A stretch of DNA of 64,000 bases from Tetradesmus obliquus. Lineage: Eukaryota; Chlorophyta; Chlorophyceae; Sphaeropleales; Scenedesmaceae. Where the stretch lies: contig CP126197.1 in assembly GCA_030272155.1 (NCBI GenBank), positions 496,001 through 560,000 on the forward strand, in the 5' to 3' direction. The notes below the pieces were generated by a model, which was not told the origin of the DNA, searched no databases, and saw only the letters and a list, made by a program, of their open reading frames with translations. Both the position numbers and the translations under genes were made by a program. Below are positions 1 through 64,000 of the stretch, in pieces (within the stretch, counting starts at the first letter, position 1; every line of letters begins with the position of its first letter).

Positions 1-360
1 GTGCAGCTGGTGATGAGCAGCAGCCAGGTGCGCAGTCAGCATTCTGCATGCATGGCCTGCAAGAGGTGCTGTCCATGACACCTGTGTGTGGCTTCAGAGT
101 TGCTTGGCGTCGCAATGCAGTTGTGCAGTAGCCACCGACGCATGGTTACTGAGTTAGTGCATGTGTCTCTGCAAAACTTTGCTGAAGCTATGCTGCAGAT
201 GTATGGCTGGGGTCGGCAACTGCCGCGCAGAGCTCATCATGCAAGCCATGTGGCACTCACACTGCACCTGCACTCACACAGAATTTTTGCAGGACTGCAT
301 CTCAGCGCAGTGACCGTATGAAACCGACCACATGAAACCACATGATGTGATGGTCCGCAG

Positions 361-3353
361 GCACGCCTCTGCAGCCGCAGCAGCAGCAGCAGGTGCCGCC
401 GCTGCTGAGCAGGGACGATGATGGCAACTTTGAGGTGGACCGCAGCGCCATTGAGAACTTCCTGCGGCCGCCTGCAGAGGAGCTGCCAGAGGACATCGAG
501 GTGCGGATTGTGATGGTATCTTTATATCCTGTTTTGTTATAGCACACTGTTTGACCACTATACTCTGGGCGCCTGAGGCTGCATTGTGCTTGACTGGCTG
601 CGCAGCAGCGTTATGTGCCTCAGCATCAGCAAAGGTAAAGCCAGGGCTGCAGCTCGTCAGATGTTTGCAGCAACTTTGAGGTGGACCGCAGCGCGATTGA
701 AAACTTCCTGCGGCCACTTGCAGAGGAGCTGCCAGAGGACATCGAGGTGCGGCATGTTATGTTTATGTCCTTGTGCTGTTGTGTTGCGTTATAACACGCT
801 GGTTGATCGCCATACTTCTGGGGCCAGAGGCTGCACTGTGCTTAGGAATAGGCTGCGCAGCAGCGTGGTGACCATCAGCAAGCTGCCGCGCCCGGACATG
901 CCCATCTGGAGGAGCTGCGTGTTTTTTGCTGGATGTGCGCCTCTTACGCTGGCGACTTTCAGCAGATGCTTGTCTTGTTATATGTAATCCATTGCAGGTG
1001 CCGATGTGGGACCACTTGGAGGAGCTGTGCAATGTGCGTTTGTTGCTAGCCTGTTCACAGGATCCGACGCTCCCATCTGCTGTGCCACTCTTGCTGTGCC
1101 TGCAGATGCCCATCTGGGACCACCTTGAGGAGCTGCGTGAGCGCGTGCTGGTGGCGCTGCTGGCAGCAGGCATCGCCATCGGCGGCTGCTTCTGCTTCAG
1201 CAAGGAGCTGGTGCTGTTCCTGGAGGCGCCCGTGGCTGATGCAGGCGTGCGCTTCCTGCAGCTGTCTCCTGGAGAGTTTTTCTTCACCACCTTCAAGGTG
1301 AGCGTGATCTCGGTTTGCAGGGCTTATAGTTTAGGTGTAGGTTTGGCAGCGGCGGCATCAGAAGCGGCAGCAGCGGCAGCAGAGGCAGTTGCAGCAGCAG
1401 TTGTTTGGTGTGCTGCTTCTGCTTCAGCAAGGAGCTGGTGCTGTTCCTGGAGGCGCCTGTGGCAGACGCGGGCGTGCGCTTCCTGCAGCTGTCGCCCGGG
1501 GAGTTCTTCTTCTCGACCTTCAAGGTGAGCGTGATCTGGGTCTGCAGGGCTTATAGTATAGGTGTAAGATAGGCAGCAGCGGCATCAGAAGTGGCAGCAG
1601 CGGCAGCAGAGGCAGTTGCAGCAGCAGTTGTTTGGTGTGCTGCTTCTGCTTCAGCAAGGAGCTGGTGCTGTTGCTGGAGGCGCCTGTTGCAGACGCGGGC
1701 GTGCGCTTCCGCAGCTGTCTCCTGAGGAGTTCTTTTTCACAACGTTCAAGGTGAGCAGCAGCAGCAGCGGCAGGATGCTTCGTGGCAACACCGGCAGCCG
1801 CGTAGAGTGGCACAGCGGCAGTCTTGCTGCAGTTCTAGCAGCTGTCAGTGCAGCGGCACTGCTGATGTTAGCTGTTGTTAGCACGGATGGCTGCTTGATG
1901 TCGTTGCTGCTACATCAATGCAGCATGTGTGGCTATGTGTGCCTCCGCTCACACCTCCTGTTATGCACGTCGGCCCTGCAGGATGCCGGCTACAGCGGGC
2001 TGCTGCTGTCAGCCCCCACAGTGCTGTACGAAATCATTTCCTACGTGGTGCCACATGTAACATCAAGTATCCTGCTGCGCTGGACTGTCCTTTTGCATAC
2101 AGGTTGCCGGGTACTCCGGTTTGCTGCTGTCCGCCCCCACAGTGCTGTACGAGATCATCGCGTACGTGGTGCCTGGCCTGACCAAGGCTGAGCGCAAGTT
2201 CCTGGCGCCCATTGTGTTTGGCTCCAGCATCCTCTTCTACATTGGGTAAGCATAAGCAGGCTGCGCGAACCGTGGTGGTGTGGTATTCAAGCTTTTTGTG
2301 CTCGCTATGCATGCTGTGCCGTGCTTGAGCATGCTGGTGCTGCCACTGCTGCTGTTCGTTAACGAAATCGGCAGCCTGCTGTCCAGCTGCGAAAGCCTTC
2401 CCGCCTCTCGTGCTCATCCGTACTGCTGCCGCTGCTGCTGCTGCTGCTTCTGCTGCTGCTCACATGTACAGGCTGCTGTTCAGCTACGAGATCCTCACGC
2501 CTGCCGCGCTCAACTTCTTTGTGAGCTACGCGGAGGGCGCTGTGGAGAGCCTGTGGTCCATCGACCAGTACTTCCAGTTCGTGCTGGTGCTCATGCTCTC
2601 CACGGGGCTGTCTTTCCAGGTGCGGCTCAACAGAACATGGGTGTAAGCCACAGAAACCTGCAGTGCAGTTATACCGCCTCACCCTGCCGCCCTGGTCTCT
2701 GTAATGGCACTGCAGCTCTGCAGCATCCACAGCTCGTCGGGCCAGCTAATTGAACTACTGTACTTGCCGGCAGTGCTCTCTGGTGCATGCCCTGCTGCCC
2801 CACTACCCCACTGTTTGAATTCGCCTTTTGTCGGCATCACATAACCTGCAACAACTGCCCTGTCCAGGTGCCCATCATCCAGATCATGCTGGGCCAGCTG
2901 GGCATCGTGAACTCCACGCAGATGTTCAGCCTGTGGCGCTACGTGGTGGTGGGATCCACAGTGGTGGCGGCGGTGCTCACACCCAGCACAGACCCCTTCA
3001 CACAGGTGAGATGGGCAGATGAACGGCAGGGAAGCTGCGGCCAATTTTTTTAACACACTACATTATGCAGCTGTAGCCAGGCACCACTCCACCTTCGGAA
3101 TCTGCCGTGCTCACTCACTCCACAGACCATCACGCAGGTAATACTGCAGAGCAAGTAGCAGGGAAGCTACTCCACGGCTCCATATCCGTAGCCACTTGCA
3201 ATCATTGCCATGTATCTGCCGTGCTGACCCTTCTGCACGTATGTCCTCTTCCCCGCAGGCGCTGCTGGCCATCCCACTGGTGGGGCTGTACATGGGCGGG
3301 GCAGGCGTGGTGAGGTTCATCGAGCAGGGCAAGGCCAAGGCGGCGCCGGCGTG
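361..3353 (+). CDS. TATC: Chloroplast Sec-independent translocase subunit TatC (5' partial)
   Basis: TatC is the multi-spanning thylakoid membrane receptor of the twin-arginine (cpTat) pathway, which binds RR signal peptides with Hcf106 and recruits Tha4. Readable exons are 361-500, 1106-1297, 2103-2245, 2472-2619, 2868-3005 and 3259-3353 (TGA at 3351). The last five join in phase. They carry family signatures: [14 protein letters not shown], the [12 protein letters not shown] segment, [32 protein letters not shown], and TPSTDP near the C-terminus. The exon 361-500 is an acidic pre-domain stretch ([11 protein letters not shown]...EELPEDIE) of the kind that precedes TatC in plastid precursors. 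A segment at 863-905 reads [15 protein letters not shown] and must belong between these exons, but the join is unresolved because it lies in duplicated exon pieces. The start codon and transit peptide were not found and are probably upstream of the window. The identification is firm; the N-terminal structure is not. Confidence 0.93.
668..3138 (+). repeat. Partial tandem copies of TatC exons inside its introns
   Basis: Surplus exon pieces lie beside the intact exons. 671-746 repeats the 3' part of exon 361-500 with its donor. About 895-930 (with 10 bases lost) and 998-1038 repeat the 5' start of exon 1106-1297. 1412-1524 and 1640-1750 repeat its 3' half and donor; these two are units of about 227 bp that include the following intron, and the second has lost two bases and is frameshifted. 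1982-2050 repeats the 5' part of exon 2103-2245. 3105-3138 is a worn copy of the 3' end of exon 2868-3005. The intact copies alone give a normal TatC. Confidence 0.9.
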
Positions 3354-3793
3354 AAGTTGGCTGTGAAGTTAGTGGGAAGCTTGACGTGAAGTTTGGCAAG
3401 AGCTAGGGGATTGCTCAGTGTGCGCTTGTTGGAGTGGACAGGTGCGTGTGGAATGGAGTGTAGTTTAACCATTGTTGACCAACAACCGATGGGTTGGCAG
3501 TCTTTGCATGCAGGATGCTGGCTTGCCTCCTGGGCATGCGATGGTGCTGAGCACGCCTGCTGTTGCTGGCGCTGTGCCACATGCATTGTGGGAGGTTGAA
3601 ACCCGGCCGTGCGTGCTGTGGTGGGTATTGGCACAGGGTTGCAGGGTGCGTATCATCGTGGCCCAAGCTGGTTCAACCAGGTTGCAGGTGGCTGCTGTGC
3701 ATGCTGTGGGGCCGACTGCGCAGACTTGGTGGTGTACAGTGGCATGCAACTCAATGCGCTGCATCCTCATGTCCCAATGTAGTATACGCAAAA

Positions 3794-3891
3794 ACCGTCG
3801 TTGGCAGTCGGCTGTTGATGCCAGTCATTATGTCGCATATTGACCGTCGTTGGCAGTCGGCTGTCGATGCCAGTCATTCTGTCGCATATTC
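3794..3891. repeat. 49-bp direct tandem duplication
   Basis: Two near-identical units (3794-3842 and 3843-3891) start with ACCGTCGTTGGCAGTCGGCT and differ at a few bases. They lie in non-coding DNA downstream of TatC. Confidence 0.85.
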
Positions 3892-5001
3892 ATTCGTGTT
3901 TGAGCACGGCAGCGAACCGGTCACAGGTCCGACCGGTGCTGTGTGCTGTGTGTCACTGGCCGCCGTTGGCAGTGCCGCTACTGATGCCACTTGGACTGCC
4001 GCAGCCCCTGGCATGATGCCGTGCATGGCATGTCAGCAGCTCAGACCACGAGCAGCATGTTGCACGCACGTTGTAACTCCTGATATTGCTTATCATACTT
4101 TGCAGGCCTAAGTGGCTTGGGGTGCCTGTAATGTTACAGAGACGCTCATCTGTTCATGAACAGGTGCTGGCTAGTACCAGCTGCCAGGCACTAGTGTGCG
4201 CCAGCCATGGCTGCGTTCTCCAGCAGATGCATTTCACGATGAGGCTGCGTCTTTCCTGTGAATCATCGAACAACGGACACTGTATAGCCTCGACAGCATA
4301 CCACAGCTACCCGAAACCCTATCAATAACTTGTCACTGTACACCGGCGTCTGATGCCCACAACAAACATATTATGCTTGTTGATCCAATTTTTTTGACGC
4401 CAGTTGTACTCATCTGCGCACCGTGCAGTACGACACGCCACACTTGCGAAGCAGTGAAAAGCCGTGCCAGCTCAGGTTGATCGTCCCTGTAGTGCGCGGC
4501 TGTTGAGCTGTCAGAGCTTTTCGAAGCCATCAAACCGATTCGTAGGCTGTGGTGCAGCCGCTTGCAACACAGCACCGGTGCACCAATAAATCGCACTTGC
4601 TGGCTCGTTTCAGCGGAATGTTTGCGGTACTTCAAGCGTGATCAGGTATCATCAAAATCATCGTAAGTGGTGCACCGTGCTGCACCTGTTGTTACTGGCT
4701 GTACAGCATGCTTCATCACAAGGTTCCCCTCATTGCCGGCAGGCAGCAAATTTTGCACTTGGTGCACATACAGCCATCACTTACGTTCTACACTGTAGGA
4801 AGTACTCTGTAGTACAGAGCGATTTCTATCAAAGCAGCGTAACGTAGTGCATATGCACCCATCTTGAACTTCTTGCAGGGGTACTGCAGTGACACTATCA
4901 CCTGCTTCTGTTTCGCAGGTGCTCAGCCGTGCCTCTAGTGACATCTGTTGAGCACGTGCAGAATCACCAAGGTTCGTGTGCACAATGGGCTTGGCACGCA
5001 T

Positions 5002-5063
5002 GGCTCCTGACTGGGGTTCCCACTCCTCGTTGAGTGGAGCATGTAATGTAATGTAATGTAATG
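5002..5063 (+). mobile_element. 62-bp dispersed repeat with (TGTAA)n tail, copy 1
   Basis: This is identical over 62 bases to the reverse complement of 16547-16608. It begins GGCTCCTGACTGGGGTTCCC and ends in four TGTAA-type pentamers. The flanks diverge at once on the 5' side, and no target-site duplication is evident. A short tail-ended unit suggests a 5'-truncated non-LTR retrotransposon end or a SINE-like element, but this is inference. Confidence 0.5.
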
Positions 5064-5230
5064 GTAAATATGTGCAGGTTCTCAGCTGCCACTGGTCACT
5101 GGCCACGCAGATCTGCTGTCTAGACAAGTCCACCAGCGCTGCCAGCAACGCTTGCAGCAAGCTGGCTTGAAAGCTGATACATAATCTCACTGACTGTCTG
5201 CCTATCGCACGTGCCTCACGCTGCCAACAG

Positions 5231-7079
5231 GAGCATGAGTTTAGCCTGCTGGCGGGACGGACAGACTGGCAGCGCATTGAGATCAGCAACTGCAGCAGTG
5301 TGCCGCAGCAGGTGTACAGCCAGGTGCACCTGCTGGGGCTGGCATTTTCAGACTGCAGCTTGTCAGAGTTGCCAGAACAGCTGGGACGGCTGCAGCAGCT
5401 GCAGAAACTGAGCATCTCAGAGAACCCTCTGGTGGCAAGCCTATGTCGGCTACCAGACTCTATTGGACAGCTGTCAGCATTGCAGACACTAAACGTCTGT
5501 GCATGCAGCAGCCTGCAACAACTGCCAGACGCCATTCGGCGGCTATCAGCGTTGCTGACGCTGAACGTGCGCAGTTGCAGCAGCCTGCAGCAACTACCAG
5601 ACTCCATTGGACAGCTGTCAGCATTGAAGACACTGCTTTGCTTCAGATGCACCAGCTTGCAACAGCTGCCAGACTCTATAGGGTGGTTATGCAGCTTGCA
5701 GACGTTTGAGGTCAGCAGTTGCAGCAGCCTGCAGCAGCTGCCAGACTCCATTGGGCAGCTGTCAGCTTTGCAGTCATTAGATGTGAGCAGGTGCATCAGC
5801 CTGCAGCAGCTGCCAGACTCCATTGGGCAGCTGTCAGCATTGCAGACATTAGATGTGAGCAGGTGCCACAACCTGCAGCAGCTGCCACATTCCCTGGGGC
5901 AGCTGTCCGGATTGCGGGATTTAGATGTGAGCGGGTGCAGCAAGATGCAGCAGCTGCCAGGCGCCATTGGGCAGCTGGCAGCATTGCAGAATCTTGATGT
6001 CAGCGCATGCTTCAGCCTGCAGCAGCTGCCAGACGCCATGGGACAGCTGTCAGCGTTGCAGATGCTGGACGTTAGCGAGTTCGACAGCCTGCAGCAGCTG
6101 CCAGACGCTATTGGGCAGCTGTCAAGCTTGAATTTGTTGCTTGTGTTCATGTGCAGCAGCCTGCAGCAGCTGCCAAGCGCGATTGGGCAGCTGTCAAGCT
6201 TGGAGACATTAGTTGTGGGCGGGTGCAACAGCCTGCGGCAGCTGCCAGACGCCATTTGGTGGCTGACAGCGTTGCGAAAGTTGGACCTGCGCTGGTGCAA
6301 CAGCCTGCAGCAGCTGCCAGGTTCCCATGTGGAGCTGTCAGCATTGCCGGAGCTAGACCTCGAGGGCTGTAGCAGCTTGACAGCATTGCCAGAGCCTTTG
6401 ATGCTGCAGAAGCTGCAGAAACTGATCCTTGTAGGATGCAAGCAGCTGAGCAGCCTGCCTGAGCTGCTTTGGTTAAGCAGCCTCACGGAGCTGCAGCTGG
6501 CAGGCTGCAGCAGCCTTGTGCATCTGCCCGAGTCGCTCGCTGAACTGGACGGCTTGCAGACGTTGGGTCTGGCGCGCTGCAGCAGCTTGTCGCAGATGCC
6601 CACATACATGGACAGCATGGCGAGTCTTACACACCTGGACATCAGCTTCTGCAACAGCCTGGAGGTGCTGCCCAGGCGGATGCCAGCCAGCCTGAAGCAG
6701 CTTGACATTTCCTACTGTCGCCAAGCAGACATGCTAGCAGAGCAGCTGGTTGACCTAGCAGAGCAGATGAAAGATGTTGAAGTTGTGCTTAGGGGCTGGG
6801 ATGCATTGCTGGAGAAGCAGCAGTTGAGATCCCCACTGCTGAGCAAGCAGCAGGGCAAACCCCAGCCCCTGCAAGACCTAGTTGGTTGCCTGGAAAGAGA
6901 GACAACAGTGAAGCGGCTGCTGACGGACAAGGACACCATCATCACTTCACTTGAGCGCCTTTCGTGGCTGGCGGTGCTGCTGGCTGCTACACCCTTTACT
7001 GCTGCCATAGCGCCGCCAGGTGGATACGACAATGGGCTGCTGTTCCTGCCTTACAGTGGTGCAGGTGGTAGCAGTGATC

Positions 7080-7121
<42 letters not shown>

Positions 7122-7690
7122 CCGACAAGCTTGGCGGCAAGGCGCAGCTGAGGACAGACTGGCTTCGGGCCTTCTTCACGCTGGATATGCTCTCGTTTGG
7201 CTTTTCCATGGCCCTGGTGCTGTTTGTGGTAGCGTGCAGCATGCCGCGCAAGATTGGCGTGCAGTCTGCAAAGTATGCAGGTCTCATCTGGCTGTCACTT
7301 GTGGCTGCATCTTCGCTGATGGCAGCTGCAGTTGGGTGCGGCATGGGGGCTTTAGTGGCAGGCGTGCTGGCAGTCTACCCAGCAGAGTTGGTGGGCGATG
7401 TGTGGGTGCCATTTCAAGTCACTGTAGCCATGACAGCCTGTGCATTCTACTTGCTGGTGGTGCGTTGGGTGGCAATGTTCCCTGGCTGGTCAGCAATAGG
7501 TTACGGGCTGCTGCACGCATGCAAGCAGGCACTGCCGGCGTGGCTTCGGGCAGTACTGTGGCTAGTATGCAAACCTGTGTTGACTTGGCTGCAATCCAAG
7601 TTTATTGCAGCATGGCAGCGGCTCATGAGCTGCTCAATCAGGCAGAAGAAACGGGGTGGCCGTGCTGAGCAGGGTAGTGGTGAGGTATGA
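5231..7690 (+). CDS. Leucine-rich-repeat protein with C-terminal PGG membrane domain
   Basis: One long open exon follows a CAG acceptor at 5228-5230 and ends with TGA at 7688. The start lies in an undetected upstream exon, or the ATG is internal. About 19 leucine-rich repeats of 23-24 residues (consensus LPDSIGQLSALQTLDVSRC) fill 5350-6720; the first dozen are nearly identical 72-bp units. Their type resembles the LRR arrays of plant NBS-LRR proteins, but there is no nucleotide-binding domain in view. After a charged linker comes a region matching the PGG domain (Pfam PGG, known mainly at the C-terminus of plant ankyrin proteins): SLERLSWLAVLLAATPFTAA, then PPGGY, a poly-Ser insertion coded by an AGC tract (7081-7120), LRAFFTLDML and further hydrophobic helices to 7600. 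The tail is basic. It is probably a membrane-anchored LRR protein; ligand and function are unknown. Confidence 0.85.
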
Positions 7691-8639
7691 ATGTAGAACA
7701 GCACCGCAGCAGCCTATCATCTTGCTGCAGGGTTGTGGCCAGGCTGCTGGGCCGGCAGTGTTTATAATAAGCGCTGCTGTGTCACGGTGGCGACCAGCTG
7801 GTAGTCTACAAGATCGCATCTTTGATCTATTTGTTGAGGAGTGTGGGTTTGTTGTGAGGTGGCCAACAAAGCATCCTGCACAACCAAGGTAGCATTTGGC
7901 ACAGGTGCTGCTGTTGCCGGCAGTCCTGGTTTTACATCCAACTCGGTGGGTGTCTGAATTCGTTCTATACATCCAAGGTTTTTGTGATTTCACCAACTTG
8001 CACTCAGGAGGAGCAAGCACTTCTTGGCAGATGCAGACATCGTGAGGTGCTGTATTTCATGCAATATATTGCAGTATATACTGCCAGCAGTGCCATAACA
8101 AGAGGCACCAGTGCGTTCACATCATAGAGCGAGGCCTATTGAGAAGAATAGGTAAGTAGAGTGTTTTCTTCGCTGGCAGTCGTACACCTAATTCTACATG
8201 TCATAACAACGAACACCATCAAAACAATGCTCCAGCAGCCCATAAGGCGCATTCAGCTTCCAACTGTCAATGCCATCTGGCAGAGCAGCAACAATGCACA
8301 CGATGTCAGAGCAGTACGTCATCACGGCAGCCACCAGCAGACCAACCATCAAAGGGAATGTGGACAGTGAGTAAGGACGGAATGCACAGGCTGTCTAGGA
8401 CATCATAAGCTGCCTGACGGCACCCTTGCATTGATGCTGGATACAAACCTCACCAGGGGCACGGCAGCAGCAACCATCACTATTGCACCCTACACTGAGT
8501 CCGCACACAGCACGCACACCCATGCGCATTCAAACAAACTAGCCATCCGCACGCTGTCATGTCTGGTAACAGAGCAGCACAACACATTGTGGGTCACTTC
8601 AACAGCAATAGGCTGTGCCGCTTGCAGCAGCGCATGACA
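7691..8639. other. Intergenic region
   Basis: I see no gene. The stretch lies between the convergent LRR-PGG gene and the 3' end of the transporter. Confidence 0.5.
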
Positions 8640-8965
8640 GCCCGCCTGCTGGCTCCCGTGCATTGGTTCTGGGCACCAGCTCCACCAGCGGCGCACAGCA
8701 GCAACTTCCATAGATCACTGCAGTAACACTGCACTTTGCTAACAGCCACAGCAGGGGCAAATCATAGGCCGCCCGCCGGCTCCCATGCATTGATCCGCGG
8801 CACCAGCCGCACCAGCGAGACAGCACAGCCACGGCACAGTTCAAAAGGATATTTGCAATAAGACAGATGCCACCAGCCTGACCGGGTCCCACATCACATG
8901 CCCCCAGCCGGCTCCCTGGCATTGATCTCTGGCACCAGCCGCACCAGCGGCGCCACAGCAGCAGC
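8640..8965 (-). repeat. Three copies of the transporter's last exon end, beyond the stop
   Basis: Copies at about 8885-8965, 8765-8818 and 8640-8702 each repeat the 3' end of exon 9230-9015 (residues LVRLVPRINAREPAGGL and following bases), with substitutions. They lie downstream of the true stop at 9015, so they are 3'-flanking duplications. Confidence 0.88.
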
Positions 8966-9014
8966 TGCCATAGATCACTGAAGTTCTTTGCTTGACAGCC
9001 ACAACATGGCCAAA

Positions 9015-12000
9015 TCATAGACCGCCGGCTGGCTCCCTTGCATTGATGCGTGGCACCAGCCGCACCAGCGGCGCAGCAGCAGCCACCGCCAGCGCCGCCC
9101 ACAGCAGCAGCAGCACGCCGGCCGCCAGTGCGGGTGGAGGCAGCTTGAGCGCCAGTGCGCTGATGGCCATTGGGCTTAAGCCGCCAAAGATGCTCATGGC
9201 AAGGTTGTGAGCTAGATTGTAGCCGGATGTCTGCAAGCAGCGCAGGCATACACACATGCAGAGGTGCAGGAAGGTTTTGAAAGTGCCAGTGCGCTGATGG
9301 CCATGGGGCTGAGGCCGCCAAACTTGCTCATGGCCATAACATGGGCCAGGTTGTAGCCAGACGTCTGCGGGTGATGCAGATCGAAGCGCAAAAGTAAGCA
9401 ACGGGAGGAAAAAGCACGTCAATGCCTGTGTGTGGAGCACCTACAGTACAGTAACGCAATGTAAACAATCGTCGGCAGGAGGAGGCGGAAAGCACTCCCA
9501 CATCACACCCGTGAAAACATCAACAGCATCAAAGCAGACAATTCACAAACATGCAACAGCAGCACTGTAGGCAGGCAGCTTGAACAGAAAGCTCATGTGC
9601 AGCAATCTGGCGTAGCAGCAGCAAGTAACAATACAGCTGTAAGCTACCGGTGCATCATTGGAGCCGCGCTGCAGCGCCGCTCACCCGCACCCCTGCAGGG
9701 AACACTTGTGAGCCTACACTGGCCATGAGGCCTCCCATAGAGCCGCAGACCAACACCGCCATTCTGATGTACCGACATTATGTAAGCTACACTGCCATGC
9801 CGCTCACCCGCACTCCAGCTGGGAACACTTGTGGCTCAATGCTGGTCATCAGGGCCCCCGTGGAGCCGCACAGCAGCACACACACCAGCACTCACCCAAG
9901 AACCTGATGGTGCATACCAAAAGCCCCACGCCCAAGCTTTACGAACAGTCCAGCAGCACCAATTGGCCGCATGTATGCGGCACAGGCCACAAGCGCTCAC
10001 CCGCACTCCAGCTGGAAACACCTGTGGCCCAATGCTCGTCAGCAGGCCGCCCATGGAGCCGCACAGCAGCCCACACACCAGCATGGGGGCTACCCAGGTG
10101 GCTGCTACAGAGCCGGTGGCACACCACAGCAGCAGCGGTGTGCAGATGGCTGCACCCACGGCGGTCAAGCCAACCATAGCCCACACTGCAGCAGCAGCAG
10201 CAAACAGCAGAAGCAGGTGTGTAAGTGGTGGTGGATGCCGGTGGCAGCGAGCCGGTGGAGCACCACAGCAGCAGCGGGGTGCAGATGGCTGCGCCGACGG
10301 CTGTGAGGCCCACCATTGCCCACACTGCAGCAGCAAACAGTGCACAGCGGCAGCTGATGTGCCGGTGAGGCAGGTACACAATGCATGCCGGTTATACATG
10401 CAGCTGAGCTGCAGTAGCTACTGTTACAAGATGCTACAACAGCAAACGGCCTGCTTCCCTGTAGCGCATGCTGCTGCACCCTGCCTTACCTTTGGGTGTT
10501 GTGCCGTCGCAGATGAAGTGCCCTGTGGCCACCACTGCGCCCGCAAACAGCACCATGGCCGCCAGGATGGGCCACAGCGTGTCTTGTGGAGGCAGGTGGC
10601 TGATGGCACGCATGTAGTTCGGCAGCCTGCGAACATTCAGCAGCAGAGAACATGATCTTGAGGTCACTTTGAAGTGCAGGTTGACTTAGTGTTGAGAATG
10701 GCATGTCTTGGGGAGGCAGGTGGCTGATGGCACGCATGTAGTTGGGCAGCCTGCAGAAAAACAGCAGCAAACAACTGGCGTTAGTTTGATTTGCAATAAG
10801 GCAACAGCACCATGGCCGCCAGGATGGGCCACAGCGTGTCCTGGGGAGGCAGGTGGCTGATGACACGCATGTAGTTGGGCAGCCTGCAAAGCACAGCAGA
10901 AGCATCGTTTTGGGTTACTCCCAAGTGCAAAATGACATTGGGAACGGTGTGTCCTGGGGCGGCAGGTGGGATGTGGCGCGCATGTAGTTGGGCAGCCTGC
11001 AGGACGCAGCAAGATAGACAGACCATACTGAATTGCACAGAATGTGGGACATGTCGTTGGTGTGCCACGGACACACCGTACGCAGTACTGCTGCATAACA
11101 AGCGCATGAAGCTTGCAGCTGTGATGCATCGAGGTCCGTCCCTGTACAATAAACAAAATCCAAACTCCTCTCACCATGAAAAGAAGGTGTAGAAAGTAGC
11201 GCCGTAGCACGCCTCAAAGCAGAACAGCAGCAGCACCTGCCGCCAGTGACTGCGCGCCAACACCAGCAATGGCACGTGGTGCTTTATGATTGCAGCTTGG
11301 TGCTGCAGCTCTGCTGCATAAGCCTCCTCACAGCTCAACACTGCTGTATCCAAGTCAGATGTGTGCTGCGTACCCTGCTGTGTGTGCTGCGCCTGCTTTG
11401 CGGGTGCTGCTCCAGTGTAGGATTGCGGCACGTGCAGCAGCACCTCTGCAGGCAGCAGCAGTGCAGCAGAGCGTGGCAGCACAATGTAATAAATGAGGAG
11501 GTGCGGAGGAGGACGCAAGCTGGCAGGTGCACTGAACGCTTACAATGGTGAACGCAAGGGTGCTAGCATGTGCACAACCGGCCCAGCAGGTGCAATCACA
11601 GTAACAAGCGGGGTGCGTGCATGCTGAACAATTGAACGTTGCTCAAGCCAGCTGTCAACCACACTCTAACTTGACGCTGCATAGCCACACATGCACACCT
11701 GTCGACTGGATGTATGATCCGGGTGCTGCTGCTTTTGTCAGCGACAGCGACCGCATCCCAGATAGGCTGCCATTGCCGTTGCCAGCACCAGCGCTGCTGC
11801 TGCAATGGCGCTGGGCAGCCTTGCACTGCTCCTGCAGGCTTGCAGTGTTCGTTGCGCTCTTGGCTGCTGCAGCAGTACCTGCGCAGACACGTGACACAGT
11901 GCACATAAATGTGAAGACGGTCGCGAAGACGGCCAGAAAATCCTCATGCTGCAGGCCATTGCCGCTACCCTTGACGCATCAAGCAGAGCCGCGTGGCTTT

Positions 12001-14724
12001 GGCAAAGGCGTGCTTACTGCAGAACGTGCCTCACCTTACCCAACATCAGACATGCGCTTGCTGTCCTGCTGGTCCTCCTCGGGTGTCACAATCACCTCAG
12101 TCAGCAGCCGCGAGAGCTGCCGGCTGCTCAGCACGCTGCACGCCGGGTGGTGCTGCGGTGACGCTGAACGGTGACACCCTATCATGCCGGTGACACCCCA
12201 GTTTCTGTTGGTGTCACCCGCTCACTACATGCTACTGCAACCCTGCCTCTATGGCGTTGCCTCACCTGACTCAACATCAGGCGCACATTTGCTGTCCTTC
12301 TGGTCTTCTGGTGTCACCACCACCTCAGTGAGCGCCTCCAGCCGCCGCGACAACTGCCGGCTGCCTGCCGGTGACGCTGTGGTGATACTGTGCCGGTGAC
12401 ACCCTAGTATGCCGGTGACACCCCAGCTTCTGTTGGTGTCATCCGCTCGCTACATGCTACTGAAACCCTGCCTCTATGGCGTCGCCTCACCTGACTCAAC
12501 ATCAGGCGCGCATTTGCTGTCCTTCTGGTCTTCTGTTGTCACCACCACCTCAGTGAGCGCCTCCAGCCGCCGCGACAACTGCCGGCTGCTCAACACACTG
12601 CCTGCCGGTGACGCTGCGGTGACACTGTGCCGGTGACATCCTAATATGCTGGCGACACCAGTTTCTACACGTGTCATCTGCACTGGCGACACTTGATACT
12701 ACTGTAACCCTGCCGCAACACTGTCGCCTCACCTGACTCAACATCAGACACACACTTGCCGTCCTGGTCGCATTCTGGTGTCACCACCACCTCAGTGAGC
12801 GCCTCCAGCCGCCGTGACAGCTGCCGGCTGCTCAGCACACTAGCTGCCGGTGACACTAGTGACGCTGCGGTGACACTGTGCCGCGCTGCTGCTGAGGCCT
12901 GCCGGGTGAAGCTGGCCGCAGCCCTGCTGGCTGCCTTGCTGGCCACTAGCTGCATCGTCAGTTGCTGCAGGCAGCAACAAGATGCACAGATGCCATTCGG
13001 GGTCGGGGGAGGGAGAGGCAAGGTCAGGTGGCTATTTTACATCATGCTGCCTGCTCTGGTAAGTGCAAATATTGCTGCTAGTGTGCCTGTGTGAAGTCTT
13101 GTGGCCGCATACGTTCCTGATGCAATTTACCTGCTTAGACACCAGGAAGTCATGTGGCTCTGGCATGTGCATGCACAAGCTACAGAACTGCCACAACACG
13201 TGTTAAACAATAGGCAGTTAGACAACGTTGCCAAAACATTGTGTCAGCGCTACTCACCTGCTTAGACACCAGGAAGTCATGTGGCTCTGGCATGTGCATG
13301 CGCATGACCAGCGCAACGGGCGCAAAGAATGCCGTCAGCAGGAACGGCACGCGCCAGCCCCACTGCAGCAGCTGCGCGGGCGTGCAAGCGTACATCACCA
13401 CCAAACATGCGATCAGGCCAAACGCGATCTGCAACGGTACACAGCAGCAGCGCAGGGTAAGACGTTTGATCAGTTTCAGGCGGAAGTTCCTGGAACAGCA
13501 AAACAGCAAAGCAGCTTGCTGGCTTGCCTGCTGTCCATGCTGACAAATTTTGCATTAGATACACAATGAACTGCCCAGCGTGCGGACCGGGCACCATCAA
13601 ACCCAAATATGCAGCAGCACTTACCCCTGGCGCGATGGCTGCCTGCCCCAATGACGCGATGGCGCCCTTGCGGTGTGCCGGCGCTGTCTCAAACAAGTAG
13701 ACAATGGCAGAGCCAAACTGTGGGACACGGCAGCAGCAGCAGCAGCAGCAGCAGCATGCACCGGCAGCAGTTGATCCAAGTCGACAGCGCATAGGAATGC
13801 ATCAGGACAGCAGCTTTGCAAGTTGTCTGGGGGGTGAGCAAGTTGACAGCTGGGTCCTGCGCTGACCAATGACGCTTCGTGCACTCTGCACGGAGCATAC
13901 ATGTGCCCTGCTGACACCAAAAAACCAATAACCAATCGGTAATCAGCAACTGGTGCTGCTGCTACTAGCTGCGCTACATGTCTCAAGTCTCACACACACC
14001 TCCCCGCCCACTGCCAGCCCTTGCACCTGCAGCAGCACACATAAACATGTCAACGACAGTGTCTCTGGCATCTGACAGAGCTGAAAGTGGAAAGCAACCA
14101 CCAAAACATGCAGGGTTGGACCACTGCACTTGCACAGCGCTGGTGTTGCCATGGTGCTGTGCTGCTGTTTGTAATGCACGCTTCGCGAGCTGCGCATCTG
14201 GCCTCACCAGGCGCAGGATGGCCATGAGCACTGGCGCTGCCATGCAGCTGCACAGGGCTGTAAACACTGCTAAACAGAAAGACAAAAGAGCACGAAGCAC
14301 ACAGCTGGCTAGGACTTGAGCCTCACCAGGCGCAGGATGGCCATGAGCACTGGCGCTGCGATGCCTATCTGGTGGTAGGTGGGCAGGCAGCCAACAAGAA
14401 TGGTGGGCACCTGCGGCACGCAACAGGCAGATTCCACCACACAACACGCAGTAAATTATCAGTGATCAAAGGAAGTATTGGTACTGAACAACAATGTGCT
14501 GGCATGAGGATTTTGGGCACCTGCGGCACGCAGCAGGCAACATCCCGGCAGAAGAGAACCAGGCAGTCTTGTGAGGTTTTCACGCACATGTGCTAGCATG
14601 CAGCAGCAGCACGCTGGTGAGCTTGATGTGCAGATGCAATGCAAATTGACTGTGAGGGGCGCCGTGCGCTAACCAGCATTGCCCTGTGGTCCAATGGTGT
14701 TTCATGCCCTGCCAAGGCCTGACT

Positions 14725-14769
<45 letters not shown>

Positions 14770-16131
14770 TTGTGTTGCAGCACCATGAGAGCCCCCAGGA
14801 CTACTCACCGAGACACACAGGATGCTCCACAGCAGCGTCACCCGCCTGCCCCTGCTGTCGCCAAGGTGCCCAAACCTGCGGCAGCGCAGTAGACGAACAT
14901 GTCGCTGTGATGCCATGTGGCAAGTGAACGCACTCTCAGATGTGCTGCTCGCATGCAGGCACACATGTTGGGATCGCATGCATGCAGGTGGCATGCTGTC
15001 CTGCTGAGTAACCAGTATAAGCTGCATGCAATGTGTGTGGAGCTTAGTTCTGCCTGCTCCTGCTGACTATGAATAGTGTACACGCCTGCTCCTGCTGCTG
15101 TTTGTGCAGCCTCTGCGTCGAGAAGCAGTACTGCTGCCGCTGCTGCTACGCTGCGTCTGTGACCAGTGTCAGCACTGCTGGCCTACTCACAAGATAGACC
15201 CCAGTGGCCTTGCAATGAAGCCAAGCGCAAACACCTGCGGGCACAGCAAACACAAACAATGCAGCAGCATTATGCGAACACACTCGACGCATGTGTCAGC
15301 ATTACACGCTCTTCTGCTATGACGCAGCTGACAACAGCAAGCAATACAGAACTGGATGGAGCCGACCAGTCATGCCACAGGTGTGGCCCTCCAGAGCAGC
15401 TGAGCGCGCATCCACACGCATAAAAAAAATTGTTACACACATGCAGCACAGGTTATGCAAGTCGTAGCTGCGCCTGCAGGAGGTCACGCACCGCCCAGTA
15501 TGAGAGCTGCTGTGCTGCTGCATTGCTTGGCGGGAAGAAGACCTCTGTGATGGTGCTGCTGAGCTGCGAGTAGACTGCCGACAGGTGACAAGGGTTGCGA
15601 GTACACGCACAGCAGCAGAAGCAAGTATTTGAAAAGCAGAAAACAGCAGCATGGTCAGCCAGTTGCGGCCGTTGCAATGTGTGATGATTGAATGCGGCAG
15701 CATGTATGCCTTCACTAGTTGTGCTGCCGCTGCTGCTGCTGCCGCTGCTGCCACAGCAACCAGCCACATGTGCTCTGCTGCTCAGTGCTGCTGCTGCTGG
15801 TGCTGTCGCTGCTGCTGCTGCTGCTGCTGGCTGCTGCGCAGTGATCAGCTGCATGTCTACCATGCCAGCACTCACTGGTGAAGTCAAACCTGCACAGCAG
15901 CACATGAGTTCCAAAAGATGAGCTTTTTGCAACAGCAAGTACCAGAACAGCTGTGGATAAAGTGCTAGGCAGGCTGTGAGGGCAGTGCACCAGACATGCT
16001 TGGCACCAGACAACAGCCTTGCTGCTGGGGCGGCACTCAGCTCACCATTCAATGAGAGTGCCGGTGCACAGTGCTATACACAGTGCCACAAACTGCTTCC
16101 CGGTCAAGTCCGCTCCGTATTTGTGATCCAT
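9015..16131 (-). CDS. Major-facilitator transporter, metabolite:H+ symporter (MHS) type
   Basis: Fourteen exons (16131-16046, 15889-15876, 15574-15492, 15234-15191, 14875-14809, 14410-14327, 14026-14000, 13717-13625, 13428-13258, 12964-12733, 11310-11175, 10626-10490, 10185-10001, 9230-9015) sum to 1575 nt and give 524 residues with every phase closing. MHS hallmarks are in order: LIEWFDFTIY in helix 1, GFIARPLGS then FGHLGDSRGRR (motif A, residues about 77-87), LPTYHQIG, VQGLAVGGE (127-135), LLQWGWRVPFL (about 186-196), FYTFFSWLPNYM, and GYNLAHNLAMSIFGG in helix 11. This is the ProP/KgtP/ShiA-like branch that imports organic acids or osmolytes with protons. The substrate cannot be told. A long hydrophilic central loop (about 224-301) is unusual. 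The second exon has only 14 nt. Nearly every exon has duplicated edges in its introns. Confidence 0.93.
9285..11002 (-). repeat. Stutter copies around the transporter's C-terminal exons
   Basis: For exon 9230-9015, a 5' copy lies at about 9365-9285. For exon 10185-10001, 3' copies lie at about 9878-9796 and 9750-9675 and a 5' copy at about 10324-10227. For exon 10626-10490, three 5' copies (each starting with the acceptor and LPNYMR) lie at about 10756-10686, 10889-10812 and 11002-10947. Copies are diverged by substitutions, and some end abruptly in unrelated intron. Confidence 0.9.
12033..12620 (-). repeat. Three tandem 3' copies of the transporter loop exon
   Basis: The units at about 12620-12485, 12372-12262 and 12150-12033 repeat the last part of exon 12964-12733 (residues LSSRQLSRRLEALTEVVVTP and on) with its donor and following intron. 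The period is about 220-240 bp. The intact exon is the one farthest 5' in the gene. Confidence 0.9.
13131..14530 (-). repeat. Stutter copies around N-terminal-half transporter exons
   Basis: 13174-13131 repeats the 3' end of exon 13428-13258 (MPEPHDFLVSK). 14241-14201 repeats the 3' end of exon 14410-14327 (APVLMAILRL). About 14530-14511 repeats its 5' edge with the acceptor. Confidence 0.85.
14725..14768. repeat. (AGC)n microsatellite in a transporter intron
   Basis: An uninterrupted AGC tract of about 14 units lies in the intron between the exons at 14809-14875 and 14327-14410. Confidence 0.9.
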
Positions 16132-17541
16132 GGTCTTCCGGCAACAACTGTTTCTGTTCAACAAAGCATCAGTGCTTGTCCACGATCCCGAGCATGTAAT
16201 CACACCAAGTGCATGAGGCGTATGCTAAAACATGTTGCCGACCGCAGATACGAGAAGCAGCAATTTGATCGAGGCATCTGGTTGAGTGTGAGGTGAGAGT
16301 GAGTTTCCGTGCGATTAGTCAATGCACACATGATCTCGTCTTCAGCAACTTGACCCGTCGAAATGACAAGATCGTTCCCGTTGAACACTTTGAGTGTTTG
16401 CGTCAAACCTGCTGTGCAGTTTTGTCGACGGCGTTGATTACCCCAAGCTAGCACCAGCAGCGGCAGAATACCAGTTTGTATGCCTTGGACCTGCTGCTTA
16501 ACAACCTTTCAACAACATAATATGTTCTTATGTTTTTCTAGTAAAGCATTACATTACATTACATTACATGCTCCACTCAACGAGGAGTGGGAACCCCAGT
16601 CAGGAGCCAACGAGAGCCTCAAAATGCTGAACGACATGGAGAACATGGGCCAACCACATTCAATGTGGTGATGATTGGGGCCACGCTGTGTGTACTACAC
16701 AGTGTGACAGTGTGACACTGTACACAAGGATTGAACCCAAGCCATCAGTGACAACTTCTGGCAGACACCATCACCATGAACATACTACATATATGTATAA
16801 GGTATCCGCACCAATAACAATAAAACGGACGCCAGGCAAGGACCTAGTTGCACTGCAACTTTTCTGGGAAAAAAATAGCATACATGCATGGGTGGCAACC
16901 GTCGCCAGTGACTAGCATGGTGCTTCATCTATGTCTCCTATTTTCCACCTGCTGATGTAGGCCCGGCTCACAAAGCACAGTGCGGCAGCTTTGCAGCTGC
17001 ATGCAAGCCGTGCAAAACACATTTGCGGCCTGGCTGTCTGCAGCAGCAGCGCAAGCACATGCTGTGCGCAGAGCTTGCCTGGCAACAGCCAATGACTGCT
17101 GCACATGATGCACACCACAACACAGAGACAGCCAGGGCTCACTGACTCACTGAACATAAAAAAGCTCACAGGCTACTGGCTACCGCTTTGGGCAGTTTGC
17201 TGGCAGCGTCAAGAGCAGTAAGCATGAAGTGGATGGAAGTAAAGAACCAAAGTATCACAGCAACATCATACAAATGCTATACTCGAGGTTCAACCATCCC
17301 ATCATTAAAACTACAAGACCAACAGCGCAATGCTAGAGCCATGACAAGAAATACTGCTGAGAGTAGCAGAACATCGCACCAAGTAGCAGTATGAGGGCTG
17401 TTTTTGTGTGGCCAAGGATTGTGTGACGCCCACCACGCAGCAAGCGCACCAGCACACGCAGCGGACAGCAGCTAGCTGTAAAATTTGTCAACCATGTTGG
17501 GTTCTGCTTATTGCTGACAGCACTCCCAACACCCCTCAACA
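16132..17541. other. Intergenic region
   Basis: No convincing gene. It includes the second copy of the 62-bp dispersed repeat (16547-16608). It separates the 5' end of the transporter from the 3' end of the small secreted-protein gene. Confidence 0.5.
16547..16608 (-). mobile_element. 62-bp dispersed repeat with pentamer tail, copy 2
   Basis: This is the exact reverse complement of 5002-5063, with its CATTA-type pentamers at the low-coordinate side. The two copies face each other about 11.5 kb apart but lack matching flanks, so I treat them as independent insertions. Confidence 0.5.
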
Positions 17542-17650
17542 TTACTGCAGAAGCTGCAGCAACACCCCCGCAACTCCCACCGCCGCCATAACCATCTTTG
17601 CTGTTTCTGCTGCTGCCACCGCAGCCGCCGACTTGGCTGCTGCAGGCGCT

Positions 17651-17683
<33 letters not shown>

Positions 17684-18080
17684 CTCAAGCCGGGCATCTC
17701 TCCTGCCTGCGCCTCCTCAACTGCATCTTGAATGCTGCCCCCAAGCACTGCAAATCTGTCAGTAACAGCCTTGGTAATCAGCGACGCATCCAATCGCTTG
17801 GAAGCTTTGCCACAAATGAAGTCGATTGGCTGGCATGCGTCAAGCGCTGTTACTGCTAGCGGTGACAGCGCGCCCTGCTGCACTGCCTGTTGTAGCACCC
17901 AGTGCCCACACACATCCAGCTGGACATCATTGTCGTCTGCTGTGCTTGCGGATTTGAAGGCGCCTGTTCTGTTGAGGCTGCGGTACGCCAGCAGGTTGAG
18001 TGCGCAGCCGCAGGATTTGCAGAACTGCTGGCCGGCGGTTGGCTCGGGGCCGTTGAGGGTGGCGCTGTCTACGTGGACAT

Positions 18081-18118
<38 letters not shown>

Positions 18119-18587
18119 GGTTTGATAAGCAGCAGTATTTGACACACTTAAATGCTGTGCTGCGCTGCTGCATGTTTTGTGGCTGGCAGCGCTGCATAAC
18201 ACCAGCAGGGCTTCAACAACCACACACTGTGACAGCACAGCAAGCTTTGCACAATATGAGTCAAGTGCATCCAGAAAGAGCGCAACGTGTAAGTATTTCT
18301 GCTGCCACAGCAGCAAATCAACTCATGTTGTGCCATGTACATCACCTTCCACAACAACAGCAGCAGCAGCAGCAGCAGTAGCGGTTACACCACTCACCGC
18401 AATCTGCCTTTACAGCTGCCAAGTCCGCTGCTGCCAAGTCCGAGGGCTTCAGTGTGCAGAGTGCTGGGGTGTTGTTGGGGTCAACTACTGCTGCTGCAGC
18501 TGAAGCATTCTTGAACTCGTTGAGTGTGGTGTTCGGTTGCTGCAGTTGCTGCGCCTGGCAGCTGGTGGCAGTCGCAGCCAGCACCAT
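17542..18587 (-). CDS. Small secreted Cys protein, probably GPI-anchored
   Basis: Two exons, 18587-18398 and 18068-17542, join in phase (donor GTGAGT, acceptor CACGTAG) to give 238 residues. A short N-terminal hydrophobic stretch (MVLAATATSCQAQQ) may be a signal peptide. The middle contains paired cysteines (ADC, FCKSCGC, DVCGHW, LDACQPIDFICG). The C-terminus is a low-complexity Ala tract followed by a hydrophobic end without charged residues (VMAAVGVAGVLLQLLQ), as expected for GPI attachment. An intronic CAG tract lies next to the acceptor. No family was recognised; cell-surface localisation is inferred. Confidence 0.65.
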
Positions 18588-19301
18588 CACAAAAGCATAT
18601 AAATTTGTTTGCTTTATGGTTACGACGGCTTGCTCAGGGCACAGCAGTTGCTCGAGCGCAGCTGTCGGTGTGATAGAGCCGTGGATCAGTGCGGTTTCGA
18701 ACCCAGCGCTCGCTTCAGTGAGCTATGAAATGTCAGCAATGAAGTAAGAGAAACAAGAAAAAAACAAGCATTCATTTGTTTATTCGATGAGAGTCGAACC
18801 AACGGTCGAACAGCAGCGTAGCAGTCATTGACTGCTGAGTCAGCAGAGTAGTCATGCAGCGCCGAGTTACCCGCCACGTGCCACGTGCTTGGCGCCTCTC
18901 CAGCCTCAGCATACACGACAAATGATGCCAAAGAGCTATTTGGGGCTTGTGCAGCTGTTGATGGCAGTGCAGCTGCACCACTTACATGCAGCTCTGACGC
19001 CGCGTCGATGCTCTTGCTCGTAGTGCTGCTGCGGCAGCACTACGAGCAAGAGCATCGTTTGCACACCCACAATGTGATGTTCCATTGGGTCCATGCAGCT
19101 GCTGCTGCGCACAGGCCAAAACACATCAAGCAACGGTGCTGAAGCCTCTCCTCTTTGCCTTGCGGTGAGCTGCATGTGCTGCCGCAGCAGCTGCCTGCTA
19201 CTTGCTGCAACACATACATATGGCTGGCGTAGCCCGCTGCAGCAGTGGCTGCACTGCATGATGCATCGTGCTGCAGCCTCTTGTACCGCGGGCTGCCACG
19301 C
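18588..19301. other. Intergenic region with a perfect hairpin
   Basis: No gene is seen. It contains the 52-bp palindrome at 19006-19057 and ends at the left border of the KDZ transposon. Confidence 0.5.
19006..19057. repeat. Perfect 24-bp inverted repeat with 4-nt loop
   Basis: Arms 19006-19029 and 19034-19057 are exact reverse complements, separated by TGCG. The match ends abruptly on both sides (T opposite T). It lies about 250 bp outside the transposon's left end. It could be a folded-back insertion, a hairpin-RNA seed or an assembly fold-back. Confidence 0.85.
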
Positions 19302-19365
19302 CAGCTAAGTCACATGATAAGGGCTACCAACATGGGGTAGGAACTCCTAACCAAAGCTGGTATGA
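19302..19365 (+). repeat. Left terminal inverted repeat of the KDZ element
   Basis: 64 bp, identical to the reverse complement of 30958-31021. It is preceded by CCACGC, which recurs after the right repeat. Confidence 0.9.
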
Positions 19366-19875
19366 CCTACCAGCCTACCATGGAAGCGCTTGCCAAAGCT
19401 TAATTACATATATAAAGCAGCATCCTTTGTTTGAAAAGCACCGCTGCAGGTGGTGCTTACCTGGGGCCCTATGGCCAGCCATGGCACCAGTGCCAGCCAG
19501 CTGTGGCAGCTGCAGTGCCAAAAAGTATGTGCAGGGTGGCACAGCGTCACTGTGGCATTAAGCAACAGGTTGAAAATGTGTGTTTATGCTTAGACACAAG
19601 CGTCATATGGGTTATCTGGGATTCATTCTGTTAGCTCACGTTAGTGACACCCTTGTAGCGGTTGTAACAACCGGTGCTCTCTGGTGCTACTGCATCTGCA
19701 GTCAATGACTGGTGCTGGCAGTAACTTGACATGGACAAGAGGTTTGCCGAGAAGTCTTGAACGAGTGGCTTGTTCGCAGCAGTGCTTGGCGCCTGAGCTT
19801 GCATCCTCATCCATCCTCTCGCAGCACGTTCTCCTGTCGATCGATGTACTTATGATGTACATATGATGCAAAAGA

Positions 19876-22800
19876 ATGTCTTCGTTTGTGACTGAGTCGC
19901 AGCAGAGGCACAACTTTGTCGCAGCAAACCTAAAGCAGCACAGGGACAGCAGTAAGAGGACCAACCAACTGCCACCAAACGCTTTCAGAGGCAGGCCTAG
20001 GCAGCGGGTACATACTAGTGACGATGGTGTGGAGTTAAACGAAGACACCTGGGCAGAACTGGACGTATGTCATGGCGACAGTGAGCACCAGCGGCGTGTG
20101 CAGCAGCAGCGGCTCAATTGGGATGCACGCAGGCCTGCCAACATCAACAGCCTGCAGCAGTACGAGGCATGCCAGCAGTCTGAGGACCAGCTGAAGCAGC
20201 GGGAGAGTCTCGTGCAGCTGATGAACGAGCGCATGGTGGAAGCGCTGTCACGTCACTGGTGCTGCGGCAGCGGTGTGATCAGAGTGCACAACGGTGACAC
20301 CTGCATAACAGTTGGCAGCAGCAGGTCAGTTGCCTGCCACATGCTGGGCGCCAGCTTCTGGCTGTCAGTGCCAACTGTCACGTGCGAGGCATGTGGCACC
20401 ACCTGGGAGCTCAGCCCTGCCGCAGCTGGCTGCTGGGGGAGCAGTCCTGTTGTGCCCAACACCTGGTTTGACAAGCAGCTCCTGGAGTTCTACAGGCACC
20501 TGGTGCTTCCGGGTGGCCTCAGCAGCGGCACATTTACAGGTGCCTGCATTGCTGTTGCTGTGGTCATAGATGGTGCCGCCGCAGCAGCAGCAGCGTCAGC
20601 AGCATGCCCAGCTGGCCGAGGCGCAGTTCCAACCATTGACCAACGGTGAGCATCGCTAATGCAGCGCTCGCACGCTAGCGATGCTGTGCGCTGTGTGGGC
20701 TGCCGCCTTGACAGGATGGTGCTTGCTTGCAGAGATATACAGGCGGCGTGGCTGGAGTACAGCCGTGCAGCAGAGTATGCTCATGACCCCCACGCGCTGG
20801 TCGGCGCCGAGCTGAGCTTTTTTGGCCCTGCGGGGCTATGCCCAGCATGCGCTGGCACGCCTGACTCGGCAGGTATGATGTGTTCCACAAGCGCTTCAGC
20901 CTCATTGCAGCACTGTGACCGGCAGGCAGCGTTTGACGCGATCTTGCTCATGTGCAGGTGCCGCAGAGGCAGCAGCAGCGGTGGCGCCACCTCGCCACTC
21001 TGCAGAGCATCTGTTTGACCCAGGTGAGAGCGGCTAAGCGAATCTGCCTATTGGGTTGGCATGTATCACCTCTTAGCCAGCAGCGCATGCCACACAGCTG
21101 CAGCCATTGCAGGTCAGCTGCGCTTCTGCTGCCATGTCTCTTGTGCTGCAGTCCATGTATGTATGCTGTTGTGTGGTGCAGGTGCTGCTGCTGCGGGTAC
21201 GCTACAGCGCAGCGCACTGGAGAGGGGCCTGCTAGCAGGTGAGCTGGCAGCTCGGCTCATGCATGCTGTGGCTGCCTGTCCCTGTGTTTATGTTGCAGCT
21301 GTTGGTGTAGCACTTGCGACATTGCCGCATGATGCATTGTGTACATGCTGGCATGGGCGTTCTGCACGCTGCATGTTGTGTACTTGGCTCAGCGCATGCA
21401 ACACGTCCCACTTTGTTTGAATGTGACCAGATTGCTTACATGCACCATGCAAACCCCCTGGCAACATCCTGGGAGCAGGGCTCAGTGACTAACACCCAGC
21501 CGTGTTGCTCGCCTTCTGCTGTTCACACTGCTAGCTGATGCGCGCGACATCCTGTCCATCTTCAGCATCAGTGACAAGCCGGCCATCATAGCTGTGTGTT
21601 TTGATGCTAATGTCAAGTCCAATCGGTACGCCTCAGCCGGCAAAAGTGGTGGCTACAGCGAGGCTTTTGCAGTGCTGGGCCGCTTCTTAGGCAGGGCACA
21701 CACCAGGCTGTGGGATATGAAGGGCAACGGCCAGCTGCACGTGAAGCAGACGCAGCTTGCCGAGCTTGGCGCTGATGAGGTCAGCATCGAGGTGGCGGGC
21801 GAGTGCCATCCGCAGCTGAGCTGTGCAAGGGAGACGTCGCTGCACAGTGGCATCAGCGACGAGTGCGGCCTGGCTGGCGGCGTGTGCAGCCATGGTTTCC
21901 CGCTGCTGGGCATGTTCCTGGCAATGCCGGCACCGGAGCGCTTCCTGTACTATGACTTGGCGCTGCAGGAGCTGCTGTATGACGCGCACGTGCACATCAT
22001 GTACCTGGACACCGGCTGCAGCTACTCCCACCACCGTCAGCTGCTGAAGCCACGACCAGCTGCTGAGCCCGCTCACGTCCGCTTGCCGTGGTGGCATGCC
22101 AAGGGGCACGGAGCGACGTGCTGCCTGCGCAACTCCGGCTTGTACCTACCAGGTATGTTGTGTTTGCGGCAGGGTTCTTGTATGCGTGCACATATTGATG
22201 CAGAGACAGCGGGTGGTTTGCATACAGTTTGGCAATGACAAAAACAACACACGCACAGGCTGCATGGCTGCACGATGCGCAGCAGCACTGCTGTGCAATG
22301 TGCAGAACACAGCGCTTGTTGGCCATGTACTTAAAGCTCGAGTGTAAGAGTGGCTTGAGGCATCATGACTGACGGTGGCTCTGCGCGCCAACTTGCTGCT
22401 TGCGCAGGTGCTGGCCGCAGGGTTGGCGAGACCTGCGAGCAGCTGTGGGCTCAGCTGAAGCCTCTCACTTCCGTCACGAGGTACATGGCTAAGCCCAACT
22501 ACCTGGACTGCATCGACGACTTCTTGGGCTTCGTCGCAGCTGCACGGCTTGCAGAGTTTGTGCCGTTCATGGTGGAGCAGCACAGGAGCCTTGTGCGCAA
22601 GCTGGGTAAGTGGCAGCAAGGCCTCCAAATAACATCGCCAAGATGCGGGTGTTGTGTGTTGCAGCAGTTGGGGCTGAGCTGTTTGTCCGACATGTGTGCG
22701 TGCAGCACCACCTTCGTTTCTAAATGCAGACAGTAGCTGCGCAAGTACTTGCTATCTGTGTATATGTCTGTGTACGCTGCAGCGCAACTTCATGTTGTTT

Positions 22801-24353
22801 GCCGCCGTGCAGAGGAGTGCCGCAGCCGCTACACAGACCTGGTGGCCGCAGCGGGGCGGCAGGGCCTGACTGAGATGCAGCTGATGTCTGCTGCAGTGGA
22901 TGCATGCGGACCTGCTGATGTTGCAGCTCCTGTCACCCTTGATGCTGCAGCCGCTCGGCTGAAGCTGCTGGTGAGCTTAGTGGTGCAGCGTAGTGTCCAG
23001 CACAGTCCTGCTACTGCATGCTGCGTTCATGCATCTGAGAACGCTGCGCAGAGCAGCATGACAGCGGCTGCCGCACTGCCTGTTGGGGGTTGCAGCAGCA
23101 TTGGCTGTTACTGGTATGTGTTTGTGGTTGCGCAATATGTACAAGGCTTTTTGATGTTGCAATTACTTGAAGCTTACACCATCTGCTTGTTTCCGTGCTT
23201 TGCGCCTGGCCATGTGCTGTGTTCTGCAGGTGGACTACGTGCGTGTGGACCAGCAGCGCAGGGGGCTGCTGCAGATGCAGCAGCACGCCACAGCTCTGGC
23301 TGTGGCCCTGCCTGGCAGAGAGGGGCGCTCGCTGCACGCGCGCGGGCAGGACGCCCCGCGCCTGCAGAAGCTTGCAGAGAAGCTGGGTGCACTGATGACC
23401 AAGCTGGACATCAGGGCGCCACTGCAGCCTGGCAGCGCTGAGTACAAGCAGGGCCTGGCTGCTCTGCGGGATGAGCAGCTGAAGAGCTTGCAGGCAGACG
23501 TGGAGAAGAATGTGTCTGCGCTTGCTGTGTTGACATACGAGCGACAGCAGCAGGGCGCAGCAAGCAGCATAACCCGCTCGCAGCGCAAGCAGGCGCAGGG
23601 CAGGCGCAAGCGTGTGCGGCAGCTGGTGGCTTTGCTGCACACTTGGCAGGTGGTGGACGCGCCCGGCAGTGATGCAGTGCAGCTGCTGCCTGCAGTTTGG
23701 ACAGAGGCTGAGGTGACCAAGCTGTTCAAGGGCGAGTACCCGTGGCGGGGAGCAGCAGCCAACAGGTCTGGCGCAGTCGCAGCAGTTCTGGCAGAGCGCT
23801 TCAGGGACGTTTGCGCAGAGGTAAGAGCAGGAGGCATGCAAATGGCAGGAGGGTAGCCGATTAGCTGCTTTGCCAGGTGCCTAGTGTCAAGCGCCAACGT
23901 CGCTGCGTGCCAGAAGCGCAAGCATGCATCAGATTATTTTGCGACAGCTTTTGTGCACTCTTGTGCTGGTTTACAAGCGCTCATGTGCTGCCACATTTCT
24001 GCTTGTTTGGTTTGATTCTGCCATTGCAGATGGCCCGCACCATTGAGGAGCTGGTGCTGCAGCGCTTTGAGCGAGAGCGCACGCAGCAGTACTTCCTGTA
24101 CGTGAAGAACGTCTGCCTGGAAGCAAGCCGCTCGCGGCAAGAGGCAGCGGATGAGCTACATGCGAGCGTGGCAGGGTGCATGCCAGATGGCCCATGGTGT
24201 AATGCCATCGCTGGCTGCACTGCAGCAGTGAAACACGTGCTGGAGGAGGCAGCTGTGCACGGTGCTGTGGCAGTGCTGCTGCAGCGCAGCGCTGCAAAGC
24301 ACCAGGATTGGTATGAAGCAGCAGTGACTAGGTTTGAGGGGCTGAGCGTGTGA
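19876..24353 (+). CDS. KDZ-superfamily transposase with CxC zinc domain
   Basis: Nine exons (19876-20645, 20733-20872, 20958-21023, 21182-21238, 21535-22152, 22408-22605, 22813-22970, 23230-23820, 24030-24353) sum to 2922 nt, giving 973 residues with all phases closing. The N-terminal part has the CxC-type Cys cluster (HWCCGSG..., VTCEACGTTWEL, about 128-190). The catalytic region shows FDAN (Asp about 368) followed by GKSGGYSEAF, then YLDTGCSYSHH (Asp about 503), PWWHAKGHGATC and GETCEQLW (Glu 558 or 561). These match the D-D-E plan and the HAKGH motif of KDZ transposases. The C-terminal third is helical and charged. It would cut and paste the element through the terminal repeats. No frameshift, stop or exon-edge duplication is seen. 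The exact start (19876) is the first ATG of an open frame and is probable. Confidence 0.9.
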
Positions 24354-24452
24354 AGCTCTGCCCTGCGGCCCATGGCGGGGTGACATGGCCCTAGTGCAGT
24401 ACAACAGGTATCACGCGGCTAGATATATTTTGTGTGTATGTCACTCTACTGT

Positions 24453-24457
24453 TGTAA
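24453..24457 (+). terminator. TGTAA polyadenylation signal
   Basis: The volvocine-type TGTAA signal lies 100 bp after the transposase stop codon. Confidence 0.4.
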
Positions 24458-27400
24458 AGTGCCATGGCCATGCTGGAAGCGCTCCCTTGTAGCACTTGTG
24501 ATAGTGCAGCGTACAGTTGACGTGGCGCACTGCATCTCCCAGTGGCCATCTGCTACTGCATGCGTTGACATGATCGTACGTCAACTGAGGTGTAAAAGTA
24601 CAGTTGTGTGTGCACTTATCACCGTAACCTAGGCTAGCTGTCTAGGTTGCTGAAGTTGGGCAGCAGTCACCTTTATAGTTGGCATGCTGGCCAGGATGGG
24701 TGCGCCCTCAGAGCTTGATGAACAATGGAAAGGCCTTTGAAAGGGCTCAATTGAGTCAACTTTGCAATGGGTAACTGGTGAAGGATGAGGTTGATGAAAG
24801 ATTCAGTTCAACATAGTATGCAATGAGCTGCAGTGCAGCAGGCCTGGCCTGCGCAGCGCCTCAGCTGACTGCAGCCAAGCGCTTGGCCTACTGGCTAATA
24901 TGCAATGTCATAGGAGCTGAACCCACAGCCGGCCAGGCCACACTGCATTGAGCAGTGTTGGCATGATGGGTCACTGGCTGAGGCACACTGACACCCTGAG
25001 GCATATTTCTTCGGCACTGACAGCATTTCTGCACTAGCGCAGTGATGGCCAGCCAGCTGACTATAGTCGGGCATGTACAGCTAAGGCACTGGCTAAGACA
25101 CTGCAAGAAAGGCAGCCACTTTCCGTTGCTGCTGTGTCTTGAGAGGTACTGCATTCTGATGCAAGCATGCAACTGTCCTTGAAAGACATACCTGCACCTA
25201 GGATTGTGTATGTAGATGGCAGCAGCATAGCTCAAGCCGGACAGTTCAACTATAACGTGCAAGAAACTATCTGACAAAGACATGAAGCTAGCCTAGTTAT
25301 GCGCCGCTGCTGTGCGCACAACACCACTGCATGATGCAGTGCATAACATCGCACACTAGCAGCCGTGTGACTGCATTTCAATCACTTTTGCGCGGGACTA
25401 TGTAGTATCGGGATGGAGGCCAGCAGCTAGCAACGTGGTGCGGCACTGCACAGCACACACATACCATCCAGCACACATATACCATCCAGCGCAAACGTAG
25501 CAGGCCTACTCAGGCTCGGGCCAACAGCGATGATGCCGCAGTAGCAAGGCTTAGCAAGGCTTACAGGGCCACATGCATGACGATTGCAGGCCCACTCGCT
25601 TGGCGTTGTTGCTGTCGGTATGAGTTGCGCCATTGCCATACTCCATATCTCAGTAAAACGCAGACATGTGTGGAGTCAACCTGGTTCTGCAGTCATGGCT
25701 GGTGTTGGTCAGCATCAGCAGCTGGTCACTTGGTGTTTGGTACAGCACCTGCACACCACTGGGGGCTTCTGTTGTACATGCATTGCGCTTTTCAAAGCAT
25801 AAAGGCCACAGGCGCATGGAGTGGGTTACAGACAGCGCAGCCATGCTGCCGCCAACAATCGACATCAGCATCAAGACAGCGCACATGTGTATGCTGTTGA
25901 ATGTTAGACAAAGTGCTTTGAGTGCGCCAGCAACGTCTATTGCTGACCTCACTGAGATCCAAATGAGCCACCTGCACACACCTGCTTTGAAAGCTCTTCA
26001 TTGGTTGCGCACAACAACATTATGTATAAGAATAATATAAACACCCACCGAGCCCCGAGGGCAACAGTGGATGCATGACTGCGCTTTCATGTTACCAGCG
26101 CTGTTCTTTGAATTGCCATGTAGGCTGAACACCGCAATGCTGTGTGACGAGGGCAGCCATCACACCCCGGCCCCGCTAACGCGCTCTGTGTACTACACAG
26201 ATTGCTGGTGTGTACAGGATGCCGTTGCACGTACACGTGTGCGGCAGCCCGCACACACCAGCAATGATGGCGCAACCTTTGGTGTCCGTGTGCAGCACAT
26301 GAGCGACGAGAAGGCGAGGTTGAGGGCGCCAGAGGCTGAGTGGCACCGGCCTGCAGCAGCGGCTGCATGTTGAGGTGTGCTGGCACCTCCACGCATTGTG
26401 TAAGGGCAGCAAGTGTTGTTGGGCTGTGTAAAGACATCTGCTGCAGATGCAGCATTGACAGCCTTGCTGCCCTGTATATATACAGCGCACACAGCCCGCA
26501 CTGGTGCGGCAGGGCAGGCGGCACCAAGAACAGTGACAACAGTCTGCAGTGTCATGCACCTTTCCAGCTCACAATCAACATGTTACGTTACCCTTGAAGC
26601 CACACAAATGTTGTCATCAGCAGCTACCGGTCTGTTGCACGCCACAGCAACTTGTTTGCCGTGTGCAACACAACCACACCGCTGGCAAAGCCACAAAAGC
26701 ACTGTTTAAAGGGACTGCCTGGGTGTGCATACACTACATGTTCTACATGGGCTGCAATCAGCAGCAGCCTTGTAGTCACACTGCAACAATGCGCCTTCTA
26801 CAGCGGCCACACGCGCAGAGCAGCCTGAAGCCAGTCAGCCACTCAAGTCGAGCATGCTTGTACTGCAGTCAATCACCGCCACAACACCAACAGTTCGCCT
26901 TGAACAGCTGCGTGCTACCGCACGCCTGTTTGCACAAGCACATATGCACACAAAGAAACCATTCATGCTACATATGCAGCGAAGTCGCGAGTTGCTTTGC
27001 TGCACGTGCTGCCATGCAGCTGGTTTTGTGCACATTTGTACAGCCAACACAAACCCCAAACGAGCCCACCACACCAGAGCGCCAGTGCGCATGCACCTTT
27101 TGCGTGCATGCGTATCAAAGTAAAACATGTACTGCATGTAACACCAATCCCTTGGACCAGAGGCAGCAGCACCACACAGTGAGCTTGCAGCATTCTCAAG
27201 AATATAGTTGCTGCTACAACATGCATGCACAACACATCTACGAAGTCAAGCAAGAAAGCCGAAGGCACTAGCTCTGCATGTTCCATTTTTCAACAACGCC
27301 AGCGCAACCTGAGCACCTACTGCTTGTGCACTTATCAGAACCTGTGGCAACAGCACGCCACCCTCACCGCGGCAGCTGCACAAGACGGCCTGCTGCACAT

Positions 27401-27488
27401 CATCAGTTACTGTACGTTGTCGCAGCATATATACTTGGCCCATCATCATAGATAGTGTGACCATGCATGCCAGGTGTCACCACCACTG

Positions 27489-27522
27489 CCATGTTGGTAG
27501 CCCTTGTCAGGTGACTCAGCTG
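27489..27522 (-). repeat. Diverged internal copy of the element's terminal repeat
   Basis: 34 bases match the outer half of the right TIR (CCATGTTGGTAGCCCTT, then CAGCTG at the end) with three substitutions and the same orientation. It may be an older end or a nested remnant. Confidence 0.75.
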
Positions 27523-27732
27523 ACCACTGAGTACTGTGCTTGTGCGCCCAGCAGACGCACCGATACTGCAATGACAGCAATACATGGCGGGATTAGGGAA
27601 GCCACTCTCTAAAACCTACACCAACACATCAGCAACATGCGTCCACGGCGCAACATTCCCAACAGCAACGCCTGCCTGACCCGGCCACAACCCCGCGCTT
27701 CACACCAACTGTGCGCTAGGAGCGCACATGAG

Positions 27733-30278
27733 CTACTGCAGCCCAATCTTCTGTGTGTTGAGTGCGGTCCGCGCCTTGGCCAACGCAGCCACAAGACGGC
27801 CCGGCGGTGGCTTGCACACGCCCAGAAGGCGCTCAGCATAGTCCAGGTCGTCCTCCACAGCTTGGATGCCATTCGCGCTGCCGCTTGCTGCCTTGCTGCG
27901 GCCCAGCGCAGCCTCCAGCTGGTGCAGCATTCCCTCCACGTTGATGCCCTGCAATTGGCCAGCCGCAGAACCACTTAGGAACATCTCAGCAGACAACAGA
28001 CAACACGCAAGCAAGCTGATCGCTGAAGAATACAAAACATGCATCGCAAGATACCAGCACATGTTCAGGCTGTACGCACCAGTCCATCGCATGGCAGCTG
28101 CTGCACCATCTTCTTTTGAGCGCCAGTGGCAGGAGCAGGCACCTCAACCGGCAGCGCTGCACGCTGGGATGCCTTGACAGCCTTGTCTGTTGCTGCCGCA
28201 GCTGACAGGCTCTGGCTGTTGCCCAGCACAGCCAGCACGGCCTGCTTGGCGCCTGCTGCTGCCTTTCTCTGCTGGCGGCGTGGGCCAGCTGTGGCACGGC
28301 TTGCAGCTGCCTCCTGTTCCTGCTGCTGCTGCTCCTCCTGCTGCTGCTCCTGGTGCTGCGCCTGTTGCTGCTGGTCCTGTGGCACAGGGCCGGATAAGCA
28401 CCAGCCAACATCCCGGCAGCACAGCAGCACGACAGCAGGGGCGGCAACAAGCAGCATCAGCACCAGAACGACATGCCAAAGGATTTGAACTTGATGAATA
28501 CGGGATCCTGACATTCTGGTTGTTCATGCAGCATCAGGAGCACCAACTCGGTGGCAAGAGCAGCGGCATCATGGCATGCAAGTATACTGAAGCAGAAGAG
28601 CAAGCTAAGTGGCCTGCATGCGACAAATTGAAGCAACTTGGGGCAGCCTCAAAACGGTAAGCCCCGCAAGCTAGCAGCGCGCGGCTGCACATGGTTTCAC
28701 CTACCTGTGACCAGAACTGCGTGTGCAGCTCTTCCAGAACCTCGCTGAACAGCTTGCGCAGTGGTGCTGAGCCAGTCTCGCGGTCCAGGTTCCAGCCAGT
28801 CCGCTCCTCCACGGCTGTGCGCACCTGGCCCTTGGTGATCTCGGCCAGACAGCCGTCAGCCTGCGCACCTGGGGTACAAGGGTTGAGCAGTGGCGAGCAC
28901 AGGTGGAAGCAGCAGACAACACCAGATCAGGGGTACGCCAAGTGCTAGCAGTGGCGTTTGAGCAGAGCTCTGCTCACCTCGAAGCAGGCACGTTCCTTGT
29001 TGGTGCTTCACAAGACAGCAGCTACCATATTGACCGACACGCACCACCAGCTTTTCAACGCCTTGATACCTGCACCCATGCATCACACATACACATTCTG
29101 CTGGCAAACCCACCAGTGAGCACTGCCGTGACTGCTCCGCGCATGCCGCCACACGCGTCTGCAACAACCTCGTTGAGCTCCTGCAGAACTGCTGCATCAT
29201 CGGCGCGCTGCTGCTGCTGCTCTGCATGCTCTGCTGCGCGGCGGCTGCCAGTCTGCTGCAGGCGCCGCAGCCGCCGTCCTTGCTGCTGCTGCTGCTGCTC
29301 GTCCTCTGCGTCTGCATCTTCTTCCTCTGCTGTCTCACTGCATAATTCACTGTCAGCGTCACTGCTGGCGTCCTGCTCCAGCTGCTGCCCCTGATCATCG
29401 TGCTCAGCACTGTCTTCGCCACCTGTGAGCAGCAGAGTAGTGCAGCAATGCAGAAGCAGAAGCACACGGGAAGGTGAGACCCACGCAGGTGCTTTCAGGT
29501 ACAACTGCGGGGGAACAGTAGCTTCATATGGTACAGCATGATAGTGTTTAATGGGGTTGATGCACATCCATGCGCTGCAAAGGAACACAAGGGAACTTCT
29601 GCAATAGGCACAGCCCTTGTGGAGACGCTCCAGTGTACCACCGCACCTGAGACAAGTTTCTGGTACTTGGCCTCCAGGCGCTCGTCGTCCCAGCCCGTCA
29701 TCTCTATCAGCGCGCCAAGGATGGCACCTGCCTGCTGCTTTGTCACCCCCTGGAACACGGTGCGCAGCTTGCCATTCAGGCCAAGCGGAAAGTGCACGAA
29801 CACCACCACGTCAGTAGCCCCACCAGGAGCAGCTCGCAGCTTCATGCTGCGCCTCTGCACACCCATATGCAGACGTGCTCTCAGGTTGCTGACGTTCAGC
29901 TGTTTCTTGGTCTTCTTCTGGCTTCTGGCCTGACACCGCCCCTGGCTAGCAGCAGCGGCACTGCCACCTAGTGCTGGTTCCTGCTCAGCAACACTGCCCG
30001 TCTCAGACTGGTTACTGCGCTGGTGCGGCTGCTTAGCTGGGCGCTGCTGCTGCTGCTGTTGCTTCTTCTTCTGCTGCTGCTGCTTGCCAAGCGCCTGTGC
30101 TGCAGCCTTGGTAAGTTTCGCCAGCTGCAGATATGTCAAACCCATGGTATTCAGTCCCAAGCATTGAGTGTTGACATCAACAGAGTTCGCGCAGCAAGCT
30201 GAGCAGCTAGCATTTGTCAACCAACTGCCTGCAGCCCACCTTTCTGGCTTGCTGGCGCGCGCTGCTGCGCTTTGCCAT
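27733..30278 (-). CDS. Transposon-borne DEK_C-like nuclear protein
   Basis: Six exons (30278-30240, 30124-29647, 29422-29114, 28868-28705, 28376-28080, 27948-27733) sum to 1503 nt, giving 500 residues; all phases close. The protein begins MAKRSSARQQARKLAKLTKA, is rich in Lys/Arg/Gln (likely nuclear), and has a folded-looking segment (DVVVFVHFPLGLNGKLRTVF, about 120-175), an acidic and Gln-rich middle, and a segment ITKGQVRTAVEERTGWNLD...LRKLFSEVLEEL (about 281-320). The last resembles the DEK_C fold that binds DNA or histones (a T-K-x-V-R, glycine, L-D pattern). The end is helical. It lies within the same terminal repeats and converges on the transposase, so it is probably a second element protein (accessory or regulatory). 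The DEK_C assignment is by eye and moderate. Confidence 0.75.
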
Positions 30279-30957
30279 CGTGGTGTGAGAGTAAAATTAT
30301 CAGAGTCAGACACTTATTTGTTCGTTTGTGCCCAATGTTGTCGCCACCAGCCAAATGCACCGGCCTCACTGTCTGCTCCGCTGTGGCACCGTACTCAACA
30401 GCAGCATCCAGAAGGTACAGCAAGGTGGCGATCAAACTGAAGCACATTCATTCCTGACGCCATTGCAGCAGCGCTGGCGAACCTGTCATGCAGGTTTGAA
30501 TGGGCTGTTCAAACGTAGAAACATGATCACGTCCCACGGCTGCTACCTATTACTACTTCGGACAAATGTCAAAAGCATCCTTTTATGTGTTAAAGCAGGG
30601 TGTGCTGTCAGCATACCATGATGGTATGCTATGCTGCATTACTTCACACAGAAAGTCACTGTGGCATGACTTGCAGCAGCAGTGACTTAGCAACAGTAAG
30701 GATGCTCTCTGTCATCTCTAGCTGCGTCTGAATCTCTATGTTACATGATGCATGCATGGAGGCAGTGCTATCTCGGCGTCAACGCTGCTGGGTGCTGGGG
30801 CCCCAAGGGGGCCGGGGGGGGGGGGGGGGGGGGGGGGGGCGCGGGGGTGAGGGGGCGCCACGTAGTCACCTGCTTGGCGGCTGTGCTAGATCAAGAGCTT
30901 ACCATGTCTAAAGACATAAATCACAGCAGTAAGGCTGCGCTGCAGTGCGTGATATTT
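30279..30957. other. Subterminal region of the KDZ element
   Basis: No gene is seen. It must hold the promoter of the DEK_C-like gene. It contains a 26-G homopolymer at 30814-30839. Confidence 0.5.
30814..30839. repeat. 26-base poly-G run
   Basis: An uninterrupted run of G followed by CGCGGGGGTGAGGGGGCGCC lies about 120 bp inside the right terminal repeat. Such runs are error-prone in sequencing, so its length is uncertain. Confidence 0.9.
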
Positions 30958-31021
30958 TCATACCAGCTTTGGTTAGGAGTTCCTACCCCATGTTGGTAGC
31001 CCTTATCATGTGACTTAGCTG
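30958..31021 (-). repeat. Right terminal inverted repeat of the KDZ element
   Basis: 64 bp, the exact reverse complement of 19302-19365, followed by CCACGC as at the left border. Confidence 0.9.
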
Positions 31022-31027
31022 CCACGC

Positions 31028-31923
31028 GCATGGAATCCCCAATTCAACACTCATGATAACAATCAATCTTCACCAACACAGCCACCAACACATCAACAAA
31101 ACGCCACTCATCATGTGCATCAACGCAAAGTGCAGGAGCCTGCCGATCAGCCTGGCTATGGGGACGCAACCGCGTGCCCTGCAGCTGTTTGGGCCAGCAT
31201 TGACATCCCACTTGGGCACCTCTTTCTACCCCCATGTTGCCCAGGTGCTTGTGGATGCAAAATGCAAACATCAAGGCAATGCCCCCCAGCAGCTGCTGCA
31301 CGGTGAGCAAGTAAAAGTACAAAACCATCAATGAATGCCACATTCTGCCTTTCTTCGTGACACCAGACATGCATGTGCTGTTTTCTTTTTTTGCCAGCAA
31401 TTCTTACTTCACAGCACTGAAAGTGACAGCCATCTGTGCACTAACAAAACATAAGTATCCTCATCCTGAGACAAAACCCTGCTCACTTGAATATGCATGT
31501 GGTACTTGTGAATGCACAGCCCAACCCTTGCTCCCCACAACCACCACCCACCTACTTCCTCCAAAACCTTATTGCTTCCCACAATACCTATCACTCTCTA
31601 CCATAGAAATCCCATCTGCATGCATTTGCTTTGCTTAGCACAGGCCTCATCATTACTGACAGCAGGAGCTTTCTCTTGGGCCCCTGCGGCGGTGCGCTGC
31701 AACAATCGTAGTATTTGGAGGCTGAATTCTCAAATGCCCCAACCCCAACCCACCTGCCTCCAAAGCGATTCCCAAACGAACTGCTGGCTATGGTGCTGCA
31801 TTGCTGCAACTGCCACCCCACTCATCAGCCCGCAGGTGCTCCCACTTGCTTCTGCTCCAGCAGGTTGTGGGGCTGATGGCGTTGTTGCTATGGCTTGATT
31901 ACTGATATGCTGTTGAACTATGA
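31028..31923. other. Intergenic region downstream of the EGF-like gene
   Basis: No gene is seen. About 31826-31846 repeats the last bases of the EGF-like gene's final exon, another copy beyond a stop codon. Confidence 0.45.
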
Positions 31924-32800
31924 TCAGCCCACAGGTGCCACAACTCCTATGATGGGAGGCCTCACATCCACAGGTGAGGGGCCTTGCTTGCTCACTGCGG
32001 CTGCCACATCAGCACCAGTGCCCGCAGTGCCACGGCTGCTGATGTCACTAGTGACACCCATGCCATCATCGAGCCGGGGGTCCTCTCCAGTGTCATGCTG
32101 TGGTGCAGCTGTTGGTGTAACTGGCACTCCAGTGTCATTCGGCCTAGTTACACCTCCGGTGACAGTGCCTGGTGCTTGCTGAGTCAGCCCTGCAGTGCCA
32201 CTTCCAGTGTCACTCCCAAGCTGCCGCCCTGCTGCTGCTGCTGCTGCTGCTGGCCAGGCAGCAGGGCCAAAGACCGCCCCACCATCACCCACAGTTGTGC
32301 GCTGCACACCAGCATTGTACACATACGCACCGCTGCTGTCACTAGCGCCCAGGCCACCTGCTGTGAAGCCAATTCCAAGCTGGCTTGATGTAACTGGCAC
32401 AGCTGCAGCTGCTGCCCAAGCGCCTGTGCTGCTAGCTGCAGTGTAGCTTGGTGCAGTGAGGCCTGATGATGTTGTGGCAGCAGCCAGAGTGCTGCTGCTG
32501 TAGCCAGGCTGTGGTGCAAGGGTGCCACTACCGTAGCCAGGTTGCCAGGTTGCTGTAGCCAGACTGCCTGATGATGATGTTGTGGCAGGCAGAGTGCTGC
32601 TGCTGTAGCCAGGCTGTGGTGCAAGGGTGCCACTACCGTAGCCAGGTTGCCAGGTTGCTGTAGCCAGACTGCCTGATGATGATGTTGTGGCAGGCAGGGT
32701 GCCGCTGCTGTAGTCAGGCTGTGGTGCGAGGCTGGGCACACTAGGGATGGCGCCAAGCACTGTGTTGCGCGCTGCCACGGGCTTCTCACAGTACCAGCCT

Positions 32801-32848
<48 letters not shown>

Positions 32849-33389
32849 GCAGCAGCAGCAGCTAAGAGTATGAGTGTGCAGAACATACTGCACAACATGC
32901 ACCTGTCCACATTGCTGCAGATGGAGTTGCGCTACAACTGCTGGGATTGCTAGCTGCGCATTGACATGCACAAGAGCCCAGCAGCCTGCCGGCCTGAATG
33001 GTCATAAGGATAAAAGAACTTCCCATTGTGATAGCTTCCTATTTTTGTGACCTATTTTGCCTCAATGCTGCTTACCGCCCCAGCCCTCAGGGCAGTCACA
33101 GGTGAAGGTCCAGCCATAAGGCACGCAGCGCCTGCATGTCATGTTATATGTATGGCACCAGCAGATCAGCGCAGCTTACCGCCCCAGCCCTCTGGGCAGT
33201 CACAGGTGAAGGTCCAGCCATAAGCCACGCAGCGCCCGTAGTGCTGGCAGACAACCCCGTAGCTGCAGGGCTGCCTGTAGGTGCGTGTGTAGCTGCCGGC
33301 AGCAACTGACGATCCAGTGTAGGTGTTAGCAGCTGCTGTGGATCCCCTCAGGCTGTACGTCCACGGCTGACTGCTTGTTGCGACTCCGT

Positions 33390-33428
<39 letters not shown>

Positions 33429-33585
33429 TCCAGGGAGCAGCAATGCCGCTGGCTGCAGGCGTTGAAGTGTCCCATGCCTGACTGCTGCTGGCTGTTGTGT
33501 CAGGCTGGGAGTAGCCTGAGTCCACTGCTGCAGCTATGAGCAGCAAGCACGGCACAGCAGATGGCAGTGTCAGCAAGCTCACTCT
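31924..33585 (-). CDS. Secreted EGF-like protein with low-complexity repeat tail (5' end open)
   Basis: Exons 33585-33180 and 32798-31924 join in phase and give 426 residues downstream of an unidentified start. The first exon opens with a hydrophobic core (LLTLPSAVPCLLLIAAAV) typical of a signal peptide, then a Ser/Thr-rich spacer, then an EGF-like module: C-SYGVV-C-QHYGR-C-VAYGWTFT-C-D-C-PEGWGG, with the sixth Cys supplied across the intron as WYC. This completes the six-cysteine pattern and confirms the splice. The second exon is a Gly/Ser/Thr/Pro-rich tail with a 35-residue repeat (units contain PGYGSGTLAPQPGYSSSTL) and a few later variants, likely O-glycosylated. The intron ends in a long CTG tract that leads into the acceptor. 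It is probably an extracellular-matrix protein; the role is unknown. A candidate first exon lies at 34016-33854, but its phase does not fit directly. Confidence 0.75.
32801..32862. repeat. (CAG)n tract forming the 3' end of an intron
   Basis: About 20 units. Read on the minus strand it is CTG repeats ending in CTGCAG, immediately before exon 32798-31924. Confidence 0.9.
33074..33131 (-). repeat. 3' copy of the EGF exon end
   Basis: It repeats the last 57 bases of exon 33585-33180 (YGWTFTCDCPEGWGG and donor) about 110 bp downstream in the intron. One residue differs (Pro for Ala). Confidence 0.9.
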
Positions 33586-34501
33586 CTGCAAGAGAGAGGC
33601 AACAGTGTGCGCAAGCACCCTAGCGCTGTTTCAGCAGGCGGGAAGCAGCCAGGAGTCTTGACAGTGGGGTGTGGGTGAGAGCATCTGGGCTGGGACGCTT
33701 GGAACAGCACAATGTTTGCACACGTGTCACCTCACATGACCAAGCCCTGAGTGCCCTCCTCTGTATGCCCTGACATTGCTGGCCACTGTCAGCATGGGAC
33801 ACGCTTGTCTGCTGCTGCTCACACTGTGCAGTGAGGCTAAGTCCAGCTCTTACCTGAATCATGTGTCACTGCAAGCTTTCGTCCTCGGATCAGCAGCCTG
33901 CATGTTGCGGGCTCAGAGTCGAGGACGGCAAGCAGCAGCAGCAGGAGGTGCCCGGCACGTATCGCCTGTACCGCGCAGAGCGTCGGACTGCGGTCCAAGT
34001 TAACTTGATTATGCATCAATACATGTTGCTGCTATTGAGCGTGGCTGATTGCTCAGTAGTGTCCAGCAGTGACGCGATATGAAGCCGGAGCAAGCTGCCG
34101 AATACGAAACAACGAGTGGGCCATCCAAGCATCTGCGCGTCCTATAAGCCACATCAAATACTGTCAATTATGAAAATCTTATAGTTGGTGGATGTGCATT
34201 TAAGGAACGGAATGCTTTGGACAGAACCTGAACCGTCAGTTGTGGAAGCAGTAGCAGAACCCCCTCGTGGCCATGCTGGGATTCACGTGCCTACGTTGAA
34301 CTGTGCCACGCGGTAGCATTGTCATGCCTCAAACCCAAACAGTTGCAGCAATGACCCGTGGTCGCCTGTGAAGTTTACCCCTGGTGTGATCAGCGCCAGT
34401 GCTTGTTGATTGTGATGCCTCTGCTGCAGTACATCCAGCTGCGAAGTTCAGCTGGCTACCAGGAAGAGCTTGTCAAGGGATTCGTGCCGCCTCACACACG
34501 T
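33586..34501. other. Region between divergent EGF-like and CBM9-like genes
   Basis: It should hold both promoters. A possible minus-strand first exon (34016-33854) starts with ATG, encodes a hydrophobic leader (GHLLLLLLAVL) and ends at a GTAAGA donor, but its phase does not match the EGF exon without an extra exon. Confidence 0.4.
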
Positions 34502-34768
34502 ATGGGTGTCTCTCTATGTACATTTCTTGTCGTGGCAGCAGCTCTGCTGTGTGCACAAGCACATCGGGAGGAAGTGCCACTGCCTTATGGGCAGCTGCAC
34601 ATTAAGCCTGCCCCGCCTGGCTATGTCGCCCGCAAGTGCACAAGTAGGCACCACCAGCAACTAAATATTGATGCTGAAACGTTCAATGTTGGGACCTTTG
34701 TAACAGCTCCACGCTCTCAGCGCCAGTCATATTCGCAGGACTCCGCAGGAGCGCATGCAGCGGCAGCG

Positions 34769-34809
<41 letters not shown>

Positions 34810-35056
34810 CTGGTAGTAATGCTGCAAGCAGCAGGCCTTGGGGATCTGAATATGCTGCAGCATGCACGCTGTGCACCCATCATAACATGGAGCGCTACTG
34901 CAGCATCTGCTGTGCATTGCTTCTTCCGCCGCTGCAAAACTGCCCTACTGTTGCTGCTGCTGTTGCTGGAGGCAGCAATGTCATAGATGGCCAACTAAAC
35001 GATGCATGCTGGCAGGCTGCCGACTGGACCTCTGAGCCTGTGGACATAACGGGGGC

Positions 35057-35088
<32 letters not shown>

Positions 35089-35286
35089 AGGCAACCTGTC
35101 ATAGACGGCCAGCTGGATGATGCATGCTGGCAAGCTGCTGACTGGACCTCTGAGTTCGTGGACATAATGGGGGCACTGCTGCTGCTACTGCTGCTGCTGC
35201 AGGCAGCCCTGTAATAGATGGCCAACTGGATGATGCATGCTGGCAGGCCAGCGAATGGACCTCTGAATTTCTTGACATAGTGCGGA

Positions 35287-35325
<39 letters not shown>

Positions 35326-36631
35326 AGGCAGCATTGTCATAGACGGTCAGCTGGACGATGCATGCTGGCAAGCTGCTGCATGGACTTCTGAGTTTGTTGA
35401 CATAGTGGGACCCCACTGGGGCCAGCCCTGGTTCCCTACTCGCGTCAAAATGGCATGGGACGATGCAGCGCTGTACATTGCAGCAGCTCTGGAGGAGCCC
35501 CGCGCATTTGCAAACCAAACCCTGCACGACAGGTAAAGTTCAGGTTTAGGGCTACAGCAGCATTGTCCGTGACCAAGTTTTGCACGACAGTTGGAGCAGC
35601 AACGCACTGTCTGACTGACAGCAGATTGTGACAGCAGGTGCATGCAGTGCAGCAAAGCGTGATGTCTTGGCTGGCTGCAAGAGTGTGGGACACCAGAAGG
35701 GGAAGCTAAGCAGGTGTTAGGTGTGAGTCTTTGGCGTAGTGTTGCAGCTTTGACTTGCCTGTTCTCGGCATATTGAGGCAAGTGACTGTACAACAGCGCG
35801 CAGCCACTACTGCTGGAGATTGCATGCTCAGATCAACAGCATAGAAAAGTTGAGTATGCCGCAATAGAGGCGACACTCTGTGCAGCAGTGCTGCAGCGAC
35901 TGCAACATCTCACACATCATATTGTACAGCAAGACACTGTGCGGGTGCAGCACATCATCACCGCGTACCTATCTGCATGTCTCCTGCTGTTGCTGCTGCT
36001 GCTGCTGCCTGCAGCATCATCTTCAGGGACAACGATTTTGAGGTGTGTGCAGCAAACGGTTTTGTTGTTCTGTGTTGCTGCTTCAATGAAGCACCGCGCC
36101 GGCATGGATTTGTGCTGTACAGCACATGCTTAGAATCGTCCTATTTACATCTGATGCAGCTGCGCCACGCATGAGGTGGTGACAGCTACATGTGTAAAGG
36201 TACCTTTACCATACAAGGACGTGTGGAAGTGAAGGTGTGCTGCAGCTTCTGCTGCAGCTGACCCAGCCGGGGACCACCCTGGTCAGCTGAGAGTACTGTA
36301 CATGTGATTTGACACTACTGCTGCCGCTGCTGCTGCCGCTGCTGCTGCCACTGCTGCTGCCGCCAGGTGTTCATCGACCCCGATAGTGACAACTGGATGT
36401 ACTACGAGCTGGAGGTGACTGATTCGGGGAGGGGGTGCAGTTGCATGTGCTGTGCTGTGCGTGCTGTGGTGTGCTGTGGTCTGCTGTGCTTCGCATGCTG
36501 TGCTGTGCTGTGCCGTGCTGTGTTGTGCTGATCCATATACATGGACTGATGCCAGCAATGCTCGTGATGCTGTGTACCGCTGCCTGCAGGTGAATGCACT
36601 GGGCAAGGTGTGGGACCTCTTCCTGGTGAGT

Positions 36632-36690
<59 letters not shown>

Positions 36691-38938
36691 CGCCATTGCG
36701 CATCAGTTGCAGTTCAACACAGCCGAACCTAGTCAAATTGCGGTACGTTTGAGCTCGCCATTGAGCTGATCTGCAGCCTCGTCACTGTTTCCTCTGCCAG
36801 TGAGACCTAAACCATTCGCCAGCAACACATGACGCTGTCTACCCAAACCTAAACCGCCTACCTTGTGCCTTGTGTTTGTACCGCACTCTGCTGGTGCTCA
36901 TTCTGTGCTGCAGGTTCGGCCCTACCGCAACGGCGGCCCCCCAGTCATGAACTGGGAAACAATCTTGCCTCGGGAACCAACAGAAACAGCCGGACCCACG
37001 GGATGGCAGCCGCTGTCAATTGCTGTGGCAGTGCAGGGCGCGGTCAACGCTGCTGAGGGATCACAGGGCTGGACAGTAGAACTGGCGCTGCCGTGGAGTT
37101 TGCTAAAACAAGCTGCGCAGCGCACCACGCCACCAAAACCAGGTTCGCTGAGTAACAAAATGGGTTTGCACCAATACCATAGTATAGAAGCAGGTGAGTG
37201 AGCAGGCATTGTTTCTCAGGGTTGGCAAATGTAACAGAATCGGCAGAGGCATGTGAGGCGGCTGGATGGCTCTAGAGCTGCTTGTATGCGCTCTTTGGCA
37301 ACACAGCACAATGCAAGCTAGCTCCACCTGGTGCAGTGTGACCTCGGTCGGACCCATGGATGAAGTGTAGTTGATTTGACTGTGGTACTGTGCGCTGATT
37401 CCTGCATGTTCTGCGTGCTGCGGCTGCTGCCGCAGGCGACCAGTGGCGTATCAATTTCTCTCGAGTACAGTGGAACGTGACCTGGGATGAGCAGTTGCAG
37501 ACGTATGTAAAGGTGCGACGCCTGCAGCTGCTGTATCACAATGCATGCATGCACCAAGCACCACCCCATAACAGCTCCAACAACCCCAAGCTCCAACTTG
37601 TTAGCTCCAACTGCGTACACAGTATGCACCAAGCTCCACTGCATAACAGCTCCACCACAGTGCCCTTGCTGTGGCTTGTGTCTGCAGCCCAAAACCAGCA
37701 ACGGCGTCTTAACACACAGTGTTCCCAATCTGTGGTGCTTGATGCATATGTATACATGTGCATCAATCACCCACTGCTGCCGCAGGAGCCTGCCGACCAG
37801 CCGGGCTACAACTGGGTGTGGGCGCCACAGTGGCAGGTGCAGATGCACCAGCCGGAAACATGGGGCTACCTGCACTTCTCTGATGCACCAGGGGAGCTAC
37901 AAACCCTAGGTGGCAGCAGCAGCAGTGATAGCAGCAGTGATGAAAGCAGCAGCAGCAGCGGCGGCGATAGCAAGGCGAGGAGCTGTGCGGATGAGTTTGT
38001 GGCTGATCCCACTTGGCCTGCGCGGGCGCTGCTGATGGATGTGTACCATGCGCAGACGCAGTGCTGGCAGGTGAGGGAGTCAAACATCGCACAGCAGCAG
38101 CAGCAGCAGCAGCAGCAAACAAAAAGTACTTGAGCAGAGGGTGATTTGCACAACCACAGCAAGCTGCAGTTTACATGTCCCTTGTCTGCCTCACTCTGTG
38201 TTGCCTGCAGGAGCGAGGCCGCTTCTGCAGCTCCCTGGCTGAGATGTGCATCACCTGTTTTGGCTGAAGCAGCCAGCCTTGTGCTTGCCTAAAGATACAG
38301 CTGCAAGAAGTGTGTGCTCCTTGCCTCACCGCATCTTCTGACTGCAGGAGCAAGGCCGCTTCTGCAGCTCCCTGGCGGAGATGGGCATCAGCTGCCAGCA
38401 GCCAGTGGCCGATACGCTGCAGGTACACACCACACCGGTGAGTTTGCTGCTTTAATTGCAGCTGCCCGACAGTGATCGACCTTGGCAAGCGTCCTGCCTC
38501 AGCAGCTAATGCCGCAACCCAAATGAATAACAGTGTGCTGCTGCCAGTTCACTGACAGCTGTGGCACCTTCTGCTGCTCTGCTGTTGCGCCAGTTCTCGT
38601 TCGTTGCATCAACAACGGTCCCAGCGCCATGGCAGGTTGAAGCTGAAGACAGCAGCAGCAGCAGCAGCAGCAGCGGCAGCAGCGGTAGCAGCAGCAGCAG
38701 CAGCAGCAGCGGCAGCAGCGGCAGCAGCGGCAGCAGCAGCAGCAGCAGCAGCAACCACATAATGGTGCTGGTGGACCAGGTGGGCAGGCTGGCACAGTTC
38801 CCAGTTGATGCCCAGGGGCACGCTGTGCCTGGTGCAGCATACAACCCCTTTGATGGCAACAGTCAGTGGCTGCCTGACGAGCAGAGCAGAGGGCTGTCGT
38901 GTCTGAGCAAGGGTGCGGCAGCTGCTGAAACCACCTGA
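34502..38938 (+). CDS. Secreted CBM9-like (carbohydrate-binding family 9-like) protein
   Basis: Ten exons (34502-34643, 35328-35532, 36015-36042, 36367-36414, 36590-36625, 36914-37142, 37436-37512, 37786-38070, 38348-38437, 38594-38938) sum to 1485 nt, giving 494 residues; all phases close. A signal peptide (MGVSLCTFLVVAAALLCAQA) is followed by the CBM9-like pattern: IDGQLDDACWQAA, TRVKMAWDDAALYIAAALEE, IIFRDNDFEVFIDPDSDN, YYELEVNALGKVWDLFL, RPYRNGGPP, GWTVELALPW, PGDQWRINFSRVQW, NWVWAPQW, MHQPETWGYLHFSD. This order is typical of the stand-alone family related to xylanase CBM9 and DOMON-like sandwiches, which binds sugars or haem-like ligands. The later part has Ser-rich insertions coded by AGC tracts. 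It probably acts outside the cell. The donor after 37142 (GTTCGC) is weak but gives the conserved junction. Confidence 0.88.
34974..35290 (+). repeat. Three 5' copies of the CBM9 core exon, each behind a CTG tract
   Basis: The units at about 34974-35058, 35089-35175 and 35204-35290 repeat the first 75-80 bases of exon 35328-35532 (VIDGQLDDACWQA, EFVDI variants). Each is followed by GGGGGCACTG-like or similar sequence and a CTG tract ending in CTGCAG. The period is about 115-120 bp. Only the fourth copy continues into the full exon. Confidence 0.92.
36633..36689. repeat. (CTG)n microsatellite in a CBM9-gene intron
   Basis: About 19 uninterrupted CTG units shortly after the donor at 36626. Confidence 0.9.
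38204..38252 (+). repeat. 5' copy of exon 38348-38437
   Basis: It repeats the acceptor and first 12 codons (E-RGRFCSSLAEM variant) about 137 bp upstream of the intact exon. Confidence 0.88.
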
Positions 38939-40514
38939 TGCAGCAGCTGCTGCAATATGCTTGCATCAACAGCAGCACTGTGTGACACAGGCAAGCTAGC
39001 TGTTGTTGTCTGCTTAGCGCATGAATGTCTGTGGTGTAAGTGTTGATAGCATGTGATGCTGTTGAAAGACAGTTTTGCATATGGCATGTGAGCATGTAAG
39101 TATCCATGGACAGCCAGGTTTGAGCTGAGATGACACTGTCACAGGCTGAAGTTCAAAGGCCTGACCACGATGAGCTTAGTCGTCACCCGCTCCGTCAGCA
39201 CACTCTGAAGCACGTGACCATGTCCAACGTTACACTACTGGAATGATAATATCCGCTTACGGCCCACTGAAGGCTTCAACGCAACGACAAGCGCATTGCG
39301 CAACCACCTGATGTATCCATACTGCGTCACCATCAACCATCATCACCAGTACCAGCAGGTTCCACCAGCCAAGTGCACCAGCCCTATCAAACCACCCGCC
39401 TCGCAGCATGTGCTGTTGTACACTGGACTGAGGTAAAGGCTGGTCACAGGTTGCAGGCTGCTGTACAAGCGGCTGTCCAACGTTGCTGTGCTGATGTCAC
39501 TCCGCTGCTGCTCTCACAAAATGCAGCTGCTTCAGCAGCTGATGCTCATCCTAGTGCTCGCCACCCACTCATATAGAGCCATGCTGGGCGCAGCTGTCAC
39601 AGCTACTGACAGCGCCCTCAGACCTCTCAAGTGTCACTCAGGATGCTCACCAAACTGCATCACGTCATGGCCTAGGCCTGCCACATCATAAATGCATCTA
39701 TCCATATGATGAGTCTTACTCACAAGTAGCATGCAGCCCTTGAAACTGCCTGTGGGCCTTTGTCTGCTAGCAGCTGACAAACTTGACACGCCACTCCCCT
39801 CTTATACATAGCTCAGGCCCGTGCAACAGCAATCACCAAGGCCCCTGCAATCGTGCAAAACCGCACTCATGCACACTGCTCAGCCATGGCTCACAAGTAC
39901 AGTGCGTAGCGCTCTTACTACAACCTTCTGCTTGCTAGCAGCCGCTACAACTGTGTATGCTGCGACATATCCCTGCTCTGTCAAGCACCACTCGCCACAC
40001 GCTCGCAGTGCATTGTGTTGCATTATGCTTTTGCAGAGCCTGCTTCCTGCAACTCTTTGCAGTGCAGCCAACCTGCCGCACACCAGACGCCAGGCAGCAA
40101 TCTAGCCATGATCAACACCACTGACGACTCCAAAATGACAAAGGACGCTCGTGCACGCCTCCACTAACAACTAGATGCATCAACCACAAGCCACAACAGT
40201 CTCCAGAACCCTCAACTGATGTAGCACAAGATGCATACTCGTTTTGTATAGAGTGCTCTCTCCTCGCCTATTGCCGCTTCAGCCCAGCTTGCTGCCGGCC
40301 AGCAGTGCCCCCATTGCCACTACTTGTACCAGCACCATTCCTAGTGCCACCGCTGCCGCCACTGCTGGTCTGCTGCCCCCTCACCTGCACTGGCAACACT
40401 TTGTAACTGATGAAGCACACAACGCTCCCTTGTTTTGCAGCGTGCTATGCGAAAGCATCACCACACGGAACACACAGCTCCGCTCTTCCTTGACAGCTCA
40501 AACATTTTTGTGCC
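38939..40514. other. Intergenic region
   Basis: No gene is seen between the CBM9-like and plastid-protein 3' ends, which converge here. About 40278-40390 is a diverged copy of the plastid gene's terminal exon. Confidence 0.5.
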
Positions 40515-41522
40515 TCATCCCAGCTTGCTGCCGGCCAGCAGCGCCCCCAGTATCACCACTGGGCCCAGCACCACCCCCAGTGCTACAACTGCAGCCTTTG
40601 CTGCTTCCTCCTGGTCCGCTGCGCGCTCCTCCTCGCTCGCAACATACATGCGGTTGCGGTCGGCAGCGCGCCTGCAGGCAAAAACACAACAAAACAACCA
40701 CAAACACGTCAGCGCATGCGCAAGAGTGGTGCAGCGCCTGCTGGGCTTTGCCTGAAGTTGCGTGTGATGCAGCCTGTTACAGGATGCAGCAGCTGGCAGC
40801 TGAGACAGCGAGTGAACATGTGCATCCTTAGCTGGGTGCTGAGGCTGGCAGCCGCCACAACAAAATGCCAGAACCTGAGAAGTAGCATGCCGCAACAAGC
40901 ACTCGAGGCACGCGTCCTTTGTAACCGAGTAGCCAGTCCTGTTTTTCTTTTGATTACACAAAAAAAGTTTACACAAAAGCAATGACCAAAGCAGCATACA
41001 GTACCCCGAGCCGCACCTGAAGTACTTGAGGTACTCGTTGACCGCATAGCTGATGTCATAGTTGTCATGTTTTTTGGAAATAACATACTACTAACAACAT
41101 ACTTTGAAAGCAGATGACACGCCCGGCCCCACCTGAAGTACTTGAGGTACTCGTCCTTCTTGACCGCGTAGCTGATAGTGTCTGCCTTCAGGAAGCTGGC
41201 CGCCTGGAAGCCAAACACCAGCGCCTTGGCCTTGCGGGACACCTCGCTTGTTGGATGCCCCCCAATACTGCAGCACAACACAGCACAGCACACCGCAAGC
41301 TAGTCAGCCAGTGATTACGGCAGTCAGCCAAACACTAGCGCCTTGGCCTTGCTGGACACCTCGCTTGTTGGATGCCCTCGGATGCTGCAGTCAGACAATA
41401 AAAAATGCAGCCGGCCAGTACTTCAGTGAAGATGGCAGAAAGAAAATCTGGAAGATCAGCCAAAGATCAGCGCCTTGGCCTTGCGGGACACCTCGGATGT
41501 AGGATGCCCTCGGATACTGCAG
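40278..41522 (-). repeat. Stutter copies around the last exons of the plastid-type gene
   Basis: About 40390-40278 repeats the end of terminal exon 40671-40515 (ALLAGSKLG and stop) beyond the stop codon. 41060-41011 is a 3' copy of exon 41267-41133 with a loss inside it. 41394-41335 and 41522-41468 are 5' copies of the same exon (GHPTSEVS..KAKAL). Confidence 0.9.
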
Positions 41523-41805
41523 CACGGCAGTGAGCCAGTCAGTCAACATCAGCAGTCAATGATGCAGTCGGTCAATAAGGCAGCCAAAGATTAGCATGTC
41601 GTAGCACCCCAATTCAGGTTCCATCACATCATACCAACTTCAGGTCCCGTCAAAATTAAACAATCAAATTCAAAACACAGAAACTCACCGCTTGTACAGG
41701 GCTTCTGCCTGGCGGGCATTTCCAAGCGTATCGTAGCACACCGCTGCCTGCAGCGTTGACATGCCGCCCAGCCTGCTCTTCAGCGGCACCTTGGCACGCA
41801 CCTGT

Positions 41806-41837
<32 letters not shown>

Positions 41838-44800
41838 CAGCTCTACTGGTTGAAAGGTGGGCAATCTCAAGCGTCTGCAGCTTTTGCGCAGAAGCACTTG
41901 TTGCCAAATCACTCAACAGCACAACTACTTACATCTGGGTGCAAAAAATGCTGTTGAATTTGACATGCTATCTTCTGCCGCAACAGCCCTACACTGCACT
42001 CCTCAAGCTGCACAACCTGCCTTCCCTGGTAAGCTGCAAATCGAAGCAACCCATGGCCAAGCCCACCTCGCAAAGAGCACCAAGGCCTGCTGCAGCGCGC
42101 TGCGGTTGAACAGCACGCTGGCCTCGCTTGATGCATTTTGGGCAGCAGCCGCCTCCTCCTCCGACAGGCTGTCCAAAAACACAGTTCCTGGTGCTGCCGT
42201 TCGCGACAGCTGTTTTGTGGCTGGCTCAGAATACTCCTCTAAACAACGCTAAAAACTGTCTGAAGAGCCTGGTCAAAAGCCAGTGGACTGCCAGCCTGCA
42301 CCTACCTCGTCAAACAGCACCAGCGCCTGCTGCAGCGCGCCGCGCTTGAACAGCACTGACGCCTCGTCAAACGTCTTCTGCGCTGCCTTCAGCTCCTCCT
42401 CGCTCAGGCTGTCTGTGAATGTGGCAGCCTTGTAGCGCTGCAGTGCAGCGGCATACTCAGCCTGCGCATGGCAGCAGCAGCAGCAGCAGCAGCAGCACCG
42501 CATATTGGTCAGACATACATGCCTACAAGATGCAGTCGCCAGCTCCTCCTCCGACGCGGCTGCCTGTGAAAGTGGCCGCCTTGTAGCGCTGCAGCGCGGC
42601 AGCATACTCAGCCTGCAGATGGAGGGGGCGGGGTGGGCAAGCAGCAGCATTTCAGAGTGACACTTGCAGCAGCTGGAGGGGCTTGAGTTGGCTGCTGACG
42701 CTCCAGCCCGGATTGCATGGCCCGTCGAGGCCTGGCTGAACACAACACAGCTGTTGTACTGCTACACTACCAGCAGCAGTCCACATCCAAGAGAGCAGCG
42801 CTGCAGCAGCTGACCATCACCAAAGTTGTACAGCAGAACATCACACGGTCGACGCGGCGGTCACTTGCTTCTGTTTCCTTTGCTTGGTGAAACCGACAGC
42901 GATTGTAATAAAGGGATTTTGTGGCTGTGCATAGAAGCAATCCGCCTCACCTCGCGTGCTGCCTTCTGCTCTGGTGTTTCCAGCTCCTGCCCGGGCCGGA
43001 TGTTGCGCCCGCCGCCGTACGCCTGGCTGATGTTGTTGGGGCGCGGGAACACGCCCCAGGTTGTCACCTTGGGCTTGTACCTGCGGTACAGCAATTCATG
43101 AATAGCGGCTGCAGTCAGCACACATCCGCCGCCACCATGGAACTTATCAAGTTGTGTCACACTTATCAAGTTGTGTCACACTTATCAAGTTGTGTCACAC
43201 TTATCAAGTTGTGTCACACTTATCAAGTTGTGTCACACTTATCAAGTTGTGTCACACTTGGTGCAGCGGCAGGCGGGAACACACCCCAGGTCGTGACCTT
43301 GGGCTTGTACCTGTGGGGATGAATGAATTAATTGTGGTGCGTTGGCACAAAGACGGCCATCCACATGCAATTGCTCTAGAGGGAGTGCAAGGGCAGGGGT
43401 TGGGCTGCAGGCATGCCCACACAGCTGCATGCCTGCTGATGACAACAGCATGTGACATGCACTGCAAGCACCTCGACTGCTGCATGACCTGCAGGGGTGC
43501 AAGCACAAGCAACATCGCAACAGTTGCTGCATCGCCAGGCCCATACCGCATGCTTGGGTAGCAGCCAGCTGCCAATCAGCCACACGCAGCAGAGCATGAA
43601 CTCCAAAATCCACACTGCAAAGTCCAAAACTTCACGGCCGCTCACTTCTCGCCGCCTTCAGCGCCGCTGTCAGCCGCCACGCCGCCCCCCGCAGCAGCAG
43701 CTGCTGCAGCTGCCTCAGGCGTTGCTGTGCTGCCTGCTGCTGTGCTGCCTGCTGCAGGCGCTGCTGCTGCTGGTGGCTGGAAGTCCTCTGGGAAAGCAGT
43801 GATGATCTCTGCTCCTCGCTGTCGCATGGCTGCTTCCTTTGCTGCTGTGAAGTCCTCTAGTCGCATGCTGGAATCTATCTTCGGCTGGTCTGCAGGGCAT
43901 TATGCAGGTGTATTTTGGCTGCATGTTATGTCACAAAAAAACAGGTTGGAGCCTACAGCTGACAAGGGCGTCGAGTGCAAGGATACAGGTATAACAGTGA
44001 TAACAATAGGATTGCACTCGCTCGAAGCTGCAGGTGCTTGCTTAGCAATGATGATACCACACTTGTACTTTTGTTTATCGTTTTTCAGTACAACACATGC
44101 AGCTGGCAGGCACTGCCGTCTGGGCAGCCCAGGTGAGACACTGCCAGTACTGCTGTGACGTACTGCAAGCCAGCTATGCCGCTGCGCTTCTAGGCGCGCT
44201 GACCGCTTCTGCTTACAACGCGCTGCACACGGGTGGCACGGCAACTGCCGCACTGTACATTGCAATTGCTTGGCTTTGGTGTTTCTACTGCTGTCAGGGT
44301 CTTTGCAGGCCAACATGCAGCAGCAGCAGCAGCAGCAGCGCTCACCCGGCCGCTCCTGCAGCACGCCTTTCAGCCAGTCTGCTGCCTCGTCAGCGCTGCC
44401 AGTGCCTGCCTTCTTGGGTGCTGTTGTCATCAGGTCCTGCACACTAGGTACCTCAGGATTGGTATAAAAGTCAGGCCTGGCAGGTGCAGGCCTCTCCCCT
44501 GGGGTAGGATCTTCCTGCTGCAGGCGGTCTAGTGCGTTTGCAGCAGGAGATGATGCGTTTTGCTGCTGCTGGGAAGTTTGCTGGATGTAGCTGGAGTATT
44601 CGCTGCTTTGGGAGGCCATACTGGCTTGCTGCTGCAGCAGCTGCTGCGCATACTGCTGCCGCAGGGCCTCCTGCTGCTCTTCTGAAAAGCTGAGATCAGT
44701 TTCACTGCTGCTGCTGCTGCTGCTGCCAGCAGCAGAGGCTGCCTGCTTGTACGCCTTGGCTGCAGCCATGCGTGCCAGCAGGGCATCCTTGCCGCCCCCT

Positions 44801-45069
44801 GCAGCCGCACTGCTGCTGCTGCTGCTGCTACCAGCTGCATCGGGTGGGCTCACTGCCACTGATACTTGTGAGGGGGCATTGGAGCTGCTCACCCCCTGGT
44901 CACTGCTGCTGCTGTGTACCACCAGCACTGATGTACGCACTGGTCCTTGTTGTGCAGCATGCACTGAGCCAGCTGGCACCAAGGCAATCCCAGTGCTCCT
45001 GCGATCTGTTTTCAGCTTCCTGCTGCTAACGATGCCGGCACTGCTGCCTGCTACAGCATGCAGCAGCAT
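40515..45069 (-). CDS. Conserved plant-type plastid protein, TPR-like, with C-terminal anchor
   Basis: Seven exons (45069-44346, 43889-43646, 43080-42951, 42461-42306, 41801-41689, 41267-41133, 40671-40515) sum to 1659 nt, giving 552 residues; all phases close. The first about 50 residues are Ser/Arg/Ala-rich and hydroxylated like a chloroplast transit peptide. A Ser/Gln-rich region follows, then a well-conserved-looking block YKPKVTTWGVFPRPNNISQA...GGGRNIRPGQELETPEQ (about 323-366). Next are helical repeats of TPR character (EYAAALQRYKAA, FKRGALQQALVLFDE, MSTLQAAVCYDTLGNARQAE ALYKR; about 367-500). One hydrophobic segment (VVALGVVLGPVVILGALLAG) sits near the end. I believe land-plant homologues exist, but I cannot name one. 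It is probably a plastid membrane protein with a soluble TPR-like domain. Confidence 0.78.
42062..43312 (-). repeat. Stutter copies around middle exons of the plastid-type gene
   Basis: 42614-42552 is a 5' copy and 42196-42062 a diverged 3' copy of exon 42461-42306. 43312-43262 is a 5' copy of exon 43080-42951 (YKPKVTTWGVFP). Confidence 0.9.
43142..43256. repeat. 19-bp minisatellite, six units
   Basis: Unit ACTTATCAAGTTGTGTCAC, six essentially identical copies, between a stutter copy and exon 43080-42951 in an intron. Confidence 0.95.
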
Positions 45070-45707
45070 GGTGTGGTGCAGTGATGGTTGCTGGTATGTA
45101 GGAGGGTAGGTGGTTGGAAGCGACTAGCACAACGGGCAGGCGCCCGTTGTACCAAATGACGAACTATGAAGTGTGCTCAAAGCTGAAGGGTCGAAGCAAA
45201 GCTTGCGCGGGTAGAATGCGCCAACGAGGGGCGCTGACAATGAAGAGCCACTGGCTGTGTTCACGGCCTGACTATTAGAAGTGATGGTATGCAACAAACG
45301 TCTAAGGTGGCAAGATCGGAGTCGAGCAGCTCTGTTTGCAAGGTTGCAAAACACACCACACTTGATGGACGCCGATGCAGCGAGCTACTTCTGTAGATTG
45401 ATGCAGTAGAACACTGCAGCAAGCATCGTGCGTGGAAATGGGTATAACGGTCTTTCATCAGCAGTGACACAGCCTGACAACCACGGACCCTTGCTGTCTG
45501 ACAGCAGCTGTGGAGCGACTTGCAGAGCTGAGGAACTAAAGGTATCTTACAGAAACTGCTTTGAACGCCTCTACGTTGAGCTGCAAGCATACTGTACTCG
45601 TCTCTACACAAGACCACATTGCCATGGACCATGCACTGTAGACAGCACTACTGCTTAGTAGCTGTAGCTGAACAAAATACTAACACAGATTCGGCAAGCA
45701 CATCCGC
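45070..45707. other. Region between divergent plastid-type and Gln-rich genes
   Basis: No gene is seen. It should contain both promoters, but no element was identified. Confidence 0.45.
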
Positions 45708-46164
45708 ATGCAGTGTTCAAGGCTGCTGCCGTGCAGCAGCAGCACCCGCAGCAGCACCAGCAAGAGCAGCAGCAGCAGGTGCCATGCTGTAGTAGTCGAG
45801 GCAGTATCACGCAAGAACAGTGAGTAACGCAGCACCCTGTGACAGTAATGGCACATGCTGTAGCTTTGTGCTTTGTGCCGCCCCTACTGCTGTTGAGGCA
45901 GCGCTACTTTCACTTACAATTCATCCTCAGATGCTTGCGACAGCTGCCTTGGCTCGATATCAGCACCAGTTCTAATGGAGTATCAGCATTATCCTGAACC
46001 GCATGCTGCTGCTGCTGTCTCTGCATGCAGACCGGCCCGCAAGGCGGCGGGCGCACAAGCTCTGGAAGCAGCAGCAGAAGCAGCAGAAGCAGTTTGTGTC
46101 GATGACGCAGAAGCAGGACGTGTGGTATGAGGTAGTACAGCCAGATGAAGCACCACCTGCAAAT

Positions 46165-46207
<43 letters not shown>

Positions 46208-47306
46208 GTGTGTTCTGGGTGGAGCACCGTAGGAGCCCTCAAGAGTCGCAGCAATTCAGGCAGCAGCAGAAGGCGCACCGGCCACCAACCAAGAGGGGAA
46301 CCAGCGTCGACGGTGCGTCTGCAGCAGCGGCAGCAGCAGCAGCTGTTGAGTGCCAGTCTGCATGTCGTCACGGGTCGTGTGCGGCACTCTCAGCTGCTTG
46401 CCGGCCCAGGGCTAGTTCATTGAGTTCTGCACGAGCCCAGGATGTGTTGCTGCCATAAGCTGCTTGGGGTTGCCTCAGACCCTGCACAGCTCAGCAGTCG
46501 TTGAGCCTTGGCTGACTTTGCTTGGTTGGCCTTGTGCACATGCCACAGCTCTGCTGCATGGAGGCAGTTGCGATATGCAGAACACACATAGAGCTCAAGG
46601 TACCCCATGCTTCCTCTGCTGCTGCTGCCCTGCAGACCTGCTGCAGACCACTGATCAGCTGCTGCAACTGAGCAGCAGCATCGGACAGCCAGCAGGCCTA
46701 CATGATGACCAGCAGTGGCAGCAGCAGCAGCAGCAATGGCAACAACAGCAGCAGCCGTGGCAGCAGCAGCAGCATTGGCAACAACAGCAGCAGCCGTGGC
46801 AGCAGCAGCAGCAGTGGCGGCAAGGTGAGCCTGCCGACGTTTCATGGCAGCAGCAGCAGCATCTGCAGCCGCAGCCGATGCAGCAGCAGCATCTGCAGCC
46901 GCAGCCGATGCAGCAGCTGCAGCAGCAGCCGCTTTTCAGCAGTGACATGCTGCTGCAGGATGTGCAGGCTCTCCACACAAGCAGCAGGAAGCCACGCAGC
47001 AGCGGCAGCAGTAGACGCAGCAACCACCAAGAGGCTGGCAGCTGGGCTGCAGGCACATCAGGTTCACCTGCTGATGGCACAAGTCAGCGGGGACGCAGCC
47101 CGACACCTGCAGGCACACTAGGTTCAGCTGCTACACATGTCTCTTCACGTAGCAGCCCACAGCGGAGCGTGCAGCAGGACATGCAGCAGCGCAGAAGAGA
47201 GGAGGGAGAGCTGCAACAGCGTGCAGATGCCGCCGCAGGGGGTAGCAGCAATGAGCAGGCTGAGCAAGCTGGCGATGATGATTGGCCGGTTGACGATGAC
47301 TGGTGA
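45708..47306 (+). CDS. Gln-rich protein with transit-like leader and acidic Trp tail
   Basis: Three exons (45708-45819, 46031-46312, 46636-47306) join in phase and give 354 residues. The leader (MQCSRLLPCSSSTRSSTSKS) is rich in Ser/Arg and lacks acids, as a plastid transit peptide would. Next is a basic segment RPARRRAHKLWKQQQKQQKQ and the motif VWYEVVQPDEAPPA...VFWVEHRR, interrupted by a poly-Ser run. The last exon is mostly WQQQQQ-type repeats and QPM repeats. The protein ends with the acidic motif DDDWPVDDDW. No family was recognised. No exon-edge copies were noticed. Confidence 0.6.
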
Positions 47307-47838
47307 CAACTGGTAGTTGAGGCGCTATATGGCGCTCTCGTAGAGCAGTTTGTTGGGAAAGGACCACATGTGCATGTGCTAGGGCACCGGTGCTTCCGGC
47401 CCGGGACTGAGCATTGTTTGCTGCCATCAGCGCAGCAGGCTTGCAGAATATTTTGTCAGGTAAATGATCAAACTATGCTGGGCTTGGACGCGTCAACACA
47501 GATTGAGAAAATGCCGCCAAGGACCTCGGTGCCAAGGAACCCTGGGGAACAACACGCGAGCAGGTGCGCATGTGTTGTGGTGGAATCTTTTGAATTGAAG
47601 ATAGCGTTGTTCCTCTCACCTTGTATTGCTGACTCGTAATGCAATCGTCATAGCGACAGTTGCTGCCCTCAACTGTTCCTACCCTTGTGCTCTGCAGACG
47701 AGCCTCGAGCTTGATTAAATGACCAAAGTTTGCACCAGTATATGTTCGAAGCAACTGCCTAGATGACTTCGCTGGTGATTTAGCGAAAGCGAGTTCAGTT
47801 CTCAGCTGAGGAGAATTCTCAGCCCCTCGGTGCAACGC
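47307..47838. other. Intergenic region
   Basis: No gene is seen between two genes on the same strand. Confidence 0.45.
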
Positions 47839-50800
47839 ATGGGGCGTCATAAAGTTTGTTTTCGGCGGTGGTCAGCCGCGGCCCTGCTGGTGCTGCTGCT
47901 GGGAGGATGCGGGCTGCATGTCATGGCCCAGGGTGAGTGCTGTAGGCTGTTCGCTGCGTGGCACTGCAGAATATTGATCTAAAACTGCATCCTTGGTCGA
48001 TCGATGCATTGCATGCTCAGTGCAGCAGAGCGGGACTGATGTAGTGTCAGGGCCTGAAGAGCTGCCCGAACTTACCACATCTCTGATGCAGCTGTGCCAG
48101 CACATTATTGTTTGGCTGCCATACTTTAGCCAGACGCAGTGTCACATAGTCAGCTGTTTTGAGGCAGCCTGCAGGAGTCAGCTGCTGCAGTGAGCTGTGC
48201 ATGTCATCTTCAATGTGGAGTGAGAGGGCCTCAGGCCAGCGGTGCAGCAGCACCAGACAAGCAACTATGCCTTGGACACATCTTCTGGTGACGGCATTAT
48301 AATTAAGCCTGTGTGAATTCTAGCTGAACTGCCTGTGCAATTCCCCGCTGTGTGTGATGTTACCTTTGTATCTGCAGGTGATGGGCCCAGCGACAAACCG
48401 CCAGCACCAGACATACTGGAGAACGACGCCAGCAGCAGCGGCAGCAGAAGCAGCAGCCGCGGCCGCGGCAGCAGCAGCAGCCAGCAGATGACGTGCACGA
48501 ATAACATGCAGCAGGGAGGTGTGCTGCCTCTGGCAAAGGCATGGACAGAGGCAGGCCGGGTCACACTCAGCGCTGCGCCGCTTGAGCAGGGGGGCTGTGT
48601 GGCCTACAAAATAACGCCGCAGCAGCTGGCAGGCACGGCGTGTGCGACGCCATCACCTGACAGGTAAGGCCCGGCGCAAGCTGGTGGGCTGATCTGTCGC
48701 AAATTGGCTGATGCTGTTTGGAATTCCATCGTGCAGCAGTGCGGCTTGCTTTGTAGGAGTGCTGCTTTCAGTGGACTGCAGCCTGTGCTGGTTTCCCACC
48801 CGTTGATCTATCTTGCTGCTGGATGATGCTGTGGCTCCTGTGTTGTCTTTGCGATCACTGTGCTTTCACCGTGTACCTGTCCTTGCACCCTCCTTGCAGC
48901 TACATTCTCGTGGAGTTCTGGCAGCAGCCAGGCAACAGCAGCAGCAGCAGCAGCGGCGGCAGGCGCAGCAGCATGCCAGACGTGCGCGTGCTAGCCGCCA
49001 GGGGCACGCAGCCCTGGATAACAGTGGGCCCAGATGGCCACACAAAAGTAACACCGCCTATCAGGGACCCCGACACAGGCCTCACACCTGTGGGGACGTT
49101 TCAGGATGATGCAGCGGTGGTGTATAACAGGGCTGCTGCGCGTGTGTTTTTCCCGACTGCCTCGCCGATGACTGATGTGGGGGAGCCACTGGACCCTAAC
49201 ACCTGGTGAGGGTTTTGTGGCTTGTGTGTCGGGGTTTGGGGTTTAATGCAGTTTTAGGGCTTAGGGATGACGGAATGCTGGCTCTCCTAAGTGCAAGATG
49301 GGGACAATGAGCAGCGCTCGTGTTATTCATTGTCTCGGCTGCTGTGTGGTCCTGTGGGGAGCCATAGAGGACTTTGAAGGAGCGACGAAAGACACCGCAA
49401 GGTTGGTTCCAACTGCCTCGCTGATGGCTGATGTGGGGGAGCCGCTGGACCCTAACACCTGGTGAGGGTTGTATGGGCTCAGGAATGATTAGATAATGGC
49501 TGTTCTCAGTGCAGCATGGGGACAGTAGAAGTCTACGTGTTGTTTCTCTTGTCAGCTGCTGGTGCGGTCCCACCAGCCACGACAGAAGCTGCATATCCCG
49601 CATCACTGTGATGTGTATGTGCCCCGACACATTGTTTTGTTCTGCCGCTGCGACCTCTGTATCTGTTCCCTCATATCTGTTGCCTTGCAGACACATCAAA
49701 ATGACCCTTTCAAGCAGATGTGAAACTCACCTGTATATCCGGCGGGCACATCAGCGTGATACATGCCCTGCCACATCCCTGAATTCTGCCGCTTCACCCT
49801 TTGTATCTGTTGCCTCGCATCTGCTTTGCCCCGCAGGTACATCACAGTGGCAGTCAAGCCTCAGGAGGGCAGCTCAGACCCCCTACCAGGCTATGGCATC
49901 CGGGCATCTTGCATAATCGCAAACCCAACAGGCAGCAGCAGCAGCCGCATGGACACGCGGCGAGTCGGCAGCAGCAGCAGCGCAGCAGCAGCACTTGGAG
50001 ATACTACGGATGGCATTCCCTGCCCAGTAGCATCGCCTGGCGGGCCTCAGTGCAGCGGGCGGGGCACATGCAGGGTGGACAGCACGGTAAGGCCAGCAAG
50101 CTTTGTTTGGTTTTGGTATTGCGATGTATTTGCAACACAGTATTGGATACTCATGTCTGTTTTCCCTTGAACTGTTCTGTTAGTGCAGCGGGCGCGGCAC
50201 ATGCAAGGTGGACAGCACGGTGAGATGCCCAACAAGCCCTGCTGTGTATCTACTGCAGAGTGTTTGCAAATTATTGATGACTGCTCTCCTGTCTGTTTTG
50301 CCCTTCGACCGTTGTATGGTAGTGTGGTGGAGGAGCACCTGCAGGGTGGACAGCACGGTAAGTTTTCTGCCCAGCTAGCAGAGGTGACAGATGCAACACA
50401 ATGGTCTTGTGTGCAGAGGCAAGTCTATGCACCACACACATGTAGCATCCTGCTGCAGCTTCACAGCAGCAGCGAGGCTGTGGGTAGGGACGCAGCACAA
50501 ATGCAGGGAAATAATGTATCGACCTATCACCTAGCTAGGTCGCTGAGCGACCAACGCGTGCTGGCTCTCACCTGCAACACGCCCCGCTGCTGAATTGCAC
50601 ACCATACACAGGCACAGAGCATCGAGCGCAGCCGCTACTGCGAATGTGAAACTGGCTCAGGCAGCTACGCCTGCCAAACCCGCCTGCCAGCCCTACCCCT
50701 CAACACTGCAGCAAACACCTACTCCCCCCCCTTTGGCCACACTTGCTCACTTGCTGTCCCAAACATGCTTGCCTTCTCACCCATGCTTGCTGACCTGCTC

Positions 50801-53356
50801 ATCCACACCCGCTGCTCTGCCACCTGCCCAACCGCCACATACATAACATCCACGCAGGCGCAGAGCATCGAGCGCAGCCGCTACTGCGACTGTGAAACTG
50901 GCTCAGGCAGCTACGCCTGCCAAACCCGCCTGCCAGCCCTACCCCTCAACACTGCAGCAAACACCTACTCCCCCCCCTTTGGCCACACTTGCTCACTTGC
51001 TGTCCCAAACATGCTTGCCTTCTCACCCATGCTTGCTGACCTGCTCATCCACACCCGCTGCTCTGCCACCTGCCCAACCGCCGCATACATAACATCCACG
51101 CAGGCGCAGAGCATCGAGCGCAGCCGCTACTGCGACTGTGAAACTGGCTCAGGCAGCTACGCCTGCCAGACGCGCCTGCCAGCCCTGCCGCTCAACACAG
51201 CCACCACAGTAACCGTACCCCCCGGGCAGTGGGGCATCTGGGAAGTGACACTTCCGGGCCTTATCAAAGACAGCAGAGGAGGGCCTGGGGCACCTCCTAG
51301 GGATGCTGTGGCAGCAGCAGCAGCAGGGCTTGGGCCGGGGCTGGTTGGCAATGAGGTGCTGCTGGTGACTGCGGAGCGGGTTGACCGCGAGCAGGGCTTT
51401 GGCGGCAACCCGCTGCTGTTTTTGAAGCCGTTTATGACAAAGGTGGGCTTAAGGACTTGGGGTTTAGGGGCTGGGTGGGTCTTAAGGGTTGAAAGATTCG
51501 GGGCCGGGGCTTGTCGGGAATGAGGTGCTGCTGGTGACTGCTGAGAGGGTCGACAGGGATCAGGGCTTTGGCGGCAACCCGCTGCTGTTTTTGAAGCCGT
51601 TTATGACAAAGGTGGGCTTAAGGACTTGAGGTTTAGGGGTTGGGGTGGATGAAAGGGTTTTAGGCTTGGGGCCTGGGCTGGTAGGGAGCGAGGTGCTGCT
51701 GGTGACTGCGGAGCGCGTGGACAGGGATCAGGGCTTTGGTGGCAACCGGCTGCTATTTTTGAAGCCATTTATGACAAAGGTGGGTCAAGGACTTGCGGTT
51801 TAGGTGTTATGGTGGGCTTCATGGGTTTAAGACTTGGGGCCGGGGCTTGTTGGAATGAGGTGCTGCTGGTGACTGCTGAGCGGGTTGACAGGGATCAGGG
51901 CTTTGGCGGCAACCCGCTGCTGTTCCTTAAACCCTTCCATGACAAAGGTGGGTTTGAGGGTTGCTTTGGTCCCAAGGGTTTAAGATTTGGGGCTTGGGCT
52001 GGTGGGGAATGAGGTGCTTGTGGTGACGGCTGAGCGGGTTGACAGGGAGCAGGGCTTTGGCGGCAACCCGCTGCTGTTCCTTAAACCCTTCATGACAAAG
52101 GTGGGTTAGGGCTGTGGTTTAGGGTTATGTGGCTGTCACAGCTCAAAGCGGACATGGTGCAGTACACCTCATCATCTGTCAGGTTCTTTTAATACATGCG
52201 GTATGTTTTGTTGTGTCCTGCAGGACCACAATCAGCCCAGCCATGGTGTGCTGGACACAGACGTGGTGCAGCACGCCGCATCACATGACCCGTTGTTAGC
52301 TAACATATGTTATAATGTCTTGCAGGACCACAACGAGCCCAGCCTTGACGCCCTGGACACCGATGTGGTGCAGTACGCTGATCTGCGCAGCTTCCAGCTG
52401 CAGCTCAACAGGCACTACCTGCTGCAGGTGAGGCTCCTGCGGCCTTGCGTTTTGGTGTGGTATGATAAAAAGGAGTTTGAGGGTTATGCAGGCTGGTTGC
52501 GCGCCGAGACCAATGCTGCAGACCAGTATAGCATGTGCACCAACCAGAGGGTGTCTGCGGATCTGTTGTTCTGTGTAGTATCATTGCTGCAGGGGCACGT
52601 TTGATGCCGCTGCAGGTGCCTCGGCGAGCTGCTGTAGCATTGCTTGAGTATTTTCAGCTGCTGGCACTCACGTGCTGAACTTCCTTCCTGCCTGTTCTCT
52701 GTGTTGCCGCTGGTTCTGCCTTGCTGCCTTCTGTTTCATCGCCACATCCTTCGCACCCGCAGCGCCTGCCGGTGCGGGACGCACTGAGCCCTTCAGGCGC
52801 CTCCGGCTACAGCATGCCGCGCCGCTGGTATGTCGCCATCTACAACTCCAATGCGACCCGTCTCTCCCAGCCAGCCCGCGTGGAGCTTAACGTGCAGTAC
52901 AGAGACCTAAACCGCTCTCCCCTCGTCTGCCCCTTCGACTGCAGCGGTTCAGGCCGCTGCGTGGACCCTAAACCCGCCAGCTCAGCACTCATGCCGTTAG
53001 ATCTGGGATCGAACGGGCCGTCAGATGCGAGCATTGTAACAGCGATTGGGCCGATGCAGGACCAGAGTCCGGTGGATGCGGGGTTCATGTGCGTGTGTAA
53101 CCCGGGTTACGCCGGGCTGACCTGCGAGGGCCGAATGCAGAATGTAACAGTAGGCAGCGGGCAGCAGCGGCTCGGGCCCGAGGTTTTGCAGCCCGGCGGC
53201 TGGTTCTTCTACGTTGTTACAGTTGACTCAGGGTTTAACCCGCAGCAGCATGACCTGGGCATTCAGTGGACCATTGGGGAGCCTTCGAGCCCTCCTAGCA
53301 ACTACAGCGGGGCCTTCATTTCGTTTGACCAGGGGCCGCTGCCAAGGTGAGGCAAT

Positions 53357-53388
<32 letters not shown>

Positions 53389-53558
53389 GGCAGTGACGGT
53401 CTGCAAACTGTGCATGCAGCCGTCACAGGGAGATCATGTCAGGTATTGCAATGATGTGAGTGAGCTGTCCTCATGCAGTGCTGGATTCAGGTGTTTCATC
53501 AACCTTTGTATGCATCCGTTCTGCGCAGTCCACTGCCGCTGACACTTGCCAATACCAT

Positions 53559-53614
<56 letters not shown>

Positions 53615-55391
53615 GCTGCGCAGCCACGCGCTGGGTGACAGGCGGCTGGTCATCCCTGTGCGCAAGAGCATGACGCCCTACTCCAAGCTCATCGTGCGCA
53701 ACAACCCGCCGCTGCCGCTGCAGGTGCGGGTTGCGTTGTTTGTTGTTCTCTGTGCACAATTCAGCATCCACATGCAGCAGCAACGGCAGCGTGGGCGGTC
53801 AGAGCTGCATCGGAATGTACCATGCATCTATGCCTGTGTGGTTGCGGCATTGACTTGATCCACCTTGAGGCTTAGGACCGCAGCTTGTTACTGCATCCCC
53901 ATATCGTACTCAACGAGTGCTAATCATCACCAGCCGCCCCTTACTGCAATGCATGTTGTCTTTCTTCATCCGTGAGACTCATCCGCTCGGCTTGCTGTTA
54001 CGCTGCAGGTCCCCGGCGGCCAGCTCAGCCCAGGCGGCACGTACGTGGTGTCAATCTTCAACAACGACTACGCAGTGACAGAGCCGTTCCAGTTCACCCT
54101 GAACTTCTTCATAATGGCAGACCAAGGAACTTTCATGCACCCATACATGAGCATCTTGCTGGGCGTCACTGCGGCTGTTATTTTGTGCCTGGCAATGACG
54201 TTATGTAAGCGCGTGGTCATGCGGTATGGCATTGTACCCTGGCGCTGGCGGCAGCGGCGGCGGGAGCTTGCAGAGGCTGCTGCTGCTGCTGCTGTGGGAC
54301 CTGGGCAGGGCAATTCACTTGCATTAGTGCTGATGGCAGCACAGACGCAGCCGAGTAACAGAGGCGTGCCGCCGGAGGTATATCAGGCTTTTCCTTGCAG
54401 GCCGTATGCAGCAAAGGAGTACCAGCAGCGGCAGCACGGCGTGCAGCAGCAGCAGCAGGATGTGGCAGCTGTAGCCGGCAGCGATCAGCAGCCGCGGCGG
54501 CAGCGGCACAGCAGCGGCACAGGGCAGCCCGGGTCACCTGTGGCTTCGTCTGTTGTGTCGGCAGCAGCAGCAGCAGCGCCAGCCGGCGCTGATGTCGAGT
54601 CGCAGCAGCAGCAGCAGCAGCAGCAGGGTGGCGGGCGGCAGAGCCTAACTGCTCGGCTGTCTCAGCTTGGCAGTCAGCTCTCGCAGCAGCTTTCAATGCA
54701 GCTCAGCGGCACAGCACCAGCACCTGCAGCTGCTGCTCCTGCTGCTGCCACAGCTGCTGCTGCCACAGCTGCTGCTGCCCAGCCGCTGCGCTCGCCTCGT
54801 GCTGCTGTGTCCCCCACAGCCGCAGTCAAGATCAGCAGTACAGGCAGTACGGCTGTCCCCACAGGCAGTACAGATCAGGACGATGACCTGGCAGCAGTAC
54901 GGGATGACGATGCACCCAGCTGTACAGTGTGTCTGGGCGAGTACGTTGCAGAGGAACTTGTCCGGCAGCTGCCATGCGGCCACGAATTTCACCAGGCTTG
55001 CATCGATCAATGGATGGTCAATCATGGCACATGTCCGATCTGCCGTATGCCATTATGGCCGGGTGCATTTGATCCGGAAGATGAAGAGTCAGATGGTGGC
55101 AGCGAGCACCAGCCGCCGGCGGCGATCTACGTGCACCATGACATGCCTTCCGGCGGCTTCATGGGTGGCAGCAGCACCGGCGGCGGCGGTGGCAATGCTG
55201 CTGCTGCTGCTGCTCCGGCGGCTGCGGGTGCAGGTGCGGCAGGCGGGGCTGCAGCAGCAGCAGGGACGGGTGTGGGCGGCGTGACTGGAGCAGCAGCAGC
55301 AGCAGCTGCTGCTGGGGCAGGTGCTGGCTTGGTGCTGTATGGGGTGAATGAGCAGCAGCCGCAGCGGCTGCTGTGGCAGCAGCAGCAGCTC

Positions 55392-55425
<34 letters not shown>

Positions 55426-55634
55426 GGCACCCGCTGCAGCCTATGTCGCCGCCGCCGCCTACTGGGGCAGCGGTGTACACGGGCGAGCAGGCGCAGCAGC
55501 AGCAGCAGCAGCAGCGGAGGCAGCAGCGGGCAAGCACTGGCGGCGATAGCACGGACTGGAATATTCCGGCGGTGCAGGGCTTGCCTGACACCTGGCGGCG
55601 GCAGCAGCAGCGGCCACGGTACAGCTCATCTTGA
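47839..55634 (+). CDS. EGF-domain transmembrane protein with cytosolic RING-H2 finger
   Basis: Nine exons (47839-47932, 48378-48663, 48900-49205, 49837-50086, 51104-51442, 52326-52427, 52763-53346, 53624-53723, 54009-55634) sum to 3687 nt, giving 1228 residues; all phases close. A signal peptide (SAAALLVLLLGGCGLHVMAQ) is followed by a large extracellular part with beta-rich modules, an EGF-like unit (CSGRGTCRVD... YCDCETGSGSYAC) and a second one (CPFDCSGSGRCVD... MCVCNPGYAGLTC). The segments GGWFFYVVTVDSGF and GGTYVVSIFNN resemble prepeptidase C-terminal-type domains. One membrane helix (SILLGVTAAVILCLAMTL, about 735-752) and a basic stop-transfer precede a Gln/Ala-rich region. A RING-H2 finger at about 992-1033 (CTVC, CGHEFH, C, CPIC) would bind zinc and an E2 enzyme. 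The inference is a receptor-like ubiquitin ligase at the cell surface or endomembrane. The tail is low-complexity. Confidence 0.88.
49415..50362 (+). repeat. Stutter copies around exons 3 and 4 of the EGF-RING gene
   Basis: 49415-49470 repeats the 3' end of exon 48900-49205 (DVGEPLDPNTW and donor). 49688-49712 is a 5' copy of exon 49837-50086. About 50183-50222 and 50330-50362 are 3' copies of its end (CSGRGTC.VDST), the second strongly worn. Confidence 0.85.
50612..52285 (+). repeat. Seven stutter copies around exons 5 and 6 of the EGF-RING gene
   Basis: Two 5' copies (about 50612-50712 and 50859-50959) of exon 51104-51442 precede it. Each carries the same roughly 240-bp intron unit, and the second unit and the intact exon's 5' flank are almost identical, so they are recent. 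Four 3' copies (about 51500-51612, 51668-51780, 51834-51946, 51990-52102) repeat GNEVLLVTAERVD...FLKPF and the donor. About 52222-52285 is a 5' copy of exon 52326-52427. Confidence 0.93.
53562..53612. repeat. (CTG)n tract before an acceptor in the EGF-RING gene
   Basis: About 17 CTG units, shortly before the CGCAG acceptor of exon 53624-53723. Confidence 0.9.
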
Positions 55635-57010
55635 TAGGCATGCGCATGTGTAGCAGCTGCTTGCTTTTTCACAGCTTGTGTATCTGCTGCTTGTGTATTT
55701 GCTGTTGGTAAATAGAAGTGTGTGTCAGCAGTTGGTGCTCGGTGTGGAGAAGCCTCGGTAGTCTCTGCAGCAGGCTTGAGGGAGAGCAGGCTGCGTGGAT
55801 TGTTGCTTTGTTGTCAGTTTGACGTATATGGTGCTTTTGCAGTGCGTTGCAGCAGGTTGCTTATGTATTGATGTTGATGCCGATACCAATACATGTGGGG
55901 CATGGCACCATCTTGAATGCCAATGAGTAGCATTGTTGCAGCGGATGGCTGTCTGTTGCCATTACCTGGCAGGGCGCAGCTCTAGCTATCAGAACGTAAC
56001 TCGGAATGCAAGGGTTGTGTTTGTGGAACGTGTGGGCAGGAGTATTGCAGTTAATGGTGTGTGGGGCAATGTGTGGCACGCACGCCATGCACGAGGCTGG
56101 TGCTTTGTCTGTAGTGCACATGTGCACAAGCTGCTGGTCGCATGCCATATTGCCTCATCTTGACGTGTGTGGGAGCATCATGTTGCAACGTGCTTATGCA
56201 AAGCGTGCTTCCTGCAACTCTTTGCACGGATTGCCGCAGTACTTGGAACCCTCGCGTGGCCTCTCATGTACATGTACATATGCTGCAAGCACGCAATCAT
56301 CTAGTGTGGCAGCATGCAGGAATCAGCCGCTTGACATGTTGCTGTTTGAATTCAGATGTCTTGTGCTGCCTGTAGACCTGCATTGCAGCTGCAGGGCTGT
56401 TGGGCATAGGCACTGCCAACCCCGGTTAATGCTGGTGTTGCTGTCTGCAGCACCTGGGTTCTCCAAGTGCAACTCAGTAATGCTGGATGTTGGATTTATT
56501 GGTGGTGGATGTGTGCGAGTTGCTGAAACATTTCATATATTGTGTGCTCCGTTAATGGTTGCGCTGCATAATCCTGCGACAGCAGCCGTTGACATGATTG
56601 ACCTGCTTGCACGTTGTACCAATTTTATACAGCAGCCGTGGTGCCGGGGTGACCGATGGTGCGTGTGACTTCAAATTGTCGCGATTTGGCTGAGCTAATT
56701 GCAGGAAATTATCACACTTCGCAATATGTTGCTTGCATGCGCAGCCAACGTCTTCAAAACTCGAAATGTTGCATGTATCGAGACAGCTAATGGGCGCAGC
56801 GGGACCTGCGGTTCAACTTGACGGATCGTCTCTAATCACTGGCAAGTATGTTACCACACCCAATTTAGACTGTTGTTAAGCTTTGAGACCATGCGGGGCT
56901 GCTGCAGTAATAAGAACAGCCAATCGGCTCCAAGCGCGCCATGCAAGTGATCAACATGGAGGTGCCTCAGGTTTCGCAAAACAGCTTATTATTGCGGTGA
57001 AAAGGCATTA
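55635..57010. other. Intergenic region
   Basis: No gene is seen. It holds the 3' flank of the EGF-RING gene and, at its end, the subtilase promoter region. Confidence 0.5.
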
Positions 57011-58736
57011 ATGGCGCGGCAGCGGCGATGCAGGCTTGTAACATCGCCTGCGATGTCTTCTGCCACAGTGCTGCGAGCGGTGCTGCTGGCAGCATGCCTG
57101 CTCTATGCGGCACTCGGAGAAACTGTCCAGCTGAATGAATCAAATGTGGAGGGCAGTATCATGCCTCAGGAGCTTCAATCCCCGCCCTCTGCGGGGACCG
57201 AGCTCTGCGATTATGACCAGGCTGCATCAGCCCAGCAGCAGCAGGAGCAGCAGCAGCTTTATGTGGTAGCCTTGGATGGTAGCCCAGCAAGCAGCAGCAC
57301 TGATACTGCAACCTCCAGCAATGAAGCCAGCCAGCCAGCAGAGCCATCAAGCTCAGCTACAGACAGCTTGCCAAGCAGCAGTAACACAGCAGCAGGAGCA
57401 GGGCCTGATCCAGCCAGCTGGCAGCTTGGCAGCTTCCCTGCACCCCCGCCACCCCCTTTACAAGAACCACAAGCAGCAGCAGCCTTCCAAGGACCTTCCA
57501 ATACATTAGCAGCTTCTGCGACAGCACGTCAAGCAGCAGCTGCTAACCCTGCGGCGAATGCAGCGGCTGTGTCTGCTGTGCCGAACATGGGGGTGGCTCC
57601 TGCAGGCAGCCGGGTGCCTGGGCGCTACATTGTGTTCTTCCGCAGCAATGTCAGCAGCACTCAGCAGGGCATTGACAGGTGCGCTGTGACTGCTGGTGGT
57701 GAGACTGCGAGTGACTGCAACCAGCTTGCAATCATGCAGTAGTACTAATGTAAAGGCAGGAGTAGCACAGCAGCAATGGCCCTGTTCCTGTCTCGCATCT
57801 CAACCACATGATTGCAAATGTGATGATACATGACAACCTCTTACCTTCAAGTGCTGCTGATGTCTTGCTGCTGTTTTAATCAGGCTGCAGCACCATGTAT
57901 CTGGGAGGCTTGCGCGTGCTGCAGCTGCAGCCAGCAGCACAGGAGCCAGCGTCGGCATTGCTTCTGTTGCCACCGCAGCAGTAGGAGCAGCATCTGCACC
58001 AGCAATCCCTTTCCACATCAAAGGCAAGCTTGGCAGTGACGCAGACAGCAGCACTGTGGGAGTGGCGTCAGTGGGCATTGCAGCCGTTGCAAGCCGCACT
58101 GGCAGCAGCAGCAGCAGCAGGCGGAGGCCGAAGGGACTGGTGGTTGAGACGCCGGCTGGTGTGCAGGCGCGGGCGCTGTTCAGAGCTCTGCGCAGTGCCA
58201 GTGACGTCGAAAGGGTGGTGCAGGATCGGGTAATTTCCATCGCACAAAGTGAGTGCCGGGCAACTGTCACGTTGCTTAATCTCTAGTCAGCATGTTCTTC
58301 AGCTAGCTGTCTGCCTGATTCACTGAAGGGTGGTGCAGGGTCGCGATTCTCCATCGCACAAAGTGAGTGCAGTGACGCAATGCCTGCCAGCACAATATAG
58401 CTTAGGGGCTGCCGTTACAGCAAGTTTCCAGTCAAAATTGAGAAGGGGCTGCTCTGCTGCGCAGTTCACACTGACCACTGCCGCTGCAAGAAGCTGAACA
58501 GCACACACAACACAAAGGGCAAAAGTGTAGACCTTGCCGATCATATTGTCTTGCTGCTGCTGCTGCTGCTGCTGCTGCTGACCCGTATGCACGCCGCCTG
58601 CACACAGCCCGCTGCATCCCGCCCAGCTCCCTGGCAGGCATCTCATCTGCTGGCCCCAGGCTGCAACGGGCCGGCTGCAAAGCCAACGGCACACAGCACA
58701 TAGAGCGAGGGCGCTTGACTCATTAATCAACTGGTC

Positions 58737-58769
<33 letters not shown>

Positions 58770-58910
58770 ACCCGCACACAGCCCGCTGCATCCCGCCCAG
58801 CTCCCTGGCAGGCATCTCATCTGCTGGCCCCAGGCTGCAATGGGCCGGCTGCAAAGCAAAACGGCACACAGCACATAGAGCGAGGGCGCTAGACTCATCA
58901 ATAAATTGTC

Positions 58911-58949
<39 letters not shown>

Positions 58950-60089
58950 ATTCACACACAGCCCGCTGCATCCCGCCCAGCTCCCTGGCAGGCATCTCAT
59001 CTGCCGGCCCCAGGCTGCAGTGGGCCGGCTGCAAAGCAAACGGCACCAGGATCTTCTGGTTTGGCGAGCGCTGCGGAGCAAACCTGGCGAGGACTCGCTG
59101 GGTGGGCATGTATGCAGTCAACACCACCACAAATGAAATGATACCGGGCTGTTTGCAGTACCGGAAGAGTCCTGAGAGTGACCCTTGGAACGTGGCACAC
59201 ATGGGTGCATGCGGCGTGGCGCCAACTGTCGCTCCAGGTCTGCCGATTAGTGTGTGTCCAGATGCAGATGCAGCAGGCTGTATCTCTCCTGCAAGGCTAG
59301 GGTTGCTGCGGCTAACCCTAAATAAGGCAGTCAGCTGCAACGGCAACAGCAGCAGCCAGCTGGTGCTGCAGGGTGCCAGGTGCGGCCCGGGTTTAGGGTT
59401 TGTGCAGTGGTCGTCCGTGCTGATGCCGGACGGTGCGGGCTGCTCATTCAACCGGTCACCAACAGACAGGAAGTTTAACAACGACTGGCTAGGCACCTGT
59501 GGAGTGACACCACGCCACATCACACTACCTGGTGTGGTCTGTACCACCATCCAAGCAGAGTCAGGCGTCAACGAATTCAAGTCAGGAGCTTTCCTACAGC
59601 GGCCCCCGCCTCCGCCAATGGTGAGATCACCACCGCCTCCCAGACCTCCGCCACCGCCGCCATCGCCCAAACCGCCGCCGCCGCCACCGCCGTCGCCAAA
59701 ACCGCCGCCGCCACCACCCCCGCCGTCACCGCCGCCGCCATCGCCGCCACCGCCGTCTCCACCGCCGTCACCACCGCCAAGTGCTGGTAACATCCCATCA
59801 GGTGGGTGCTGTCAAAATGTTCGATCTCAGGTCTTGGTCAAAGTGCTGGTACACGAGACTGCTGCTGCTGCTGCACCCGATGCAAGCACGTGCTCATCTG
59901 AAACTAGCTGTCTTGCACTAACATGCTGCTGCTACTGCTGCTGCTGCTGCTGCTGCTGCTACCCTGCAGCTGACTTGGCGGTGAACGAGTTCATCCCCTT
60001 AGGCATCCAGTGCATTGCGACAGTCTACAAGAGCAGGCATGTCCCGTGCCCCGTATGTGAATCGATTACAAAGCAACTCACAAACCTCT

Positions 60090-60130
<41 letters not shown>

Positions 60131-62962
60131 GTCAATCTTGCAGCTGACCTGGCGGTCAACGAGTTCATCCCCTTGGGAATTCAGCGCATTGAGGCAGTCT
60201 ACAAGAGCAGGCTACCAGACATGGCCCGGGCCCCGTGTGTCACCGATTCACACAGCAACTCACAAACCTGCTGCTGCTGCTGCTGCTGCTGTTTCCCGTA
60301 TACTGCAGCTGATCTGGCGGTCAACGAGTTCATACCCCTGGGCATTCAGCGCATCGAGGCAGTCTACAAGAGCAGGCTGCCAGACATGGCCCGAGCCCCA
60401 GTGCCAGGCGTGGTGGTGGCTGTGGTTGATACTGGGGTTGATGCCAGCCACCCGGACCTGAATGTGGTGGGCGGCATGAACTTTGTGGGTGACGAGCCGC
60501 AGCTGACTTACGCGAACGACACCAACGGCCACGGCACGCACGTCTCAGGTGAGAGCGGGTTGTGACAGGCCAGATTCCAGCTGTTGTTCACGTGTTGTCC
60601 AGCTTTCAGCTGCCGGCTTGTGGGCTACATTCTTGGTGGGTGTTAGTGCCATTGTGCAGTTTTGCTTCGCCAGTGAGCAGGGCTGTTGTGCAGCATACTG
60701 CCAGTGCCGGTGCATGTGCCGTCGAATCCTGAGACCCCAACCTCCATGCTTGGCTAAACCCCAACCTCCATGCTTGGCTGAACCCCAACCTCCATGCTTT
60801 GGCTGAACCCCAACCTTCATGCTTTGCTGAACCCCAAACTCCATGCTTGGCTGAACTCTCACAGGCACAATCGGCGCCAGAAATCAAGGCAAAGGCATAG
60901 TGGGGGTGGCCCCAGGAATCGGCATCTACGCGCTACGTGTGCTGCATGCGGACGGCAACGGACTGTTGTCGGACCTGCTGCGCGCGTACGACCATCTCGT
61001 CGCGAACGCTCGGCAGCTGGGCATTCGAGTTGTAAACTTAAGCTTGTCTGGAGCTGGCCAGACGACCGATGAGGATTGCCGATATGTGACGGAGCTGGTG
61101 CGGCAAGGGATCACTGTGGTCACTGCAGCAGGTGCGGGCAGGGCTGCAGTTACAACTGCTGGAGATCTAGCCAGCCGTGCTGTGTTATTATTGTAGTGCG
61201 TGACTGAGCTGGTGCGGCAGGGTGTCACTGTGGTCACTGCAGCAGGTGCGGGCAGGGCGACACTTACACCTGCTGAAGTGTTAGCCAACTGTGCTGTGTT
61301 ACTGTTGTTTTGCGCGACAGAGCTGGTGTAGCAGGGGATCACGGTGGTCATTGCAGCAGGTGCTGGCAAATCAGCAGCAAGCGGTAGGCAGGCTGGGGTG
61401 CGGGGCGACAGGGGATGTTCAGTTCAGGGCAAACCAACCCGCACCACCCGCCTGCCTCATCTCTACTGCTGCTTTTACATTTTTGTGCACCTGCGGCTGC
61501 ACCTGTACAGGCAACAGTGGCGTCTCAGCGCTGGGTGTGGTGCCGGCAGCATGTCCCGGTGCTCTGGTAGTCACTGCCGTGAGTGACATGGATGGCGATG
61601 GCAACTGCCTTGCCCACAAGCACCACCCGCCTGCCTCATTACCCCTGCTTGTGCGTCCCCTCTCCCTCTGCTGCTGCACTTGCACCTGCAACAGTACTTG
61701 CAACACCGGCGTCTCAGCGCTGGGTGTGGTGCCGGCAGCTTGCCCCGGTGCCCCTGGTAGCTGGCATTCTGGCAAACACCACCCACCTGCCTCAGCACCT
61801 CCTGCTCTTGTGTCACCTGTGCCTGTGCTGCTGCACCTCCACCCCCGCAGGCAACACTGGTGTATCAGCACTGGGTGTGGTGCCGGCAGCGTGTCCCGGC
61901 GCACTGGTTGTCACTGCTGTGAGTGATATGGATGGAGTGGGAGGGTCCAGTGACTACCCTCCCTCCTGGAGCAACTTTGTGCCGCTGCCTGACACCGGGA
62001 ACTTCACATCGCGGATGCTGGCTGCACCAGGTGGGCGCATTGTCATATAACATATCATATAACATGTCATATGACACCTAATCCGGTCACAATGTGGTTA
62101 CACACGTGCATCCGTTTGAAAGTGCCTTCAGGTTGCTGGTTGGGCATGCTTGCTGCTTGTCAGCAGAAAAAACATTGGACGATCAGGCACAGCTGGGCAA
62201 GTGCCCATATTGCATGCCAACCCAGCAGGCAACTGGAGTTTAGCATCAAATACCACAGGAAAATCAATTCAAACGCTGCATCTGCTGGTCCTGGCGTGCT
62301 GACCTGCAGGCGATGACGTGACCAGCACCTGGCCGCTGAACCAGCCTGCCTTTGGGGGATATGCCAAGATGAAGGGCACCAGCATGGTGAGGCTACTCAG
62401 TTGTATATATTGTTTTGATGTTGTTGTCAATAGTTTGAATATTGTTGTTGATATGTTTGGACGTTCAAGATGAAGGGCACCAGCATAGTGAGGCTTGAGT
62501 TTACCACACACTCAAGGCGCTGCAGCAGCGTAAGCACCAGAAAGCACCGTGCTTTGTGCATTTGACATCGGTATAACTGTTGTTCTGTCGCGCTGATGTG
62601 TTCCCACATGCACCAGAAAGAATAATGCATTGTGCAGCTTATGTTAACATTTCTGCTGTACTGCCCTGCTGCTGTGCTCCCGCCTGCACCATCCACAGGC
62701 TTGTCCCCACATCAGCGGCATCGCTGCGCTGTGCTACGCATCCGGCGTCTGCAAGAGCAGCAGCAGCAGTGAGCTGGAAAAGGTGGTGGCCCCTGCAGTG
62801 GCCTACAACCAGGCTGTCAGCTTCTACCGTTATAACAATGACCCGCTTACAAACCCCTTGCCAGACAAGTACTATGGCTATATGGCATGGGGGCGGCAGT
62901 TTTGGGGGCAGGAGCAGGGCGACTGGTACCCCGCAGGACTGTCGCTGCCATCTCTGCAGTGA
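57011..62962 (+). CDS. Secreted subtilisin-like serine protease with Pro-rich segment
   Basis: Eight exons (57011-57678, 57884-58248, 58962-59801, 60309-60548, 60865-61131, 61851-62030, 62310-62386, 62699-62962) sum to 2901 nt, giving 966 residues; all phases close. A signal peptide ([20 protein letters not shown]) and Ser/Ala-rich spacer precede an I9-type propeptide (VPGRYIVFF ... [14 protein letters not shown]). Next come a Cys-rich module ([21 protein letters not shown]) and a (SPPPP)n hydroxyproline-type rod (59606-59780). The S8 catalytic domain follows: Asp in VAVVDTGVD (about 665), His in NGHGTHVSG (about 699), the AAGN oxyanion motif completed across an intron (Asn about 795), and Ser in GTSMACPHISG (about 878). 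The end (YYGYMAWG) is as in other algal subtilases. Volvocine hatching and sporangial-wall enzymes are subtilases with Pro-rich parts, so cell-wall proteolysis is a reasonable guess. The end of exon 3 may be 59786 instead. Confidence 0.9.
58327..58870 (+). repeat. Stutter copies around exons 2 and 3 of the subtilase
   Basis: 58327-58365 repeats the 3' end of exon 57884-58248 with its donor. About 58590-58700 and 58775-58870 are two 5' copies of exon 58962-59801 ([18 protein letters not shown]...), each preceded by a CTG tract. The period is about 187 bp. Confidence 0.92.
58913..58950. repeat. (CTG)n tract before the subtilase exon 3 acceptor
   Basis: About 12 CTG units. Shorter equivalents stand before the two upstream copies (58555-58580 and 58738-58769). 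Confidence 0.9.
59965..60240 (+). repeat. Two 5' copies of the catalytic-Asp exon
   Basis: Units at about 59965-60050 and 60138-60240 repeat the acceptor and [14 protein letters not shown] start of exon 60309-60548. Both stop before the catalytic Asp. CTG tracts precede each copy. Confidence 0.92.
60732..60857. repeat. Minisatellite of 24-25 bp, five units
   Basis: Unit ACCCCAACCTCCATGCTTGG plus CTGA, five imperfect copies, in the intron just before exon 60865-61131. Confidence 0.92.
61199..61765 (+). repeat. Stutter copies around subtilase exons 5 and 6
   Basis: 61199-61250 and 61318-61362 are 3' copies of exon 60865-61131 ([15 protein letters not shown]); the second has an in-frame TAG. 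About 61508-61605 and 61700-61765 are 5' copies of exon 61851-62030 ([14 protein letters not shown]). Confidence 0.92.
62464..62500 (+). repeat. 3' copy of the catalytic-Ser exon
   Basis: It repeats KMKGTSI and the GTGAGG donor from the end of exon 62310-62386, with Met changed to Ile. Confidence 0.85.
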
Positions 62963-64000
62963 CATTGACTCGATATCTGAAATTTGGGTGACAGCTGGAA
63001 GCTAGGCGGCACCCTCCTGGCCTGTTGCTGCCATCTCTGCAGTGACAGCTGCAAGTTGAGTGGTACTCCGCAGGACTGTCACTGCCATCCTGGCAGTGAC
63101 ATTGACTTAAGGTTCGAAATCCAATTGACAGCTGGAAGCTAGGCTGGCCTGTTGCTGCCATCTCTGCAGTGACGGCTGCCAGCGTAGCAGCTAGTTGGTA
63201 CCCCTTTGGACTGTTGCTGCCATCCCTGCAGTGAAAGCTGCAAGCACGGTGGTTCGCCCGGCCTAGTGCTGCCATCTCTGCAGTGGCCGATGCCGGCTGT
63301 TTTGCAAGTAGCGGTTGCCGGCTTGTGTATTTCATGTGGAAGTACAGCAGATGGGCAGGATGGCGATAGCAGCAGTGCTGGTGTGTCCAGGCTCTGCAGG
63401 GGTTTAAGTGTCTGCTGCTTGTGCCCTGTGTGGCAGCCCTCCCTCTTGAGGGCATGCCGCAGTGAAGGATGCTGTGCTAAGCAGCGGCAGCAGCAGCAGC
63501 AAGGCAGAACAGATACTCTGCGAGTCACCCACGCAACAGCGGCTGTTCATGGTCAGCTGACCAGCAGCGAGCTTGATCAGGCAGAGGCGCCCCTTGATAA
63601 TTGCAATGTCTCGGTATGTTTCGATTTGTCTGGTCAGTAGTTGATGCGCTACTTGCAAGGAGCTTTCCTTTCTGACTCTCACATGCACATATGCACAGCT
63701 GACCATGCCATGTCCATGATGGACAGGTGAATGCCCACTGAACTCGAGTGTGTGCAGCACTGCGGCAGAGCTTGAAGCAAAGCTGATGATAGCTGCGATA
63801 CATACTGCGATCTCAGCTGTTGTGTGACAAGGCCGGAGCATGAAAAAACAGGGTGCATGCACTGGTGTGACCAGGTTGTGACCAGGGACCGACCATGAAT
63901 GGCGCTAGGGCGCTAAATCAGCAGAATTACTCATACTTCTATTTATGTTGAATCCCAACTCGATGCTGATCTCAGATATCCGAGCAATGAACGGAAGTTG
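62963..64000. other. 3' flank of the subtilase with repeated end-of-exon copies
   Basis: Up to about 63284 there are around five worn copies of the last codons of the subtilase (GL-LPSLQ and stop region), for example near 63021-63048, 63062-63098, 63148-63172, 63200-63235 and 63260-63284. No gene is seen in the remaining 700 bases. Confidence 0.7.

What the first reader, a model, noticed from the sequence alone, without database searches (positions are those of the whole stretch)
361..63284. Exon-edge stutter: most exon borders in seven host genes are tandemly duplicated
I count roughly 45-50 partial exon copies in introns and 3' flanks of TatC, the MHS transporter, the EGF-like, CBM9-like, plastid-type, EGF-RING and subtilase genes. 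They obey one rule: copies upstream of an exon carry its 5' part with the acceptor, and copies downstream carry its 3' part with the donor (or the stop). Each gene model closes in phase using a single intact copy. Tandem duplication of short segments (about 40-250 bp) that straddle an exon-intron border explains the geometry, but recurrence at so many borders is remarkable. Copies range from near-identical to worn, so the process seems continuous. Decoy splice sites may affect splicing. I know of no description of this.
Basis: partly seen in the sequence, partly recalled or inferred. Interest (0 to 1): 0.88.

Follow-up and report, generated by a model that had tools for sequence, protein, structure and literature searches.

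The report
Duplicated exon edges in algal introns
In this green-alga genome, short stretches that straddle the edge of a coding exon are copied over and over into the neighbouring intron or 3' flank, while the gene goes on using one intact copy; the pattern is real and widespread, and why it sits at coding edges is not yet explained.

Summary
In seven curated genes, 32 of 112 coding-exon edges carry 56 matches to their own border in the flanking non-coding DNA, so "most borders" is too strong (29%). The left/right rule holds. The TatC product omits every copy: a database protein from a contig too short for the gene matches the copy-free model. The pattern is genome-wide: in 344 kb, 137 of 182 local duplicate pairs touch a predicted exon edge, against 74±6 expected; 29 of 32 tandem arrays contain or adjoin one.

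Two features go beyond chance duplication plus survival. Arrays clear of coding sequence are rare. Copy spacing is quantised: few below 85 bp, a peak at 110–140, a second at 210–270.

Copies lie at two stop codons as well as splice sites, which argues against a splicing function. Exon changes are mostly silent; copies collect frameshifts and amino-acid changes. Best reading: recurrent duplication of about 90–260 bp across coding boundaries, leaving largely useless copies. In 11 of 25 adjacent units the intron part is homologous, as in plain tandem duplication; 14 share only exon plus splice site. The bias to coding edges stays open.

The parts
381..3354 (+). TatC gene, exons in the window: 381-500, 1106-1297, 2103-2245, 2472-2619, 2868-3005, 3259-3354 (stop 3352-3354)
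   Evidence: Pfam PF00902 over the whole profile; protein P0001 identical; stop
617..785 (+). copy of exon 381-500 with its donor
   Evidence: 78% identity
993..1060 (+). copy of 5' part of exon 1106-1297 with acceptor
1412..1756 (+). two tandem copies (unit 227 bp) of 3' part of exon 1106-1297 with donor
   Evidence: first unit: intron part homologous, z 21
1979..2052 (+). copy of 5' part of exon 2103-2245 with acceptor
   Evidence: 85% identity
2332..2416 (+). weak copy of 5' part of exon 2472-2619
   Evidence: 71% identity, z 3.9; not counted
8402..8970 (-). four matches to the CDS end (stop codon 9015-9017) of the MHS-type transporter, in the 3' flank
9263..9368 (-). copy of 5' part of exon 9015-9230
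9678..9890 (-). two copies of 3' part of exon 10001-10185 with donor
10229..10361 (-). copy of 5' part of exon 10001-10185 with acceptor
   Evidence: z 3.1
10701..11018 (-). three copies of 5' part of the exon starting at 10626, with acceptor
12028..12632 (-). three copies of 3' part of exon 12733-12964 with donor (units 225-242 bp)
   Evidence: z 11.5
13122..13177 (-). copy of 3' part of exon 13258-13428 with donor, 93% identical, intron not homologous
14201..14245 (-). copy of 3' part of exon 14327-14410 with donor, 98% identical, intron not homologous; the copy plus its spacer finds only itself and the exon in the genome
33070..33132 (-). copy of 3' part of exon 33180-33527 (EGF-like gene)
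34945..35294 (+). three tandem copies (unit about 118 bp) of 5' part of exon 35328-35532 (CBM9-like)
40276..40398 (-). copy of 3' part of exon 40557-40671 (plastid-type gene)
40897..41054 (-). two matches to the 3' part of exon 41133-41267 (one counted)
41326..41525 (-). two copies of 5' part of exon 41133-41267
42062..42173 (-). copy of 3' part of exon 42306-42461
42540..42649 (-). copy of 5' part of exon 42306-42461
43273..43379 (-). copy of 5' part of exon 42951-43108
   Evidence: acceptor not kept
49402..49476 (+). copy of 3' part of exon 48900-49205 (EGF-RING gene)
   Evidence: z 5.3
50182..50362 (+). two copies of 3' part of exon 49837-50086
   Evidence: z 6.3
50572..50955 (+). two copies (unit 246 bp) of 5' part of the exon ending at 51442
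51501..52124 (+). four tandem copies (unit about 168 bp) of 3' part of the exon ending at 51442
52203..52276 (+). copy of 5' part of exon 52326-52427
58326..58370 (+). copy of 3' part of exon 57925-58248 (subtilase gene)
58564..58860 (+). two copies of 5' part of exon 58962-59801
59929..60234 (+). two copies of 5' part of exon 60309-60548
   Evidence: z 8.0
61132..61368 (+). two copies (unit 114 bp) of 3' part of the exon ending at 61131
61484..61758 (+). two copies of 5' part of exon 61851-62030
62466..62495 (+). copy of 3' part of exon 62310-62386, 97% identical
63008..63234 (+). matches to the CDS end (stop codon 62960-62962) in the 3' flank

Best explanation
Short local duplications of about 90-260 bp that overlap a coding boundary (splice site or stop codon) arise again and again in this genome. 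One copy stays joined to the gene and is used. The other is removed with the intron or lies beyond the stop, so the protein does not change. Copies then drift with little constraint while the exon stays under purifying selection, so copies of all ages accumulate and lengthen introns. Shown: the geometry, the edge excess in a 344-kb sample, omission of the copies from the TatC product, constraint on the exon branch and disruption of a third of the copies examined. Inferred: that those with homologous intron arose as plain tandem duplications and that the rest are older ones whose intron part was lost or whose exon part was refreshed by gene conversion. Not explained by this alone: the rarity of arrays clear of coding sequence and the roughly 120-bp spacing quantum.
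For: Geometry and 56 copies at 32 of 112 edges. Whole unit including intron is homologous in 11 of 25 adjacent pairs. Exon-internal duplications are rare: 8 of 182 pairs against 45 expected, and the two arrays that lie mostly in predicted coding sequence have periods of 105 and 117 bp, multiples of three. Exon-only changes 37 silent to 16 replacing; copy-only changes 67 to 78 (18 multi-copy families). 11 of 34 examined copies carry frameshifting gaps, one of these also a stop; 23 are intact. The TatC product lacks the copies. Local duplicates occur in 16 of the first 20 sampled stretches across the contigs, and edge arrays in some of the later eight too.
Against: If duplication were blind, arrays clear of coding sequence should be about as common as edge arrays; I find 37 of 182 pairs versus 63.5+-6.3 expected, and by eye most of those 37 are copy-copy pairs or edges my gene finder missed. 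By tandem-repeat search 1 of 32 arrays with period 88 bp or more is clear of predicted coding sequence. Spacing below 85 bp is nearly absent (7 of 277 pairs). Pooled Ka/Ks between exon and copy is 0.23 (0.16-0.33, 34 copies) or 0.24 (0.16-0.37, 25 independent edges), and the silent share 0.54 (0.45-0.64) is above the 0.39-0.46 expected for freely decaying copies, so some copies keep their amino-acid sequence better than neutral decay predicts. 14 of 25 pairs show no significant intron homology, some with 95-98% exon identity.
Confidence: 0.5

Rival explanations
1. An edge-directed mutational process: duplication is initiated at or templated by coding sequence (for example repair that invades the only sequence conserved between homologs or sisters), with a characteristic step of about 120 bp.
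For: 95 of 109 local duplicate families touch a predicted coding edge (single-copy null 29.4+-4.4, which is low because a family has two or more copies); spacing peaks at 110-140 and 210-270 bp with few below 85; three young copies match 7-8 bases past the donor and then stop abruptly; two stop-codon edges are affected.
Against: I know of no mechanism that recognises coding edges; exon calls outside the seven curated genes come from an own gene finder that also calls copies exons; older non-coding arrays are harder to detect, which inflates the edge excess.
Confidence: 0.27
2. Copies come from diverged homologous chromosomes or strains: unequal exchange between haplotypes whose exons are conserved but whose introns are not. 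Copies are then silent-diverged at birth and only coding-edge events can be recognised.
For: Silent-biased exon-copy and copy-copy divergence (Ka/Ks 0.17 and 0.28); no significant intron homology in 14 of 25 pairs; 23 of 34 copies have intact frames.
Against: Arrays with four or more mutually diverged copies would need many haplotypes; TatC units 1 and 2 share 99 of 107 intron bases yet differ at 9 of 27 silent sites; no haplotype or relative data.
Confidence: 0.1
3. Maintained decoy splice sites with a function in splicing control.
For: GT or AG kept in 32 of 34 copies listed as splice-type; some copies keep amino acids.
Against: Copies also sit at two stop codons; edge distances show no reading-frame preference by eye; the TatC product skips the copies; slow drift alone would keep roughly 30 of 34 (my estimate).
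Confidence: 0.06
4. Assembly artefact.
For: Reads were not available; spacing near 120 bp is of the order of a short read.
Against: 17 contigs for 104.7 Mb, no N in the window; copies are mutually diverged, identity about 60-98%, and in register; a 2-kb segmental duplication in L026 carries the same copy pairs in both halves.
Confidence: 0.05

Closest known systems
[quoted passage not shown] PMC4974935, passages read)
   Same: Tandem duplication within a gene; in the potato case the duplicated segment crosses an intron-exon border, as here.
   Different: There the event creates a new intron and is a single case. Here, as far as tested (TatC), no new peptide is made and the extra copy is simply excluded; and it recurs at 32 of 112 edges in the window.
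Mutually exclusive exons from exon duplication (recalled; only a search listing seen, PMC6071210)
   Same: Tandem copies of exon sequence within introns.
   Different: Copies here are mostly partial with one border each, are not used in the TatC product, and a third of those examined are frame-broken.
Introner elements and transposon-borne introns (recalled)
   Same: Recurrent growth of intron sequence.
   Different: In the one case tested the copy with its spacer finds only itself and the exon in the genome; copies derive from the neighbouring exon, not from a family.
Minisatellite and microsatellite expansion
   Same: Tandem arrays; short-period arrays (10-40 bp) are common here.
   Different: Edge arrays have periods of about 88-260 bp, with few arrays at 41-87 bp outside coding sequence, and are tied to coding edges.

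Membership tests
Rogers-type intron gain by tandem duplication | Duplicated segment lies in an exon and contains AGGT, giving both splice sites of a new intron | tested here: not met
   In the cases looked at, copies lie inside longer introns with their own acceptor or donor and, where testable, intron sequence is part of the unit
Rogers-type intron gain by tandem duplication | Peptide unchanged because the extra unit is spliced out | tested here: met
   TatC only: product equals the copy-free model
Tandem duplication crossing an intron-exon border (potato RdRp type) | Unit contains contiguous intron and exon sequence | tested here: inconclusive
   Met in 11 of 25 adjacent pairs, no significant intron homology in 14
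Tandem duplication crossing an intron-exon border (potato RdRp type) | Absence of the copy in a close relative | not testable with these tools
   The tool states that this genome has no relatives held
Mutually exclusive exons | Each copy is a complete exon with both splice sites, in frame | tested here: not met
   Copies are one-sided apart from the copy of exon 381-500, which spans the exon; 11 of 34 carry frameshifting gaps, one also a stop
Introner or transposable element | Inserted sequence belongs to a dispersed family | tested here: not met
   One case tested: a 125-bp query finds only itself and the exon; the search skips simple repeats

The most novel reading that the evidence does not exclude
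A mutational process that specifically duplicates coding-edge segments in steps of about 120 bp, at splice sites and stop codons alike, continuously building introns and 3' flanks out of the neighbouring coding sequence.
Probability: 0.3. Interest if true: 0.85.

Novelty: new variant of a known kind. Interest (0 to 1): 0.62.

Why it matters
If it holds genome-wide, it is an unrecognised source of intron sequence. A published table gives Tetradesmus obliquus a mean intron of 462 bp against 230-302 bp in four other green algae (PMC5966456, passages), and edge duplication would be a candidate cause. It also warns that gene predictors will call the copies as exons: my own did so in TatC. The arrays date exon evolution locally and give a direct test of where small duplications arise and which survive.

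Tried and rejected
Rejected or demoted: (1) Copies as hidden coding exons: the first impression from TatC (differences almost only at third codon positions) weakened when polarised. One search gave copy-only changes of 63/59/74 by codon position but included poorly aligned ends, so it was redone with trimmed segments (41/34/70, silent/replacing 67/78). A residual excess of silent differences remains: significant when pooled, but only 3 of 25 independent edges are individually below 0.01. Part of the copy-only silent excess can come from copies born at different times. (2) Rogers-type intron gain: geometry does not fit, except that I first considered it around 62958-63232, which I then read as a stop-codon array. 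(3) Splice-site conservation in copies: 32 of 34 is not clearly above drift. (4) Introner-like insertion: the one case tested is single-copy. (5) A spacer of 77-81 bases seen in five short donor copies in the window did not hold in the larger sample. (6) Pfam scans of whole frames mostly found nothing; models were searched instead. (7) Literature: searches listed no description of recurrent exon-edge duplication that I could see; only open-licence papers are held and only passages of two were read.

Limits: one search failed part-way (process pool) and was rerun. The 34 copies and the 18 families were chosen by me, not drawn at random. The BLAST self-comparison may suppress repeats closer than about 50 bp; the tandem-repeat search does not have that limit and shows the same scarcity. 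Null placements treat predicted exons, including copies called as exons, as true edges, which makes the pair-level null conservative; the family-level null uses a single copy and is therefore low.
Full report
WHAT THE WINDOW IS. The window lies in a 104.66-Mb, 17-contig genome, has no N and is 51-62% G+C by 2-kb steps. The closest hit of its TatC that bears a species name is Scenedesmus sp. PABB004 at 89%. I infer a Scenedesmaceae alga; the species is not shown. Gene names: TatC, CBM9-like, subtilase and a KDZ transposase by Pfam, a RING domain in the EGF-RING gene, the transporter by weak Pfam matches below cut-off and by relatives named kgtP and shiA.

CHECKING THE OBSERVATION. I curated exons for the seven genes from an own gene finder and looked at the borders of 27 exons: most are consensus sites such as TGCAG and GTGAG; two copied edges are stop codons (9015-9017 and 62960-62962). 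Each edge was compared with its own non-coding flank, up to 1 kb or the next curated exon. 32 of 112 edges carry at least one match, 56 in all. Interior probes of 29 exons found nothing independent of an edge except one repeat-rich hit.

WHAT IS USED. The copy-free TatC model covers the whole Pfam TatC profile. A database protein of 339 aa, whose longest source contig is 1,921 bp, is identical to it over the full query. The exons span about 2.97 kb in the window, so I take that contig to be a transcript (inference). The TatC copies are absent from that product. The other six genes have no such proof; a transporter and a subtilase search found no protein above 63% identity.

BEYOND THE WINDOW. 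I took 28 further stretches of 10 kb, 344 kb with the window. Local duplicates covered 0-26.5% of the first 20 stretches (none in 4 of them by this measure) and 14.7% of the window. Of 182 pairs spaced 85-275 bp, 137 touch a predicted exon edge (null 73.6±6.0), 8 are exon-internal (null 44.8) and 37 neither (null 63.5); by eye most of the 37 are copy-copy pairs or edges my gene finder missed. Among pairs of at least 85% identity, 23 of 27 touch an edge against 8-10 expected (264 kb). By family, 95 of 109 touch an edge, 3 are exonic and 11 neither; at least one of the 11 (window 58211-58370) is a curated edge. Of 32 tandem arrays with period 88 bp or more, by my reading 29 contain or adjoin a predicted coding edge, 2 lie mostly in predicted coding sequence (periods 105 and 117 bp) and 1 (444 bp) is clear of exons. 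In the KDZ-type transposase gene at 19.9-24.3 kb I saw no such pair.

SPACING. Among 277 pairs, 7 are spaced below 85 bp, 93 at 90-149, 21 at 150-199 and 57 at 210-269. Tandem-array periods show few arrays at 41-87 bp outside coding sequence (4-5) and the same two clusters. Copies at the two stop codons also include steps of 121-137 bp, so the quantum is not set by splicing alone. I have no explanation for it.

TYPE OF DUPLICATION. In 11 of 25 adjacent pairs the intron part of the unit is homologous as a tandem duplication requires; in 14 it is not significantly so. Some of the latter are very similar in the exon part (37 of 38, 46 of 47, 21 of 22 bases), and three stop 7-8 bases into the intron. 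Either the intron part of older tandem units was lost while gene conversion refreshed the exon part, or these are templated insertions of an exon edge. One such copy with its spacer finds only itself and the exon in the genome.

EVOLUTION OF COPIES. In 18 multi-copy families, changes unique to the exon are 37 silent and 16 replacing; changes unique to one copy are 67 and 78, two of them stops. Of 34 copies examined, 11 carry frameshifting gaps, one of these also a stop, and 23 are intact. This is what a functional exon and decaying copies should show. Against it: pooled Ka/Ks is 0.23 for 34 copies and 0.24 (0.16-0.37) for 25 independent edges, copy-to-copy 0.28 (0.20-0.38), where freely decaying copies should give about 0.40-0.53 (my arithmetic). 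The silent share, 0.54 (0.45-0.64), lies above the expected 0.39-0.46. The effect is uneven: subtilase 60144 (7 silent, 0 replacing), TatC 1524 and subtilase 61511 (9 and 1 each) against others that look neutral. I regard this as a probable but moderate anomaly.

READING. Blind duplication plus purifying selection explains why duplications inside exons are missing and why the left/right rule holds, since a tandem duplication across a border can do nothing else. It does not by itself explain why arrays clear of coding sequence are so rare, even among arrays whose intron part is still well preserved. Faster loss of recognisable similarity in introns accounts for part of it. The remainder points to a formation bias towards coding sequence, or to a process I have not identified. 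Function in splicing is unlikely given the stop-codon arrays.

COMPARISON. The nearest description I found is a single tandem duplication across an intron-exon border in a potato gene that created an intron (PMC4974935, passages). The recurrent, silent form was not found in the nine searches listed under Tried and rejected; only open-licence papers could be searched.

On re-reading the calls I mended: 11 of 25 (not 12) pairs with intron homology, 11 of 34 (not 12) broken copies, the stop-codon and TatC end coordinates, and the splice-type tally.

Noticed in passing
19876-24353: Gene with KDZ transposase and a sub-threshold CxC3 match (PF18758, PF18804), a likely mobile element, in which I saw no exon-edge copies.
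   Followed up: partly
5449-6347: About twelve 72-bp units coding for leucine-rich repeats (name recalled) in a mostly open frame: ordinary protein repeats.
   Followed up: partly
43142-43259: 19-bp minisatellite, about six copies, 100% matches, in a predicted intron.
   Followed up: no
32464-32731: 105-bp tandem repeat inside a predicted coding exon, 95% matches: same size class as the edge arrays.
   Followed up: partly
L026 1076-3042 and 5810-7746: Two-kb segmental duplication, 98% identical, carrying the same copy pairs in both halves; exons elsewhere in L026 resemble UDP-glucose 4-epimerase (recalled; the one exon searched gave no Pfam match).
   Followed up: partly
L011 2042-2903: Tandem pair with 444-bp unit, 86% matches, clear of predicted exons: the only such array of period 88 bp or more in the 344 kb.
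   Followed up: no
window, many places: Introns and exons are rich in CAG/CTG runs, which may supply microhomology for duplication.
   Followed up: no
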